The position numbers were made by a program, and so were the translations under genes. DNA of 64,000 nucleotides, from assembly GCA_030427505.1 (NCBI GenBank), contig JAUICH010000027.1, positions 1 through 64,000 on the forward strand, read 5' to 3'. A model generated the notes under the pieces. The model had not been told where the DNA came from. It searched no databases and saw only the letters and a program-made list of their open reading frames with translations. Below, one piece after another: positions 1 through 64,000 of the stretch. Position 1 is the stretch's first letter, and each line of letters starts with the position of its first letter. This DNA comes from Verrucomicrobiia bacterium (GTDB taxonomy: Bacteria; Verrucomicrobiota; Verrucomicrobiia; Verrucomicrobiales; DEV007).

Positions 1-3000
1 TCCGCAGCGCGGGCACGGGAGGCATCAACATCGTGGCTGGTTGGGACGGCTCCACGGGCCTCACCAACGGTATCGATACCCTGACCCTCGCCGACGCGGA
101 CACCTCTGATCCCTCGGGCATCTTCGATATCAGCGCGATCCTGGCCACGATGAATGATGGGGATGTGGACAACGACGCCGCCGGCCGGGATGGCGGTTCC
201 GTTTTCATCGGCCGGACCGCCAGTACCGTTTACGCGGTGAACGTCGGCAGCCGCTATGGCGATACCAATCTGGCTGCCCACGATCTTATCATGAAGGGTA
301 GCAACAGTAATGCCAGCGGCGCTGGGAACACTGGAGAGCGCTACACCCAGCTAGGCTTCCGCGATACCGGTTACGAGTACGAACTGGCTACCGCCAACGC
401 TAACCTCGAGAAGAACGAATGGTGGGGGAATGCCGCCGGGAATGTCCGCGGCAAAGACTACATCACGGATCTGGGCGGCACCCGGCTGGACGACGGCAAA
501 TTTGACGGCGCGGGCAGCGGCGCCACGGGGGACATCAATGTCGAACTCAGCGGGCGGCTGGAAATGCGCACCAGCGATGACAACCGCGGCTACGCCCAAA
601 TCGGTCACGGCGGTTCCGCCCGTCAGGACATGGAGGTGCAAGACACTGGCGGCTCCACCTCCTCCCGGCCCACCCTCACGACTCGCGATGGCATTACAAT
701 GGACTCGGGAGACACGAACTATCAGTTCTTCGGCACCACCTGGCGCACCAACACGGAAGCGACACCCGACAATGCATCGCTCTACATTGTGGACAGTGAC
801 ATCAACATCCACGTCGGGGAGGACGTCTTCATCAATGCCGATGACGATCCGATTGACGATGTGACAGACACGGCTGGCGCGGACGGCAGCACGGGGATGT
901 ACGTCCAGATCGGTCACGGTGGTGACGAAAACGTGGGGAGCTACCACGGGAACATCACGGTAATCGCGGAAGGAACCCGGGGCAGCACCGGTGTCGGTAT
1001 CGAAATGCGGAGCGGTAATGGCAGTTCCCGCTACGCTCAGATCGGGCACGGTTCCAACTCAGAGGGCAACCGCCGTTACATTTTGGACCAGCGTACCAGT
1101 GGCGACATCACGGTCCGCGCGGAGACCGGAGCGGTTCGAATGATTGGCTATAACCTCGTTCCCGATGTGGACGAAAACACCGCGCTTCCGGCCGGTTCCG
1201 GGTTGGATTCCGAACACCAGTACAGCCCCATTCAGATCGGTCATGGCGGCGCCTACGCCGCTCAGGCAACCACGGGAACGCCTAACATGTCTTCTCATGG
1301 CAACATTCAGGTGTTCGCCGGAGGGGTATACACGGATGCCACCTACGGTGACCTGGGCATTCAGGTTCAGGCCGGCAACCAGCAGGCCGCCTACGCCATG
1401 ATCGGTAACGGTGGTTACAACCTGCGGGCAAACACCGGCAGCGCGACCGGGTTCACCGGCAACATCGAAGTCATCGCTGACAAAGGGTCCATCCGGTTCG
1501 CGGGCGGCGAAGAGAAGCGTTCCCAACGCGACTGGGGCTATGGCTACAACTTCGTCCAGATCGGCAACGGTGGTTATAACGTGGACGGAAACTTCGAAGG
1601 CTCCATCACCGTTTCCGCCGGTCAGGGCGCCGGAGCCACTGGCGGCGACATCATCTTCGATTCCGGCCGCATGCGGCAGAGCTTTGCGCAGATCGGCCAC
1701 GGAGGATCGGAATCCCAGGGCATCGTAACGGGAGACGGCACCTCGCCCATTTCCGTGACCGCCCTCAATGACATTACCTTCACCTCCCGTCCATCGGCCC
1801 CCAGCAATGCCTACGGCCTTTCCACGGACTACCAGAACAACTGGAACAGTGAAGCCGCGCGGATCGACGGCAATCACCCGGAGGCGAATATCCGCAACCG
1901 CGCCTGGGATACCTCGATCAAGTTCGCCCACATCGGTCACGGCGGGAATAACTCGAACCTCAGCTCCACGAACAACGATCTCTCGGTCATTGCTCAGAAC
2001 GGCGACATCGTCTTCACCGGAGGCGACGGGAACCGCGACTTCATCATGATCGGCGGCGGCGGCTGGGAAGACGGCACCGACCGCAACATCAGCGGCAACA
2101 TCCTGGTTTCCGCGGCAAATGGCGACATTATCTTCGATGCCTCCAATGGCGGCGCGCCGGAATATTTCCGCACCTACGTCGGCTACGAAACCATCACGGC
2201 GGGGCAGGGCCTGGAGTCCTTCGCCATGATCGGTAACGGGGGCTACGACTACGATGGCGACCACAGCGGCTCCATCACCGTCACGGCTGGTGGCAACCTG
2301 CACATGATCGGGCCTAACACCAATACCACCATCCACACGGTTTCCGGATTTACCGGCAACAAACTGGTTGGGTATGACAGCACGGTTCACTCCTACACCA
2401 TGCTGGAAGAGGCCAGCCAGCAGTCCCGCACCTTCTTCCTGAGCCACGGGAATGTCGATCCCGGCACGTTCGTAATCGACGTGAATGCGAACCCGGACGT
2501 GGTCGATTCCGACAATGGGGACGGCACCGGCAAGCTGATGCGAGGCACGACCCAGGTTGGCACCATCAACTACGTGACTGGGGAAGTCACCTTTACGGCC
2601 AAGGCTCAGACGACCGACAGCGAAGCGAACAAGAACATCGACTACAAGTTCGACGGCGGCACAAGCGTCAATGACGAACGCACCATCGAGACGGACTCCT
2701 CCCTGCGTCCGACGGAAGCTTTCCTCGGTCACGGCGCGCTCGTTCCCGGCACGGTCACCATCGTCATCGATGCCGATGGAAGTGGCGGCGGCCGCATCGT
2801 CCTGACCGATCCCCTGGGTGATGGCAACCTCCGGACTTCCAACGGTCAGTCCGTGGCCAGCATCGACTACAACATTGGGCGGGTGCGTTTCAATACCGTG
2901 GTGAATACCGCCGGTGACGAGGTGGAAGCCAGCTATAGCTATACGGAGGGAAATTCCGACCGCGCTTTCGTTCAGATCGGTAACGGTGGTTACGGTTCCA

Positions 3001-6000
3001 CGGTGGGCAATGCCTACAGTACTGGGCAAAGCGGCAAGATTGCGGTCACGGCGGGTGGTGACATTCGCTTTCACGGGGGCGCCTTTGACGGCGCCTACGC
3101 GCAACTGGGCCACGGCGGTTCAGGCACTCAGGGCCAGCATGGCCAAGACCCCAATGCTGGGGATGGCGGGCTTATCGATGTAAGCGCGGGCGGAGTCATC
3201 GAGTTCCTCGCGGGACGCGGGCTTAGCTACTACGACAACGAGGCCTATACTCAACTCGGTCACGGCGGACGCGATGGCGATGGCCGTCACCAGGGGAACA
3301 TCAACGTGACCTCCGGTTCCGGGGTGGCCAGCCTGGCGCCCGGGGTCATCGGGGGCGGTGCTTCCACGCAGGGCCTCATCTTCACCGCCGGCGTGGGCCG
3401 GGAGGCCTATGCTCAGCTAGGTCACGGCGGCTACGGAGCCGAGTCGAACACCGCCAGCGGATCGGGCGGCGAAGCCGGTTTGATCGGTGACATCTCCATC
3501 AGTACGGACGGCGATGTCCGTTTCACGGCGGGGACCTTGTTGTCAAACTTCTACGACTACGACGATGGCCGTGTTTACACCCAGCTCGGTCATGGAGGTT
3601 ATGATTCCGACACTGCCAACGGCACCGGCGCCAATGGCCGCGTGGCGGGCCACCTCGGCGACATAGAGGTCATGAGCCAGAGCGGGGGTATTTACTTCAG
3701 CGCCGGGGATCACGATGCCAGCGGCCTGGGCGAAGGTTACGGGATTCTTCATTACGCTCAGCTTGGTCATGGGGGGTATGGTTCCAATGGCTCCCACTCC
3801 GGGGACATCACCGCCACCGCCGCGACCGACATCATCTTTACCGGCGGCGAACGCACCCATGACGATTCCGGTGACAAGCGCAACTGGGCCCAACTCGGTC
3901 ACGGCGGCGATTCCACGGCGGGGAATTTCGGAACCCTCAATCCTAACGGCTACGATACTCATACGGTTACCGCGGGGGGAGACATCATCTTTACCGCCGG
4001 GGAAGGGCGCCGCAGCGTCGCACAGCTGGGTAACGGTGGCTACGGCGCTCGCGGAGACAGCGCGGCCAACCTGAACCTGAACGCCGGAGGCGACGTGCTC
4101 TTCACCGCCGGTGTCGGAACTGAAACTGGTCACGCTATCTTCAATGAGACGTCCCGGGAAATCGATGCCAGCACCTACGAAATGGGCTGGGCGCCGCTGC
4201 GTTACCGGGGCATCAACTCTGGTTCGCTCATCATCGCCATCGATGGCGATGTGACTGACGGTGGCGATTTCATCGATGACGGCTCGGGCAATCTGATCGA
4301 CCCCGACGGCGTGCTGGGGACTCCCGGAGCCATCGTCGGCAAGGTGAACTATAGCTCTGGCCACGTCCGCTTCGACGTGGCGATCGACGCGGCAGGCACG
4401 GGAGTGATCTCCCGCTACACCACTGGAAGTGGCTCCAGCCTGGCGACCCGGAATGAGACCGCTGGCGTGAATGGCGCCATGGATCTGGCGGCCAACAGCG
4501 GACCGAACGTCAGCTTGGCCGGCATCGCGGCTTCCTTCAACAGCACCCGCGGCGGCATCGTGAACGTGCAGGAAGAAACCGGTACGCTGGACCAGAACAT
4601 CGGCATCCTGGCGGGTAGCTTTACCTTGACCCTGCCGGACGGAACCGTCATTACCGACAGCGATCTGGGCGGTGGCAGCGGTCAACTGATCCGGGACGGC
4701 AACCCGGCGGACGTGGTGGGGAACATTGACTACGTCAATGGGTTCTACGCCCTCACGGAAGTGATCAATCCCACGGGACAAGCGGGCGTTTCCCTGGACT
4801 ACCAGGTGGATCGCGGCATCGGCTCCGACCTCTCCTTTGCTCAACTGGGTAACGGCGGTTACGAAGCGGACAATCCTAACAATGCCGCCAACAATACGCC
4901 CGGCAACACCGGCGACATCCACGTAAAACTGGACGGAGACCTGCGCTTCCAAGCAGGGGATGGGAACTACGGCTACGCCCAACTCGGAAATGGCGGAGCG
5001 CTGAACAAGGGCGCTCACAGCGGTAACATCACCATCGAAGGCCTGACCGGTACCAATAGCGGTGGCGTGGTGGAATTTCTCGGCGGCACGGAGGGCAAGG
5101 ACACCACGGACCTCCGCGGCTACGCCCAACTGGGTCACGGCGGCTACGACGCGGACGGCAATCACTTCGGGAATATTACCATCCGCTCCGGTTCTGACTT
5201 GAGTGGCTATGGAGTGAACTTCCGCGGGGGCAACTTGGCGGACAACTACGTGCAACTCGGCCACGGAGGCCGCAGCGCGCGCAGCGGGACGTCTACTGAA
5301 GCCTTCGGCTTGAACGGCGCGATCTATATCTCCACCGTCGGCGACGTGAATTTCGTGGCTGGCACCAAGGGGGCTCCCGACACCTCCAATGAAGATGCCC
5401 GCATCTATGCCCAACTCGGTCACGGCGGCTACGACGCGGACCACAAGAGCGACGGTTCATTGGACGATGTGAATGACCCCGGCTACACGCCGGAAGGTCA
5501 CCACGGAGACATCACGGTCATCAGTTCCGAAGGGGACATCAACTTCCTCGGCGGTGACGCCACGCGCAACGGCAGCGAAGGGGATGGCACTGGCCAGAAG
5601 CATTACGCGCAACTGGGCCATGGGGGTTATGACGCCCGGGGCGACCACTACGGCAACATTACCGTGGAAGCCACGCAGGGGAACATCAACTTCATCGCCG
5701 GTTCCACCACGGACAACACGGCGGAAAAATACAACTACGCTCAACTGGGACACGGCGGCGCCTTTGCCCGTGGCGACCTGGGCCGCGCCGGAGAGACCAT
5801 CAGCGTCAAGGCGGGTGGAGACATCAACTTCGCCAGCGGGGACGGGAACAACTCCCGCCGCAGCTATGCCCAGCTGGGCCACGGCGGGTACGATGCCGAT
5901 AACCCGAATCCCGGCTACTATCCGGACGACGATCCGCTGAATCCCGACCGCGGTCCGACGGACGCCGAGCGCGTGGGGAACACGGCGGACATCATCGTGG

Positions 6001-9000
6001 AAAGCGTGAACGGCAGCGTCCTCTTCACCGCCGGAGCCAGCGTGGACTCCTACATCCAGCTCGGTCACGGTGGGATTACCACGGACGGAGATCATGTGGG
6101 TAACATCACGGTTTACGCCGACCGGGATGGCAGTTCCAGTGGAGTGGGTGGCGACGTCAAGTTCGATGCCTCAGAAGGAACCTCGGGCGGCCACTACGGC
6201 CATTTGGGGCATGGAGGAAATTTGGCCTCTGGCGGCCATACCGGAAATATCATGGTGGACGCCAGCGGGGAGATCAGCTTCCTGGCGGGTGTTGGCTCCA
6301 GCTACGTTCAGTTGGGGCACGGCGGCCGGAACGATCATCGCTTGACTCGGGGTGGTAATTCCACAGCCGGTTATACCTACAACAATAACAACGACCGCTA
6401 CTACGCAGGCACTCACACCGGAGACATCACGGTCCACTCTGGCGACGACATTACCTTTACCGCTGGGCACACCACGGGGGACACTGCGTTTGCCCAGATC
6501 GGGCACGGCGGTTTCCGTAACGCGGCGGAAGAAAATGAAGGGCACACCGGCGCCATCGAAGTTATCAGCGGCGGCGCCATTGCTTTCAGCGCGGGCGAGC
6601 GGAACCAGACCTACGCTCAGATCGGTCACGGTGGCTATGAAGCCTTCGGTAACCACGGTATCGTTCTGGAAGCCCGGTCCATCGCCGGAGACAATGTGTT
6701 GGACGGCGCCGCGTTGGCGGGCGACGGCACGGAAGCCTTCCTGGGGCAGGCTTATCAGGTGGGTAAGATCATTCCCGGTTCCGTGGTTATCACCGTGGAC
6801 CCGTCCGTGACGGCCGTGGTTTACACGGATGATGGCTCGGGCAAGATCGTGGACGGGAGCGATACCCAGGTCGGCTGGATCGACTACTCAACGGGACGAG
6901 TCTTCTTCATGTCCTCCATCGACCCAGGGGGTGACGGTACCTCCGTGGACTATGAGATGTTCGAAGTAGTGGATGACAGCAGCAGCACCATCCTGGTGGA
7001 AGCCGTGGGCGACATCGAGTTTACCGCGGGCACCGTTGGCACCCGGGGCGATCAGGCTTACGCCCAGATTGGCCACGGCGGGGCCACGGCGGACTTCAGC
7101 GCCACCCGTACCATCACGGATGAACTGGCGGCACAATCGACGCTTACCACGACCACGGCCTATCACCTGAATACCCCCACAACCACTCCGGTTGGCACGG
7201 CGGGCGACGTGACGGTCCGTACTACCGGCACGGACTCGGACATCCGGTTCACCACTGGGGCGGATACCGATAACTATGCCCAGATCGGGAACGGAGGCCG
7301 CGCCAATCGCGGCGATCACCGGGGCGACGTGACCGTGGAGGCCACGGGCGATGTGGAGTTCCTGCGCAATGACTCCCTTCAAAGCGCGACCAATGTCACG
7401 GTGTCTTCCACCACCGGCTCCAATCAGAATGTGGGCAGCGACTTCGACTGGGCTCCCGGCTCCGTCACGGTCACCGTGGACGCGGATGGATCGAATGGCG
7501 GCCCCTTTGTCTTCGACGACGACGGTCTGGGCGGCTTGATCGACACGGCGGGCGCTGTCTCCGATCCTGGGACAAAGGTGGCGACCATTGACTACGACGA
7601 CCGCCGCTTCACCTGGGACGGGGCCTACCAGATCAATCCTTCAAGCGATACCGTCACGGCGGATTATCAATACAGCCAGAACCTGCGCAGCTACGCCCAG
7701 ATCGGGAACGGCGGGCAGGACAGCGACAACGAAAACGGCCGCATGATGACCATGGGCCACACGGGTAACATCAGCGTCACCGCTGGAGGGGACGTTCGCA
7801 TGCATGCCGGGCAGCACTACCAGTCCTATGCCCAGATCGGGAACGGAGGGTATGACACCGAAGGCGCCAGCAGCGGCAGCATCGATGTTCACGCTGGCGG
7901 CTTGATCGAATTCCTCGCGGGCCAGGGCTATACCACCAATTCCGATGGCTCCTATGCTCAGATCGGCCACGGCGGCTACAGTTCCAGCGGCGCTCACACC
8001 GGAGACATCAACATCTCCGCCGGCGACAATAGCGGCGGTCTGTTTTTCAAGGCGGGTGACGTGGCAGGTAACTACGTCCAGATCGGTCACGGCGGGTTGG
8101 CTTCGAAAGCGGGCGGCAATCAGACCCTGACCGATTCCGACTTCGGCGCCGCGGCGGGCTTCTCCGGTTCCATTACCATCAATGCGGTGGGAGACGTGAC
8201 CTTCCTCGGAGGCACCGGTAAAGCGTTTGAAGGTACCTCCGATGGCGATCTCTACGCCATGGTGGGCCACGGCGGATACGATGCCGATACCACGGAGAGC
8301 GAAACGCTGCTGGATCCGGCCGGGGCTCCCGGGCATACGGGAGACATCAGCGTGACCAGCAGCCAGGGGAACATTTCCTTCCAGGCGGGTGATACGGCCC
8401 AGGGAAGCCTCGGCGAAGGCTTTGGACGTTTCCACTTCACCCAGTTGGGTCACGGGGGTTACGAGTCTATCGGGAATCACAGCGGCAACATCACGGTGGA
8501 GGCGACTCTCGGCTCGATCACCTTCCGGGGCGGTTCTTCCACGGATAACACGGGGGACCGCTACAACTATGCCCAGCTCGGTCACGGGGGCGCGGTGGCC
8601 CGGGGCGACCATGGCAAAGACGGGGAACTCATCTCCGTTCTGGCGGGTGGCGACATTAACTTCCTTGGCGGCGGTCCTTTGGGGAATCGTTCCTATGCTC
8701 AGTTGGGCCATGGCGGCATTGATTCGGACAACCCGAATGGAGGAGCGCCGGGCGATCCGGGAAACCAGGCTGACATCATGGTGGTTTCCACCGGTGGGGA
8801 CATCAACTTCACTGGCGGTAGCGCCGGTGTTGCCTATGCCCAGCTCGGCCACGGCGGTTATGCCACCAATGGCGACCACTCTGGAAACATCACGGTCCAG
8901 GCTGAAAGCGGCTCCATCAATTTCACCGGCGGCACCTCCGGAACGACCTACACACAACTCGGTCATGGCGGCCGCGAAGCGTCCGGTAATCATACCGGGA

Positions 9001-12000
9001 ACATTCTGGTGGAAGCCCTGGGCGGCGGGCTCAGCTTCCTCGCCAGCACGACGTCTTCGGAAAGCTACGCCCACCTCGGCCATGGTGGACGCTCCGCCCG
9101 CGGTGACTACACGGGGAACATTGAGGTGAACGCCCTGAACGACATCCTCTTCACCGGCGGCGCCGGTTCTCAGGACTACGCCATGCTCGGCCATGGTGGC
9201 TACGATGCCGACAATCCGAGTCCGAGCTACTATCCGGATGACGATCCGCTCAACCCCGACCGTGGTCCGACCGCCGCGGAACGCGTGGGCAACACCGGCA
9301 ACATCACTGTCCGGAGCACGAACGGCAGTATTGGCTTTACCGCGGGCACGGCCAATAACACCTCCGCCCAGCTCGGTCATGGCGGCGTGATCACGGATGG
9401 CGACCACACCGGTAACATCACGGTGGAAGCCGACATCGATAAGAGCCACGTGGGCAGTGGGGGAGGGAACATCACCTTCGATGCCTCACCCGTCGGTGGC
9501 AGCAACCACTACGCTCAGCTGGGCCATGGCGGATACCTGGCTTCCGGTGGTCACACGGGGAACATCTCCGTGGAGGCTGGCGCGAAGATCACCTTCACGG
9601 GTGGCCGGTCCAATGCCTACGTTCAGCTCGGTCACGGTGGAAAGAACGACCACCGCGTGAACCGTGGCGGCTCCAGTGGAGCCTACACCTACGCGAACGC
9701 AAATGACCGCTACTACGCCGGCACGCACACCGGAGATATTACGGTGCATTCCGGCGACAACATCACCTTCACCGCGGGCACCACCTCCGGTGACGGAATG
9801 TATGCCCAGATCGGTCACGGCGGGTTCCGCAACGCGGCGGAAGCGGAAGAAGGCCACACGGGCGCCATTGAGGTCATCAGCGGTGGCGCCATTGCCTTTA
9901 CCGCCGGAGACCGGAACCAGACCTACGTCCAGATCGGACACGGCGGTTACGAAGCCTTTGGTAACCACGGTATTGTCCTTCAGGCGCAGAACGTCACGGG
10001 AGATACCGTGCTGGACGCCGCCGCCCTGGCGGGCGACGGGACGGAAGCCTTCCTCGGCAGCGCTTACACGGTAGGTAAGATCACCCCCGGTTCGGTCACC
10101 ATCACGGTGGATCCCTCCGGAACGCCAGTCGTTTATACGGATGACGGCGCGGGCAAGATCGTGGACGCCGGCTCGACCCAGGTTGGCTGGATTGAGTACT
10201 CCACGGGCCGGGTCTTCTTCACCACGTCCATCGACGCGGGCGGAGCCGGAACCACGGTGGACTACGACCTCTATGAGGTGGTGGATGACACTAGCAGCAC
10301 CATCCTGGTGGAAGCCGCGGACGACATTACCTTCTCCGCTGGAACCAACCCGGCGCGAGGGGACCAGGCCTACGCCCACATCGGTCATGGCGGCGCCACG
10401 GCGGACTTCAGCGCCACGCGCACCATCACGGACGAACTGGCCGCGCAAGCCACTTTGACCACCACCACGGCTTATCACCTGAACCTGCCGAAGACCACGC
10501 CAGTCGGCGCGGCGGGGGACGTTACCGTCAGGACCACGGGTGCGGACGCGGACATCACCTTCACCGCGGGCGCGGACAGCGATACCTATGTTCAGATTGG
10601 GAACGGCGGCCGCGCCAACCGTGGCGACCATCGCGGTGACGTGACCGTGGAAGCCACCGGGGATGTCGAGTTCCTGCGGGTCGATCCTTCAACCACGCTG
10701 GTGACCATCAGCAACCAGAACGTTTCTGGAGTGTCGGGTAACGTCAACCTGGGCAGCGATGTGGATCTTTTGCCGGGGTCTCTCACCATCACCGTGGATG
10801 GAGACGGTTCCGCAGGTGGTCCCTTTGTCTTCCAGGACGATGGCCAGGGCCAGTTGATCGATACCGCCGGAGCAGTTGCCGCTCCCGGCACGGTGGTGGC
10901 GATCATCCGTTATGACGTCCGCCGGGTGGACTTCAATGCCTCCTATAACATCAATCCGGGCAGCGATACCGTTCAGGCCACCTATCAGTACACCAATGCC
11001 TTCCGGAACTATGCCCAGATCGGGAACGGCGGTCACGACTCGGACAACGAGAATGCCCGGGTCAATACCACCGGCCACACCGGGAACATCAGCGTGGACG
11101 CGGGCGGCGACATCCGCATGCACGCGGGCAACCACTATCAAGCCTACGCGCAACTGGGGAATGGCGGTTACGACACCGAAGGCGCCAGCACCGGCAGCAT
11201 CAATGTCAGCGCGGGCGGAATCATCGAGTTCCTCGCGGGGCTGAGCACTTCCACCAACTCAGAGGCCTCCTACGCCCAGTTGGGTCACGGCGGTTACGGC
11301 TCCAGCGGCACGCATTCCGGGGACATCAGCGTGACTGCCGGTGACAATGGCGGCGGCCTGTTCTTTAAAGCGGGCGATACCGTGGGGAACTACGTTCAGC
11401 TCGGTCACGGTGGCTTCGCCGCCAAGTCGGGTGGCAATCAGACCCTTACCGACGCAGACTATGGCGCGCCCGCGGGCTACAGCGGCAGCATCACGGTGGA
11501 GAGCGAAGGCGACATCACCTTCCTCGGCGGCACCGTCCGTCAGGTGGAGCAGTTCACCCAGAGCAGTCCGGACGGCGCCATCTATGCCCAACTGGGTCAT
11601 GGCGGTTACGACAGCGACACCACGGAAAACGGCGCGCTGGAAGATCCCAATACCGTCGTTAATATTGCCGGCCATTCGGGCGACATCAGCGTGACCAGCT
11701 CCAATGGAGACATCAACTTCTCCGGCGGCAGCGTCGCCAACGGCAGCGCTGGCGATGGCTACGGCCGCATTCATTACACCCAGTTGGGTCACGGCGGTTA
11801 CGGCGCCAATGGGAACCACCATGGCGACATCGCCGTGGAAGCCACCTCGGGTGAGATCAACTTCAAGGCCGGTTCCTCCACGGATAACTCCAACGAGAAA
11901 TACAACTACGCCCAACTCGGTCACGGCGGCGCCGTGGCGCGGGGCGACCATGGTTTGGCCACCGATCTGATCAGCGTGACGGCGGGTAGCGACATCAACT

Positions 12001-15000
12001 TCATGAGCGGAGACGGTAACAATTCCCGCCGTTCGTACGCGCAGTTGGGTAATGGTGGCTTCGAAACGGATAACCCACAGCCGGCGGCGCCTTTCTACCA
12101 CCTGAATCCGGATGGCACCGGCCTGGTGGGACCCACCGCGGCGGAAGCCGTCGGTCATCAGGGCGACATCTTCGTCGAAAGCGTGGACGGCAGCATTACC
12201 TTCACGGCGGGGGCGTCCACGGACTACTCCTACATCCAGATCGGTCACGGCGGTGGCATCACGGACGGCGACCATTCCGGAAACATCACCGTGTATGCCG
12301 ACAAAGACGGCAGCAACGCCGCGGGCGGTGGAGGAAACCTGACCTTCGACGCCTCCGAAGGCACCCAGAGCACCCACTACGGTCACCTGGGCCACGGCGG
12401 CTACAACTCCTCCGGAGACATGACCGGTGACATCGACATCCAGACCGGTGGCGCGATTACCTTCACCGCCAGCCGGAACAGTTACGTGAAGATTGGTCAC
12501 GGGGGGCGGAACGACCATGTCGTGAACAATGGCACCGGCGGCGTGTCGCCACGCTCCAACGCGAACGACCGCTACTACGCCTCCACCCTCAGCGGGAACA
12601 TCGGCGTGATGGCAGGTGGAGACATTACCTTCACCTACAACGCGGCCAGCACCGGCAGTACCACGGGCAACCTGCAGATCGGTCACGGTGGTTTCCGTTA
12701 CGCGGCCAAAGCGGACGAAGGTCACAATGGGGACATTTCCGTGGTTAGCGGTGGCCTGCTTACCTTCGCCGCGGGCAACCGCAGCCAGACCATGGCCCAG
12801 ATCGGCCACGGTGGTTACGAGGCCTTCGGTAATCACAGTGGCGACATCTACGTCCAAGCCACGGACGGGGTGGTCCTGACCGCCACCACGGGCACCAGCG
12901 GTGCGGACCAGAGCTACGCCCAGATCGGTCACGGCGGCTACGACGCGGACTTCAGCACCACGCGCATCACCACGGTGGAAGGCGCTCACGGCGACCCGAA
13001 TCCGTCTCCGCCGGCGAACGATCCGGGCAATGCGGACAACGAACTCATCAGCGCCACCGGTACGCGCTATCACCTGAATATCCCGATCGCGGATCCCGGC
13101 GGAAACATGGGGAACATCACGGTGCTCGCCGGGGTGGACGGTTCCGGTAACATCCTGAATGGCGGCGCTTCCATTACCGTTACCGGTGGGAATGAAGACG
13201 ATGCCTATGCCCAGATCGGCCATGGCGGCCGGGCCACCAGTGGAAGTCACTCGGGCACTATTGTTGTCAGGGCCGCGGAAGACATCAGTCTGAGCGCGGG
13301 ACAGTCCGCCCAGGATGAGGCCTTTGGCCAGATTGGCCACGGTGGCATGGGCTCCCAAGGCGATCATTCGGGTGACATCACCGTGGAAGCCGCGGCCGAT
13401 GGTTCCGGCGGTAAGTTGACGGTCCTCGCCGGAACGAACACGGACAACTACGCGCAGATCGGCAACGGCGGCCGCCAGGCTCGTGGAGATCATTCGGGGA
13501 ACATCACCCTGTTCGCCGATGGCGACATCATGGTCTCCGCCGGCACGGGCAGCAACGCCTACGCCATGGTGGGGAACGGCGGTTACGACGCGGACAGCCA
13601 GAACCCCTCATACTACCAGGACAACGATCCTCTGAACCCGGATCGCGGCCCGACACCCGCCGAGCGTGTTGGCAACAGCGGTAACATTTCCGTGGTCAGT
13701 CTGAACGGCAGCATCGGATTCAACGCGGGCAGCGCGAACAACACCTCCGCCCAGCTCGGCCACGGCGGCCTGGTCAATGACGGAGACAACACGGGTAACA
13801 TCTACGTCCGCGCTGACGAAGACGGCAGCAACCTGGCCGGAGGCGGCGGCAACCTCATCTTCGATGGTTCCATCAATACCGGTGGCAACCATTACGTGCA
13901 GCTCGGCCACGGCGGCTACCTGTCTTCCGGCGGTCACACCGGCGATATCGACGTCGCCGCCGGCGGTGAGGTTCAGTTCCTCGGAGGCCGGAGCAACGCC
14001 TATGCCCAGTTGGGTCATGGCGGGAAGAACGATCACCGCGCGAACCGCGGCGGTAGTGGTGGAAACTACACCTACTCCAACGGAAACGACCGCTACTACG
14101 CGGGCACGCACACTGGGGACATTACGGTTCACTCCGGAAGCGACATCACCTTCAACGCCGGAACATCCGCGGGAGACACTTCCTATGCTCAGCTGGGGCA
14201 TGGCGGGTTCCGCAACGCGGCGGAAGCGAACGAAGGACACACCGGCGCCATCGAAGTCATCAGCGGCGGCGCCATCGCCTTCAGCGCGGGCGACCGGAAC
14301 CAGACCTACGTCCAGATCGGTCACGGAGGTTACGAAGCCTTCGGCAACCACGGGATTGTGTTGCAGGGTCAGACCATTACCGGAGACATCGCGCTGAACA
14401 CCGTCGCTCAGGCGGGTGACGGTTCCGAAGCCTTCCTGGGGAACGGTCTTCAAGTTGGCAAGATCATCCCCGGTTCCGTCATCATCACGGTGGATCCCTC
14501 CGGTTCGGCGGTGGAGTACCACGACAACGGAGCGGGTGAGATCTTCAACAGCGCCAATTCTCGGGTAGGGTTCATCGAATACTCCACCGGCCGGGTGTTC
14601 TTCATCTCCGCCATCGATGCGGCTGGCGACGGCACGGCCGCGAACTACGACATGTTCGAGGTGGTGGACGACTCCAGCAGCACCATCACGGTGGAAGCAG
14701 TGGGCGACATCACCTTCACGGCGGGCACCAATCCCACGCGGAACGACCAGTCTTACGCCCAGATCGGTCACGGTGGCGCCACGGCGGACTTCAATGCCGG
14801 CCGGGTGCTCGTCCAGGAAATTCCCACGGCCCAGTCCGCGATTACCGCTTCCACCGCATATCACCTGAATACTCCGGTCACCACTCCGGTGGGCACGGCG
14901 GGTGACATCACGGTGCGGACCACGGGAACGGATTCCGACATCCGGTTCACCACCGGTCCGGACAGCGACAACTACGGCCAGATCGGGAATGGCGGCCGCG

Positions 15001-18000
15001 GCACTCGCGGCGATCATCGCGGAAACATTACCGTGGAAGCCACGGGAGACGTGGAGTTCCTGCGTAACGAATCCGTGCAGTCCATCTCCAACGTGACGGT
15101 CAGCTCCACCACGGGGAATAACCAGAACGTGGGCAGCGACTTCGACTGGGAGGTCGGGTCCGTGGTTGTCACCGTGGACGCGGACGGATCCCTCGGAACC
15201 CCGGTCGTCTTCCTGGACGATGGAAATGGCGGCTTGATTGACGTCTCCGGCGCGGTTTCAACGGCGGGAACCAAAGTGGCTACCATCGACTACGACGACC
15301 GCCGCTTCTCCTGGGATGCGAACTACCAGATCAATCCTCTGGGTGAAGACGTGAGGGCGGCTTACAACTACAGTCAGGCCTTCCGCTCCTACGCTCAGAT
15401 CGGGAATGGCGGTCACGACTCGGACAACGAGAACGGCCGTATGATGACCACCGGTCACACCGGAAACATCAGCGTCACGGCGGGCGGAGATGTCCGCATG
15501 CACGCGGGGCATCACTACCAGTCCTATGCCCAGATCGGGAACGGCGGCTACGACACCGAGGGCGCGCACACGGGCGACATCGATGTCCATGCCGGCGGCA
15601 TCATCGAATTCCTGGCTGGCTTGGGCTACACTCTGAACTCAGACGGTTCCTATGCCCAGCTGGGTCACGGCGGCTACAGCTCCAGCGGCGCTCACTCGGG
15701 CAACATCAACGTCAGTGCCGGGGACAACAGCGGCGGACTGCTCTTCGTGGGTGGCGATACCGCTGGCAACTATGTCCAACTGGGTCATGGGGGCTATGCC
15801 GCCCGTTCCGGCGGTCACCAGACCGTGAACAACATCGACCACGGCGCGGCTGTCGGATTCACCGGCTCCATCACCGTGGATGCCGTGGGCAGCATCACCT
15901 TCCTGGGTGGCACCACCAAGGCTATCGAGGGCAATACGGATGGCATCATCTACGCCCAGTTGGGCCACGGGGGGTACGACGCGGACACCACCCAAAGCGA
16001 AACCCTGCAGACAGCCGCCACGGCGGTGGGCCACAGTGGCGACATCAGCGTGACCAGCACCATGGGGGACATCAACTTCATGGCTGGTAGCCTGGCCAAT
16101 GGCAGCCACGGGGAAGGGCTGGGCCGTGTCCACTACACCCAGCTCGGCCATGGCGGCTACGAGGTGTATGGCAACCACACCGGGAATATCGATGTGGAAG
16201 CGACCCTGGGTGACATCGGCTTCCGGGCCGGCTCATCCACGGATAACAACAACGAGCGCTACAACTATGCTCAGTTGGGGCACGGCGGCGCCAATTCCCG
16301 GGGCGACCATGGCCTGACTGACGAAACCATCGCGGTCACGGCGGGAGGTGACGTCACCTTCACCGCCGGAGACGGGGTGCGCAGCTATGCGCAACTCGGC
16401 AGTGGCGGCTATGACACCGATAACCCAAACAGCGGCAACGGCACCCAGCCCGGCATCAACGCCAACATCACCGTTAACGCCGGTGGGAAAGTCAGCTTTG
16501 TGGCCGGAGATGGAGACGACGCCTATGCGCAACTGGGCAATGGCGGCCGGGCTTCTCGCGGTGGGCATACGGGCACCATTTCCGTGGAGGCCAGCGGCGG
16601 CTTCGATCTGCTCGGCGGCGCGGGTCTCAGGGCCTACGCTCAGGCGGGGCACGGGGGGCATGCTTCTCCGATTGTCACGGACTACGCCATTTCCATCCTG
16701 GGTGGTGGCGAATTCAACATCATCGGCGGCACCGGAGATCAGGCCTACGTTCAGGTCGGGCACGGCGGTCAGGACTCCGACGGGGATAAAGCGGGCGACA
16801 TCACTGTCCGTTCCACGACCGGGGGCTTGCGGCTGATTTCCGGCGGATCCGACGCCTACGCCATGATCGGTCACGGCGGGCTGAATGTGGACGGCACGAA
16901 GAGCGGCAATATCGAGGCCAGCGGAATGGGTGGCGACCTGATCATTCAGAGCGGTAGCGACCTGCGTTCCCTCGCCCAGGTGGGTCACGGCGGTGAAGGC
17001 GCGACCACTCCTCCAACGGGAACCATCTCCGGAGACATCTTCGTCACCGGCGGCACGAGCGTCCAGGTCCTGGCGGGCACCGGAGACACCACCCCGGCCC
17101 GCATCGGTCACGGCGAAGCCTATGGTGAGCTGGACGTCAACTCCGGCGATATCTACGTGGAGGCTTTGGCCGGTTCCGTCATTTTGACGGCGGCCTCAGT
17201 GGACGACTTCAACTACTCGCAGATCGGTCACGGTGGCGCCTACAGCGGGGTGGGGGACAAGACCGGCTCCATCGAAGTGGTGGCGTCTCAGGATGTGAAC
17301 CTGAATGCTGGCGCGGCTAACAACGCCTGGGCTCAGATCGGTCACGGTGGCAAGAACGCCGACAACCTGACCCTCGGAACGCCCGAGGACGCCGATCCGA
17401 ACGTGGCGACGATGGACTTCATCAAAGTCACGGCTGGAAATGACGTGAACCTCCTCGCGGCGGGTACCAGTTCCACGGACGACTCCTACGCCCAGATCGG
17501 GAATGGCGGTTACAGTTCCAGTGGAGCCAAGAACAGCCACGTCATCGTGGTGGCGGGCAATGACATCACCCTTCAGGGAGCAGCCACGGGCGACCGCGGT
17601 TACGCCCAGATTGGGAACGGCGGGGCGCTGGCTTCCGGAGACATGACCGGAGATATCTTTGTGCACGCGGGCAATAACCTTACCCTTACTCGTGGCGCGG
17701 GCGGCAACGCCTACGCGAAGATAGGGCTTGGCGACCACATGTTCCTGGGAGCCAGCGGTTCCGGCTTGAGGGACGGAGACATCCAGGTCAGCGCCGGAGA
17801 GAACCTGACCTCCACCGGGGGCTTGATCGGTCACGCGGATACCCGCTTCAGCGGCGCCCAGGTTGCGGCGGGAAGCAGCACCTACATTGCCGTGAGCCGG
17901 AACGATCCCACGGCGACGGGAACCGGGGTTCTGCTCGCGGACGCCGGCACGGCCTTCACCAGTTCCGCCACCGGCGAACTGCGGTTCTACCTGCCGTCCC

Positions 18001-18977
18001 GTTCCAGCAACCAGATGGCGGCGGGCACCTTGCTCAACGGCACGCCATTCGTTGGCTCGGCTGCCGAGGCGGATCCGCAGCGCGCCGACGAGTTCTTCTT
18101 CTCCCTGAGCGAGCATGAAAACCTGGCGGACTCCGTGGACCTCGAGGACTACTACAGCGGAGCCACCGACGGGACCTCTCTGGAGCGCTGGCAGGAAAAC
18201 CTGGAAACCATCGGTCTGACCCAGGATACGGCCAACTACTCCACCGCTCTGGGCAACTACAGCCTCTACCTGGACGCCGCCGCCGCCGATACCAGCGGTA
18301 GCAGTGGAACCGGTGGAACGGGCGGCACCGGCAGCGGTGGAGGCACCGGCGACTCGGGCACGGGAGGGGATACTGGCACCACCGGAGACGGCGGTACCAC
18401 TGGCGGCGCCACGGAAGACCTGCTGGCCGAAGCCATCGACTCGCTGTTGGCCGGCATCTCCGGTGGCTCGGAGGTCGTGACGATCACCCTGCCGGACGGC
18501 ACGGAAGCCTCCGTTCTGGTGGAGAATCTGCTCGTCGTCCGCGAAGGGGTGGTGGGCTTTGCTCCCGGCATCTTCGCCGAGAACTGGATTCCGATCGGCA
18601 CTGTGGTCTCCGAAGAATTCCTGGACGACTTCCTAAACTCCGACCAGTCGAATAACTTGGGAGACAGCTTTGGGAACGACACCGTCAGCGGATGGGGTGA
18701 GCCCGGCTTGTTTGCCTTCTTCTTCGGTTTCGCGGGGACCGGAGGCGAAAACGGCAGCAGCCCATACAGCAGCTTCCTGGTCTTCGGGGATGATGCCAAC
18801 GGCATCCATTCGCCGGTTATCATCGGGATCGACAACTCCGCGGACTTGCTGCTCCTCATTCAGCAGCAGATCTCCGCGCTCGGCTTCTCCGAAGTCTTCC
18901 TGAACGATTTGCTGAATCGTGACGAAGAGGGAGATGGCGAAGGGGATGGAGACGGCGATGGTGAAACGGAGGAGTAG
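1..18977 (+). CDS. Giant secreted beta-repeat exoprotein (FHA/TPS-like), 5' end cut by window edge
   Basis: The frame is open from base 3, so the GTG at 33 is not a real start: the residues before it (ending GGINIV) match the AGWDG module of the downstream paralogue. About 6,324 residues are visible. I count about 95 copies of Y-[AVT]-Q-[IL]-G-[HN]-G-G, each followed by a variable loop (often YDxDG-H-xG) and a strand pair such as GDITVxA-GDIxFxAG, as expected for a long parallel beta-helix. Ten copies of a second domain of about 75 residues interrupt the array. After about 17890 come a non-repeat segment, a Gly/Ser/Thr linker (18292-18410), a C-terminal module with VREGVVGF, GWGEPG and SSFLVFG, and a Glu/Asp/Gly tail. 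The signal peptide and TPS domain are presumably left of the window. Probable role: surface or released adhesin (inference). It ends 36 bp before an intrinsic terminator. Confidence 0.9.
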   Translation, partial: RSAGTGGINIVAGWDGSTGLTNGIDTLTLADADTSDPSGIFDISAILATMNDGDVDNDAAGRDGGSVFIGRTASTVYAVNVGSRYGDTNLAAHDLIMKGSNSNASGAGNTGERYTQLGFRDTGYEYELATANANLEKNEWWGNAAGNVRGKDYITDLGGTRLDDGKFDGAGSGATGDINVELSGRLEMRTSDDNRGYAQIGHGGSARQDMEVQDTGGSTSSRPTLTTRDGITMDSGDTNYQFFGTTWRTNTEATPDNASLYIVDSDINIHVGEDVFINADDDPIDDVTDTAGADGSTGMYVQIGHGGDENVGSYHGNITVIAEGTRGSTGVGIEMRSGNGSSRYAQIGHGSNSEGNRRYILDQRTSGDITVRAETGAVRMIGYNLVPDVDENTALPAGSGLDSEHQYSPIQIGHGGAYAAQATTGTPNMSSHGNIQVFAGGVYTDATYGDLGIQVQAGNQQAAYAMIGNGGYNLRANTGSATGFTGNIEVIADKGSIRFAGGEEKRSQRDWGYGYNFVQIGNGGYNVDGNFEGSITVSAGQGAGATGGDIIFDSGRMRQSFAQIGHGGSESQGIVTGDGTSPISVTALNDITFTSRPSAPSNAYGLSTDYQNNWNSEAARIDGNHPEANIRNRAWDTSIKFAHIGHGGNNSNLSSTNNDLSVIAQNGDIVFTGGDGNRDFIMIGGGGWEDGTDRNISGNILVSAANGDIIFDASNGGAPEYFRTYVGYETITAGQGLESFAMIGNGGYDYDGDHSGSITVTAGGNLHMIGPNTNTTIHTVSGFTGNKLVGYDSTVHSYTMLEEASQQSRTFFLSHGNVDPGTFVIDVNANPDVVDSDNGDGTGKLMRGTTQVGTINYVTGEVTFTAKAQTTDSEANKNIDYKFDGGTSVNDERTIETDSSLRPTEAFLGHGALVPGTVTIVIDADGSGGGRIVLTDPLGDGNLRTSNGQSVASIDYNIGRVRFNTVVNTAGDEVEASYSYTEGNSDRAFVQIGNGGYGSTVGNAYSTGQSGKIAVTAGGDIRFHGGAFDGAYAQLGHGGSGTQGQHGQDPNAGDGGLIDVSAGGVIEFLAGRGLSYYDNEAYTQLGHGGRDGDGRHQGNINVTSGSGVASLAPGVIGGGASTQGLIFTAGVGREAYAQLGHGGYGAESNTASGSGGEAGLIGDISISTDGDVRFTAGTLLSNFYDYDDGRVYTQLGHGGYDSDTANGTGANGRVAGHLGDIEVMSQSGGIYFSAGDHDASGLGEGYGILHYAQLGHGGYGSNGSHSGDITATAATDIIFTGGERTHDDSGDKRNWAQLGHGGDSTAGNFGTLNPNGYDTHTVTAGGDIIFTAGEGRRSVAQLGNGGYGARGDSAANLNLNAGGDVLFTAGVGTETGHAIFNETSREIDASTYEMGWAPLRYRGINSGSLIIAIDGDVTDGGDFIDDGSGNLIDPDGVLGTPGAIVGKVNYSSGHVRFDVAIDAAGTGVISRYTTGSGSSLATRNETAGVNGAMDLAANSGPNVSLAGIAASFNSTRGGIVNVQEETGTLDQNIGILAGSFTLTLPDGTVITDSDLGGGSGQLIRDGNPADVVGNIDYVNGFYALTEVINPTGQAGVSLDYQVDRGIGSDLSFAQLGNGGYEADNPNNAANNTPGNTGDIHVKLDGDLRFQAGDGNYGYAQLGNGGALNKGAHSGNITIEGLTGTNSGGVVEFLGGTEGKDTTDLRGYAQLGHGGYDADGNHFGNITIRSGSDLSGYGVNFRGGNLADNYVQLGHGGRSARSGTSTEAFGLNGAIYISTVGDVNFVAGTKGAPDTSNEDARIYAQLGHGGYDADHKSDGSLDDVNDPGYTPEGHHGDITVISSEGDINFLGGDATRNGSEGDGTGQKHYAQLGHGGYDARGDHYGNITVEATQGNINFIAGSTTDNTAEKYNYAQLGHGGAFARGDLGRAGETISVKAGGDINFASGDGNNSRRSYAQLGHGGYDADNPNPGYYPDDDPLNPDRGPTDAERVGNTADIIVESVNGSVLFTAGASVDSYIQLGHGGITTDGDHVGNITVYADRDGSSSGVGGDVKFDASEGTSGGHYGHLGHGGNLASGGHTGNIMVDASGEISFLAGVGSSYVQLGHGGRNDHRLTRGGNSTAGYTYNNNNDRYYAGTHTGDITVHSGDDITFTAGHTTGDTAFAQIGHGGFRNAAEENEGHTGAIEVISGGAIAFSAGERNQTYAQIGHGGYEAFGNHGIVLEARSIAGDNVLDGAALAGDGTEAFLGQAYQVGKIIPGSVVITVDPSVTAVVYTDDGSGKIVDGSDTQVGWIDYSTGRVFFMSSIDPGGDGTSVDYEMFEVVDDSSSTILVEAVGDIEFTAGTVGTRGDQAYAQIGHGGATADFSATRTITDELAAQSTLTTTTAYHLNTPTTTPVGTAGDVTVRTTGTDSDIRFTTGADTDNYAQIGNGGRANRGDHRGDVTVEATGDVEFLRNDSLQSATNVTVSSTTGSNQNVGSDFDWAPGSVTVTVDADGSNGGPFVFDDDGLGGLIDTAGAVSDPGTKVATIDYDDRRFTWDGAYQINPSSDTVTADYQYSQNLRSYAQIGNGGQDSDNENGRMMTMGHTGNISVTAGGDVRMHAGQHYQSYAQIGNGGYDTEGASSGSIDVHAGGLIEFLAGQGYTTNSDGSYAQIGHGGYSSSGAHTGDINISAGDNSGGLFFKAGDVAGNYVQIGHGGLASKAGGNQTLTDSDFGAAAGFSGSITINAVGDVTFLGGTGKAFEGTSDGDLYAMVGHGGYDADTTESETLLDPAGAPGHTGDISVTSSQGNISFQAGDTAQGSLGEGFGRFHFTQLGHGGYESIGNHSGNITVEATLGSITFRGGSSTDNTGDRYNYAQLGHGGAVARGDHGKDGELISVLAGGDINFLGGGPLGNRSYAQLGHGGIDSDNPNGGAPGDPGNQADIMVVSTGGDINFTGGSAGVAYAQLGHGGYATNGDHSGNITVQAESGSINFTGGTSGTTYTQLGHGGREASGNHTGNILVEALGGGLSFLASTTSSESYAHLGHGGRSARGDYTGNIEVNALNDILFTGGAGSQDYAMLGHGGYDADNPSPSYYPDDDPLNPDRGPTAAERVGNTGNITVRSTNGSIGFTAGTANNTSAQLGHGGVITDGDHTGNITVEADIDKSHVGSGGGNITFDASPVGGSNHYAQLGHGGYLASGGHTGNISVEAGAKITFTGGRSNAYVQLGHGGKNDHRVNRGGSSGAYTYANANDRYYAGTHTGDITVHSGDNITFTAGTTSGDGMYAQIGHGGFRNAAEAEEGHTGAIEVISGGAIAFTAGDRNQTYVQIGHGGYEAFGNHGIVLQAQNVTGDTVLDAAALAGDGTEAFLGSAYTVGKITPGSVTITVDPSGTPVVYTDDGAGKIVDAGSTQVGWIEYSTGRVFFTTSIDAGGAGTTVDYDLYEVVDDTSSTILVEAADDITFSAGTNPARGDQAYAHIGHGGATADFSATRTITDELAAQATLTTTTAYHLNLPKTTPVGAAGDVTVRTTGADADITFTAGADSDTYVQIGNGGRANRGDHRGDVTVEATGDVEFLRVDPSTTLVTISNQNVSGVSGNVNLGSDVDLLPGSLTITVDGDGSAGGPFVFQDDGQGQLIDTAGAVAAPGTVVAIIRYDVRRVDFNASYNINPGSDTVQATYQYTNAFRNYAQIGNGGHDSDNENARVNTTGHTGNISVDAGGDIRMHAGNHYQAYAQLGNGGYDTEGASTGSINVSAGGIIEFLAGLSTSTNSEASYAQLGHGGYGSSGTHSGDISVTAGDNGGGLFFKAGDTVGNYVQLGHGGFAAKSGGNQTLTDADYGAPAGYSGSITVESEGDITFLGGTVRQVEQFTQSSPDGAIYAQLGHGGYDSDTTENGALEDPNTVVNIAGHSGDISVTSSNGDINFSGGSVANGSAGDGYGRIHYTQLGHGGYGANGNHHGDIAVEATSGEINFKAGSSTDNSNEKYNYAQLGHGGAVARGDHGLATDLISVTAGSDINFMSGDGNNSRRSYAQLGNGGFETDNPQPAAPFYHLNPDGTGLVGPTAAEAVGHQGDIFVESVDGSITFTAGASTDYSYIQIGHGGGITDGDHSGNITVYADKDGSNAAGGGGNLTFDASEGTQSTHYGHLGHGGYNSSGDMTGDIDIQTGGAITFTASRNSYVKIGHGGRNDHVVNNGTGGVSPRSNANDRYYASTLSGNIGVMAGGDITFTYNAASTGSTTGNLQIGHGGFRYAAKADEGHNGDISVVSGGLLTFAAGNRSQTMAQIGHGGYEAFGNHSGDIYVQATDGVVLTATTGTSGADQSYAQIGHGGYDADFSTTRITTVEGAHGDPNPSPPANDPGNADNELISATGTRYHLNIPIADPGGNMGNITVLAGVDGSGNILNGGASITVTGGNEDDAYAQIGHGGRATSGSHSGTIVVRAAEDISLSAGQSAQDEAFGQIGHGGMGSQGDHSGDITVEAAADGSGGKLTVLAGTNTDNYAQIGNGGRQARGDHSGNITLFADGDIMVSAGTGSNAYAMVGNGGYDADSQNPSYYQDNDPLNPDRGPTPAERVGNSGNISVVSLNGSIGFNAGSANNTSAQLGHGGLVNDGDNTGNIYVRADEDGSNLAGGGGNLIFDGSINTGGNHYVQLGHGGYLSSGGHTGDIDVAAGGEVQFLGGRSNAYAQLGHGGKNDHRANRGGSGGNYTYSNGNDRYYAGTHTGDITVHSGSDITFNAGTSAGDTSYAQLGHGGFRNAAEANEGHTGAIEVISGGAIAFSAGDRNQTYVQIGHGGYEAFGNHGIVLQGQTITGDIALNTVAQAGDGSEAFLGNGLQVGKIIPGSVIITVDPSGSAVEYHDNGAGEIFNSANSRVGFIEYSTGRVFFISAIDAAGDGTAANYDMFEVVDDSSSTITVEAVGDITFTAGTNPTRNDQSYAQIGHGGATADFNAGRVLVQEIPTAQSAITASTAYHLNTPVTTPVGTAGDITVRTTGTDSDIRFTTGPDSDNYGQIGNGGRGTRGDHRGNITVEATGDVEFLRNESVQSISNVTVSSTTGNNQNVGSDFDWEVGSVVVTVDADGSLGTPVVFLDDGNGGLIDVSGAVSTAGTKVATIDYDDRRFSWDANYQINPLGEDVRAAYNYSQAFRSYAQIGNGGHDSDNENGRMMTTGHTGNISVTAGGDVRMHAGHHYQSYAQIGNGGYDTEGAHTGDIDVHAGGIIEFLAGLGYTLNSDGSYAQLGHGGYSSSGAHSGNINVSAGDNSGGLLFVGGDTAGNYVQLGHGGYAARSGGHQTVNNIDHGAAVGFTGSITVDAVGSITFLGGTTKAIEGNTDGIIYAQLGHGGYDADTTQSETLQTAATAVGHSGDISVTSTMGDINFMAGSLANGSHGEGLGRVHYTQLGHGGYEVYGNHTGNIDVEATLGDIGFRAGSSTDNNNERYNYAQLGHGGANSRGDHGLTDETIAVTAGGDVTFTAGDGVRSYAQLGSGGYDTDNPNSGNGTQPGINANITVNAGGKVSFVAGDGDDAYAQLGNGGRASRGGHTGTISVEASGGFDLLGGAGLRAYAQAGHGGHASPIVTDYAISILGGGEFNIIGGTGDQAYVQVGHGGQDSDGDKAGDITVRSTTGGLRLISGGSDAYAMIGHGGLNVDGTKSGNIEASGMGGDLIIQSGSDLRSLAQVGHGGEGATTPPTGTISGDIFVTGGTSVQVLAGTGDTTPARIGHGEAYGELDVNSGDIYVEALAGSVILTAASVDDFNYSQIGHGGAYSGVGDKTGSIEVVASQDVNLNAGAANNAWAQIGHGGKNADNLTLGTPEDADPNVATMDFIKVTAGNDVNLLAAGTSSTDDSYAQIGNGGYSSSGAKNSHVIVVAGNDITLQGAATGDRGYAQIGNGGALASGDMTGDIFVHAGNNLTLTRGAGGNAYAKIGLGDHMFLGASGSGLRDGDIQVSAGENLTSTGGLIGHADTRFSGAQVAAGSSTYIAVSRNDPTATGTGVLLADAGTAFTSSATGELRFYLPSRSSNQMAAGTLLNGTPFVGSAAEADPQRADEFFFSLSEHENLADSVDLEDYYSGATDGTSLERWQENLETIGLTQDTANYSTALGNYSLYLDAAAADTSGSSGTGGTGGTGSGGGTGDSGTGGDTGTTGDGGTTGGATEDLLAEAIDSLLAGISGGSEVVTITLPDGTEASVLVENLLVVREGVVGFAPGIFAENWIPIGTVVSEEFLDDFLNSDQSNNLGDSFGNDTVSGWGEPGLFAFFFGFAGTGGENGSSPYSSFLVFGDDANGIHSPVIIGIDNSADLLLLIQQQISALGFSEVFLNDLLNRDEEGDGEGDGDGDGETEE
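2440..15378 (+). repeat. Ten copies of an inserted PGSVxIxVD / DDGxG / xIDYxTGxVxF domain
   Basis: A domain of roughly 75 residues occurs at about 2440-2660, 2718-2950, 4190-4425, 4591-4810, 6731-6960, 7441-7680, 10045-10275, 10752-10995, 14428-14657 and 15139-15378. The shared pattern is PG[ST]hxhxhD, a DDGxGxL turn, VGxIDYxTGxVxF, then a final hxYxY strand. This resembles small beta-sandwich modules seen in phage structural and surface proteins (family memory, not searched). The last six copies form three pairs that ride on the larger 3.3-4.4 kb duplication. I found no copies in the downstream paralogue. Confidence 0.75.
3570..16330 (+). repeat. Higher-order repeat in the first giant gene, five diverged copies
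   Basis: A multi-repeat block recurs with starts near 3570, 5400, 8250, 11580 and 15950. It runs: LGHGGYDxDT, a GHxGDIxVxSxxGDIxF strand pair, GxGxGxxHYxQLGHGGY, GNITVEA, then (in the last four copies) a STDNTxxKYNYAQLGHGG stretch and a GDxG turn. Spacings grow (about 1.8, 2.9, 3.3 and 4.4 kb) as additional modules appear between copies. A second marker, the DDSSSTI-VEA strand after the inserted domain, recurs near 6973, 10280 and 14660 with the same last two spacings. A third, YYPDDDPLNPDRGPT, occurs near 5920, 9225 and 13610. Confidence 0.75.
18529..18974 (+). other. Shared C-terminal module of the first giant protein
   Basis: This is the protein end after the Gly-rich linker. Landmarks in order are VREGVVGFAPG, VVSEEFLDD, DSFG, GWGEPG, YSSFLVFG, IDNS, a Leu/Ile-rich helix-like stretch, and a tail of Asp, Glu and Gly. 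The same landmarks in the same order close the second giant protein, although little else outside the repeats is that well kept. It could be an anchoring, folding-nucleation or secretion-stop module (inference); I do not recognise the family. Confidence 0.7.
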
Positions 18978-19327
18978 TCTCCGCGTTCAGCTACCAAATT
19001 CCAAAAAACTCAGATCCCCCTGGAAACCCCAGGGGGATTTGTTTTTTTGGTCCTAAAGTTTTCGCGCTCCTCTTGAGGGAGGGTGCTTGCCAATCCTGGA
19101 GACTCATTGATCCTGAGTGGGTTGGCGGGTGTCTTCGAGGCTTTTCTGGCTCCGGATACGCGATCGTGCCATTTTTGAAATTGTTACTTTTGCGAGGGCC
19201 ATATCTTTGGCAACGTAATTCCGGTACGACACATTTGTGTCTCCCATGACAAATTCCCTTGAGGGAGAGGGGGTAATCGCCCTTTATCAAGAAGCCCTGT
19301 TCCTTTTTTGTAGCCCACCCCTAGATC
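18978..19327. other. Intergenic region between the two giant genes
   Basis: 350 bp with no credible gene. The left part holds the terminator described separately. The rest should hold the promoter of the second giant gene. The best -35/-10 I can see is TTGGCA at 19207-19212 with CACATT 17 bp on, which is weak. A 10-bp direct repeat, CTTGAGGGAG, occurs at 19072-19081 and 19258-19267 and could be a regulatory site. No Shine-Dalgarno sequence is visible before the GTG at 19328. Confidence 0.5.
19014..19048 (+). terminator. Strong rho-independent terminator after the first giant gene
   Basis: A perfect 10-bp stem (19014-19023 pairing with 19029-19038, GC-rich core CCCCCTGG/CCAGGGGG) encloses a 5-base loop and is followed directly by TTGTTTTTTT. 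It lies 36 bp after the stop codon, so the second giant gene probably has its own promoter. Confidence 0.9.
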
Positions 19328-22300
19328 GTGAAACCGCTTCTAAGTTTTCTCAGAAATAAGAATTTAACTAAGCTCCTCATTGTCTGTCTGGTGATGCCTG
19401 GGCTCGTTGCGTGGCCCACGGTGTCATGGTCCAATCCTTCCGGAGGCGTGGTCGTCAATGGGCTGGCGGAGATTGGAGAAGGTCTGGATGGAAACCTTTC
19501 CATCCTTCAACACAGCGACAAAGCGATCATCAATTGGGAAAGTTTCTCGATCGGACCGGGCGAACTGACCCAGTTCTTCCAACCTGGCGCCACTTCAGCG
19601 GCTCTAAACCGGGTTAGTACCGGAAATCCCAGCCTCATCCAGGGGGCCTTGCGCGCGAACGGGAACCTCCTTCTGATCAACCCGAACGGCATCGTGGTGG
19701 GACCCACCGGGACGGTGGATGTTAATGGGTTCGTGGCCTCTACCCTGGAACTGTCTGACGCTCAGTTCCTGGCGGGGGGAGATCTGCTGTTCAGCGGGGT
19801 CACTGAGGCGGGTGTGCAGAACTTTGGCCGGATCAATGGCGTGGGCGGAGACGTTTTCCTGATCGGGAAAACCGTCACCAACTCCGGATCCATCCTGGCG
19901 CCGAACGGCCGGGTGGGTCTGGCGGCTGGTCAGGAGGTCCTCATTAGTGCCGCACCGGACGCCAATGGCGAACGCGTTTTCGTCCGGCCCACTGCCGGCA
20001 CGGGCGGTATCGGCATCGGCGTGGACAACAGCGGCCTCATCGAAGGCGCCGCCGTCGAGCTGAAGGCCCACGGGAACATGTATGCTTTGGCTATCAACAA
20101 CAGCGGCTCCATCCGGGCCACGGGCGCGGTCAATTCCGGAGGCGGTGTCTATCTTCGTTCCGAAGGCGGACGCATTGACAATACCGGTGTCATCGAGGCC
20201 ACCATGCCGAATGGCGATGGCGGACGCATCCTGATCGATGCCGGTGTCGGGGGCATCGTGAACGCGGGCGGCACCTTGAAGGCTGACGCCGCTGGCAGCG
20301 GGCACGGCGGCAGCGTGACACTCTTGGGTGACCAGATCAATGTTCAGGCCGGGGCCAGCATCAGCGCCGAGGGCGATCTGGGCGGGGGAACCGTGCAGAT
20401 TGGCGCGAATCCCATCAGCGGCCGTCCCGGGGAAGCCGAGGCCAGCGACATCAACATCGCGGAAGGCTCAAACATCAGCGTGCGGAGCGGCTCGGCGGAA
20501 GGCGGCAAGATCTTCGTCACTGGGAACTCCGCGAGTACGGTTCGCATCGGCGGCGAGCTCAATGCCCGCAGCGACACTCAGAAAGGCGGGACCGTTCAGG
20601 TCTGGGGAGCGCAGGTCACTTTGGCGCCCGGCAGTTACATCGATGCCGGGGGCGGCACCGGCGGCGGAGATATCGAAATCACTGCGGATGGCGAACTGAT
20701 GGTGAATGGCGTGGTCGTGGCCCAGGGGGACACCGGCAAGGGCGGGGAAATCCATCTCGGCGGTAAAGACAAAGTGACCGTGACGCCCGGCGCCGTGGTC
20801 AACGCGGACGGCGGCACTGATGGCGGAACCATTCAGGTGGCCAGCGACGCGAACGGCGCCACCCAGGTGGACGGAGCGCTTTCCGCCGTGGGAGGCAGCG
20901 GACAGGGCGGTACCATTTCCGTGGAAGGCGGCGAAGTTGGCGTGGGAGGCACAGCGGTCATCGATGCCAGCGGCGGAAGCGGGGGCGGCCAGGTCTTTGT
21001 GGGCGGCGGCTTCCGGGGCAGCGATCCCAGCTTGCTGAATGCCAGTAAGACCACTGTCGCGGCGGGTGCCCAGATCAAGGCCGACGCCACCCAGAGCGGC
21101 GCGGGCGGTAGCGTGGTGGTCTGGTCGGATGGCGACACGCTTTTCCAGGGCGACATCAGCGCCCAGGGGATGAACCAGGGCGGCTTCGTGGAAGTGTCCG
21201 GAAAACAGCGGCTCGGGTTTCACGGAACTGTGTCCACCCTGGCCTCTCAGGGGCCTTCGGGGACACTCCTCCTCGACCCGCACAACGGCGTCATCAGCTC
21301 GGGGGCGAGCACCGGCCAACAGGACGACTTCGTGGTAAACAACACCGCCCTGGCGGGAACGCTTCAAGCCGGTAACAACGTCATCATCAGCACTTCGGGA
21401 CCGGGTGTCACTCAAGATGGGGATTTGACCGTTGAAGACGCGGTACTCTGGGACTCGGTGGGCAGCTTGACCTTGCTGGCGAATGACGACCTGCAGTTCA
21501 ATGCTTCAGTCCGGAACGATGGCTCGGGCGCGATCAACATCGTGTCTGGGTGGGACGATTCCACGGGTCTGCCTTTCCCGATCGTCTACACGCCGCCGCA
21601 AACCACGGGGGCCGGTGCTTTTGACATGGCGGCCATCTTTACCGATCCCACCAGCTACGGCGCCAGCAGCGGCACGGTCACGATTGGCGACGGCACGCAG
21701 ACTACCGGCATCGAGGTCGGTTCCCGCCAGGGAGATACCAATGTGGCGGCCTATGGAGTGGCCTTGAATGGTGGGACGGCCGCCGACGCCTACGCCCAGC
21801 TCGGCTACCGCACTCAGGTCACCGGCACGGGCGCCACGGGGAACATCCGCGTGGACACGCTGGAGGGTGGGGTGTCCCTGGCGAGCGGTTCCGCTCAAAA
21901 CACCTATACCCAGATTGGTCATGGGGGCTCCGGTTCAGCCGCCACGGCCCCTCAGTCTGGAAACGTGACGGTGGACGCCACCCGCGGAACCACGGATGGC
22001 GACATCCTGTTGCAGGGCGGGGGCGCGAATGCCTACGCGCAAATCGGTCACGGCGGGTTTGAGAATGACGGCGCATTCGGTTTGGCAGGTGACCAGTTAG
22101 TGGTCAATGCGAATGCCATTACCCTGAACGGCGGCGGTGCCAGCGAAGCCTATGCCCAGATTGGGTTTGGCGGCATGAACGCCTCCGGAGCGCACACCGG
22201 GGATATCTTCATCAACTACGATCCTAACTCCAACACCGCGGCAGGGGGTGGTGGCGCCATTCAGCTTAATGGAGGCGGAGCTTCCGGCACTACCAACGCC

Positions 22301-25300
22301 TATGCTCAGATTGGCCATGGCGGGGTAAATACCGATAGTACGAAGACCGGAAACATCACCCTGGGCCAGGCGGGCGCTATCACGCTTCAGGGCGGTGATG
22401 GCACGGCGGCTTACGCTCAATTTGGTCACGGGGGATATGAGAGCGATGGCGGCATGAGTGGGGATATCAACATCCAGAGCGCCACGTCCGTCACCCTGAC
22501 GGGCGGGGGCACGGATGACGGGGCCTATGCTCACATTGGGCACGGCGGCATCGATGGTTCGGGGAACCTTTCCGGAGACGTGATTCTCGACACCATCGAC
22601 AATGCCGTAACCTTGAACGGTGGCACCGGAAACGAAACCTACGCCATGATCGGCCACGGCGGCGTGCGCGCCACGGGGACGAAGGGCAACCTTGTCGCCA
22701 TTGACGACCCCGGCGTGGAAGAAATTCGCGTGGTGGCGGGATCGGTCGTGTTGAATGGCGGCACGTTTGATACCGCTCTTGGCGACCGGACCGACAGCTT
22801 TGCCATGATCGGTCATGGCGGGGTCAGTTCGAGTGGCCTTTCCGGGGCTCACATCAACGTCACGGCGGAAGACACGGTAGTGGACATCAATGGCGGCAGC
22901 GCGGTGAACGCCTACGGCATGATTGGCCACGGCGGTGTCTTGTCCAGGAGCAATCACTTTGGAAACATATCGGTGACCGCGGAAACGGACGTGACGGTCA
23001 CGGGCGGTCTGGGGCGTCCCACCTTTACCCAGATAGGTCATGGTGGTTATGACTCGGATGCCTCCTCTGGTGGCGGGCACACGGGTGACATCACCGTGAC
23101 GGCCACCACGGGGGATTTGATCCAGCAAGGCGGCCAACAATCCGCGGGTTCGGTGGGCGAGTATGCCTGGTCTCAGATCGGGCACGGCGGACACATATCC
23201 ACTGGGAATCACTCAGGCGATGTCACCGTGAGCGTGGGTGACAGTCTCCTCATGGAAAGAGGCTTGCGGGACGTGACCTACAAGCAGATTGGTCACGGGG
23301 GGCTTAATTTTTCGGGTAACCTGAGCGGGAATATCATCGTCGCGGTCGAGAACGACATCGACATGTTCGGCCACACAAATGACTTCAGCTACGCCATGAT
23401 CGGTCACGGCGGGCGAAACATCACTGGCACCAAGTCTTCTGACATTTTTGCGGTCACCTCTAACAACGGTTCTCTCGATATGCGGGCCGGCAATGTGGGA
23501 AGCGTGAACGAAGACGGCCGGCGCGTGTTTTCGCAGATCGGTCACGGCGGGGTAGAGTCCAACGGCGCCATCACGGGAGATATGTCCGTTCAGATCGACG
23601 GGTCCATCACCATGCAGGGAGGTGGCCGGGACTTCAACTATGTCCAGATTGGTCACGGCGGGTACGATTCGGACAGCACCCGTGCGGGTACCCTCTCGAT
23701 CAACACAGTTGCCGGAACTGGAAATGGTGCCATCACGCTGACGGGCGGTGACAACACCGGTACCTATGCCATGATCGGCCACGGCGGCGCCAGCGCGGAT
23801 GGTGCCAAAGACGGCGACCTCGTCATCGGCAACGCCACGGGCATCACCCTGAATGGGGTCGGAACCAGTGCCGCCGGTACCGTCAATCCCTCTGATTCCA
23901 CCGACACCCTCGGCGTCTTCGCCCAGATCGGTCATGGTGGGGCGGATGGTTCGGGAAACATCACGGGCGACGTCATCCTGGAAGACATTGCGGGCACCGT
24001 GACTCTCAACGGTAGCTCCGTGGCCGCTGGCGGAAGCGCCGTGGAAGAAACCTATGCCATGATCGGCCACGGTGGCACCCGCTACGACGGCACGAAGGGC
24101 GACCTCGACAATGACGAGGTGACGGTCAATGCCGTCAGCGTCACTGGCACCGCGGGAACGGCCACGGGTGTGTATGTGCAGATTGGGAATGGGGGCTACC
24201 TCTCCAGCGGCTCGGGCCTGGCCAACATCAACGTCATCACCACAGGCAACAGCGTCACCATGAGTGGTGGCAGCATGCTGGGGGCTTACGCGCAGATCGG
24301 CCATGGCGGCTACAACGAAAGCCGCGACCTGAGCGGGACGGGCGGCACGGACATCGGCGCCCGGACGGGCTATGCCTACGCGACCCATGGAGGCCATATC
24401 ACCATCAATGGCGGCACTGGTTCGGTGACCTTCTCGGGTGGAGGGGGCGTGGGCGCCTACGCCCAGGCCGGACACGGAGGCTATCGGAACTCCGCCGTAA
24501 TCGGTGAAGGCCATTACGGCGACATCGACATCGATGCTGGGACCTTCGTGGCCGTCGAAGGCGGGGCGGGTGAAAATTCGTATGCCCAGGTGGGGCACGG
24601 CGGATTCCAGGCCGTGGGCAATCATGGCTTTGGCGACGTGGAAGGCGGCGCGGACGATGATGGCGACATCTCCATCGACGCCGGATCCTACGTCTTTATC
24701 GGTGACAATGGAGCCGACAACGACGCGGACGGCCTCCGCGCCTATTCTCAGGTCGGCCATGGTGGTTTCGACGCGGACTACGATACCTTTACCGGCGCCG
24801 CCGGCCTTCAGGACACTCAGGCAGTGTATGACGACAACCGGCCGGTGAACCTTCAGGGTTCCATCACCGTGAATGCCGGCGGCAACATCGACGTACGGTC
24901 CAGTCAGGATACCAACGAAGCCGCGCAGGCCTACGGGCAGATCGGTCACGGCGGGTTCGATACCACGGGGAACTTTGGCGTGGCGGGAAATGTCATCACC
25001 GTCAACAACTCCAGCGGTTCCGGGTCCATCGAGATTTTCGCGACCCGTGCTTCGGGCGGAAGCGTGGACCGGGGCACGAGCGGCAACTACGCCATGATCG
25101 GGAACGGGGGCGCGGTCAATACGGAGGACGGAAGCGCCGTTCAGGACGCCACCGGTACGACCAACCTGGACTTTTCAGATCCAAACCTCAACGCCACTCC
25201 CGCCGAAGGCGATCACACTGCCAATATTGTGGTTAGTGCGGGCACGGGCGGATTGACGGCCTTTGCCGGGACTGGCAACACCAGTGAAGCTCACATCGGA

Positions 25301-28300
25301 CATGGCGGTTACAACAATGGGGACGGCAACGCGGACGGAACGGGCCACACCGGCGACGTCACCGTCACTTCCGTGAATGGTAACATTACCATTCAAGGCG
25401 GGAACGGCGGTGGCTATGAGAGCCCCGCCCAGATAGGTCATGGAGGCATCAATTCGGACGGCGATCATTCCGGCAACATCACCGTGACGGCGGGCGGAAC
25501 CGGCCAGGTGCGCCTGAATGGCAGCGGATCCAGTAACTCCAGCGTGCATATCGGTCACGGCGGACGGAATTCGGACGGTAACTTTGGCGCCACGGACGAA
25601 GACATTTTGATCACCGCGGGCGGCAACGTTCTGGTGAACGCGGGCGGCAGCGGTTCCTTTGCCCAGATCGGGCATGGCGGACCCAATGCGAATGGCAGCC
25701 ACTCGATCCGGAATATCAGGGTCGAGTCCACCGGCGGCCGGATCGACCTGACGGCGGGCGGGTCCGGGGGCTACACCCAGATTGGTCTGGGTGGGTCGAG
25801 CGTCAGCGGCGACATGACTTCCACCTTGATCTCGGTGATTTCCAACGGAGGAATTGCCCTGGTATCCGGAAACAGCTCCACCTCCAACACCTATTCCCAG
25901 ATTGGCAACGGTGGGCAGACGCAGCAGGGCACCAAGTCGGGTGACGTCGCGGTCACGGCTGGTGGAGACGTCACCCTCACCGCCGGGGACGGCACGGCGA
26001 ACTATTCTCACATCGGGAACGGCGGGCACTCCGCTTACGGGAATGCCACGGGCAATGTGTCCGTCACCACCACGGGTGGCGGCAGCGTCTCCATGACCGC
26101 CAGTTCCCTGGCCAACCAGTCCTATGCCCAGATCGGGAACGGGGGGCGGTACGAGCCGGGTTCCGGTGGCTTTATCTACACCAACCAGACCGGCAACATT
26201 ACCGTGAACGCGGACGGAAACATCACCATCCAGGGCGGTGGAGGCACTTCCTATGCATTGCTTGGAAACGGGGGGCGTGGCGTTCAGTCCTTCGATCCCG
26301 GTGGAACGGACCCGTTTACCGGGGGGCACTCCGGAACCATCGACATCGACGCGGGGGGGGATATCTCTCTTACGGGTGGTTCGGTGACCGATCCCATTAA
26401 TGGTAACGGTTTTGCGCTGATCGGTCACGGGGGGGACAACTCGGACGGGAACCATAGCGGCCAGATAGATGTGGATTTCGACGGCACGCTCATGTTGACG
26501 GGCGGTGGGAATCCGGCTGATGTCCGGGATTCCGAGTTTGCCCAAATAGGCCACGGCGGTTCGTCCCACACCGGTACGCTGGATGGCGACATTCTCGTCA
26601 ACCAGGATGGCGGCACCGGCACCGGTATTACCCTGACGGCTGGCGTGAGCAACAACACCAACGCCTCCATCGGGCACGGCGGGAACAATCACAGTGGCGA
26701 CATCGGCGCAAACACCAGCGCCAACATTACGGTTAACACGGGTGGCAACGTGGACCTGAATGGCTCATCCGAAGCCACGGCTTCCAATGCCTACGCCCAG
26801 ATCGGTCATGGCGGCGCGAACGCCAATGGCGCTGTTGGAAACGCCGCGGTTTCCGTGACGGCGGCAGGCGCGGTCTTGATGGATGCCGGGCTTGGCTCCA
26901 ATGATTACGTCCAGATCGGCCACGGCGGCTACGGTTCCAATCTGGTGATGGATGCCGCGTCCAACGTCAATGTCACGGTTCAAGCTGATGGAGCAGTCGT
27001 CATCAATGGCACGACCGGTACGACTGGAGTCAGCGCTTACGCTCAGATCGGCCACGGAGGGATCAATGCCCAACTGGACATGAGCACGGTTACCAGTGCA
27101 AACATCACCGTTGGATCCGGAGGAGACGTGGACCTGAACGGGTCGACGGAATCCACTGCCACCAATGCCTATGCCCAGATCGGTCATGGCGGCACGAACA
27201 TCAGTGGCGGCATTCAGAACGCCATGGTTTCCGTGACCGCGGCGGACGCGGTATTACTGGATGGAGGTCTGGGCTCTAACAACTATGCCCAGATCGGTCA
27301 CGGAGGGGTCAATTCAGGTCTGGATATTAGCAACTCTTCCATCATGGTCACCGCTCAGGGGGGACGGGTGGATGTCCTCGCGGGAGCGGCCTCCCAGGCC
27401 TATGCTCAGATCGGTCACGGGGGCGCGGTGTCCAATACCAACCCCGTCGGGACGAGCGTGTCTAACTCTGACGTAACCGTCCTGGCGCAGGCTGGCACGG
27501 TGTTCGTGAAGGGCGCAGTGGGGAATGACGCCTTTGCTCAGATCGGTCACGGTGGCAGTCAGAACAGTGGAGGCCTGTCAGGAGACATCCTCGTCAACGC
27601 CACCGGAGATGTCTCCGTGATTGCGGGCGATCAGTCCCGCGCCTATGCCCAGATCGGTCTGGGGGGGCACGACTCTTATGGCGCCAAGACCGGCACGGTA
27701 TCGGTCACCAGCCAGACAGGCAGCATCACCGTTCAGGCCAGTAAGACCGCCAACCAGTCCCAGGCTCAGATCGGGCATGGCGGTAGAAAGGACAATACCG
27801 ATGATGATTATGCCACCGGGCCATTCGACTACACTGGCGGTATCACCATCGACGCCGCACAGGACTTTACCGTGGATGGCGGCGGCGGCACCTCCTACGC
27901 CATGGTCGGACATGGCGGTTATGATTCAGATGCCGTCACCGGACACAACGGCGACTTCAACATAGACGTGGGGAACGACTTCAAGATTCTCGGCGGCGCG
28001 GCTGACGATCTCGGCAACAGTAACGGCTTTGCCCAGGTGGGGCACGGGGGCACGGAGTCCCAGGGGGCTCACAATGGCACCATGAATGTCGACTTTGGGG
28101 GAAACCTCATCATCACTGGCGGTGGAGATTCGGTGGGGGACATCAAGACGCAGGAGCAAGCCCAACTGGGCCATGGGGGGCTGAATTCCCATGGCGCGCA
28201 GTTTGGTGACATTCTCATCAACCAGGATGGCGGCACCGGCACCGGCATTGCTCTGAGCGGGGGTATTGAAAACCGCAGCTTCGCCCAGATCGGACACGGT

Positions 28301-31300
28301 GGGCGAAACGCGGACGGAGCGCAGACGGGCAACATCACCATCTTTGTGAATGGAGACGTCAGCCTGACGGGCGGTTCGGACCTGGAAACCTATGCGCAGA
28401 TCGGTCACGCGGGCTACAGTTCCAGCGGAACCAAGACGGGCCAGATTACCATCGTGACCACCAGCGGTGGACTGGACCTGGTGGGCGGTTCGGACGCGAC
28501 GGCTTACGCGATGATCGGTCATGGCGACGGCACCGGCACCGTGGGCGGAAACCGCACCGGCGATATCTTCCTCCAGATCGATGGTGAGACCAGCCTGGAG
28601 TCTAACACCGGCGGATACACCCTGGGGCACCGCACCTCATCCGGCGCCATCAATTCCGAGTTTGTTCTGTTGTCAAATTCATTGGACTTCGATGCTTCAT
28701 CGGCCGCCACGGATTTCACCATTTCGGGAACGGATGGCGATGCGTTCCAGAGCCAGATGGCCGCCAATCTCGCGGCGGGAAATGTGACGGTTGGAAATCT
28801 GAGCACCGGGGACATGAATGTAGTTTCCGATCTGCTCTACAACGGCGCCAACACGCTGAGCTACCTGAGCCGGGGAGATCTTAACTTTGTGGATAGTCAG
28901 GTGCTCAATAGCGGCTCCGGAGATTTGAACCTGATCGCCGGTTGGGACGGCGCCACCGGCCTCGCCACGCTGGACACCTCCGCGCCTTTTGACAACCCGC
29001 CCATCACCGGCCCGCTCTTCCAGGCCAGCGCGATTCAGGACGACGTCACCGCCGCCGGCTTCGGCAACGCGGACGATGATGGCTTTGGCGTGGTGACCGT
29101 TGGCGGCGACACCGCGACGGAACTCTCCGCCGCGGGCAGCAAGAGCGGAACGACCTATGTCGCGGGCAACGCGGTGAACCTGCGGGGCAGCGACGGCACG
29201 GTGGGCGCGGGAGCCCAGATTGGTTACCAGACCACCACGGTGGATGATGACGCCACCGGCGGCATTCTGGTGGAGTCCAAGGAAGGCGGCGTCAATCTCA
29301 CTTCGGGAACGGCAGGCAGCACCTACACCCAGATCGGTCACGGTGGCCTGGCCGCGGGTGACGCGGGCAACCACACCGGCGACGTCACGGTGAACGCCCG
29401 GCGCGGCGCCGCGGATGGTGACGTTACGCTGACCGGTGGCGGTACCAATGCGGCGTCTTACGCCCAGATCGGCCATGGCGGGTACAACCACGAAGGTAAC
29501 CACGGCGCGGCCAGCGATGTCATCACGGTTATCGCGGGGAATGTGACGGGCCAGGGCGGAGGTTCCGGTGGCGCGGAGAGCTACGTTCAGATCGGAAACG
29601 GCGGCTATCTGGCGCGTGGTTCTCACCAGGGGATTGTTCAAGTCTATGCCGAGGACAGCATCAGCTTCTCTGGCGGAACGACCCACGCCTACGCTCAGAT
29701 CGGGAATGGCGGCTACGATTCGGATGACGCCGGCGGAGACACCACGGCGGCCCGGCACAGTGGCAATGTCAGCCTGGTGGCGCGCACGGGGGATATCTAT
29801 TTTGAGGGCGGCAGCGGGTCCAGTTCCTACGCGCAGGCGGGGAATGGCGGGAGCAACGTCTCCGGAGTCCTGACGGGCAACGTGACGGCCCGCGCGGGCG
29901 GCGACGTAACCTTCCTGGGGGGGACGGGCGGAGATGCCTACGCCCAGGCGGGGAACGGCGGTTTTGCGGCGGTGGCGGACACGGCGACGAATCTGGGTCA
30001 CTCCGGCAACGTCACGATCAGTTCCGGCCTCGCGGGCCCCTTTAGCGACGTGGGCGACTTTGACGGAGACAGCACGCCGGACTCCATCACGTTTGTGAAC
30101 AACAGCGTGGATGGCATTCTCATCAAGGGCGGACCGGGTTCCGGCACGGGCGGCTACGCCATGGCGGGGAATGGGGGGCGCAATGCCAATGGCGATCACA
30201 CGGGTGATATTTCGATCACCGCTTCACAGAATGTCGCCGTTGAAGGCGGCGCCGGAAACACGGCCTTTGCTCAGGTGGGGAATGGCGGGGACGCTTCCTC
30301 GGGAGACCAGAACGGCAGCATCTCCATTCAGTCCACGGGTGGCGCCGTGAGCGTCCTGGGTGGCACGGGTGGAAACGCCTCCGCCCAGGTAGGGCACGGC
30401 GGCCGGCTGACCACCGGAAACAAGGGTGACGCGGACGATACCCTCACCGTGCAGGCGGCAGGGGACATCACGCTGCAGGGCGCGAATGGCGATAACGGCT
30501 ACGCGCAGATCGGGAACGGTGGCATCGCCTCCACCACCGGAACCCGGATGGGAGACATCGCCGTGATTTCCGACGATGGGGACATTCTTCTGTCGGGAGG
30601 GATATCCACGACGCTGGATGACTCTTACGCCATGATCGGCCATGGTGGAACTCAGTCCACCGCCAACAACACCGCCACCAGTGGAGACATCACGGTCACC
30701 GCGCTGGGAACCACGGGCGGAAACATCACCCTGACCGCCGGCAGCGGCGGCACCGGGAATGGTAACTTCGCCAAGATCGGTCATGGCGGAAATCAGATTC
30801 GCAGCAATCAGGGCACGGCGGGCGACTTCATTGCCGTGAATGCGTCTAAGAACCTTACGCTGACGGGCGGCAGTAACGATCCCTCCGCTCCCGGCGCCTT
30901 CGCCCAGATTGGGAACGGTGGCTACGATTCCGACGGCAACCACGCTGGAGACATCTTGATTAACCAAGACGCGGCGGCCAGTGGCGCGAATGTCACTCTC
31001 CAGGGCGGCTCGGGCGTGGGCGCCTTCGCCCAGATCGGTCACGGCGGCTACCTCTCGACCGGCGACGCGGATGGAAACCTGACCCTGTATCTGGACGGAA
31101 ACGTCAGCCTGACCGGCGGATCGAACACGGGAGCCTATGCGCAAATCGGCCACGGTGGTGACGGTTCCTCCGGTGATAAGAACGGCCAGATTTCCATCGT
31201 GACCAACGGGGGTGACCTGGACGTGATCGGCGGAGCCGCCGCCGCTGGCTATGCCATGATTGGCCATGGCGAGCCCGATGGCACCGAAACCGGGGAACGC

Positions 31301-34300
31301 ACCGGCGACATCTTCATCCGGATCGATGGCGAAACCAGCCTGGAGTCCAACTCCGGGGGCTACATTTTGGGCCACCGCACGGCGGACACCGCGGACAACA
31401 GTTTTGAGTTTGTCTTCCTGTCCGATCTGCTGGACTTCGATTCCACTTCAGCCGCCACGGACTTCACGATTTCCGGAGCGGATGGAGACGGCTTCCAAGC
31501 CATGTTGGGGACCAACGCGGACTTCGGCAACGTCACCGTCGGAAGCCTGGGCACGGGGAACATGAACATCCAGTCGGGCCTGCTTTACAATGGCAGCAAC
31601 GTGCTGAGCTACCTGAGCGAGGGGGACCTGAACCTCTTGAACGCGGAAATCATGAACGCGGGTTCCGGCGGCTTGAACCTCATTGCCGGTTGGGACGGCG
31701 CCACGGGCCTGGCCACACTGGACACGACGTTCCCTTATGACAATCCGCCCATCACCGGACCGCTTTTCCAGGCCAGCGCCATCCAGGGAGATGCCACGGG
31801 CAACAGCTTCGGCAACGCGGATGACGATGGCTTTGGCGAAGTGACCGTGGGCGGCACGGCGGCTACTGGCCGCTCCACCGCCGCCACCGCCGGTGGCGAA
31901 ACTTACGTCGCCGGTTTTGCCGTGAACGTGAACGCCAGCGACTCGTTCGCCAACTCCAGCGCGCAGATTGGCTATCGCTCCACGACGGTGTCCGCCACGG
32001 GTGACATCGTGGTGCAGGCGAAAGAAGGGGGCGTCACGCTGGATAGTGGTTCCGCTTCAAGCGGCTACACCCAGATCGGTCACGGCACCCGGGGCGGCGG
32101 AACGGGCGTGGCACAGTCCGGAAACATTTCGGTGGATGCCACGCGGGGCGCCACTGACGGCGCGGTCCAGTTGCTCGGCGGCGGGTCGGGCGGCAGTGCC
32201 CAGATCGGGCATGGCGGAAACAATTACAATGGCAACATGGGCCTGGCGACTCAGACCATTACAGTCAGAGGTGGCGCCCTTACGCTTCAAAGCGGGACCG
32301 CCGGTCAATCCTACACCCAGATCGGGAACGGCGGTTACGACTCGGACGGAGATCACACTGGCGATATTGACGTCGTGGTGAGTGGAGACATCTCCCTGGC
32401 CACTAGCACGGGCGGCTCCGCCATGGCCCAGGTGGGACACGGCGGGCACAGCACCAGTGGCGACATGAGTGGCAGCATTCTCCTCCAGACCACGGGCGGC
32501 ACCTTTTCCATGCAGGGATCCACGGGCGACAGTTCCTTCCTCATGGTGGGCCACGGCGGGCAGTCCAGCAGCGGCTCCAAGGGCGCCGATGGCGACACCA
32601 TCACGGTCCAGGCGGACGGCGATATCCTGCTGGCGGCCGGCACGGTGAACAATTCCAACGTGCAGATCGGCAACGGCGGTCTGGCGGCGACGGCGGGGAG
32701 TGGAAAAATCCAGTTTGCGGACATCAGCGTCATTTCCGACAATGGCAACGTCACCCTCACGGGCGGCACCACGGCAGCGGACGATGCCTGGGTGTTAATC
32801 GGGAACGGCGGCGCCCAGCATTCCTCGACCGCCACGGGTGACATCCTGGTCGAAGCCCTCAACGGTACCGTCACGCTGAACGCCGGGACGGGCGCCAGCG
32901 CGGGCGGCGTGGACAATCCCAGCTTCGTCCAGATCGGTCATGGCGGTCATGAGAATGATGGGACCCTGGGCGCCGCGGACAGCCGTCTGGTGGTCAACGC
33001 CGACAGCATTGAGCTGAATGGGGGCGACGCCTCTGAAGCCTACGCGCAGATCGGGAACGGCGGCTTCGACGCGGACGGTACGCACCGGGGCGACATCTTC
33101 ATCAACTACGATCCGGATTCCAACACCGCCGTGGGCGGCGGGGGCGGCATTCAGATCAACGGCGGAGGCACCTCTGGCACCGTTGACGCCTATGCTCAGA
33201 TCGGCCACGGCGGCGCGAACGGAGGCGGGACTCAGAGCGGAAACCTGACCCTGGGTCAGGCGGGTGCCATCTCGCTCCAGGGCGGTGCCGGCGAAGCGGC
33301 CTACGCCCAGTTTGGCCACGGCGGTCACGGTGGCGGCGGCGGAAACATGAGCGGCGACATTGACATCCAGAGCACCACGTCCGTCACCCTGACGGGCGGG
33401 GACACGGATGACGGCGCCTACGCCCACATCGGCCACGGCGGCATCGATCGTTCGGGGAACCTCTCGGGCGACATCATTCTCGACACCATCGCCAATGCCG
33501 TGACTCTGAATGGCGGCACCGGCAATGAAACCTACGCCATGATCGGCCATGGCGGCGTGCGGGCCACTGGCACGAAGGGCACCTTTACCGGGGTTGCCGA
33601 TCCAGACCTGGATGAAGTGCGCGTCGTCGCCGGCAGCGTGGTGCTGAATGGAGGCACTTTCGACACGACTCTTGGCGACCGCGATTCCAGCTTTGCCCAG
33701 ATCGGGCACGGTGGGGTGGATTCCAGCGGAAACTCCGGCGCCCACATCAACGTCACGGCGGAAGACACCGTGGTGGATCTCAATGCCGGCAGCGCGGTGG
33801 ATGGCTACAGCATGATCGGTCACGGGGGCGACGGCGCCACGGGCGATCACCTGGGGAACGTCAGCGTCACCGCCGCCACCGACGTGACCGTGACCGGCGG
33901 CCTGGGCCGTCCGACCTTTGCGCAGATCGGCCATGGCGGCAATAATTCAGGCGCCACCACGGGGCATACCGGAAACGTCAACGTCACCGCCACGGCGGGA
34001 GACTTGATCCTGGAAGGCGGGCAGCAGTCCACGGGAGGCGGCGTGGGTGAGGAGTCCTTTGCCCACATCGGTCACGGGGGAGACGGCTCCGGAGGCGACC
34101 ACTCCGGCGACGTAACGGCCATCGTGGGGGACCAGCTCATCATGCGCCTGGGGCTGCGCGACCTGAATCACAAGCAGATCGGCCACGGCGGGACCAACGC
34201 CTCGGGTAACCTGAGCGGAAACATCACCGTCACCGTGGAGAACGATATCGACATGTTCGGTCATTCGAACGATTTCAGCTACGCCATGATCGGCCACGGC

Positions 34301-37300
34301 GGGCGCAATTTCAGCGGCTCGAAGTCTTCGGATTCCTTCACCGTCACGTCGAACAACGGGTCTCTCGATATGCGGGCCGGTAACGTGGGTAGCGTGAACG
34401 AAGACGGTCGCCGGGTATTCTCTCAGATCGGTCACGGCGGGGCGGAGTCCGACGGCACCATCACGGGAGATTTGTCCGTGCAGATTGACGGTTCCATCAC
34501 CATGCAGGGCGGCGGCCGGGAGTTCAACTACGTCCAGATCGGTCACGGCGGTTATGAATCCGATGGCAGCTTCTCGGGCAGCCTTTCGATCAACACGGAT
34601 ACGGGAACCGGCACCGGGGCCATCACCCTGACGGGAGGTGACAACACCGGCGCTTACGCCATGATCGGTCACGGCGGCATGGAAGCGGACGGCACGAAGG
34701 ACGGCGACGTGATCGTCGGCAACGCCACGGGCATTACGCTGAACGGCGGCGGTCTCGCCACATCCCCCTTGTCCACCGGCTACTACGCCCAGATCGGCCA
34801 CGGCGGGGCGGATGGATCGGGAGCCATTACCGGAGACGTCATCCTGCAGGACATCGCGGGCGCCGTGGCGCTGAACGGGGGAAGCTTTGATGAAGCCTAC
34901 GCCCAGATCGGCCACGGTGGCACCCGCTACGACGGGACGAAGGGAGACCTCGCCAACGACGAAGTGACGGTCAACGCGGTGAGCATCACCGGCACCGCCG
35001 GGTCCGCCGTGGGGGCCTACGTCCAGGTTGGAAATGGCGGCTACCTGTCCACCGGCTCCGGCCTGGCGAACATCAACGTTCTCACCACCGGCAACAGCGT
35101 GACCATGAGCGGCGGCAGCGCGCTGGGCGCCTATGCGCAGATCGGTCACGGCGGCTACAATGAAACGCGCGAGTTCGACGGCACGGGCGACGATATCGGC
35201 GCCAGCGCCATTTACGCGGACGCCACCCACGCCGGCCACATCGTCATCAACGGCGGCACCGGCGCGGTCACCTTCACCGGCGGCAGCGGGGACGGGGCCT
35301 ACGCCCAGGCCGGTCACGGCGGTCACCGGAACTCCGCCGTGGATGGCGAAGGCCACCACGGAGACCTCAGCATCACCGCCGGAACGAATATCGTCTTTAC
35401 CGGCGGAACGGGAGAGGGAGCCTACGTGCAGGCCGGCCACGGCGGTTACCAGTCCGTGGGCAATCACGGCTTCGGTGACGTGGAAGGCGGCACGGATGAC
35501 GATGGCGACATCTCCCTGTCGGCGGCTGGCACCATCACCATTCAGGGCGACAACGACAGCGAAACCGATGCCGACGGTCTCCGCGCCTACGCCCAGGTCG
35601 GGCACGGCGGGTTCGACGCGGACTATGACACCTTCATCGTGACGGACACGGATATCGCCGACGGTGGCGTGCCGGTCTATGAGGACAACCGCGCGTCGAA
35701 TTTACAGGGCAACATTTCGGTGACCTCCACCAGCACCACGAATGGCAGCATCATCCTCCGGGCCGGTCAGAATAACGAGGGCGCCCAGGCCTACGCCCAG
35801 ATCGGTCACGGCGGTTTCGACACCACCGGGAACTTCGGCGTGGCGGGCAACACCATCGTGGTGGACAACTCCGCCGACACCACCTCCACCGGATACGTCC
35901 GCCTGATCTCCACGCAGGACGGCGGGGCGTCGGACCGGTCGTCGGCGGGTAGCTACACCCAGATCGGCCATGGCGGGCCGGTGAACATTGAAACCGGCAG
36001 CACGCAGATCTTCACGGGCGACGCTGCGGACCCGAACGCGAACTTGGCGCCGGCGGAGGGCGATCATACCGGCAATATCACGGTGTCAGCTGGGGGCGGC
36101 GGCGTTCTTCTGGATGCGGGCACGGGCAATGACGGCGACGCGCGCATCGGCCACGGCGGCCAGCGGAACAATGACGGCTCCGCCGATGGCACGGCGACCA
36201 CCGGCGACATCACCGTCACCACCGTGGCGGGGGATATCAACATGCTCGGCGGCGCGGGCGGCGGCTTCCAGAGCCCGGCGCAGATCGGTCACGGAGGGAT
36301 CGAGTATGACGGTCCGGCGTCCGGCAGCATCACGGTAGAGGCGGGCACCGGAGGCACGGGTGGCGCGGTATTGCTCAACGGCAGCGGTTCGCAGCGCTCC
36401 TACGTCATGATCGGTCACGGCGGCAACCGGGCCGACGGGAGCTTCGGCGTCGCCACGGACAACATCAGCGTGACCGCGGTGGATGAAATTCTCCTGCAGG
36501 CGGGTCCGCTGGAGTCCTTCGCCATGATCGGGAACGGCGGCTTTACCGCTGTCGGCGATCACCTGGTGGATTCCCTGTCCGTCACGGCGGGCCTGGGAAT
36601 CACCCTGAACGCGGTCAATCAGAACGACTCCTTTGCCATGATCGGTCTCGGTGGGCGGGACTCCGACGGCAATCACACCGCGGGCTCCATTACCGTGGAA
36701 GCCGGGAATGGCGACATCCAGTTAAACAGCGCTGCGGGAACGCGCGCCTACACTCAGATCGGGGTGGGCGGTCATGGAGCCCAGGGAGACATGGCCATTA
36801 CGGGCGACTTGACCGTGACGGCGTCGGACAATGTGTCCCTGAACAGCGGCGAGGGTGCCCAGGCTTACTCCATGATCGGTGTCGGCGGTAATGCCGTGGA
36901 CGGCACGAATAGCGCCAACGCCATCAACGTCACGGCCACAAGCGGCGGGGTTACTCTGACTTCGGCCAGCGGCGGTTCCGATAGCTTTACCCAGATCGGA
37001 ATTGGCGGTCATGAAACGGATGGCACCAAGACCTCTGCCATCAATGTCTCCGCCGGGACGAACGTCACTGTCACCGCGGGTAACGCGGACACCAACTACG
37101 CGATGATCGGTCTCGGTGGGCACGGGGCCTATGGAAACGGGACCGGTGCCATTTCCGTGACCGCGGGCACCTCCGGCGACGGTAGCGTCACCGTGACGGC
37201 CAGCGATACCAACAACCAAGCCTACGCTCAGATCGGCCACGGCGGTCGCTGGGAGCCCACGGAAGGCACGTTCGCCGAATCGGATTTCGACGGAGGCATT

Positions 37301-40300
37301 ACCGTGAACGCAGCCACGGACATCCTCGTGGATGGCGGTGGCGGCACCTCCTACGCCCAGATTGGTCATGGTGGCCGCTCTGCCCGTGCCACTACCGGCC
37401 ACACGGGTAACATTGACATCGACGCGGGGAACGACATTACCCTGTCTGGAGGGGTGGTGAGCGATCCGGCGAACTCGGATGGCTTCGCCATGATCGGTCA
37501 CGGTGGAGCGGACTCTGACGGAAACCACGGCGGCACCATTGAGGTGGATCTAGGTGGCGATCTGACCCTGAACGGTGGAGGAAATCCGGCGGATACGCGG
37601 ATCAATGAGTTCGCCCAGATTGGCCACGGCGGCACCGCGCATTCCGGAACGCTGAATGGCGACATACTCATCAATCAGGATGGAGGCACCGGAGGCGACA
37701 TCACGCTGACCGGCGGAAATCAATCCACCACCTATGCCCAGATCGGTCACGGCGGCGCGGGCCAGTCCGGCGACATCGGCGCCACGACGGCTAATATCGT
37801 GATCGATACCGATGGCGCCATCACGCTGCAAGGCGGTTTGAACGCGCTGAGCAGCACCGCCTACGCCATGATCGGCGGCGGTGGAAATGGCCACACCGGG
37901 GCGGTTAACGGGAATGTGACCGTGAACGCTGATGACGCGGTCACGCTGACGGGTGGCGCTGGCGCCGCCGCGTTTGCCCAGATCGGTGGGGGAGGTTACT
38001 ACCAGAACGGCAATGTCTCGGGCAACGTCTCGGTAACCACGGGTGCCTCCGTGACCCTACAGGGCGGCAGCGCCGCGGACACCTACGCGCAGATTGGGAA
38101 CGGCGGCCGGTTCACCCGGGGTGACCTGGGCGGAAACGTGACGGTGGATGCCACCACGGGCGTGGACATGAATGGCGGCGTGGGCGACAACCGCGCCTAC
38201 GTCCACATCGGGCACGGTGGGCACGACTCCGAAGCCGCCAGCGCGGACGGTTACAGCGGCACGGTCATGGTGACCACCAACACGGGCGACATTACGCTGG
38301 ACGGCGGCAGCCCCAGCACCACTTACGCGCAAATCGGTCATGGCGGCTACAACAACCCGGGCGAAACTTTCGCCACGGCCTTCAGTGGAGACATCACGGT
38401 GGAAGCCACCACTGGCAACGTTTCCCTGACGGGGGGCATCACCGCGATGGGCGGTAGCCAGCCCTATGCCATGATCGGCCACGGCGGTTATGAGCGCGAC
38501 GTGACGGTGGCGAATACCGATGGAGACACCGGGCACCACGGCAACATCTCAGTGACCGCGGGGCAGGACATTTCCCTGGCCAGTACGGGTACCGGCGGCC
38601 AGGTTTACGCTCAGATCGGTCACGGCGGAGCGCACGCGGATGGCGACCACGGTCAGGCGGACGAGGATATTACCGTCACCGCTGGCGGAAGCGTGACTCT
38701 TACCGGCGGCGTCAATACAGACAACTACGTCCAGATAGGCAACGGGGGCCGCTTGGGGATCGGGGACAAGTCAGGCGACATTTCGGTGACAGCCCAGACC
38801 GGTAGCATCAGCATCACCGGCGGCTCCGGTGGCCGGACTTATGCGATGATCGGTCATGGGGGGCACAACTCGTCAGGTGACCTGACTGGCAGCATTACCG
38901 CGGATGCTCAGACGGGTGTTGCTGTCAATGGTGGCTCGAACCAGGAATCCTTCGCCATGATCGGCCACGGGGGGGACAGCGCCACGGCGTCTGGGGGCGT
39001 CTTCTCTGGTGCCGTGGAGGTGACGACCAATACCGGCGACATTTCACTACTGTCCAACCCTACTGACAACGGCAGTGCGAACCGCACCTTTGCCCAGATC
39101 GGTCACGGCGGTTATGCGGCTGCGAATGGAGACTACACCGGTAACCTCACGGTGGAAGCCACGGCGGGCAATGTGACCCTGATGGCCAGCGACCTGGCGA
39201 ACAACAACTACGTCATGATCGGGAACGGCGGCATCTCCGCCACGGCGGTGAACGGCCACGGAGGTAACATCGACGTGACCGCCGGACTTGGCGTGACCGT
39301 CCAGGCGGGCGGCTTGGGAACGGGTAGCGCCCGCTTTGCCATGATCGGCCACGGCGGAACAAATTCGGACGGCAATCACGGCAGCACGGGCGAGTCCATC
39401 GAAGTCACCGCCCACGGTGGCAATGTCGAGGTGCTCGGTGGCGATGGGGACGACTACTTCGCCCAGATCGGGAGTGGTGGCGCCAGCAACAATGGAAACA
39501 TCACGGCGAACATTATCGTTACCTCAGACACGGGGAACGTAAATGTGGTGGGCGGCACCTTCACGGAATCCTACGCCCAGATTGGTCACGGTGGGGTGAA
39601 TTCCATCGGCGACGCGACTGGCAGTATTACCGTGGATGCTCAGACGGGAGTGAATGTCACGGGCGGTGAGCTGCAGGAATCTTACGCGCAAATTGGCCAC
39701 GGCGGCGATAACGCCCGCGCGGGGGGCGTGGGCTTCACCGGCGCGGTGACCGTCACCACGGATACCGGGAATATTGCGCTGACTTCGAACCCCACCACGA
39801 ATTCCGGCGCGAACCGCACGTTCGCCCACATCGGTCACGGTGGCCTTCTCAATGCTTCCGTGGACGGAGACTCCACCGGAGACATCGAAGTGATTGCTTC
39901 CGCCGGCAGTATCACCTTGGTCGCGGGGGATATCGCGTCCAACAACTATGTGATGATCGGCCATGGTGGCATCGGCAACGACGCCCTGACTGGTCACAGT
40001 GGAAACATCACGGTCACGGCCAACCAGGACGTCTTGGTGGAGGCAGCCGATGCCGGGAGTGGTGGTCCGCGTTTTGCCCAGATCGGCCACGGTGGCGTCG
40101 GCACGGACGGAAGCCATGGCCTGGACGGCGAAAGCATTTCCGTCACGGCGGAGAACGGCTCCGTTCAGGTCTTGGGCGGTCAGGGCGATGACTTCTATGC
40201 TCAGATCGGGAATGGAGGCCGGAGCGCTGTTGGCAATCACACCGCGGACATTACCGTCACGGCCGCCACAAATGTGATCGTTACCGCCAACGACGGCACG

Positions 40301-43300
40301 GGTGGATCGCGTGGCTATGCCCAGATTGGGAATGGTGGGCACAATGCCGACGGAAATCACACCGGCAATATCAGCGTCACGGCCACGGCCGGAAACGTGG
40401 AACTCACTGGCGGCACCAATGGGACTTTCGAGTCCTACGCTCAGATCGGTCACGGTGGGGTGGAAGCCCAGGGTAATTTGGGCGAGGTGAATGAGACGCT
40501 GGATGTCATCGCGGGCACCAGCATCATTCTCAATGCCGGCGGGTCAGGGGATGCCCTGGCCCATATCGGCTACGGCGGCACCAATGCCAGCGGGACGATG
40601 ATCGCTGACATTACCGTCAATGCTCAGAATGGCATGGTGACCTTGACGGGCGGCACCAATACCGGCGCCAATGCCCGCATCGGTCACGGCGGACGGGTTG
40701 CGGACGGCACCATTACCGGGGACATTGATGTGGATGCCGAGACGGGCGTCTCCGTTTCAGGCGGTTCGGGTGCGACGGCCGTGTTTGCCCAGATCGGCCA
40801 CGGCGGGCACAGCTGGGCCGGAAACATCACTGGTAGCGTGGATGTCACCACCCAGTCAGGAGGCATTGCCATCAGCGGCGGTTCCAGCCAGGAAAGCTAC
40901 GCGCTGCTCGGCCACGGGGGTGACTCCGCGGTCGCGGGTGGCTCCGGCTTCGACGGCAGCGTCACGGTGCTGGCGGTGAATGGAAATATCGAGATTCTTT
41001 CCAACCCCACGGATACCGCGGGCGGCAACCGGACCTTTGCCCACATCGGCCATGGCGGGTTCAACAATGGAAACGTCAGCGGAGACTTCACCGGTGACGT
41101 GTCCGTCACGGCCAGCAATGGCGACATCAGTCTGCAGGCCGCGGACGAAGGGAATAACAACTACGTAATGATCGGTCACGGGGGCGTGAATGATGACGCC
41201 ACCAATGGGCACTCCGGAAACATCACGGTCACCGCTTCGGATGACATTGAGCTGATCGGCGGCGGCATCGGCAGTGGTACCGCTACCCGGCAAGCTCAGA
41301 TCGGTCACGGCGGCAACGGTTCCGCCGGAGATCACGGCTCGGCGGGCGAATCCATCATCGTGACCGCGGGCACGGACGGAACCGGGACGATCACCATACA
41401 GGGCGGCGATGAAGATGCCGCCTACGCGCAGATCGGTCACGGGGGCACCAACTCCAATGGCGACATGACGGCGGACATCACCGTCACCGCCCCGGACGGC
41501 ATCCTGGTGCAGGGGAATCCGGGCACCAGCGGCACGGAGTCCTACGCCCAGATCGGCCACGGAGGCTACGATTCCGACGGAACCCGCACCGGGAATATCC
41601 GGGTGGTCGCCACGAATACTGGCGCGGACGTAGTCGTGCAGGGGGGCGCCTCCCTCCATTCCTATGGGATGATCGGTCACGGGGGCATCCTTTCCTCCGG
41701 CTCCGCCACCGGCGACATCGTGGTGATCGGTGACGAGCTTTTTGATGTCTTGGGTGGTACCGGCGAGCAGGCCTTTGCCAAGGTCGGTCACGGGGGCTTC
41801 AATTCCGATGCCAGTGCCTCCGGCGATATCTACATCAACTACGATCCGCTGCTTCCCGGGAATTCGGGCGGTTCCGGCATCCTGAGAGTCCTCGGTGGGA
41901 CCGGCACGGCGGGCGACGATGCCTTCGCCCAGATCGGTCACGGCGGCAGCGAGAGCGATGGCGACAAGGACGGCGATATTCTGGTTCAGTCCGCTACCGA
42001 TATTCAGATCGAAGGCGGTGACTCTGATGATAACCTGGCGGTCATCGGTCACGGTGGAGCCAGGGCCTCGGGCCTGAAGGACGGAGCCATTACCGTCACA
42101 TCGGGGGCGGCTCTTACGATCCAGGGTGGGGATGAAAACAACGCCTTCGCCCAGATCGGTCACGCGGGGGGAGACGGCTATATCGGGGTGGAATCCGGGA
42201 CCATTACCGTTACCGCCGAAGACAGCCTGGACCTCCTGGGCGGCACGGATAACAACACCGCCGCGCGTATCGGTCATGGCGCCGCTTCGAACGACTTGAA
42301 CGACGCCAGCGGCAATATCGTGGTGACGGTCAACAATGGCACCCTGACCTTGGAGGGCGGCACGGACGCGAACTTCTCCTATTCCCAGATCGGTCACGGG
42401 GGCGCGGATGGCGGACTGGGTGACAAGACGGGGAACATTCTCGTGAACGTCTCAAACGACGTGCTTCTGAACGCCGGGGTGGAAGACGCCACCTATGCCC
42501 AGATCGGTCACGGCGGGTTTGGTAGTGACCTTGGCGTGTTGGGCATGGACGAAGACAGCAATCCCAGCACCACGACGCGGGACCTTATCATGGTCATGGC
42601 GGGGAATGATGTCATCCTGACAGCCAGCGCCACGTCGGGTGCCAGCGATGCCTATGCTCAGATCGGTAACGGTGGGGCTGAGGCGGATTCCGATGCCAAC
42701 AGCCACATCGTGGTCATGGCGGGTAACGATATCGGCTTGGTGGGCGGCGCCGGAGTGCGTAGCTACGCGCAGATCGGCAATGGCGGCACGCGGGCGGATG
42801 GCGACCGGACGGGCGACACCTTCGTGGACGCGGGGAACAACGTTTCCCTGACCCGTGGCGGCGGTTCCAATGCCTATGCCAAGATCGGTCATGGGGACCA
42901 GATGTTCTCGGGTGGAAACAACAGCAGCGGCGCCAGCAGCGGCAACATCCAGGTCACTGCCGGGGAAGACTTCACGTCCACCGGCGGCATGGTGGGTCAC
43001 TTGGACCCGGACATTACCACTTCAGCCACGGTAAGCGACGCAAGCACCTACATTGCCGTCAGCCGCAACGATGTTGAGGCCACCGGCACCGGAACCATCA
43101 CCACGGACGCGGACTCCGTGTTTACCAGCGCGCCGGACGGCGAACTCCGGTTCTACATTCCGGCTCGCGACAACAACTTGATGGCCGTGGGCACCCAACT
43201 GAATGGCACGGCCTTCATTGGCGCCGTCGCGGCCGCTGACGACCAGAGAGAGGACGAGTTCATCATCCACGCTTCGGATAGCGATCCGGCGGAACATGCC

Positions 43301-44125
43301 AACCTGGCCGATCTGGTGGACCTGGCGAATCTCTACACGGGCTCCACCGATGGGACTTCACAGGTTCGCTGGCTGGAGAACAAGACCGCCATCCAACTGA
43401 CGGAGGACACGGCCAACTACTCCACCTCGCTGGGCAACTACAGCCTCTACTACGACACCATCGAAGGCATCGCGGTCTCATCGGGCGGCGGTGACGATGG
43501 CGGTGGCGATACCGGTGGAACCGGCGGCGACGGAAGTGGTGGCGGCAGTACCGGCGGAACGGGTGGCGGTTCTGATACGGGTGGAACCGGTGGAACGGGT
43601 GGCGGTTCTGATACGGGTGGAACCGGTGGAACGGGTGGCGGTATCGGAGGTACTGGTGGCGGCGCCGACGGAGGAGAAGAGGTGGACGAAGACGCGGATA
43701 TCGTCTTGGTGGAAGGTTTGTTCCTGATTCGTGACGGTGTGGTGGGATTTGTTCCGGGGCTCCTCGGCCCGAACTTCACACCGGTCGGGCCGGTCGTGTC
43801 GAATGATTACCTGGACGATTCCCTGACTCATCTTATCGACCGTTGGTCGGATTCGTTTGGGAAATACTCGACGTTTGGCTGGGGCGAGCCGGGAGGGTAC
43901 TTCTTCGAAATCGGCTACTCCGAACTCGCGGGTCCTGGCGGCTACTCCAGCTTCTTGGTATTCGGCACGGGAGAATTTGGCACCACCTTATTCCAACCGG
44001 AGATTTACGTCGGGCTGGAAAACTCCGATGAACTCCGCAAGCTGATCGAGCTGCAATTGGAACTCTACGGCAGCTTTGGCGATGGTGCGGACGAGCCGGA
44101 CGGCGAAGAGAAAGAAGAGGAATAA
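19328..44125 (+). CDS. Giant TPS-type filamentous haemagglutinin-like exoprotein, 8,265 residues
   Basis: Starts with GTG; an in-frame TAG lies one codon upstream, so no earlier start exists. Residues 1-35 form a signal peptide with a charged n-region and a hydrophobic LLIVCLVMPGLVAW core. Residues about 36-280 match the TPS/haemagglutinin-activity domain: INWESFSIG, QPGATSAALNRV, and NPNGI at 118-122. Residues 280-650 are Gly-rich FHA-type coils ending in GGFVEVSGK and GTLLLDP, both typical of large TPS exoproteins. The rest is about 155 copies of Y-A-[QM]-I-G-[HN]-G-G with strand spacers, interrupted by two long AGWDG modules. A GTGGGSDTGGT linker, a GWGEPG module and an acidic tail close the protein. 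Expected route: Sec, then an outer-membrane TpsB porin, but no TpsB gene is in the window. Role as adhesin or matrix fibre is inferred. Confidence 0.95.
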   Translation: MKPLLSFLRNKNLTKLLIVCLVMPGLVAWPTVSWSNPSGGVVVNGLAEIGEGLDGNLSILQHSDKAIINWESFSIGPGELTQFFQPGATSAALNRVSTGNPSLIQGALRANGNLLLINPNGIVVGPTGTVDVNGFVASTLELSDAQFLAGGDLLFSGVTEAGVQNFGRINGVGGDVFLIGKTVTNSGSILAPNGRVGLAAGQEVLISAAPDANGERVFVRPTAGTGGIGIGVDNSGLIEGAAVELKAHGNMYALAINNSGSIRATGAVNSGGGVYLRSEGGRIDNTGVIEATMPNGDGGRILIDAGVGGIVNAGGTLKADAAGSGHGGSVTLLGDQINVQAGASISAEGDLGGGTVQIGANPISGRPGEAEASDINIAEGSNISVRSGSAEGGKIFVTGNSASTVRIGGELNARSDTQKGGTVQVWGAQVTLAPGSYIDAGGGTGGGDIEITADGELMVNGVVVAQGDTGKGGEIHLGGKDKVTVTPGAVVNADGGTDGGTIQVASDANGATQVDGALSAVGGSGQGGTISVEGGEVGVGGTAVIDASGGSGGGQVFVGGGFRGSDPSLLNASKTTVAAGAQIKADATQSGAGGSVVVWSDGDTLFQGDISAQGMNQGGFVEVSGKQRLGFHGTVSTLASQGPSGTLLLDPHNGVISSGASTGQQDDFVVNNTALAGTLQAGNNVIISTSGPGVTQDGDLTVEDAVLWDSVGSLTLLANDDLQFNASVRNDGSGAINIVSGWDDSTGLPFPIVYTPPQTTGAGAFDMAAIFTDPTSYGASSGTVTIGDGTQTTGIEVGSRQGDTNVAAYGVALNGGTAADAYAQLGYRTQVTGTGATGNIRVDTLEGGVSLASGSAQNTYTQIGHGGSGSAATAPQSGNVTVDATRGTTDGDILLQGGGANAYAQIGHGGFENDGAFGLAGDQLVVNANAITLNGGGASEAYAQIGFGGMNASGAHTGDIFINYDPNSNTAAGGGGAIQLNGGGASGTTNAYAQIGHGGVNTDSTKTGNITLGQAGAITLQGGDGTAAYAQFGHGGYESDGGMSGDINIQSATSVTLTGGGTDDGAYAHIGHGGIDGSGNLSGDVILDTIDNAVTLNGGTGNETYAMIGHGGVRATGTKGNLVAIDDPGVEEIRVVAGSVVLNGGTFDTALGDRTDSFAMIGHGGVSSSGLSGAHINVTAEDTVVDINGGSAVNAYGMIGHGGVLSRSNHFGNISVTAETDVTVTGGLGRPTFTQIGHGGYDSDASSGGGHTGDITVTATTGDLIQQGGQQSAGSVGEYAWSQIGHGGHISTGNHSGDVTVSVGDSLLMERGLRDVTYKQIGHGGLNFSGNLSGNIIVAVENDIDMFGHTNDFSYAMIGHGGRNITGTKSSDIFAVTSNNGSLDMRAGNVGSVNEDGRRVFSQIGHGGVESNGAITGDMSVQIDGSITMQGGGRDFNYVQIGHGGYDSDSTRAGTLSINTVAGTGNGAITLTGGDNTGTYAMIGHGGASADGAKDGDLVIGNATGITLNGVGTSAAGTVNPSDSTDTLGVFAQIGHGGADGSGNITGDVILEDIAGTVTLNGSSVAAGGSAVEETYAMIGHGGTRYDGTKGDLDNDEVTVNAVSVTGTAGTATGVYVQIGNGGYLSSGSGLANINVITTGNSVTMSGGSMLGAYAQIGHGGYNESRDLSGTGGTDIGARTGYAYATHGGHITINGGTGSVTFSGGGGVGAYAQAGHGGYRNSAVIGEGHYGDIDIDAGTFVAVEGGAGENSYAQVGHGGFQAVGNHGFGDVEGGADDDGDISIDAGSYVFIGDNGADNDADGLRAYSQVGHGGFDADYDTFTGAAGLQDTQAVYDDNRPVNLQGSITVNAGGNIDVRSSQDTNEAAQAYGQIGHGGFDTTGNFGVAGNVITVNNSSGSGSIEIFATRASGGSVDRGTSGNYAMIGNGGAVNTEDGSAVQDATGTTNLDFSDPNLNATPAEGDHTANIVVSAGTGGLTAFAGTGNTSEAHIGHGGYNNGDGNADGTGHTGDVTVTSVNGNITIQGGNGGGYESPAQIGHGGINSDGDHSGNITVTAGGTGQVRLNGSGSSNSSVHIGHGGRNSDGNFGATDEDILITAGGNVLVNAGGSGSFAQIGHGGPNANGSHSIRNIRVESTGGRIDLTAGGSGGYTQIGLGGSSVSGDMTSTLISVISNGGIALVSGNSSTSNTYSQIGNGGQTQQGTKSGDVAVTAGGDVTLTAGDGTANYSHIGNGGHSAYGNATGNVSVTTTGGGSVSMTASSLANQSYAQIGNGGRYEPGSGGFIYTNQTGNITVNADGNITIQGGGGTSYALLGNGGRGVQSFDPGGTDPFTGGHSGTIDIDAGGDISLTGGSVTDPINGNGFALIGHGGDNSDGNHSGQIDVDFDGTLMLTGGGNPADVRDSEFAQIGHGGSSHTGTLDGDILVNQDGGTGTGITLTAGVSNNTNASIGHGGNNHSGDIGANTSANITVNTGGNVDLNGSSEATASNAYAQIGHGGANANGAVGNAAVSVTAAGAVLMDAGLGSNDYVQIGHGGYGSNLVMDAASNVNVTVQADGAVVINGTTGTTGVSAYAQIGHGGINAQLDMSTVTSANITVGSGGDVDLNGSTESTATNAYAQIGHGGTNISGGIQNAMVSVTAADAVLLDGGLGSNNYAQIGHGGVNSGLDISNSSIMVTAQGGRVDVLAGAASQAYAQIGHGGAVSNTNPVGTSVSNSDVTVLAQAGTVFVKGAVGNDAFAQIGHGGSQNSGGLSGDILVNATGDVSVIAGDQSRAYAQIGLGGHDSYGAKTGTVSVTSQTGSITVQASKTANQSQAQIGHGGRKDNTDDDYATGPFDYTGGITIDAAQDFTVDGGGGTSYAMVGHGGYDSDAVTGHNGDFNIDVGNDFKILGGAADDLGNSNGFAQVGHGGTESQGAHNGTMNVDFGGNLIITGGGDSVGDIKTQEQAQLGHGGLNSHGAQFGDILINQDGGTGTGIALSGGIENRSFAQIGHGGRNADGAQTGNITIFVNGDVSLTGGSDLETYAQIGHAGYSSSGTKTGQITIVTTSGGLDLVGGSDATAYAMIGHGDGTGTVGGNRTGDIFLQIDGETSLESNTGGYTLGHRTSSGAINSEFVLLSNSLDFDASSAATDFTISGTDGDAFQSQMAANLAAGNVTVGNLSTGDMNVVSDLLYNGANTLSYLSRGDLNFVDSQVLNSGSGDLNLIAGWDGATGLATLDTSAPFDNPPITGPLFQASAIQDDVTAAGFGNADDDGFGVVTVGGDTATELSAAGSKSGTTYVAGNAVNLRGSDGTVGAGAQIGYQTTTVDDDATGGILVESKEGGVNLTSGTAGSTYTQIGHGGLAAGDAGNHTGDVTVNARRGAADGDVTLTGGGTNAASYAQIGHGGYNHEGNHGAASDVITVIAGNVTGQGGGSGGAESYVQIGNGGYLARGSHQGIVQVYAEDSISFSGGTTHAYAQIGNGGYDSDDAGGDTTAARHSGNVSLVARTGDIYFEGGSGSSSYAQAGNGGSNVSGVLTGNVTARAGGDVTFLGGTGGDAYAQAGNGGFAAVADTATNLGHSGNVTISSGLAGPFSDVGDFDGDSTPDSITFVNNSVDGILIKGGPGSGTGGYAMAGNGGRNANGDHTGDISITASQNVAVEGGAGNTAFAQVGNGGDASSGDQNGSISIQSTGGAVSVLGGTGGNASAQVGHGGRLTTGNKGDADDTLTVQAAGDITLQGANGDNGYAQIGNGGIASTTGTRMGDIAVISDDGDILLSGGISTTLDDSYAMIGHGGTQSTANNTATSGDITVTALGTTGGNITLTAGSGGTGNGNFAKIGHGGNQIRSNQGTAGDFIAVNASKNLTLTGGSNDPSAPGAFAQIGNGGYDSDGNHAGDILINQDAAASGANVTLQGGSGVGAFAQIGHGGYLSTGDADGNLTLYLDGNVSLTGGSNTGAYAQIGHGGDGSSGDKNGQISIVTNGGDLDVIGGAAAAGYAMIGHGEPDGTETGERTGDIFIRIDGETSLESNSGGYILGHRTADTADNSFEFVFLSDLLDFDSTSAATDFTISGADGDGFQAMLGTNADFGNVTVGSLGTGNMNIQSGLLYNGSNVLSYLSEGDLNLLNAEIMNAGSGGLNLIAGWDGATGLATLDTTFPYDNPPITGPLFQASAIQGDATGNSFGNADDDGFGEVTVGGTAATGRSTAATAGGETYVAGFAVNVNASDSFANSSAQIGYRSTTVSATGDIVVQAKEGGVTLDSGSASSGYTQIGHGTRGGGTGVAQSGNISVDATRGATDGAVQLLGGGSGGSAQIGHGGNNYNGNMGLATQTITVRGGALTLQSGTAGQSYTQIGNGGYDSDGDHTGDIDVVVSGDISLATSTGGSAMAQVGHGGHSTSGDMSGSILLQTTGGTFSMQGSTGDSSFLMVGHGGQSSSGSKGADGDTITVQADGDILLAAGTVNNSNVQIGNGGLAATAGSGKIQFADISVISDNGNVTLTGGTTAADDAWVLIGNGGAQHSSTATGDILVEALNGTVTLNAGTGASAGGVDNPSFVQIGHGGHENDGTLGAADSRLVVNADSIELNGGDASEAYAQIGNGGFDADGTHRGDIFINYDPDSNTAVGGGGGIQINGGGTSGTVDAYAQIGHGGANGGGTQSGNLTLGQAGAISLQGGAGEAAYAQFGHGGHGGGGGNMSGDIDIQSTTSVTLTGGDTDDGAYAHIGHGGIDRSGNLSGDIILDTIANAVTLNGGTGNETYAMIGHGGVRATGTKGTFTGVADPDLDEVRVVAGSVVLNGGTFDTTLGDRDSSFAQIGHGGVDSSGNSGAHINVTAEDTVVDLNAGSAVDGYSMIGHGGDGATGDHLGNVSVTAATDVTVTGGLGRPTFAQIGHGGNNSGATTGHTGNVNVTATAGDLILEGGQQSTGGGVGEESFAHIGHGGDGSGGDHSGDVTAIVGDQLIMRLGLRDLNHKQIGHGGTNASGNLSGNITVTVENDIDMFGHSNDFSYAMIGHGGRNFSGSKSSDSFTVTSNNGSLDMRAGNVGSVNEDGRRVFSQIGHGGAESDGTITGDLSVQIDGSITMQGGGREFNYVQIGHGGYESDGSFSGSLSINTDTGTGTGAITLTGGDNTGAYAMIGHGGMEADGTKDGDVIVGNATGITLNGGGLATSPLSTGYYAQIGHGGADGSGAITGDVILQDIAGAVALNGGSFDEAYAQIGHGGTRYDGTKGDLANDEVTVNAVSITGTAGSAVGAYVQVGNGGYLSTGSGLANINVLTTGNSVTMSGGSALGAYAQIGHGGYNETREFDGTGDDIGASAIYADATHAGHIVINGGTGAVTFTGGSGDGAYAQAGHGGHRNSAVDGEGHHGDLSITAGTNIVFTGGTGEGAYVQAGHGGYQSVGNHGFGDVEGGTDDDGDISLSAAGTITIQGDNDSETDADGLRAYAQVGHGGFDADYDTFIVTDTDIADGGVPVYEDNRASNLQGNISVTSTSTTNGSIILRAGQNNEGAQAYAQIGHGGFDTTGNFGVAGNTIVVDNSADTTSTGYVRLISTQDGGASDRSSAGSYTQIGHGGPVNIETGSTQIFTGDAADPNANLAPAEGDHTGNITVSAGGGGVLLDAGTGNDGDARIGHGGQRNNDGSADGTATTGDITVTTVAGDINMLGGAGGGFQSPAQIGHGGIEYDGPASGSITVEAGTGGTGGAVLLNGSGSQRSYVMIGHGGNRADGSFGVATDNISVTAVDEILLQAGPLESFAMIGNGGFTAVGDHLVDSLSVTAGLGITLNAVNQNDSFAMIGLGGRDSDGNHTAGSITVEAGNGDIQLNSAAGTRAYTQIGVGGHGAQGDMAITGDLTVTASDNVSLNSGEGAQAYSMIGVGGNAVDGTNSANAINVTATSGGVTLTSASGGSDSFTQIGIGGHETDGTKTSAINVSAGTNVTVTAGNADTNYAMIGLGGHGAYGNGTGAISVTAGTSGDGSVTVTASDTNNQAYAQIGHGGRWEPTEGTFAESDFDGGITVNAATDILVDGGGGTSYAQIGHGGRSARATTGHTGNIDIDAGNDITLSGGVVSDPANSDGFAMIGHGGADSDGNHGGTIEVDLGGDLTLNGGGNPADTRINEFAQIGHGGTAHSGTLNGDILINQDGGTGGDITLTGGNQSTTYAQIGHGGAGQSGDIGATTANIVIDTDGAITLQGGLNALSSTAYAMIGGGGNGHTGAVNGNVTVNADDAVTLTGGAGAAAFAQIGGGGYYQNGNVSGNVSVTTGASVTLQGGSAADTYAQIGNGGRFTRGDLGGNVTVDATTGVDMNGGVGDNRAYVHIGHGGHDSEAASADGYSGTVMVTTNTGDITLDGGSPSTTYAQIGHGGYNNPGETFATAFSGDITVEATTGNVSLTGGITAMGGSQPYAMIGHGGYERDVTVANTDGDTGHHGNISVTAGQDISLASTGTGGQVYAQIGHGGAHADGDHGQADEDITVTAGGSVTLTGGVNTDNYVQIGNGGRLGIGDKSGDISVTAQTGSISITGGSGGRTYAMIGHGGHNSSGDLTGSITADAQTGVAVNGGSNQESFAMIGHGGDSATASGGVFSGAVEVTTNTGDISLLSNPTDNGSANRTFAQIGHGGYAAANGDYTGNLTVEATAGNVTLMASDLANNNYVMIGNGGISATAVNGHGGNIDVTAGLGVTVQAGGLGTGSARFAMIGHGGTNSDGNHGSTGESIEVTAHGGNVEVLGGDGDDYFAQIGSGGASNNGNITANIIVTSDTGNVNVVGGTFTESYAQIGHGGVNSIGDATGSITVDAQTGVNVTGGELQESYAQIGHGGDNARAGGVGFTGAVTVTTDTGNIALTSNPTTNSGANRTFAHIGHGGLLNASVDGDSTGDIEVIASAGSITLVAGDIASNNYVMIGHGGIGNDALTGHSGNITVTANQDVLVEAADAGSGGPRFAQIGHGGVGTDGSHGLDGESISVTAENGSVQVLGGQGDDFYAQIGNGGRSAVGNHTADITVTAATNVIVTANDGTGGSRGYAQIGNGGHNADGNHTGNISVTATAGNVELTGGTNGTFESYAQIGHGGVEAQGNLGEVNETLDVIAGTSIILNAGGSGDALAHIGYGGTNASGTMIADITVNAQNGMVTLTGGTNTGANARIGHGGRVADGTITGDIDVDAETGVSVSGGSGATAVFAQIGHGGHSWAGNITGSVDVTTQSGGIAISGGSSQESYALLGHGGDSAVAGGSGFDGSVTVLAVNGNIEILSNPTDTAGGNRTFAHIGHGGFNNGNVSGDFTGDVSVTASNGDISLQAADEGNNNYVMIGHGGVNDDATNGHSGNITVTASDDIELIGGGIGSGTATRQAQIGHGGNGSAGDHGSAGESIIVTAGTDGTGTITIQGGDEDAAYAQIGHGGTNSNGDMTADITVTAPDGILVQGNPGTSGTESYAQIGHGGYDSDGTRTGNIRVVATNTGADVVVQGGASLHSYGMIGHGGILSSGSATGDIVVIGDELFDVLGGTGEQAFAKVGHGGFNSDASASGDIYINYDPLLPGNSGGSGILRVLGGTGTAGDDAFAQIGHGGSESDGDKDGDILVQSATDIQIEGGDSDDNLAVIGHGGARASGLKDGAITVTSGAALTIQGGDENNAFAQIGHAGGDGYIGVESGTITVTAEDSLDLLGGTDNNTAARIGHGAASNDLNDASGNIVVTVNNGTLTLEGGTDANFSYSQIGHGGADGGLGDKTGNILVNVSNDVLLNAGVEDATYAQIGHGGFGSDLGVLGMDEDSNPSTTTRDLIMVMAGNDVILTASATSGASDAYAQIGNGGAEADSDANSHIVVMAGNDIGLVGGAGVRSYAQIGNGGTRADGDRTGDTFVDAGNNVSLTRGGGSNAYAKIGHGDQMFSGGNNSSGASSGNIQVTAGEDFTSTGGMVGHLDPDITTSATVSDASTYIAVSRNDVEATGTGTITTDADSVFTSAPDGELRFYIPARDNNLMAVGTQLNGTAFIGAVAAADDQREDEFIIHASDSDPAEHANLADLVDLANLYTGSTDGTSQVRWLENKTAIQLTEDTANYSTSLGNYSLYYDTIEGIAVSSGGGDDGGGDTGGTGGDGSGGGSTGGTGGGSDTGGTGGTGGGSDTGGTGGTGGGIGGTGGGADGGEEVDEDADIVLVEGLFLIRDGVVGFVPGLLGPNFTPVGPVVSNDYLDDSLTHLIDRWSDSFGKYSTFGWGEPGGYFFEIGYSELAGPGGYSSFLVFGTGEFGTTLFQPEIYVGLENSDELRKLIELQLELYGSFGDGADEPDGEEKEEE
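19433..20170 (+). other. TPS / haemagglutination-activity domain (PF05860-like)
   Basis: Encodes about residues 36-280 of the second giant protein. Visible hallmarks are I-W-x-S-F-x-I-G, Q-P-x(4)-S-x(2)-L-N-R-V, and the NPNGI box with the following G-VDVNGFVAST strand. In this family the domain is recognised by the POTRA domains of a TpsB transporter, so it is the best evidence for the export route. Confidence 0.88.
22020..26720 (+). repeat. Long internal duplication in second giant gene, copy 1 (partner near 32930-37740)
   Basis: The order of distinctive loops is repeated with an offset of about 10.9-11.1 kb. Examples are LNGGGASEAYAQIGFGG (22123) and LNGGDASEAYAQIGNGG (33020); the FNYVQIGHGGY unit (23634 and 34525); the DADYDTF loop (24774 and 35622); FDTTGNFGVAGN (24957 and 35816); SPAQIGHGGI (25420 and 36270); and the INQDGGTG loop (26600 and 37670). 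The offset shift from about 10.85 to 11.08 kb shows later small gains and losses. Confidence 0.8.
28560..34310 (+). repeat. Tandem 2.75-kb module with SLESN / GHRT / AGWDG landmarks (two adjacent copies)
   Basis: The block begins with GDIFLQIDGETSLESN, then GGYxLGHRT, FDxxSAATDFTISGxDGD, GNVTVGxLxTG, LLYNGxNxLSYLS, LNLIAGWDGATGLATLDT, DNPPITGPLFQASAIQ and GNADDDGFG. It occurs from about 28560 and again from about 31306, a period near 2,746 bp. A more diverged relative, INIVSGWDDSTGL, follows the TPS domain near 21535, and another, INIVAGWDGSTGL, opens the visible part of the first giant gene. The modules seem to punctuate the array; copy 2 runs into the 32.9 kb duplication. Confidence 0.7.
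38980..41470 (+). repeat. Three-fold repeated SNPT / NRTFA[QH]IGHGG / NNYVMIG module
   Basis: A block of about three to four helix turns recurs with SNPT at about 39053, 39788 and 41001. Each copy contains [SA]NRTFA or GNRTFA, then NNYVMIG, NGHxGNI or TGHSGNI, and a GxxGESIxVTA strand. Spacings of about 735 and 1,213 bp differ because extra GHGG units lie between copies 2 and 3. Confidence 0.7.
43557..43642 (+). repeat. 36-bp minisatellite in the Gly-rich linker
   Basis: Two identical 36-bp units (43557-43592 and 43593-43628) and part of a third encode GTGGGSDTGGTG-type repeats between the beta array and the C-terminal module. Exact DNA identity, unlike the diverged protein repeats around it, suggests recent slippage, so linker length may vary between strains. 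Confidence 0.85.
43717..44122 (+). other. Shared C-terminal module of the second giant protein
   Basis: Landmarks parallel those of the first giant protein: IRDGVVGFVPG, VVSNDYLDD, DSFG, GWGEPG, YSSFLVFG, LENS, a Leu-rich helix-like segment, then an acidic tail ending EEKEEE. Because the linker before it is low complexity, this is a discrete domain rather than part of the helix. Function unknown. Confidence 0.7.
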
Positions 44126-44199
44126 TCTCGAGGCCCGCGCGGGATCGTTCCAGTGAGGTTAGAAATCTGGATGCGGAGACTTTTTTCTCCAAATCGCAT

Positions 44200-44219
44200 A
44201 GACTACTGGAAAATAGTCT
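44200..44219. promoter_or_regulatory. Inverted repeat upstream of lutA (possible operator)
   Basis: AGACTA and TAGTCT form a perfect 6-bp inverted repeat with an 8-base spacer, 22 bp before the lutA ATG. It has no T-run, so a terminator is unlikely. Lactate operons are often repressed by a GntR-type regulator, but this repeat does not clearly match a known GntR consensus and no regulator gene is nearby. Confidence 0.3.
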
Positions 44220-44241
44220 GACCTGCTGATTAGATGAGAGG

Positions 44242-45051
44242 ATGTCTCATGAATCGACGGCTTCGCTTTTCGAATCGCTCTCAAACGCGTCCGGCATCCC
44301 GTTTTATTCCGGAGGCTCCGCCGGAAGGGAAGTGACCTTGATGGCGACGTGCCTCTGCGACGCCTTCTTTTCGGACGTGGCCGCGGCCACGGTGGAAGTT
44401 CTGGAACACGCGGGCTGCAAGGTCCGGTTTCCTGAAAAGCAAACCTGCTGCGGACAACCGGCGTTCAATTCCGGAGACTTCCACGCGGCGCGGGTGGTGG
44501 CCCGGCATACGGCCTGGGTGTTTTCGGGCGAGCAGCCGGTGGTCACTCCCTCCGGTTCTTGCGCCGCCATGCACCGGCATGGGCTGGGCGTGCTTTTTGA
44601 AGGGGCGGAACTCAGCGGAAATCTCAAGAGCCTGTCCGAACGTACTTGGGAACTGGCCGATTTTCTCGTTAACCAGCTCGGCGTTACCGAGTGGAAAGGA
44701 AAGATGGACCGGCGCCAGCGGATCGCTATTCATGACTCCTGCCACACGCGTGGCAGCGGCACCAGTCAGGCCATTCGGACTTTGTTAGGATCCATCGAGG
44801 GGCTCGAGATCGTGGAGTTCGACCAGGAGGAGCAATGCTGTGGCTTCGGTGGGACCTTTTCCATCTGTTTCCCCCACATTTCTCGCGAAATGGGCACCTT
44901 GAAGCTGGACCATGCCTTGGCAGGCGGGCCAGAATGGCTGGTATCGGGAGACATGAGCTGCCTCATGCACCTTAAGGGACTGGCGGAACGGGAAGAACGC
45001 CCCCTCAAGATTCGGCATGTGGCACAGGTGTTGCGCGACGCCATCGCCTGA
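44242..45051 (+). CDS. lutA: LutA, L-lactate utilization (Fe)-(S) oxidoreductase subunit
   Basis: Cytoplasmic subunit of the LutABC complex, which oxidises L-lactate to pyruvate. Two CCG cysteine-rich boxes are present: TCCGQPAFNSG near the N-terminus and QCCGFGGTFSICFPHIS near the C-terminus, with TPSGSCAAM between them. Family members usually begin very near the MATCLCDAFF strand. The ATG at 44242 gives a 30-residue extension, whereas the GTG at 44332, just after a GGAAGGGA run, would give a typical length of about 240. I list the longer form but consider 44332 equally possible. First gene of a lutA-lutB-lutC set. Confidence 0.92.
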   Translation: MSHESTASLFESLSNASGIPFYSGGSAGREVTLMATCLCDAFFSDVAAATVEVLEHAGCKVRFPEKQTCCGQPAFNSGDFHAARVVARHTAWVFSGEQPVVTPSGSCAAMHRHGLGVLFEGAELSGNLKSLSERTWELADFLVNQLGVTEWKGKMDRRQRIAIHDSCHTRGSGTSQAIRTLLGSIEGLEIVEFDQEEQCCGFGGTFSICFPHISREMGTLKLDHALAGGPEWLVSGDMSCLMHLKGLAEREERPLKIRHVAQVLRDAIA

Positions 45052-45079
45052 CTTAGTTCTCCTCCGGCCTCATTCAGAA

Positions 45080-46495
45080 ATGTCCTCCAAGCCACAGCCC
45101 GTCGATCTCTTCGCCCAGCAGTTGCCGCTGGAAACGAGGCAGTCAGTGATGAGCAGTGGCGCTTCCCGGACGGCGGGGAGGAAAGCCGTCCTGGAGAATG
45201 ATTTCAGCGACCCCGATGCGCTCCGCCGTCTGGCGGGACAGATCAAACAGCACACACTGGATCACCTGGACCAGTACCTGGAGCAGGCGGAAGCCTCGCT
45301 GCAGAAAGCGGGTGCGGCGGTTTACTACGCGGCGGACGCAAAGGCCGCCCGGCGGCGGATCCGGCTGATCCTGGAGGAGAGAGAGATTCACCGGGTGGTC
45401 AAGGCCAAGAGCATGGCCACTGAGGAAATCCATCTCAATAGCTACCTCGAAGAACACGGCATCGAGTGCGTGGAGACCGACCTGGGCGAGTTCATCGTCC
45501 AGTTGGATGGCGACACTCCGAGCCACATCGTTCAGCCCATCATCCACAAGAATCGCCGCCAGGTCGCGAGTGCCTTTGAGTCGCATGGGCTGGGGGAGTT
45601 CAATGACGATCCCGAAGTCATTACGCAGCGGGCCCGGGCCCACCTGCGGACGAAGTATTTCAAAAGCGGCGCGGGCATTACGGGGGCGAACTTCGTCTCG
45701 GCGGAATCCGGGCGCCTGGTGCTGGTGACCAATGAAGGCAACGCGCGCTTCAGCCTGGCGCCCAACAGCGTGCACATCGCTCTGGTGGGGATCGAGAAAG
45801 TGGTGCCCCGGGACCAGGACCTGGCGGTGTTTCTGAACCTCCTGGCCCGCTCCGCCACCGGACAGCAGCTGACGGTCTACACCCAGTTCATCAATGGGCC
45901 GAAGGCCTCGTCACAGCCCTCGGGCCCGCGGGAGATGCATGTGATCTTCCTGGACAATGGCCGCGGCGACATCCTGGACTCCAACTGCCGGGAGATCCTG
46001 CGCTGCATCCGGTGTGGCGCGTGTCAGAACGTGTGCCCGGTGTACCGGCAGGCCAGCGGACATGCCTACCGCGCCACCTATGGCGGGCCGGTGGGCGCGG
46101 TGCTCAGCCCCCTGCTTTCGGGATCGAATTTCGTGGATCTGGCGGACCTGCCAAAGGCCTCCAGCCTTTGCGGCGCCTGCCGCGAAGTCTGCCCGGTGGA
46201 CATTCCCATACCGGACATGCTCCTGAAGCTCCGCAACCGCGCGCACCTGCTGGGCCTGAAAACTCGCCACGTTCCCTCCATGGAACCCTTCGTGAAGCTG
46301 GCGACCAAGCCGGCGCTTTGGAAAATGGCAATGATCTTGGGGAAAGCGATCGACCTGCTGCCCCTGAAGATGCAGAAGCTGCCAGGAATCCAGGAATGGC
46401 TAAAGCTTCGCACCCTGCCGTCTTGGAAAGGGGGCGAGTTCCGCCGCTGGATGAAGAAACACCAGCGCAGAAAAGGGAAAGGAAAAAGGGTATGA
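45080..46495 (+). CDS. lutB: LutB, L-lactate utilization iron-sulfur protein
   Basis: 471 residues. The N-terminal LUD-like region carries KAKSMATEEIHLNSYLE, VETDLGEFIVQL and ITGANFVSAESGRLVLVTNEGN. It is followed by a ferredoxin-type cluster pair, CIRCGACQNVCPVYR and CGACREVCPVDIP, expected to hold two [4Fe-4S] clusters, and a C-terminal helical tail (FRRWMKKHQ). The ATG at 45080 is 28 bp after lutA and fits LutB length; an upstream ATG at 45017 would overlap lutA and adds unrelated residues. The stop overlaps the lutC start (ATGA), so the two are probably translationally coupled. Confidence 0.95.
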   Translation: MSSKPQPVDLFAQQLPLETRQSVMSSGASRTAGRKAVLENDFSDPDALRRLAGQIKQHTLDHLDQYLEQAEASLQKAGAAVYYAADAKAARRRIRLILEEREIHRVVKAKSMATEEIHLNSYLEEHGIECVETDLGEFIVQLDGDTPSHIVQPIIHKNRRQVASAFESHGLGEFNDDPEVITQRARAHLRTKYFKSGAGITGANFVSAESGRLVLVTNEGNARFSLAPNSVHIALVGIEKVVPRDQDLAVFLNLLARSATGQQLTVYTQFINGPKASSQPSGPREMHVIFLDNGRGDILDSNCREILRCIRCGACQNVCPVYRQASGHAYRATYGGPVGAVLSPLLSGSNFVDLADLPKASSLCGACREVCPVDIPIPDMLLKLRNRAHLLGLKTRHVPSMEPFVKLATKPALWKMAMILGKAIDLLPLKMQKLPGIQEWLKLRTLPSWKGGEFRRWMKKHQRRKGKGKRV

Positions 46496-47124
46496 AAAAC
46501 GACCGCCCCGAAGTCCTGACCAATGTAAAGCAATCGCTGGCCCGGAAACCAGCCGCGGCCCGGGTGGAGATGCCGGAGTACGATCTTGCGGATCTGACCT
46601 GCGAGTCCCGCATGCTCTTTTCCTCCCTGCGGCAGTCGTTTTACAAGAATTTCCAAGCGGTCAACGGCCTGGTGATCGACACCGCGGCCGAACTGATCAT
46701 GTTTCTTAAGAAGCAGGGTGGTTACAGCGGGTATTGCGACCCCAAGCTGCATGAGACCATCGGGAACCGCTTGAAAGAAGAGTCCGGTTTTACCATCTCC
46801 AAGAAGTTCGAAAGGAACCGGGCCGACGAATACGCCTTCGGCATCACTCAGGCCACGGGAGCCATTGCGGAGTCCGGTTCTCTCATCCTGAATGACTACG
46901 ATACCTCGGACCGCTTGGCCGCGCTGGCGCCATGGATTCACATTGCCGTACTGAAGGAGTCCCAGATTCACCGCACCATCAGTGACGCCATCGCCGCCAT
47001 GGGGGATTGTCCTAACACCGTCTGGGTCACGGGTCCGTCTAAGACGGCGGATATCGAAGGTATCTTGGTGGAAGGCGTTCACGGTCCCGGCATCCAGGTG
47101 GCGTTTCTGGTGGACGAAGATTGA
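46492..47124 (+). CDS. lutC: LutC, L-lactate utilization LUD-domain protein
   Basis: 210 residues, single LUD domain. Typical boxes are GITQATGAIAESGSLIL and GPSKTADIEGILVEGVHGP. The start ATG overlaps the lutB stop and is preceded by GGAAAAAGGG. In frame the reading stretch extends back to 46012, but that part is only the shadow of lutB. Completes the LutABC set; no lactate permease (LutP/LldP) or LutR gene is visible in the window. Confidence 0.95.
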   Translation: MKNDRPEVLTNVKQSLARKPAAARVEMPEYDLADLTCESRMLFSSLRQSFYKNFQAVNGLVIDTAAELIMFLKKQGGYSGYCDPKLHETIGNRLKEESGFTISKKFERNRADEYAFGITQATGAIAESGSLILNDYDTSDRLAALAPWIHIAVLKESQIHRTISDAIAAMGDCPNTVWVTGPSKTADIEGILVEGVHGPGIQVAFLVDED

Positions 47125-47173
47125 CCTCGCTTCTCCGTTGAGTCCCGGCAGAGGGCTCTGCTAGGCTGGCGGC

Positions 47174-48253
47174 ATGAGAATCCCCGTTTTCGTGTTGGCT
47201 CTTTGTTATGTCGCTCTGTCTCCCTGGTTTCCGTCTCGCCCTGCCGTGGCCGAAGAGGACAGCCTGCCTAAGGTAAAGACCGTCTCCGTGCGGAGGGTGT
47301 TTCACAATGGCGAACACAATGCGTTCACGGATCTGACGCGCTACGGCGGGAACTTCTACCTCACGTTCCGAAGCTGTCCGGATGGTCACCCCGTTCATCC
47401 CACTGCTTCGGTTATCGTCCTGCGCAGCCCGGATGGCCAGGACTGGACCCAAGTGCACCGTTTTTCGGTCCCGAAGCGGGACACCCGGGATCCCCATTTT
47501 CTTACCTTCCAGGGTAAGCTATTCGTCTATACCGGAACCTGGTACTGTGGAGACAGCTCGCCCAGGCCGGAAGACTACGACATGAATCGCCACCTCGGCT
47601 ATGCCCTGTGGAGTGAAGATGGCGAGTCCTGGAGCGAACCCGCCATGCTCGAGGGCACCTACGGGCACTACATCTGGCGGGCGGCGGAGCATGGTGGGAA
47701 GGCTTACCTCTGTGGCCGGCGGGTGAGGGAGCTCCAGGAGACGGAAGACCGGAGCGCCCGCTTTCCGCTGACGGAATCCGCCCTGCTTGAAAGCGAAGAC
47801 GGGCTGATCTGGCGGTTCAAGGGACTGTTTCAGGAAGAGTATGGAGACGAAACCGCCTTCCTCTTCGAAGACGATGGCGAAGTCGTGGCCGTGGCACGGA
47901 GTGGTTCGAAGAACGCACAGCTTTGCGTTTCCAGTCCGCCGTATCAGGCCTGGGAACGGAGCGACCTGGGCCGCTACATCGGTGGCCCCATGCTCGCGAA
48001 ATGGGGCGAACGCTACGTGGTGGGGGGCCGCCACTCCACTCCGGAGGGTCCCCGGACGACCCTCTATTGGCTTGTCGATGGGGAACTGTCGCCCTTCGCC
48101 GAACTGCCCAGCGATGGCGACAACTCCTACACCGGACTCGTTGCCCTGAGTCCTAAGAAAGCCCTGGTCTCCTACTATTCTTCACATGAGAAAGACGCGG
48201 ACGGAAAAGTCCTGACCGCCATCTACTTGGCGGAGCTGGAGATCATGCCCTGA
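47174..48253 (+). CDS. Secreted sialidase-like (BNR/Asp-box type) beta-propeller protein
   Basis: 359 residues with a signal peptide ending near PAVAEE. Repeated propeller blades carry Asp-box-like turns (SPDGQDW, SEDGESW, SEDGLIW) and a conserved RDPHF-like stretch (TRDPHFLTFQGKLFVYTGTW). This suggests an exo-sialidase or glycoside-hydrolase-like fold in the periplasm or outside; the substrate cannot be read from sequence. It lies 49 bp after lutC and 42 bp before a sulfatase on the same strand, so it may share a transcript with either. Catalytic Arg triad not confirmed by eye. Confidence 0.75.
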   Translation: MRIPVFVLALCYVALSPWFPSRPAVAEEDSLPKVKTVSVRRVFHNGEHNAFTDLTRYGGNFYLTFRSCPDGHPVHPTASVIVLRSPDGQDWTQVHRFSVPKRDTRDPHFLTFQGKLFVYTGTWYCGDSSPRPEDYDMNRHLGYALWSEDGESWSEPAMLEGTYGHYIWRAAEHGGKAYLCGRRVRELQETEDRSARFPLTESALLESEDGLIWRFKGLFQEEYGDETAFLFEDDGEVVAVARSGSKNAQLCVSSPPYQAWERSDLGRYIGGPMLAKWGERYVVGGRHSTPEGPRTTLYWLVDGELSPFAELPSDGDNSYTGLVALSPKKALVSYYSSHEKDADGKVLTAIYLAELEIMP

Positions 48254-48295
48254 CAAACCCGCCCAATGTATTCTGTAGCATCAAAGATCAGAACG

Positions 48296-49795
48296 ATGAA
48301 ACGCTCCCCCTTGATCGCTCTCATACTTGCGGCCCTGAGTCTTTGCGCCGCCTGGACGCAAACCACCAGAGGTGCGGAACCGCCGAACGTGGTGCTCATC
48401 GTCGCGGATGATCTGGGCTGGGCGGACGTGTCGTTTCATGGGGAGGAGATCCAGACGCCGAATATCGACCGCATTGCGCGGGAAGGCGTGGAGCTGGCCC
48501 GTTTCTACGTGTGCCCCATTTGCAGTCCCACGCGGGCCGGAATCATGACCGGCCGCTACCCCATTCGCATGGGTCTCATGCGGGCGGTCTTGCCTCCGTG
48601 GCGGGACGGCGGGTTGGACATTGACGAGCCCACGCTGCCGGAGGCGCTCGCCAAAGTGGGCTACGAACACCGTGGCTGCTTCGGCAAATGGCACCTGGGG
48701 CACTCCAGCCGGAAGTATCATCCGTTGAATCAGGGCTTCACCGAATTCGTCGGCCATTACAATGGAGCGATCGACTACTTCACCCATGAGAGGGAAGGGG
48801 AACTCGACTGGCACCATGGCTTTGAGTCTAACCATGACGATGGCTATTCCACGGACCTGATCGCGGAGGCCGCCGTGAAGTTCATCCAGGCGCACGCGGG
48901 CGGAGACGCGCCCTTCTTCTGCTACGTGCCATTCAATGCTCCCCATTCGCCTTTACAGGCGAAGGAAGAAAAGCTGGCCCTCTACGAGCACCTCATCACG
49001 GAGAAGGAAAAGGCGGCCGATCCTACGAAGGGAAACAAAGGCAAGAAACGAAAAAGAGAAGGTACCCAGGGGCGGGGCCAGGGGGAGCGGCAAACCCTGG
49101 CGGCGATGATCAGCAGCCTGGACGACAGCGTCGGAAGCATTCTCCAGGCGCTCGAAGACCAGGGCATCAGCCAGAACACGCTGGTGTGGTTCTTTTCCGA
49201 CAATGGCGGCACCGGCACGGGAGACAACCGCCCTCTGAAAGGCGCAAAGTCCACCGCCTGGGAAGGAGGCATCCGCGTGACCGCCGCTCTCCGCTGGCCG
49301 GGGCAGGTGAAACCCGGAGGGAAGATCGAAAGTCAGATGGGCTACATCGACGTCTTGCCCACGCTTTGGGCGCTGGCGGGTGGAAAGCTGGAAGATCTGG
49401 GCTTCACACCGGATGGAGTGGACGTGTCTCCGTTCTTTAAAGGAGAAACCGCTGATCCGCCCGCGAGAAAGTGGCTTTCCTACTATGGTCAGAAAGGAGA
49501 GCAGGAGGAGCAAGTGGCCGTCCACGAAGGGCCCTGGAAGCTGGTGGTTACGGGCCCGAAGGTCACCGATGACTCTCCCGGGGCCGAGGAGCGCAGGGAA
49601 GTATATCTGTTTGATATTCTAGAGGACCCTAACGAAACCACCAATTTGGCAGCGGGTCATCCGAAGGTAGTCGCCAGGCTTCGCCAAGCGGTGAAGGAGT
49701 TTCGAGCCCTGCAACCCGCCGATGCCGTGCCGCCTTATGATGAAGGAAAGGGCGGCGATTTCGTGCCTCCGAAGGAGTGGCAGGTGGGAGAGTAA
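48296..49795 (+). CDS. Secreted sulfatase (formylglycine type, family S1)
   Basis: 499 residues from the ATG at 48296, giving a clean signal peptide (MKRSPLIALILAAL...TTRGAE). An upstream ATG at 48266 only adds ten polar residues. Metal-site DDLGWAD, the maturation box C76-S-P-T-R with TGRYP, GKWHLGH, APHSPLQ, SDNGG and KSTAWEGGIR are all present, so it should be active after conversion of C76 to formylglycine by an FGE not seen here. Oddity: a Lys/Arg/Gly-rich insertion (KGNKGKKRKREG...) of about 25 residues sits before the QTLAAMISSLDD helix. Likely substrate: sulfated glycan (inference). Confidence 0.93.
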   Translation: MKRSPLIALILAALSLCAAWTQTTRGAEPPNVVLIVADDLGWADVSFHGEEIQTPNIDRIAREGVELARFYVCPICSPTRAGIMTGRYPIRMGLMRAVLPPWRDGGLDIDEPTLPEALAKVGYEHRGCFGKWHLGHSSRKYHPLNQGFTEFVGHYNGAIDYFTHEREGELDWHHGFESNHDDGYSTDLIAEAAVKFIQAHAGGDAPFFCYVPFNAPHSPLQAKEEKLALYEHLITEKEKAADPTKGNKGKKRKREGTQGRGQGERQTLAAMISSLDDSVGSILQALEDQGISQNTLVWFFSDNGGTGTGDNRPLKGAKSTAWEGGIRVTAALRWPGQVKPGGKIESQMGYIDVLPTLWALAGGKLEDLGFTPDGVDVSPFFKGETADPPARKWLSYYGQKGEQEEQVAVHEGPWKLVVTGPKVTDDSPGAEERREVYLFDILEDPNETTNLAAGHPKVVARLRQAVKEFRALQPADAVPPYDEGKGGDFVPPKEWQVGE

Positions 49796-49830
49796 CCGGC
49801 AGGCTTTCCGGCTGTCGAATTGCGAGCACG

Positions 49831-49867
49831 AAACGAAAAAGCCCGGCGGATCGAAATCCCCGGGCTT
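49831..49867 (-). terminator. Intrinsic terminator for the small exported-protein gene
   Basis: Stem AAGCCCGG/CCGGGCTT extended by GGAT/ATCC with one bulged base and a CGAA loop (49839-49867). Read on the minus strand it is followed by TTTTTCGTTT, as expected 50 bp after the stop of the 49920-50210 gene. On the plus strand it lacks a T-run, but the hairpin may also stop transcripts of the convergent sulfatase. Confidence 0.75.
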
Positions 49868-49919
49868 AGACGTTAGAGCGGCGCACTGAGGGTGACCGCT
49901 TAAGTTTGCCTGACGGAAC

Positions 49920-50210
49920 TCAGGAAACTTCTTCGACGGAGTCAGCTTTCTTGTGTTCGCTGACGACCTTGACCTTTTTACCGATCAAGTCCGCGATTTC
50001 GACTTTGTCGCCGCTGGCGCCCTTGGATTCGGTGGACGGCGTGGCGGTGATTTCGGCGGTTTTTCCGTCGCCCAGATCGACCACGATGGTCTTGGTGTCG
50101 GCGTCGTATTTGCTGAGGGTGCCTTCATCAGTCACCTTCTTGCCGCAACCGGCGTAGGCAACACCGGCGGAAAACGTGACGGCTGCCAGGATAGCGAGGA
50201 TTTTCTTCAT
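49920..50210 (-). CDS. Small exported protein, 96 residues, unknown function
   Basis: Signal peptide MKKILAILAAVTFSAGVAYA followed by GCGKK; cleavage after AYA would leave GC at the N-terminus, and because the -3 residue is Tyr it is a poor lipobox. The mature part (about 75 residues) alternates short beta strands: EGTLSKYDADTKTIVVDLGDGKTAEI, then EIADLIGKKVKVVSE, like a small OB-fold or DUF1344-type barrel (resemblance only). Monocistronic, followed by its own terminator and divergent from the next gene. Confidence 0.8.
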   Translation of the reverse strand: MKKILAILAAVTFSAGVAYAGCGKKVTDEGTLSKYDADTKTIVVDLGDGKTAEITATPSTESKGASGDKVEIADLIGKKVKVVSEHKKADSVEEVS

Positions 50211-50361
50211 GGGATATTGGAGTGGTTGTATGTTGGATGGATCGAGCTTGACGCCCGATACCAGTTACATGAGAACCTAAACGGGAACAGGCATCAAGAA
50301 TAATTGAATGGTGCCCTTTTCGCGATTAGGCCAGACTGCCTTTCTCGCGCCCACCCATCCC

Positions 50362-51171
50362 ATGAAATTCTCTTCCGTTCTGTCCGCCCGTCTCTGGATT
50401 TTCCCACTGGTTCTGGTTCTTTTCAGTGGGAGACCTGTCGTGGTGGAGGCCCATCCAGTTCCCGACATCCCGGTCTGGTCTTTTTTCAATCAGAATGGCT
50501 CATGTAAGATTGAGGTTCAGGTAGATACGCGGTGTTTTTCCGAAGATCCCTTAAATGAGCCTTACCTGCTGAACTGGGTCCTGAAAGAGATGCCGGACGC
50601 GGAGAAACAGGCTCTCCTCAAGCAGGCGGCCGAACTGGTGAAGAAATCGATCCGGTTTCGGTTCGAACCGTCGGGAGATCTGGAGCCGGTGTTCAAGTTC
50701 GAGTTTTTGACCCACGACATGAGCCCGTTGGAGAAGGACGACGATCCCGTGATGGTTTCGGGACATTGGTCGGCGCCACAACCCGCGGAAGTGACCGGCT
50801 ACCAGATTGAGGCTCTGCCGGAAGGGGAATTGAGCGTTCTCTATATCAATCACATTGGCGAAGCCGCGGTGAAGCGTTTCCAGGTGCTGTTTCCGGGAGA
50901 GACCAGTTACCTGCTGGACCTGGAGCATCCGCCGGAACTGGTCGAACCTGCGGCCATCCCGAAGACGGCGCCGCCCCAGGAGGAAGCTCACTCCGGACCG
51001 AGTGGTGACGACATTACCCTTCCCAAGGAAGAGGCCAAAAGAAGCCTGCTGATGGGCGGCTATCTGACCGTGGTGGCCATCGTCGTGGCCCTGCTGGTCA
51101 TGATCATTTTTGCCGCGCTGATCGTCCTGTTCGTGGTGCGCAAGCGGCGTGGGAGTGAGATGAGTTCCTGA
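50362..51171 (+). CDS. Single-pass membrane protein with an exported N-terminal domain
   Basis: 269 residues from the ATG at 50362; the earlier GTG at 50308 would bury the signal peptide. The signal peptide ends VVVEA, followed by HPVPDIPVWSFF. An ectodomain of about 165 residues contains paired strands and a helix (EKQALLKQAAELVKKSIRF), then a Pro/Glu-rich stalk, a C-terminal membrane segment (GYLTVVAIVVALLVMIIFAALIVLFVV) and a basic cytoplasmic end RKRRG. The ectodomain recalls the soluble part found next to HupE/UreJ-like membrane proteins (weak memory-based resemblance). No partner nearby. Confidence 0.75.
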   Translation: MKFSSVLSARLWIFPLVLVLFSGRPVVVEAHPVPDIPVWSFFNQNGSCKIEVQVDTRCFSEDPLNEPYLLNWVLKEMPDAEKQALLKQAAELVKKSIRFRFEPSGDLEPVFKFEFLTHDMSPLEKDDDPVMVSGHWSAPQPAEVTGYQIEALPEGELSVLYINHIGEAAVKRFQVLFPGETSYLLDLEHPPELVEPAAIPKTAPPQEEAHSGPSGDDITLPKEEAKRSLLMGGYLTVVAIVVALLVMIIFAALIVLFVVRKRRGSEMSS

Positions 51172-51240
51172 GGCCTTTTGGCCGAAAGATTGGGGACGCC
51201 GGAAGCTGGACGCCAGAACGGAACCTTAGGGTTCAGCTTC

Positions 51241-53013
51241 TTACGGCTGCTTCTTTTTCGCGTTCTTTCCGGGGCCGGGTTTCCTGGCGGGGGCGGGAAA
51301 GACTTGGGCGCGGTTGGCCCAGGCTTTCCAGAGAGCTTCCAGTTCCGCCACCTTGTCCGGGCGGGTGGGGGCGAGGTCGGTGGTTTCGGTGAAGTCCTGG
51401 CCCAGGTCGTAGAGTTCCCACGGCTTACCTGAGAGGGAAACGAGTTTCCAGTTGCCCTGGCGGATGGCACGGGCGCCGAAGTGTTCGAAATAGATCGCTT
51501 CGTGGCCTTCGCGGGTGCCGGTCTGAAAGATGGGGAGGAGGGATTTCCCTTCCAGCGGGAGGAGGAAGTGGTCGTTGAAGATGGGGGGGTGCCGGGTTTC
51601 GGCCACGTCTTCGCAGGTGGCCGCGAGGTCGATGACGTGGCCCGGGGTGGCGTTAATACTGCCGGGCTCCACCTTCAGGCCGGCGGGCCAGTGAACGATG
51701 AGGGGCGTGGCGACGCCGCCCTGGTATTCTTCCTTCTTCCAGTAGCGGAAGGGAGTGTTCGCCACGTTGGCCCAGGCGCGGCCGATGCCGGTACTGGTGG
51801 TCTCGGGCCCGGGCAGGATGTTCTGGGACTTCAGTTCGCTGGTGTAGAGGACGGGGCGGCCGTCGCGCGTTTCGGAGGGGCGGTCGAAGCCGGGGCGTTC
51901 CAGGCGCTCGGGGCTGGCGCCGTTGTCGGCCAGGAAGAAGATGAGGGTGTTGTCATAGACGCCGCTGGCTTTGAGCTGGGCGAAGACGCGGCCCAGGCCC
52001 TGGTCCAGGCGGTCGATCATGGCGGCGTGGGTGGCCATGGCGGCGGCTTCCCATTCGCTGTTCGGCTCGTCTTCCCATTTTATATCCGCGTCCATGCGGG
52101 CGGAGAGCGGGGCGGAGTCCGCGTCGAAGAGGCCCAGTTCGACCTGGCGCCGGTAGCGGGCTTCGCGGATGGCCTGCCAGCCGGCTTTGTAGGTGTCCCG
52201 GTATTTCGCGATGTCCTCCGGCAGGGCATGCAGGGGCCAGTGGGGAGCGCAGTGGGCGAGGTAGAGGAAGAAGGGCTGGTCCGGCTTCTGGGCCATGTCC
52301 TTGATGTAGTCCACGGCCCGGCCGTTCAGCGCGTCGGTGATGTAGTAGCCCTCCGGCACGGTGGTGACGGGCTGGTCCCCGTCCATGAGGCTGAAGGGAT
52401 CGAAGTAGTCCACGACTCCCCAGAGATTGCCGTAGTAACGGTCGAACCCTCGGGCGGTGGGAATAGTGTCAGGGTCCGTGAAGTCGCCCAGGTCCGCCTG
52501 GTGGTTGAGCCAGGGGAGTTGCTTTTCGTCTCCGTAGTTTGGCGTGGGGGAGACGTGCCATTTGCCCACCATGGCGGTCTGGTAGCCAGCGGACTTCAGG
52601 ACTTCGGCAATGGTCACGGTGTGGCGGCTGAGCACGCCTTTGTATCCGGGCAGTTCTTCATTGGACGCACCGGCGCCCGCCGTCATGCGTCCGATGCCCG
52701 CCTGGTGCGGGTAAACGCCGGTCAGCAGGGAGGCCCGGGTGGGGCAGCAGCGGGAGGCGTTGTAGAAGTTTGTCAGGCGCAGGCCGCCGGCGGCCAGGGC
52801 GTCCAGGTTCGGCGTCTGGATCTCGCCGCCGTAGCACCCGAGATCCGAATAGCCGAGGTCATCGGCCATGATGATGAGGATATTGGGACGGTCCGCGGCG
52901 TGAGCGATCTCAGGAACCGTGAAACCCGCGACAAAGACGAACGCGAGCGAGAGCATGACGAGGGCCGCCAAGCCGTGGCGGCGGCCTTCCTGCGGAGGTC
53001 GGGAGCGCATCAT
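51241..53013 (-). CDS. Secreted arylsulfatase (formylglycine type)
   Basis: 590 residues from ATG 53013; a TTG four codons earlier is possible. A hydrophobic signal peptide ends near EIAHA|ADRPN. Sulfatase landmarks are ADDLGYSDLGCYGGEIQTPNLD, the maturation box C89-C-P-T-R with TGVYPHQ, MVGKWH, HCAPHWPLHALPEDI, ADNGASPE, and a C-terminal GNWKLV/WELYDL strand pair, giving the layout of AtsA-like arylsulfatases. Basic C-terminus (NAKKKQP). It is the last gene of a four-gene operon, 26 bp after the propeller gene. Substrate unknown; the long ATSEA-like middle suggests a glycan or aryl sulfate ester. Confidence 0.93.
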   Translation of the reverse strand: MMRSRPPQEGRRHGLAALVMLSLAFVFVAGFTVPEIAHAADRPNILIIMADDLGYSDLGCYGGEIQTPNLDALAAGGLRLTNFYNASRCCPTRASLLTGVYPHQAGIGRMTAGAGASNEELPGYKGVLSRHTVTIAEVLKSAGYQTAMVGKWHVSPTPNYGDEKQLPWLNHQADLGDFTDPDTIPTARGFDRYYGNLWGVVDYFDPFSLMDGDQPVTTVPEGYYITDALNGRAVDYIKDMAQKPDQPFFLYLAHCAPHWPLHALPEDIAKYRDTYKAGWQAIREARYRRQVELGLFDADSAPLSARMDADIKWEDEPNSEWEAAAMATHAAMIDRLDQGLGRVFAQLKASGVYDNTLIFFLADNGASPERLERPGFDRPSETRDGRPVLYTSELKSQNILPGPETTSTGIGRAWANVANTPFRYWKKEEYQGGVATPLIVHWPAGLKVEPGSINATPGHVIDLAATCEDVAETRHPPIFNDHFLLPLEGKSLLPIFQTGTREGHEAIYFEHFGARAIRQGNWKLVSLSGKPWELYDLGQDFTETTDLAPTRPDKVAELEALWKAWANRAQVFPAPARKPGPGKNAKKKQP

Positions 53014-53039
53014 GGGATCCAGCAAGGGTCAGCCGGTTT

Positions 53040-54026
53040 TCAGGGCTTAGCCAGGTAGGCACGCAGGGCATCGGCGCGGTCGCCGTCCACCACCACGGTA
53101 TTGGCCAGGGCGTCGCCGAAGGTTTCGAAATCTTTGAATGACCAGACGAGTTCCTTGTCGCGGGTGATCTCGATGATCTGGGGGTTCTCCGGTCCCGCGT
53201 GGCAGTTGCCGATGATGAGGTTGCCGTTGGGCAGTTCTGTCAAGTTCGTGACCCAGGCCAGGGTAACACCGGGGATCTCGTTCTGCTCCAGCTTCCAGAC
53301 AATCTCTTTCTCCGGGGTGACTTCCAGCACGCTGTGGCCGTTGCCGGTGGCGATGAGGTAGTTGCCATTGGCCCGCTTCAGGGCGCTGAAAAGCTTGCCG
53401 CCCCAGGCTTCCGGGCCGTGACCGTTCGCGGGTTCCTTGCCGAAGAGAGGCACCTGGTATTCCCAGACGACCTTGCCTTCGGCGTCGTATTCCTTCAGCA
53501 CTTCATCGCCCTCGTGAGCGACGAGGTAGTGGCCGTCCTCCAGCTTCCGGACAATGCGGGTATCCCGGTGGGGGTGGGGTTCGGAGACCACGAGGGGAAA
53601 GTGCTTCACGATCTTCCCTTCGGGGGTCACTTCGATGATCCGCGCGGCGCCGGACTCAGCGATCATGGTGTCGCCATTGGCGAGGCGCTGGTAGCCGTGA
53701 ACTTCTATCTTCTTGCCTTCGTTGCCGCCCTGCTTAGCGGAGTGGTAGGACCAGACCACGGTGTCCGTGGCGGGATCCAGCTCGATGATATTCGGGTAAC
53801 CGTCCTGGGTGAGGAGGTGGTTGTTGTCCAGCAGGTGCAGGTCGTGGACGGTGCCGATCTTGTGATGATAGAGCACGGCATTGTCCTTGGCGGGATCGAC
53901 AATGGCGACGCCTTTGCCAGCTTCCGCGCCGATGACGAGGCGGCCGGGACGGCTTTCTTCCGCGTGGACCGGCAGGAGGGAGCCTGACAAAGCCACCAAG
54001 GCAAACAGAACAGAGGTGATTTTCAT
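53040..54026 (-). CDS. Secreted beta-propeller (PQQ/arylsulfotransferase-like) protein
   Basis: 328 residues with a signal peptide ending VHAEE. Six or seven blades of the form LxNGxxLIxxxxxxxIxEhxPxxxIVW are visible (DNNHLLTQDGYPNIIELDP, ANGDTMIAESGAARIIEVTPEGKIV, EDGHYLVAHEGDEVLKEYDAEGKVVWEY, ANGNYLIATGNGHSVLEVTPEKEIVWKL, PNGNLIIGNCHAGPENPQIIEI). Many such proteins in this phylum are annotated as PQQ-like repeat or arylsulfotransferase-type propellers; no catalytic residues are evident here. It may bind sugars or be a scaffold for the sulfatase that follows it. Confidence 0.85.
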   Translation of the reverse strand: MKITSVLFALVALSGSLLPVHAEESRPGRLVIGAEAGKGVAIVDPAKDNAVLYHHKIGTVHDLHLLDNNHLLTQDGYPNIIELDPATDTVVWSYHSAKQGGNEGKKIEVHGYQRLANGDTMIAESGAARIIEVTPEGKIVKHFPLVVSEPHPHRDTRIVRKLEDGHYLVAHEGDEVLKEYDAEGKVVWEYQVPLFGKEPANGHGPEAWGGKLFSALKRANGNYLIATGNGHSVLEVTPEKEIVWKLEQNEIPGVTLAWVTNLTELPNGNLIIGNCHAGPENPQIIEITRDKELVWSFKDFETFGDALANTVVVDGDRADALRAYLAKP

Positions 54027-54078
54027 AGGGAGTATTTTGGAAAGGGGGAAACAGACAGGGGGGCGAACAGGTGAAGGG

Positions 54079-55542
54079 TCAGGCGATCACCTGGTGGATC
54101 GGGTCCGCGCCTTCCACGCCGACCAGCTTGTGGTCCAGGCCCCCATAGAAGAAGCTCAGGTCGTTCGGGTCAAGCCCCATGAGCGACAGGATGGTGGCGT
54201 GCAGGTGCTTCACGTGGAAGCGGTCCTCCACCGCCGTGCTGCCCAGCTCGTCCGTCTGGCCCACGCTGACGCCGCCTTTCACGCCGCCGCCGGCCATCCA
54301 CATGGTGAAGCCGTAGGCATTGTGATCCCGGCCGGTGCCCTTCTCGTATTCGGCGGTGGGCTGGCGTCCGAACTCGCCGCCCCAGACGATGAGCGTTTCG
54401 TCCAGCATGCCGCGGCGTTTCAGGTCTTTGATTAGCCCGGCGATGGGCTTGTCCGTGCCACCGGCGTGGTGGTTGTGATTCTTCTCCAGGTCGCCGTGGG
54501 CGTCCCAGTTGTCGTCATTGTGAGCGCCGCCGGAGTAAACCTGGATGAAGCGCACGCCGCGCTCCACGAGACGGCGGGCGAGCAGGCACTTCCGCCCGAA
54601 GTCCTCCGTCTTCGGCTGATCGATGCCGTAGAGCTGCTTCGTTTCCTCGGGCTCGGAGTCGAGATCGATCGCTTCCGGCGCGGTGGTCTGCATCTTGTAA
54701 GCCAGCTCATAGCTGGAGATGCGGGCCTCGAGGTTGGTGTTGTCGAAGCGTTCCTCCAGGTGGCCGTGGTTCAGGTGGTTCAGCGAGTCGATGAGCATGC
54801 GCTGTTCCTGGGGCGCCATGCCGTTGACGTGCTTCAAGTTCAGGATGGGTTCGCCCTGGGAACGGAAGACGGTGCCCTGGTAGCTGGCGGGCATGAAGCC
54901 GGAGGTCCAGTTCTTCGCGCCGGAAATGGGGCCGCCGGTCTTGTCCAGCATGACGACGTAGCCCGGCAGGTTCTGGTTCACGCTGCCCAGGCCGTAGTTC
55001 AGCCAGGAGCCGAGGGAAGGTTTCCCGCTGATGATGGAGCCGCAGTTCATCATCAGCATGGCGGAGCCGTGGATGGGGGAGTCCGCCGTCATTGAGTGCA
55101 TGAAGGCGATGTCATCCACGCAGGAGCCCACGTGGGGGAAAAGGTCGGACACCCATTTACCGCTCTGACCGTACTGCTTGAACTTCCACTTGGGCTCCAC
55201 GATGCGGCCCTGGTTTTTCTTCCCGCCGCGTCCGAAGGTCTTCACGTCGATGGTCTTGCCGTCCATGCCGTACATGTGCGGCTTATAATCGAAGGTATCG
55301 ATATGGCTGGGGCCGCCATACATGAAGAGGAAGATGACGTTCTTCGCCTTGGCGGGAATAAGGGGCGTCTTCGGCGCCAGGGGATTCGTGTAACCGGCGG
55401 CGTTGGCCTTATTGAAGAATCCGTCGCCCGCGAGCATGCCGGCCAGGGCCAGGTGGGTGAAGCCACCGCCCACGGTGGTGAGAAATTCCCGGCGGCGGAC
55501 ATTTCCGCAGAAGGAGTTTTTAGGTTTGTCAGGATGATTCAT
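54079..55542 (-). CDS. DUF1501 family protein with Tat signal
   Basis: 487 residues. ATG 55542 is chosen because GGAAG lies about 8 bases upstream, inside a TTG-initiated extension that is not needed. A twin-arginine signal (VRRREFLTTVGGG) is followed by FLFMYGGPSHIDTFDYKP, a landmark of DUF1501 proteins, which belong to the alkaline phosphatase/sulfatase-like superfamily. Further landmarks are GSWLNYGLGS, RFIQVYSGGAHNDDNWDAHGD and WGGEFGRQPTAE near the C-terminus. It is translated right after the DUF1549/DUF1553 gene (33-bp gap), the usual partner in Verrucomicrobia and Planctomycetes. Biochemical role not established to my knowledge. Confidence 0.93.
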   Translation of the reverse strand: MNHPDKPKNSFCGNVRRREFLTTVGGGFTHLALAGMLAGDGFFNKANAAGYTNPLAPKTPLIPAKAKNVIFLFMYGGPSHIDTFDYKPHMYGMDGKTIDVKTFGRGGKKNQGRIVEPKWKFKQYGQSGKWVSDLFPHVGSCVDDIAFMHSMTADSPIHGSAMLMMNCGSIISGKPSLGSWLNYGLGSVNQNLPGYVVMLDKTGGPISGAKNWTSGFMPASYQGTVFRSQGEPILNLKHVNGMAPQEQRMLIDSLNHLNHGHLEERFDNTNLEARISSYELAYKMQTTAPEAIDLDSEPEETKQLYGIDQPKTEDFGRKCLLARRLVERGVRFIQVYSGGAHNDDNWDAHGDLEKNHNHHAGGTDKPIAGLIKDLKRRGMLDETLIVWGGEFGRQPTAEYEKGTGRDHNAYGFTMWMAGGGVKGGVSVGQTDELGSTAVEDRFHVKHLHATILSLMGLDPNDLSFFYGGLDHKLVGVEGADPIHQVIA

Positions 55543-55575
55543 GGCGTGACTTCCTTTCAAGGTTCGGGGGGTAGC

Positions 55576-58500
55576 TTAGTCCAGGTAGACAAATTCGTTC
55601 AGGTTCATCGTGAGCAGGGCGAGGCGTTCCAGGGCGTCTTCCGGTTTCATGCCCAGTTCGGACTCCAGGCGGTTTACCAGGCTGACGCACTCGGCGACTT
55701 CCTCCGCCCTGGGCTCGCGGTTCAGGGTGAGAGTCAGGGCGTAGCGGACCTGGGCCTCGGGCGTGGGGTCAGCCTCCGCCTGGATGCGGCGGGCGAAGGT
55801 GGCGGCCTGGGTATTCACGAACTCGCTGTTCAGCATGCAGAGAGACTGAGTGGGGACGGTGGTGGCGAAGCGCACCGCGCAGGGCACGTCCGTGTCCGCC
55901 TGGTCGAAGTCCGCCAGGAAAGGCACGCGCATGCTGCGTTTCACATGAACGTAGATGCTGCGGCGGGCGGCGTCCTCAGGCGAGGAATGTCCCCAGGCCT
56001 GGTCGGGGCGGGAGGCGGTCTGGAGCACTTCCGCCGGCAGGGGTGGGAAGACCGGTTCGCCACCCTGGCGGAGATTCAGGTCGCCAGACAGGGCCAGCAT
56101 GGAGTCGCGGATTTCTTCCGCCGTCAGGCGGCGCATGCTGTAGCGCCAGAAGAGGTTGTTCGTGGGGTCCACCGCCAGGGCGTCCTGCCGTGGGGCGGAG
56201 GACATCTGGTAGGTGGCGCTGGTCATGAGGAGGCGGTGCATTTCCTTGATGCTCCAGCCCTGACGAATAAACTCAGCCGCCAGCCAGTTCAGCAGTTCCG
56301 GGTGGGTGGGGGCTTCGCCCAGCTTGCCGAAGTCGCTGGTGCTGGGGACGATGCCCCGGCCGAAGTGGTGTTGCCACAGGCGGTTCATCATGACGCGGGC
56401 GGTCAGGGGATTCTCCGGTGACGCGATCCACTCCGCGAGAATGCGGCGGCGGCCGGAGGTGTTCTTACCCTGGTAAGCCGCCGGGATGACGGCGGGCTTG
56501 GAGTGTTCCGTGCCGCTGAGCACGGCGGGAAAAGCGGGCGCCACGGGGTCTCCCTCCGCGTGGGCGCTGCCGCGAATGTGGATGAACATGGGCTCCGGGT
56601 TCTGGCCGGCCTCGGTGACGCCGTTGATCTGGATGCCGGGGCGCTGGTGGCGCAGCGTTTCGATCTCTGTCTCCAGCTGGCTGTAGTCCCGCAGGATCTC
56701 CCGGCCAAAGTCCTTGTTGATGCGGTTCGCGAGACGGGGGCCGCCTTCGCGCTTGATAAGGGCCTTGATGCTGCGCGCCTCGGGACGCCCCGTGCGCAGG
56801 GCGGCGTCCACATACTGTCCGCCCTTCGTCTGGTGGCAGTGGATGGCCAGGATATTCTTGCCCGTCTGCAGGGCGGCCAGGGCTTCGGGGCCAAGGTCGA
56901 TGGTTTGGTATTGGGTGACGAAGCCGGTGGCGCGATAGACTTCCACGCCGTTCAGGTAAACCTCTACGTCTTCGTCGTGGTGGAGTTCCAGGGCCAGCGT
57001 CTCCGGCAGTTCCATGAGGCCGAACTGGGCGCGCATCCAGATGTCCGCCGTCTTCCAGGGCGTGCGCACTCTGGCGCCGGGGGTGCCTTCCTTGCCGAAG
57101 CCGCCTTCGGCTTTCAGCCAGCTCTTGTTCACAAAGCCCACGCTCATCCAGTCCGGGCTGGGACGCTCCGTGGCGTAGAACCAGTCGGTGGGATTTGCGT
57201 CCAGGGCATTGGCGACAAAGGTCAGCACCTCCGTCTCTCCTTCCTTCAGGAAATCGTGATTGCGCAGCCAGCTTAGGATCTCGGTTTCCAGTTTGTCCTT
57301 TTGCTGATTCAGGTCCGCGAGCTTCTGCTTGCGCTCCGTCTCGAACTTCTGCTTCTCCGCTTCCGTGGCCCAGGCGATGAGGGTGCCTTCGGTCTGGTAG
57401 TGGGTGACGCCGTGGAAGAAGGCCATGAAGCTATAGTAGTCCTCCTGGGTGAAGGGGTCCGCCTTGTGGTCGTGGCAGCGGGCGCAGCCCAGGGTGGAGC
57501 CGAGGAAGGTCTCCGCCGTGACCTGGAGATTGTCCGCCAGCACATCGTAAACGTGCTGCTTGCGGTCGGCGGGTTCGTCGTCCCACTGCATGAGGCGATG
57601 GAAACCGGTGGCGACCAGGGAGTCGAAGGTGGGCTGGTCCAGCTCGTCGCCCGCGAGTTGCTCGATGACGAAGCGGTCGTAGGGCTTGTCTGAGTTGAAG
57701 GCGTTAATGATGTAGTCCCGGTAGCGCCAGATTTCCGGCTTCGGGTTATCGCGTTCGAAGCCGTTCGTCTCCGCGTAGCGCACCAGGTCCAGCCAGTGGC
57801 GGGCCCATTTCTCACCATACTGGGGACGCTCCAGGAGGTCTTCGATGAGGTCGCACCAGGCTTCCTCCTCCGGACGGGGATCGTTGACGAACTTCGCCAC
57901 CTCCTCCGGCGTGGGCGGCAGGCCGATGAGGTCGTAGTACGCGCGGCGCACCAGCACTTGGCGCGTGGCCCGGGGACTGGGGGAGAGGCCACTGTCCGCC
58001 AGCTTCGCGCTGATGAAGGCGTCCACGGGATTCCGCGCCCAGGTGGCGTCCGGCGCTTTCGGGACAGGGGTTTCATTCACGGTCTGGTAGGCCCAGTACT
58101 TCCGGTCTTCGTCTGAAATGTGGCTGCGCTTGTGCTCGGCGGGATCGCCCGCAATTTCCAAGGCGGGATCATACGGCGCGCCGCGGGAGAACCATTCGGT
58201 CAGCACGGCCAGGTGCTCCGGGGCGAGCTTTTCCTTTGGCGGCATCTGGTGCTCGTCATCCTTGTAGCTGACCATTTCCAGGAGCAGGCTTTCGTCCGGC
58301 GCGTCGGGATTATACCCGCTGCCCAGTTCGCCGCCGCGCAGCAGCCCTTCCCGGCTGGTCACGCGGAAGCCGCCCTTCAGCTTGTCTTCGCCGCCGTGGC
58401 ACTTGAAGCAGTTCGCCTCCAGGATGGGGAAGACCTTCTCTTTATAATAAGCCTGGCCTTCGGCCTCGAGGCTGACTTCGGCATCGGCGCCGGTATCAGC

Positions 58501-58602
58501 AGCTGAGGCGGAGGAAAGGAAGGGGGGGGCGGTCGACGACATCAGCCAGCCCAGCAGGGCCAGCGAAGCGAAGAGCGGGGGGATGGAGACGCGGATCGGC
58601 AT
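55576..58602 (-). CDS. DUF1549/DUF1553 protein with c-type cytochrome (PSCyt1) domain
   Basis: 1,008 residues from ATG 58602; the longer reading (to 58839) adds 79 residues without a signal peptide. An N-terminal hydrophobic signal is followed by a PSCyt1 domain with heme motif C65-F-K-C68-H69, DUF1549 (about 190-400) with a second CARCH motif at 373-377, a coiled/jelly-roll middle region with a DVEVYLNGVEVYRATG strand pair resembling a carbohydrate-binding sandwich, and DUF1553 (about 740-990: NPLTARVMMNRLWQHHFGRGIV, SIKEMHRLLMTSATYQMSS). Probably periplasmic and heme-bearing. First gene of the operon; it ends 33 bp before the DUF1501 gene. Confidence 0.93.
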   Translation of the reverse strand: MPIRVSIPPLFASLALLGWLMSSTAPPFLSSASAADTGADAEVSLEAEGQAYYKEKVFPILEANCFKCHGGEDKLKGGFRVTSREGLLRGGELGSGYNPDAPDESLLLEMVSYKDDEHQMPPKEKLAPEHLAVLTEWFSRGAPYDPALEIAGDPAEHKRSHISDEDRKYWAYQTVNETPVPKAPDATWARNPVDAFISAKLADSGLSPSPRATRQVLVRRAYYDLIGLPPTPEEVAKFVNDPRPEEEAWCDLIEDLLERPQYGEKWARHWLDLVRYAETNGFERDNPKPEIWRYRDYIINAFNSDKPYDRFVIEQLAGDELDQPTFDSLVATGFHRLMQWDDEPADRKQHVYDVLADNLQVTAETFLGSTLGCARCHDHKADPFTQEDYYSFMAFFHGVTHYQTEGTLIAWATEAEKQKFETERKQKLADLNQQKDKLETEILSWLRNHDFLKEGETEVLTFVANALDANPTDWFYATERPSPDWMSVGFVNKSWLKAEGGFGKEGTPGARVRTPWKTADIWMRAQFGLMELPETLALELHHDEDVEVYLNGVEVYRATGFVTQYQTIDLGPEALAALQTGKNILAIHCHQTKGGQYVDAALRTGRPEARSIKALIKREGGPRLANRINKDFGREILRDYSQLETEIETLRHQRPGIQINGVTEAGQNPEPMFIHIRGSAHAEGDPVAPAFPAVLSGTEHSKPAVIPAAYQGKNTSGRRRILAEWIASPENPLTARVMMNRLWQHHFGRGIVPSTSDFGKLGEAPTHPELLNWLAAEFIRQGWSIKEMHRLLMTSATYQMSSAPRQDALAVDPTNNLFWRYSMRRLTAEEIRDSMLALSGDLNLRQGGEPVFPPLPAEVLQTASRPDQAWGHSSPEDAARRSIYVHVKRSMRVPFLADFDQADTDVPCAVRFATTVPTQSLCMLNSEFVNTQAATFARRIQAEADPTPEAQVRYALTLTLNREPRAEEVAECVSLVNRLESELGMKPEDALERLALLTMNLNEFVYLD

Positions 58603-58977
58603 CGGACAGGAAAGGAGAGGGGAAAAATAGGGATTTGAGACGTCTCCAGAGTAACCCGAAACCGCCCCCCGTCTTGTATGGGAAGGGTAGTTTTTGGTAT
58701 GAATGCGACATTTTGGGAGGGAGAGAACAGGCGAAAGGCCCGCCCATTGCGAGTGCCAAAGGCGCGACACGCACCAGCCCAAGGTGGTAGGCCTGGGAAC
58801 CCGCTCAGGTGGATATGCGCCTTGCTCCACGCCAATCATCCATCACTTGAGGGCGGTCAGAACACCAATGCCGGGGGGCGCCTTTCCGGTCCGATGAATA
58901 ACCCCGGACTGCCTGCAAACGCGTGGGCGGAACTCAGTCTTGTCAGGCGGATGGTGTGCGATCCGTCTGAAAGCCAA
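58603..58977. other. Intergenic region before the DUF1549/DUF1553 operon
   Basis: 375 bp with no credible gene on either strand; the long plus-strand reading here has no family signal. It should contain the promoter of the minus-strand operon and the 3' end of the SEDS transcript. Visible features are the palindrome at 58637-58646 and a weak imperfect hairpin near 58946-58971 (CGGAT/ATCCG arms) without a T-run. Confidence 0.5.
58637..58646. promoter_or_regulatory. 10-bp palindrome upstream of the DUF1549/DUF1553 gene
   Basis: GAGACGTCTC is a perfect palindrome 34 bp before the ATG at 58602, a position suited to an operator or the 5' leader. A single 10-bp site can occur by chance, so this is tentative. 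Confidence 0.2.
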
Positions 58978-60210
58978 TCAAGCGACTCCCTCAATGTCCA
59001 TCGCCTTGTGCTCTGGCATACCGGGTTGGTTCCGGGACTTCTCGGCGACGTTCCGGTGCACCCACACGCTCTGCACCAGGCCCAGCAAGGACATCACGAT
59101 GATGATAAATGTCCCCCCGTAACTGATAAGGGGCAGAGGAATCCCGGTGATGGGCATGATGAGGAGGTCCATGCCCACGTTTTGGAAAATGTGCGCGAAA
59201 ATAAGGCCCACGACCCCCACGACAATGAGCCGCCCGAACATATCGCGGCTATAAAAGGCGACAAAGAGGCACTGCAATAGCAGTAGAAGGAAGGCGGACA
59301 GCAGCAGCACGGCGCCGCGAAAGCCGTGCTCCTCCGCCAGCACCACGAAGATAAAGTCGTTAATCGCCGTGGGCGGAGAGATGAAGCCTTTGGCGTTCAC
59401 CGTGTCCTCACTCTTGAAACCTTTTCCCGTGAACCCGGCGGAGCCGATGGCTAGCAGGTTGTTGTGAGCGCTGTAGGCGGCCCCCAGGGTGTCCACCTTC
59501 TTACCCATCAGCATGTCGAACTGCACGGTAATGCGCCGCTTCTGGTATTCTTTCAGTCCGAAGTAGTAGCCGTAGGGAATGACCAGCGTTCCGATCAGGA
59601 CAATGGTAATGAGGTAGCGGAAGGGGATGTTGCCCACCAGGAACATGGCGCCCACCACGGGCAGCCAGACAAAAGCGGAGCCGAAGTCGCCCTGTTTCAG
59701 GACGATCAGGCAGGGGATCGCGCCCACCATGCCCGCCAGGCACAGGCGGACAAAGGGGTTCCGGAAAAAGGGGTGGATCCGGTGCAGGTGACTCAGGATC
59801 AGGGCGATCAAGACGATGCCGCCCGCCATGGCCACCTGAGAGGGCTGAAAGGACAGGGGCCCCAGCGAAAGGCTCAGAGTCTGCTCATAGACCTCGCCAC
59901 TGCTGACCACGCCATCGGAGTCGCCGCCCACCACGAAGAGCAGTAGCAGCAAGAGCATGCCCAGGCTATAAAAGGGCAGCGCCAGCCACTTCATCCACTT
60001 GTAGTCCACCAAGCTGGCCAGGAAGTAAGGCACCAGACCCGCGATGGCCAGGATGGCCTGCGTCCGCCACTTGTCCCGCAGGGCGGCGTGCACGCCCTCG
60101 CGCATCCAACTGGCGCTGTAAATGGCGGACACGCCAAAGATGAGCAGCCCCACCATGGTGAAGAACAGCACCCAGTTCATGCCGATGAACTTTCGAAACA
60201 GGGGAGTCAT
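58978..60210 (-). CDS. rodA: RodA/FtsW-family (SEDS) protein with altered catalytic motif
   Basis: 410 residues, about ten membrane segments, length and layout of RodA. Retained family landmarks: INDFIFVVLAEEHGFRG (Asp285 aligns with the essential SEDS Asp, E. coli RodA D262), NVGMDLLIMPITGIPLPLISYGG, and an EYQKRRI segment. Altered: the FQPSExxK motif reads FQPSQVAM (Q125, M128), the nearby G-x-RW segment is lost, and QPDLGT reads KQGDFG. SEDS proteins polymerise lipid II with a class B PBP, and the Glu and Lys of this motif are highly conserved. The gene may therefore be a divergent or inactive paralogue. Its ATG overlaps the stop of a 19-codon ORF. No PBP2 or mre genes are nearby. Confidence 0.88.
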   Translation of the reverse strand: MTPLFRKFIGMNWVLFFTMVGLLIFGVSAIYSASWMREGVHAALRDKWRTQAILAIAGLVPYFLASLVDYKWMKWLALPFYSLGMLLLLLLFVVGGDSDGVVSSGEVYEQTLSLSLGPLSFQPSQVAMAGGIVLIALILSHLHRIHPFFRNPFVRLCLAGMVGAIPCLIVLKQGDFGSAFVWLPVVGAMFLVGNIPFRYLITIVLIGTLVIPYGYYFGLKEYQKRRITVQFDMLMGKKVDTLGAAYSAHNNLLAIGSAGFTGKGFKSEDTVNAKGFISPPTAINDFIFVVLAEEHGFRGAVLLLSAFLLLLLQCLFVAFYSRDMFGRLIVVGVVGLIFAHIFQNVGMDLLIMPITGIPLPLISYGGTFIIIVMSLLGLVQSVWVHRNVAEKSRNQPGMPEHKAMDIEGVA

Positions 60211-60266
60211 TCCGTGGCTAACAAGTGGCTGAGAATACGCGGGTCTTCAAAGGGATCTTTCGTCAT
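60207..60266 (-). CDS. 19-codon ORF coupled to both neighbours (MTKDPFEDPRILSHLLATE)
   Basis: The ATG (60266-60264) overlaps the TGA of the ABC-type gene as ATGA, and its own TGA (60209-60207) overlaps the ATG of the SEDS gene as ATGA. A ribosome could therefore move from the ABC gene through this ORF into the SEDS gene. The peptide is polar with no membrane segment. It may be a real small protein, a coupling leader, or a chance reading of a 52-bp spacer; two perfect overlaps argue against pure chance but do not prove translation. Confidence 0.4.
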   Translation of the reverse strand: MTKDPFEDPRILSHLLATE

Positions 60267-61051
60267 TGCACCGTGGTCGTGGAGGACACCAGCCGGCGGG
60301 TATAGTCGTGCGACGGACGGCGCACGATGTCTTCCGGCGAGGCCGATTCCAGAACCTTTCCCCGATGCAGAATGACGATATGGTCGCTCATGTGGTCGGC
60401 GATGGCAAGGTCGTGCGTCACAAAGAGATAGGTCATGTTCAAGTCCTCGCGCAGCGTCTTCAGCAGGTTCAGAAGTTCCGACTGCTGACCGATGTCCAGG
60501 CCGTGCACGAAGTCATGGCAAATAAGCAGACGGGGTTCCAGGGCCAGGGCCCGGGCCAGCACCGCGCGCTGCCGCGGGCCGGCATCCGTTTCATGCGGAT
60601 AGAGGGTCCAGGCCTCCTTCGGCAGGCGGGCCCGGATCATGGCCTGTTCCGCCCGCCGGTGCATCTCGTAGGGGTTCAGAGCGGAGAAATGAATTTCCAC
60701 CGGTTCCCGGACGGCTTGGGCCAGGGTCAGACGGGGGTTCAGAGGGCCGAATGAATCGGGAAACAGGGGTTGGATCTGCTTCCGCAGAGCCCTCAGTTCC
60801 GCGCCCCGGGCCCGGAGGAGATTCCTACCCGCGTAAATGACTTCGCCCGAGCGGGCCGGAATCAACCGCAGCAGCGCTTCCGTCAGCGCCATCTTGCCAC
60901 TACCACGTTCGCCCACCAGCCCCATGCAGGTGTTTTCCATTACCTCGAAAGAGACGTCCTCCAGGAGGCGCAAGCTGGGCCGGGGCGGGTCGAACCAGCC
61001 GCAGGGTTGCCGCCTGTAAACGCTCAAGTTCCTGACCTCAAGAAAAGGCAT
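60263..61051 (-). CDS. ABC-transporter ATPase-like protein with degenerate nucleotide-binding motifs
   Basis: 262 residues, similar over its length to DppF/OppF peptide-transporter ATPases (RNLSVYRRQ, LRLLEDVSFEV, SFGPLNPRLTL, YPHE, HDYTRRLVSS). Motifs differ from the family: Walker A GERGSGKM (Ser to Met at 54); Q-loop LFPDS instead of hFQDP (Gln to Pro at 98); signature DAGPR (156-160) instead of SGGQR; Walker B LLICHD (His179, Asp180) instead of hhhDE. The D-loop LD and the H-loop His213 remain. No permease or binding-protein gene is adjacent. ATP hydrolysis looks unlikely; a structural or regulatory role is possible. The reading frame is intact, so it is not a simple pseudogene. Confidence 0.85.
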   Translation of the reverse strand: MPFLEVRNLSVYRRQPCGWFDPPRPSLRLLEDVSFEVMENTCMGLVGERGSGKMALTEALLRLIPARSGEVIYAGRNLLRARGAELRALRKQIQPLFPDSFGPLNPRLTLAQAVREPVEIHFSALNPYEMHRRAEQAMIRARLPKEAWTLYPHETDAGPRQRAVLARALALEPRLLICHDFVHGLDIGQQSELLNLLKTLREDLNMTYLFVTHDLAIADHMSDHIVILHRGKVLESASPEDIVRRPSHDYTRRLVSSTTTVQ

Positions 61052-61112
61052 GGGATGAAGGAAAACGAAGGGAGAAGAAAAAGCCGAAGGAGAGGCAGAT
61101 CCGCGAAGCCTC

Positions 61113-61958
61113 TCAACCGGCGGTCCCGGCGGTAGTGCTTTCGTAAAGGAACCCCGTCAGCGGGCTGGTGGCGGACGCGGTGATGGAAGCATCTCCCAGG
61201 CCCGTCTCATAGGCCAGGCGTCCGGCTTCCACCGCCATGCGGAAGGCGTGAGCCATGGCCACCGGGTTTGGCGCGATGGCGATGGCGGTGTTCACCAGCA
61301 CGGCGTCCGCCCCCATTTCCAGGGCCTCCGCCGCGTGGCTGGGCGCGCCCAGACCGGCATCGACCACCACGGGCACCGTGGCCTGTTCGATGATGATCTC
61401 GATCTGCCGCCGTGTCTCGATGCCCCGGTTGCTACCAATCGGCGAGCCCAGCGGCATGACCGTGGCCGCCCCGGCGTCCTGGAGGCGCTTTGCCAGCACC
61501 GGGTCCGCGTTGATGTACGGCAGCACGGTAAAGCCCTCCTTCACCAGGATCTCCGTGGCCTTCAGGGTCTCAATCGGGTCGGGCAGGAGGTAGGTGGGGT
61601 CCGGGTGGATCTCCAGCTTTACCCACTTCGGCAGCCCGGCCGTTGCCGCCAGGCGGGCCAGCCGCGCCGCTTCCTCCGCGTTCATCGCCCCGCTGGTGTT
61701 CGGCAGCAGCAAGTATTTCTCCGGATCGATGTAGTCCAGGATGTCCGCATACGGGTCGTGCCCCCCGGACAGGTCCGCCCGCCGTAGCGCGACGGTCACG
61801 ATCTCCGAGCCGGAAGCCGCCAGCGCGTCCCGCATCGCGGTGTTGGAAGAAAACTTACCCGTGCCCGTGAGGAGCCGGGATTGAAACACGCGGTCCGCGA
61901 TGTGGAGAGGCTCGGTAGCGGTGGGAGGAGGAGTGTGTGGTTGTTCGGGTTCGGTCAC
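61113..61958 (-). CDS. thiG: Thiazole synthase ThiG
   Basis: 281 residues, slightly longer than usual because of a Pro/Thr-rich N-terminal 15-20 residues. It forms the thiazole phosphate ring of thiamin from deoxyxylulose phosphate, dehydroglycine/glycine imine and ThiS thiocarboxylate. TIM-barrel landmarks: [37 protein letters not shown] (Schiff-base Lys), [61 protein letters not shown]. No other thi gene is in the window and no TPP riboswitch is visible upstream. It lies 61 bp before the ABC-like gene on the same strand, probably co-transcribed. Confidence 0.96.
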
Positions 61959-62036
61959 AGCGCCTTCACTGTAACCGCCTGAGGCGGGCGATCATCTGAA
62001 AAGTCTGAGAGCCTAGAATCCTGTGGCGGACTGGTG

Positions 62037-63419
62037 CTATTCCTCAGAGTCCGGATTCGGCCGCCACTTGGGTTCGGGGAGTTGTTGGTCCCACGCATTC
62101 CAGAGGTCCTGGAGTTCTTTGACTTTGTCGGGGTGGGTGGGGGCGAGATCGGTTTCTTCGGCGATGTCGTCCGTCAGGTTGTAGAGACGGACGGGGCCGG
62201 TGTTGGCGATCTGGATGTTGCCGCCTTTGCCTTCGCGGGATTGGAGGAGTTTCCAGGGACCCTGGCGGATGGCCCATTGGGTGCCGAAGCGCCAGTAGAG
62301 CGTGTCGTGGGGGGAGGCGTCCGGGCCCTGGCTGCCGTCCAGGTAGGGAAGGAGATTCACGCCGTCGAGCTTCCAGGCGGGATCGATCTCTCCGCCGGCG
62401 GCGGCGAGAGCGGTGGGCAGAAGATCGAGCGAGATGATGAGGCCGCTATAGACTTTCCCCGCGGGCAGGCGGTCTTTCCACTGGACGAGGAAGGGGGTGC
62501 GGAAGCCGCCTTCCCAGGTGGAGCCTTTGGCGCCGCGCAGCGGGGTGTTGTCCCCCGCGCCGCCGGTGCCTCCGTTGTCGCTGAGGAAGAAAATCAGGGT
62601 GTTATCTTCCAGACCGTGTTGGCGGAGGGCGTCGAGGACTTCGCCCACGGCGTCGTCCAGGGCGATGGTCATCGCGGCATAGGTGCGGCGTTTCTTGTCG
62701 GTGACGTCCTTGGGAACGCGGTTGAGGTATTCCTGGGTCGCGTCCCAGGGTTTGTGCACGGCGAAGTGGGGGAGGTAGAGAAAGAAAGGCGCGCCGCCGT
62801 GGTGATGGCGGTTGATGAAGTCCACCGCGCGGGCGGCGTAGTCATCGGTCAGGTAGTAGCCTTCGGTTTTCTTCAGAGTGTGGGGTTCGGGATCCTTTAG
62901 TGAGTCTACCAGGCGGGGGGTGAAGTAGTTGGACTGGCCGAGGGATCCGTAGAACTCGTCGAAGCCCCTCTGGGTGGGGCGGAACTCGGGTTCTACGCCG
63001 AGGTGCCATTTGCCAATGCAGCCGGTGGTGTAACCGAGCGCTTTCATGCGGCCGGCGAAGGTCGCTTCGCCAGTAGCGAGCCCGGCCTTCTCGCCCTCGG
63101 CCACGATGGAGGTGCCGTTGACGAGGAACTCGAAGCCGAAGCGGTTCTGGTAGCGCCCGGTGATCAATCCCGCGCGGGAGGGGGAGCAGACGGAGGCGGA
63201 CACATAGGCGTCCGTGCAGCGGATTCCGTTCGTGGCCAGAGAATCGATGTGCGGGGTGGGAATGTCTTCGCAGCCCTGAACGCCCAGATCGTGGTACCCG
63301 AGATCGTCGGCCAGGATGACGACGATGTTGGGCTGGGAAGGCGCTTTTCCTGCGGCAAGGAGATTACCGCCCGCGCAGGCGGCCGCGATGAGCGCGGCCA
63401 GAAAAAACGCTTTCCTCAT
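62037..63419 (-). CDS. Secreted sulfatase (formylglycine type)
   Basis: 460 residues; signal peptide MRKAFFLAALIAAACAGGNLLAA. Metal and catalytic landmarks: ADDLGYHDLG, C78-S-P-S-R with TGRYQNRFGFE, GKWHLG, HFAVHKPWDA, SDNGGTGGAGDNTPLRGAKGSTWEGGFRTP. The compact length and KGSTWEGG layout resemble the first sulfatase (48296-49795) more than the arylsulfatase at 51241-53013. The start is only 4 bp after the hemQ stop, with AGGAT before the ATG, so it is translated as part of that transcript. Confidence 0.94.
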   Translation of the reverse strand: MRKAFFLAALIAAACAGGNLLAAGKAPSQPNIVVILADDLGYHDLGVQGCEDIPTPHIDSLATNGIRCTDAYVSASVCSPSRAGLITGRYQNRFGFEFLVNGTSIVAEGEKAGLATGEATFAGRMKALGYTTGCIGKWHLGVEPEFRPTQRGFDEFYGSLGQSNYFTPRLVDSLKDPEPHTLKKTEGYYLTDDYAARAVDFINRHHHGGAPFFLYLPHFAVHKPWDATQEYLNRVPKDVTDKKRRTYAAMTIALDDAVGEVLDALRQHGLEDNTLIFFLSDNGGTGGAGDNTPLRGAKGSTWEGGFRTPFLVQWKDRLPAGKVYSGLIISLDLLPTALAAAGGEIDPAWKLDGVNLLPYLDGSQGPDASPHDTLYWRFGTQWAIRQGPWKLLQSREGKGGNIQIANTGPVRLYNLTDDIAEETDLAPTHPDKVKELQDLWNAWDQQLPEPKWRPNPDSEE

Positions 63420-63423
63420 GATC

Positions 63424-64000
63424 CTACAACCCCACCCGGCGGAACAGCTTGTCCAGGGGGAGTTGGAGGCCGATGTAGAAGTCGCCGAACTCCGCGAACC
63501 GGGCGCTGGCTTCGTCGAAGCGCATGCGATAGACGATTTCCTTCACGTCCTGGCTGTTGTGGGCAAAGAGGGTGACGCCCCATTCCATGTCATCCAGGCC
63601 GGTGCTGCCAGTGATGAGCTGGAGGATTTTTCCGTGCCACTGGCGGCCCAGCATGCCGTGGGAGCGCATGAGGGGGACGCGTTCCTCGAAGTCCAGGGAG
63701 TACCAGTTGTCCTTTTCGCCCCGGCGCTTGGACATGGGGTAGAAGCAGTAGACCGGCCAGTCGGGCAAGTTCGGGTACAGCTTGTCGTTGTTGTACTTTT
63801 TCATCCGCTGGCGGAACTCCTCCATCTTGTTCACGTAGTCCGGCGTATCGGGATCGATGCCTTCCTTGTGGATGAGGGTGTCGGAATACTGCTCGTCAGT
63901 GGTGACGTATTCGCTCAGTTCCGTCATGGAAAGGTAGCTGTAGACGGGGGTCAGAATGTCCGCGCCCAGGGAGAGTGTCAGCTTTTTCTCGAACTCGTTG
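63424..64000 (-). CDS. hemQ: Coproheme decarboxylase HemQ (chlorite dismutase family), N-terminus cut by window edge
   Basis: The frame continues to the window edge: residues before the internal Met at 63927 read LTLSLGADILTPVYSYLS, which matches the family, so that Met is not the start. 191 residues visible; family members have about 230-250. Landmarks are YPMSKRR (distal Tyr region), SHGMLGRQWHGK (proximal heme His region), ITGSTGLDDMEWGVTLFAHN and YRMRFDEASARFAEFGDFYIGL. HemQ makes heme b from coproheme in the coproporphyrin-dependent pathway; the Tyr in YPMSK suggests the decarboxylase type rather than true chlorite dismutase. Followed at once by a sulfatase gene. Confidence 0.93.
   Translation of the reverse strand, partial: NEFEKKLTLSLGADILTPVYSYLSMTELSEYVTTDEQYSDTLIHKEGIDPDTPDYVNKMEEFRQRMKKYNNDKLYPNLPDWPVYCFYPMSKRRGEKDNWYSLDFEERVPLMRSHGMLGRQWHGKILQLITGSTGLDDMEWGVTLFAHNSQDVKEIVYRMRFDEASARFAEFGDFYIGLQLPLDKLFRRVGL

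Follow-up and report, generated by a model that had tools for sequence, protein, structure and literature searches.

Two adjacent giant genes at a contig end

The window, meaning the whole 64,000-nucleotide stretch analysed (positions 1 to 64,000 of contig JAUICH010000027.1, here C41, from the Verrucomicrobiia assembly GCA_030427505.1), opens with two adjacent giant genes whose open reading frames cover 68% of it. Gene 1, as delimited in the list of open reading frames, runs past the contig start at its 5' end and encodes a protein of at least 6,324 aa (640 kDa); gene 2 begins with GTG and encodes 8,265 aa (804 kDa, pI 4.15), and both products are highly acidic. The preliminary description of two neighbouring paralogues of at least 6,324 and 8,265 residues, filling about 68% of the window, is exact in its reading-frame lengths. 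The features of the pair, all on the forward strand, are as follows.

3..18977, +, gene 1, giant exoprotein with its 5' end off the contig (open reading frame, translation)
591..17822, +, repeats of gene 1, matching the unit about 100 times and broken up by inserted modules (unit HMM)
6660..6974, +, gene 1 inserted domain, unlike the repeat, first of at least five copies (gap in unit HMM, motif)
7362..7691, +, gene 1 inserted domain, copy 2 (gap in unit HMM, motif)
10044..10286, +, gene 1 inserted domain, copy 3 (gap in unit HMM, motif)
10674..11009, +, gene 1 inserted domain, copy 4 (gap in unit HMM, motif)
14403..14669, +, gene 1 inserted domain, copy 5 (gap in unit HMM, motif)
18513..18974, +, C-terminal end of gene 1, a conserved domain with an acidic tail (last 30 aa with net charge -12)
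19328..44125, +, gene 2, giant exoprotein with GTG start (open reading frame, translation)
19328..19432, +, probable signal peptide of gene 2, cut near SWS-NP (by eye from the translation)
19493..20194, +, gene 2 TPS secretion domain (PF05860) with NPNG (Pfam match, motif)
20195..21487, +, gene 2 Gly-rich strand-turn region 3' of the TPS domain (translation)
21905..42988, +, repeats of gene 2, matching the unit 158 times (unit HMM)
28598..29323, +, gene 2 'header' module (NLIAGWDG...), opening the second superblock (unit HMM, motif)
31331..31969, +, gene 2 'header' module, opening the third superblock (unit HMM, motif, block alignment)
38606..39706, +, gene 2 stretch of 9.9 units given to AlphaFold2 (pLDDT 95.4, pTM 0.94)
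42989..43456, +, gene 2 last module (TYIAVSR...GNYSLYYD), kept in paralogues
43457..43702, +, gene 2 Gly/Ser/Thr linker
43703..44122, +, C-terminal end of gene 2, a conserved domain (GWGEPGxYxF...YSSFLVFG...DELRKLIELQL) with an acidic tail

The Gly-rich strand-turn region of gene 2 matches no Pfam family above cut-off. In gene 1, a domain of about 110 residues (PGSVxITVD...DDGxGxxxD...TGRVFF) interrupts the coils in at least five copies between positions 6660 and 15389; no Pfam family was found in the parts of it that were scanned, and an AlphaFold2 model from 3 alignment rows reached a pLDDT of only 49.8. Two further copies of this domain lie in a paralogue on contig C34. Long antisense frames opposite the repeats are taken as by-products of a repetitive, GC-rich coding strand. 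Downstream of the pair, starting with a lutA-like gene 117 bp 3' of gene 2, the neighbours are of ordinary kinds and encode LutA/LutB-like proteins, sulfatases, a planctomycete-type cytochrome, DUF1501 proteins, FtsW and ThiG. Three sulfatase genes lie near the giant genes (48266-49795, 51241-53025 and 62037-63419), a trio fitting a sulphated-polysaccharide lifestyle.

Repeat unit and predicted coil geometry

A profile HMM made from the units describes a repeat of 37 positions with the consensus YAQIGHGGYNSDGDHTGDITVTAGGDITLTGGTGTGA, matched 100 times in gene 1 and 158 times in gene 2; ten composition-shuffled copies of both proteins gave 1 weak match in all. The octapeptide YAQ[IL]G[HN]GG occurs in exact form 41 times in gene 1 and 35 times in gene 2, and a regular expression for its degenerate form finds 95 and 139 occurrences. 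The figures of about 95 and 155 octapeptides first proposed from a manual reading hold if degenerate copies are counted, with the regular expression and the HMM (100 and 158) in view, but not for the exact form. Octapeptides most commonly recur every 37-38 residues in gene 2; for gene 1 the figure is 37-44, the longer spacings there being due to the inserted modules.

Above the level of the unit, gene 2 is organized in superblocks, each opened by a 'header' module, of which the first and third (A and C) are collinear with 54% identity over 2,439 aligned columns, and gene 1 contains long internal super-repeats with about 75% DNA identity. Superblock duplications inside both genes show about 75% DNA identity over 1.5-2.7 kb, and the arrays have therefore expanded at least partly by duplication of large blocks.

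Given the 9.9-unit stretch of gene 2 and 39 aligned stretches, AlphaFold2 returned a beta-helix with three main strands per unit at the scores listed above. Foldseek found no significant match to this model in the PDB (best E 0.1) and nothing usable in a viral library, so that the fold assignment rests on VIA-align, whose matches (Z 11-14.6) are nearly all right-handed beta-helices, led by the SRRP adhesin 5nxk (Z 14.6), PfbA 3zpp (14.1) and pertactin 2iou (14.1). For repeats, a VIA-align Z under about 13 may reflect merely a common arrangement, and the comparison covered 235 pre-selected chains, a list from which FHA30 was missing and which allows no conclusion on that account. The model's ten units align to 189 residues of the 3p4g beta-helix, or about 19 residues per unit, and 3p4g consists of 19-residue coils; ten units thus pair with ten coils, which implies one coil per unit.

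Co-variation was assessed, protein by protein, as the agreement (kappa) between residues that occupy the same column in adjacent units. This agreement is higher than expected at columns 4, 6, 19, 21, 27 and 29, and weakly so at 1 and 23. In the window genes, kappa at the coupled columns is 0.16-0.48 (column 4, 0.48; column 6, 0.30; column 29, 0.36), drops at lag 2 and for most columns is close to zero by lag 3. Mean neighbour agreement in the remaining 29 columns is about zero, so that recent unit duplication is not the cause of the coupling; moreover, a reduced set and a non-verrucomicrobial set agree on columns 4, 6 and 29. Columns 4, 19, 21, 27 and 29 are the hydrophobic core, and column 6 is the His/Asn position, the coupling of which points to a His/Asn stack running along the helix. 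In addition, there is strong coupling between Gln 3 of a unit and the aromatic residue 1 of its successor, and the Y/F, Q and H/N positions of the octapeptide show much higher conservation than the rest of the polar strand positions, in other phyla as well.

Altogether, the repeat region is predicted to form a right-handed beta-helix in which each unit most likely supplies one coil, 37-42 residues long, and the His/Asn column is stacked. The check suggested earlier, for a helix of this kind with one octapeptide per coil or pair of coils, is answered in its favour along two independent lines, the high-confidence model with its VIA-align matches and the in-register co-variation. The stacking signal, furthermore, lets solenoid geometry be tested from sequence alone.

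The repeat has no match in Pfam, NCBIfam, PHROGs or PDB sequences. Neither Fil_haemagg (PF05594) nor Fil_haemagg_2 (PF13332) matches the window genes, the best score of an FHA-repeat model in the genome (16.7 bits, below cut-off) falls in another gene, and PATR (PF12951) finds no match across the genome even at E 1; the refuting case named at the outset, in which the unit would simply belong to an established family of adhesin repeats, is not borne out by these searches. The octapeptide motif was also absent from the literature searched, a scope outside which preprints and most subscription journals lay.

Secretion, relatives and distribution

The TPS domain noted in the second gene is clear, with PF05860 scoring 97 bits (cut-off 33.5) over residues 56-289 and an NPNG motif at residue 118; this N-terminal domain therefore identifies the pair as two-partner-secretion (TpsA) exoproteins. 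The corresponding part of gene 1 lies beyond the contig start. Contig C48 begins with the very same 127 bp as C41 (window positions 1-127), the two diverging beyond, and contigs C45 and C54 end within closely similar 5' starts of TPS-coding genes, a pattern indicating that the assembly broke at a repeat shared by paralogues. Gene 1 thus very likely has such a domain, located off this contig, and the TPS start on C45 or C54 could belong to either truncated giant gene.

Six ShlB/FhaC (TpsB) matches occur in the genome, adjoining TpsA loci on contigs C34, C47 and C7, and none lies beside the window pair or anywhere on C41, C45, C48 or C54, the upstream side of gene 1 being missing from the contig; accordingly, the pair must depend on a TpsB acting in trans, unless one was lost in assembly gaps.

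The genome holds eight giant paralogues, on C41 (two), C34, C45, C47 (two), C48 and C7, which together make up 128.8 kb or 2.0% of the genome and carry 19 to 150 unit matches each. A C-terminal domain, followed in most by an acidic tail, is conserved among most of them, which suggests a common anchoring or release role and argues against a contact-dependent inhibition (CDI) toxin. In this genome and in locus L103 the domain reads GWGEPG...YSSFLVFG...DELRKLIE; relatives in other Verrucomicrobiota (L093, L074 and L099) end in YYEGFxQYGPNGES followed by DEEDVLRRQL, and both types often end in acidic tails. Homology between the domain and this short verrucomicrobial motif found no support (hhalign probability 2.4%).

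A scan of 85,000 species genomes, which used an octapeptide-only alignment (A2) and not the 25-unit profile (A1), retrieved 64 loci, mostly from Verrucomicrobiales MAGs, together with Alphaproteobacteria (Roseibium, Rhizomicrobium), one gammaproteobacterium and Candidatus Theseobacter. The preliminary description had suggested a search of PVC genomes; the unit is not specific to these, given the alpha- and gammaproteobacterial MAGs. The unit HMM finds about 3,140 units in the proteins of these loci and the window, a count that takes in some DNA more than once, as some loci overlap on one contig; median unit spacing is 37-46 residues in nearly all of these proteins, and the unit consensus is maintained in the non-verrucomicrobial set. 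A phylum-wide search with the A1 profile at E 1e-5 returned the window's own genome only, with few candidates scored per genome and mostly from other families, an outcome that carries no weight as absence, the later search of relatives having found further bearers. No matches to the unit were found in viral contigs or plasmids.

Secretion features accompany the repeat among these relatives. All eight giant relatives whose N-terminus was scanned have a TPS domain, including those of Alpha- and Gammaproteobacteria; a ShlB/FhaC gene lies beside or near the giant gene in three of the loci that were read (L045, L050 and L052), of which L052 is a compact gammaproteobacterial cassette with a TpsA of 2,064 residues and ShlB adjoining it; and ShlB/FhaC is present in 19 of 19 searched genomes with the repeat vs 0 of 14 control genomes. 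Tandem pairs of giant genes recur at L044, L045, L074 and L096. Within the window's own family the unit was found in 17 of 36 genomes, vs 1 of 21 drawn from elsewhere in the order, a patchiness expected of accessory surface proteins.

Some records were set aside or call for caution. A 24,681-residue ShlB-bearing frame in genome G403 is an artefact of bases read as N. Locus L047, labelled Chloroflexota/Anaerolineae, was not counted as evidence from another phylum: the C-terminus of its giant TpsA is nearly identical to those of the alphaproteobacterial L048 and L049, its look-alikes come from similarly named samples, and mis-binning or recent transfer is probable. Locus L077, filed as Akkermansia muciniphila, bears the unit, which the order's many small Akkermansia-like genomes lack, and its label is doubtful.

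Known systems, alternatives and proposed function

The proteins share with TpsA exoproteins of the FHA kind a signal peptide (here probable), a TPS domain with NPNG, a tandem-repeat right-handed beta-helical rod (here predicted), a ShlB/FhaC-type pore in the genome and a non-repeat C-terminal domain. FHA has about 80 repeats of at least 19 residues in a rod of 40-50 nm (PMC3756990); its 19-residue coil (PMC3756990) is about half the 37-42 residues found here, where the consensus is unrelated and has the octapeptide and the His/Asn column. Further differences are that the window pair has no adjoining TpsB and a conserved C-terminal domain of its own, and that its masses of 640 kDa (gene 1, truncated at the 5' end) and 804 kDa compare with a TpsA range of about 100-650 kDa (PMC5422565). 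HMW1 and HxuA resemble the pair in TPS domain, beta-helix and conserved C-terminal end, but have a disulphide C-terminal anchor. The mature giant proteins contain zero cysteine, the sole Cys of the gene 2 protein being residue 20, inside the probable signal peptide, and an HMW1-type anchor is therefore excluded. The nearest solved structures are the beta-solenoids of SRRP (5nxk, 5ny0) and PfbA, with VIA-align Z of 13.8-14.6, a likeness of predicted fold only, with no PDB sequence relative found by profile; these adhesins use another route of secretion and are not known to carry a comparable regular repeat. Apilactobacillus kunkeei Giant1-5, compared by description, are likewise encoded by consecutive genes and are extracellular proteins of 3,000-8,000 residues with beta-solenoid parts (PMC12863079), but belong to another phylum with another cell envelope and have the solenoid at their N-terminal ends only (PMC12863079). 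Giant genes are also known in PVC bacteria (PMC12057145), so that, with giant tandem solenoid proteins on record (PMC12863079), size and tandem layout alone are not new. What is new is the class of coil repeat, and what is known is the TpsA kind of exoprotein and its export route; the 'distinct class' put forward at the outset survives as a new repeat within TpsA exoproteins, not as a new secretion system.

It is quite probable, in our view, that the pair are TpsA exoproteins exported via TpsB and folded at the surface into a long right-handed beta-helix with one coil per repeat, likely serving adhesion. Each protein would start out with a signal peptide and, at its N-terminus, a TPS domain (for gene 1, presumed), and the unfolded chain would thread N-terminus first through a ShlB/FhaC (TpsB) pore, probably encoded elsewhere in the genome and acting in trans. 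TpsA proteins fold at the surface (PMC5422565), and folding here would produce one very long right-handed beta-helix with a 37-42-residue repeat per coil, in which YAQI, ITVTA and ITLTG would form the strands and a long Gly/Asp-rich loop would follow G-[HN]-G-G. Hydrophobic ladders and the stacked His/Asn column would lock adjacent coils, and variable loops and inserted domains would point outward. As the rise of a beta-helix is generally about 0.48 nm per coil, the 158 coils of the octapeptide part of gene 2 alone would make a rod some 75 nm long. Adhesion, as cell-cell cohesion or binding of matrix or polysaccharide, may then fall to the loops, the inserted domains and the repeated columns.

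The same columns could instead make the fibre mainly a ligand or metal platform, with His/Asn, Gln and Tyr columns binding metal, haem or polysaccharide along the rod. The conservation of Y/F, Q and H/N across some 3,200 units, other phyla included, the coupling of the H/N column between adjacent coils, and the precedent of the TpsA protein HxuA, which acts on hemopexin (PMC5422565), speak for such a role, which we nevertheless consider unlikely: the H/N coupling could also come from a purely structural ladder, and a metal site would be weakened by the replacement of His by Asn, seen in 12-27% of units. In pectate lyases an Asn ladder is structural. That the some 100-160 His stacked along each rod act together as an unbroken ladder binding metal, haem or protons is a very slim prospect; if true, the fibre would serve as a conduit or reservoir outside the cell instead of as a passive adhesin.

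A surface-layer or slime polymer devoid of specific binding, or repeat expansion devoid of selected function, would accord with the superblock duplications in both genes and the patchy occurrence in the family, but is rather improbable in view of eight stop-free giant frames and strict stacking over thousands of units in several phyla, which speak for selection acting on fold and secretion. A CdiA-like stick for CDI, or for another polymorphic toxin, presenting a C-terminal toxin to neighbour cells would likewise have a TPS domain and a very long beta-helix (PMC5422565), and we give it scant credence, as the VENN motif is absent from both proteins, the C-terminal domain is kept between paralogues and not hypervariable, no toxin family was found in the C-termini with Pfam, and the next gene downstream is lutA-like, not a small immunity gene. 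An ordinary FHA-type protein with diverged R1/R2 repeats and two 19-residue coils per unit would share its secretion domain and general beta-helix architecture with FHA (PMC3756990), but is highly improbable given the failure of both Fil_haemagg models in both genes, the coupling of the same column in successive 37-residue units, and a model with three strands per unit whose ten units span about 190 residues of 3p4g.

The adhesion or matrix fibre, and not a CDI toxin, is thus the function we infer for these surface-exported beta-helices. Their 37-residue coil recurs in thousands of copies over Verrucomicrobiota and some Proteobacteria, offering a handle for annotating many giant 'hypothetical' proteins and a regular scaffold for the study of very large proteins crossing a TpsB pore.
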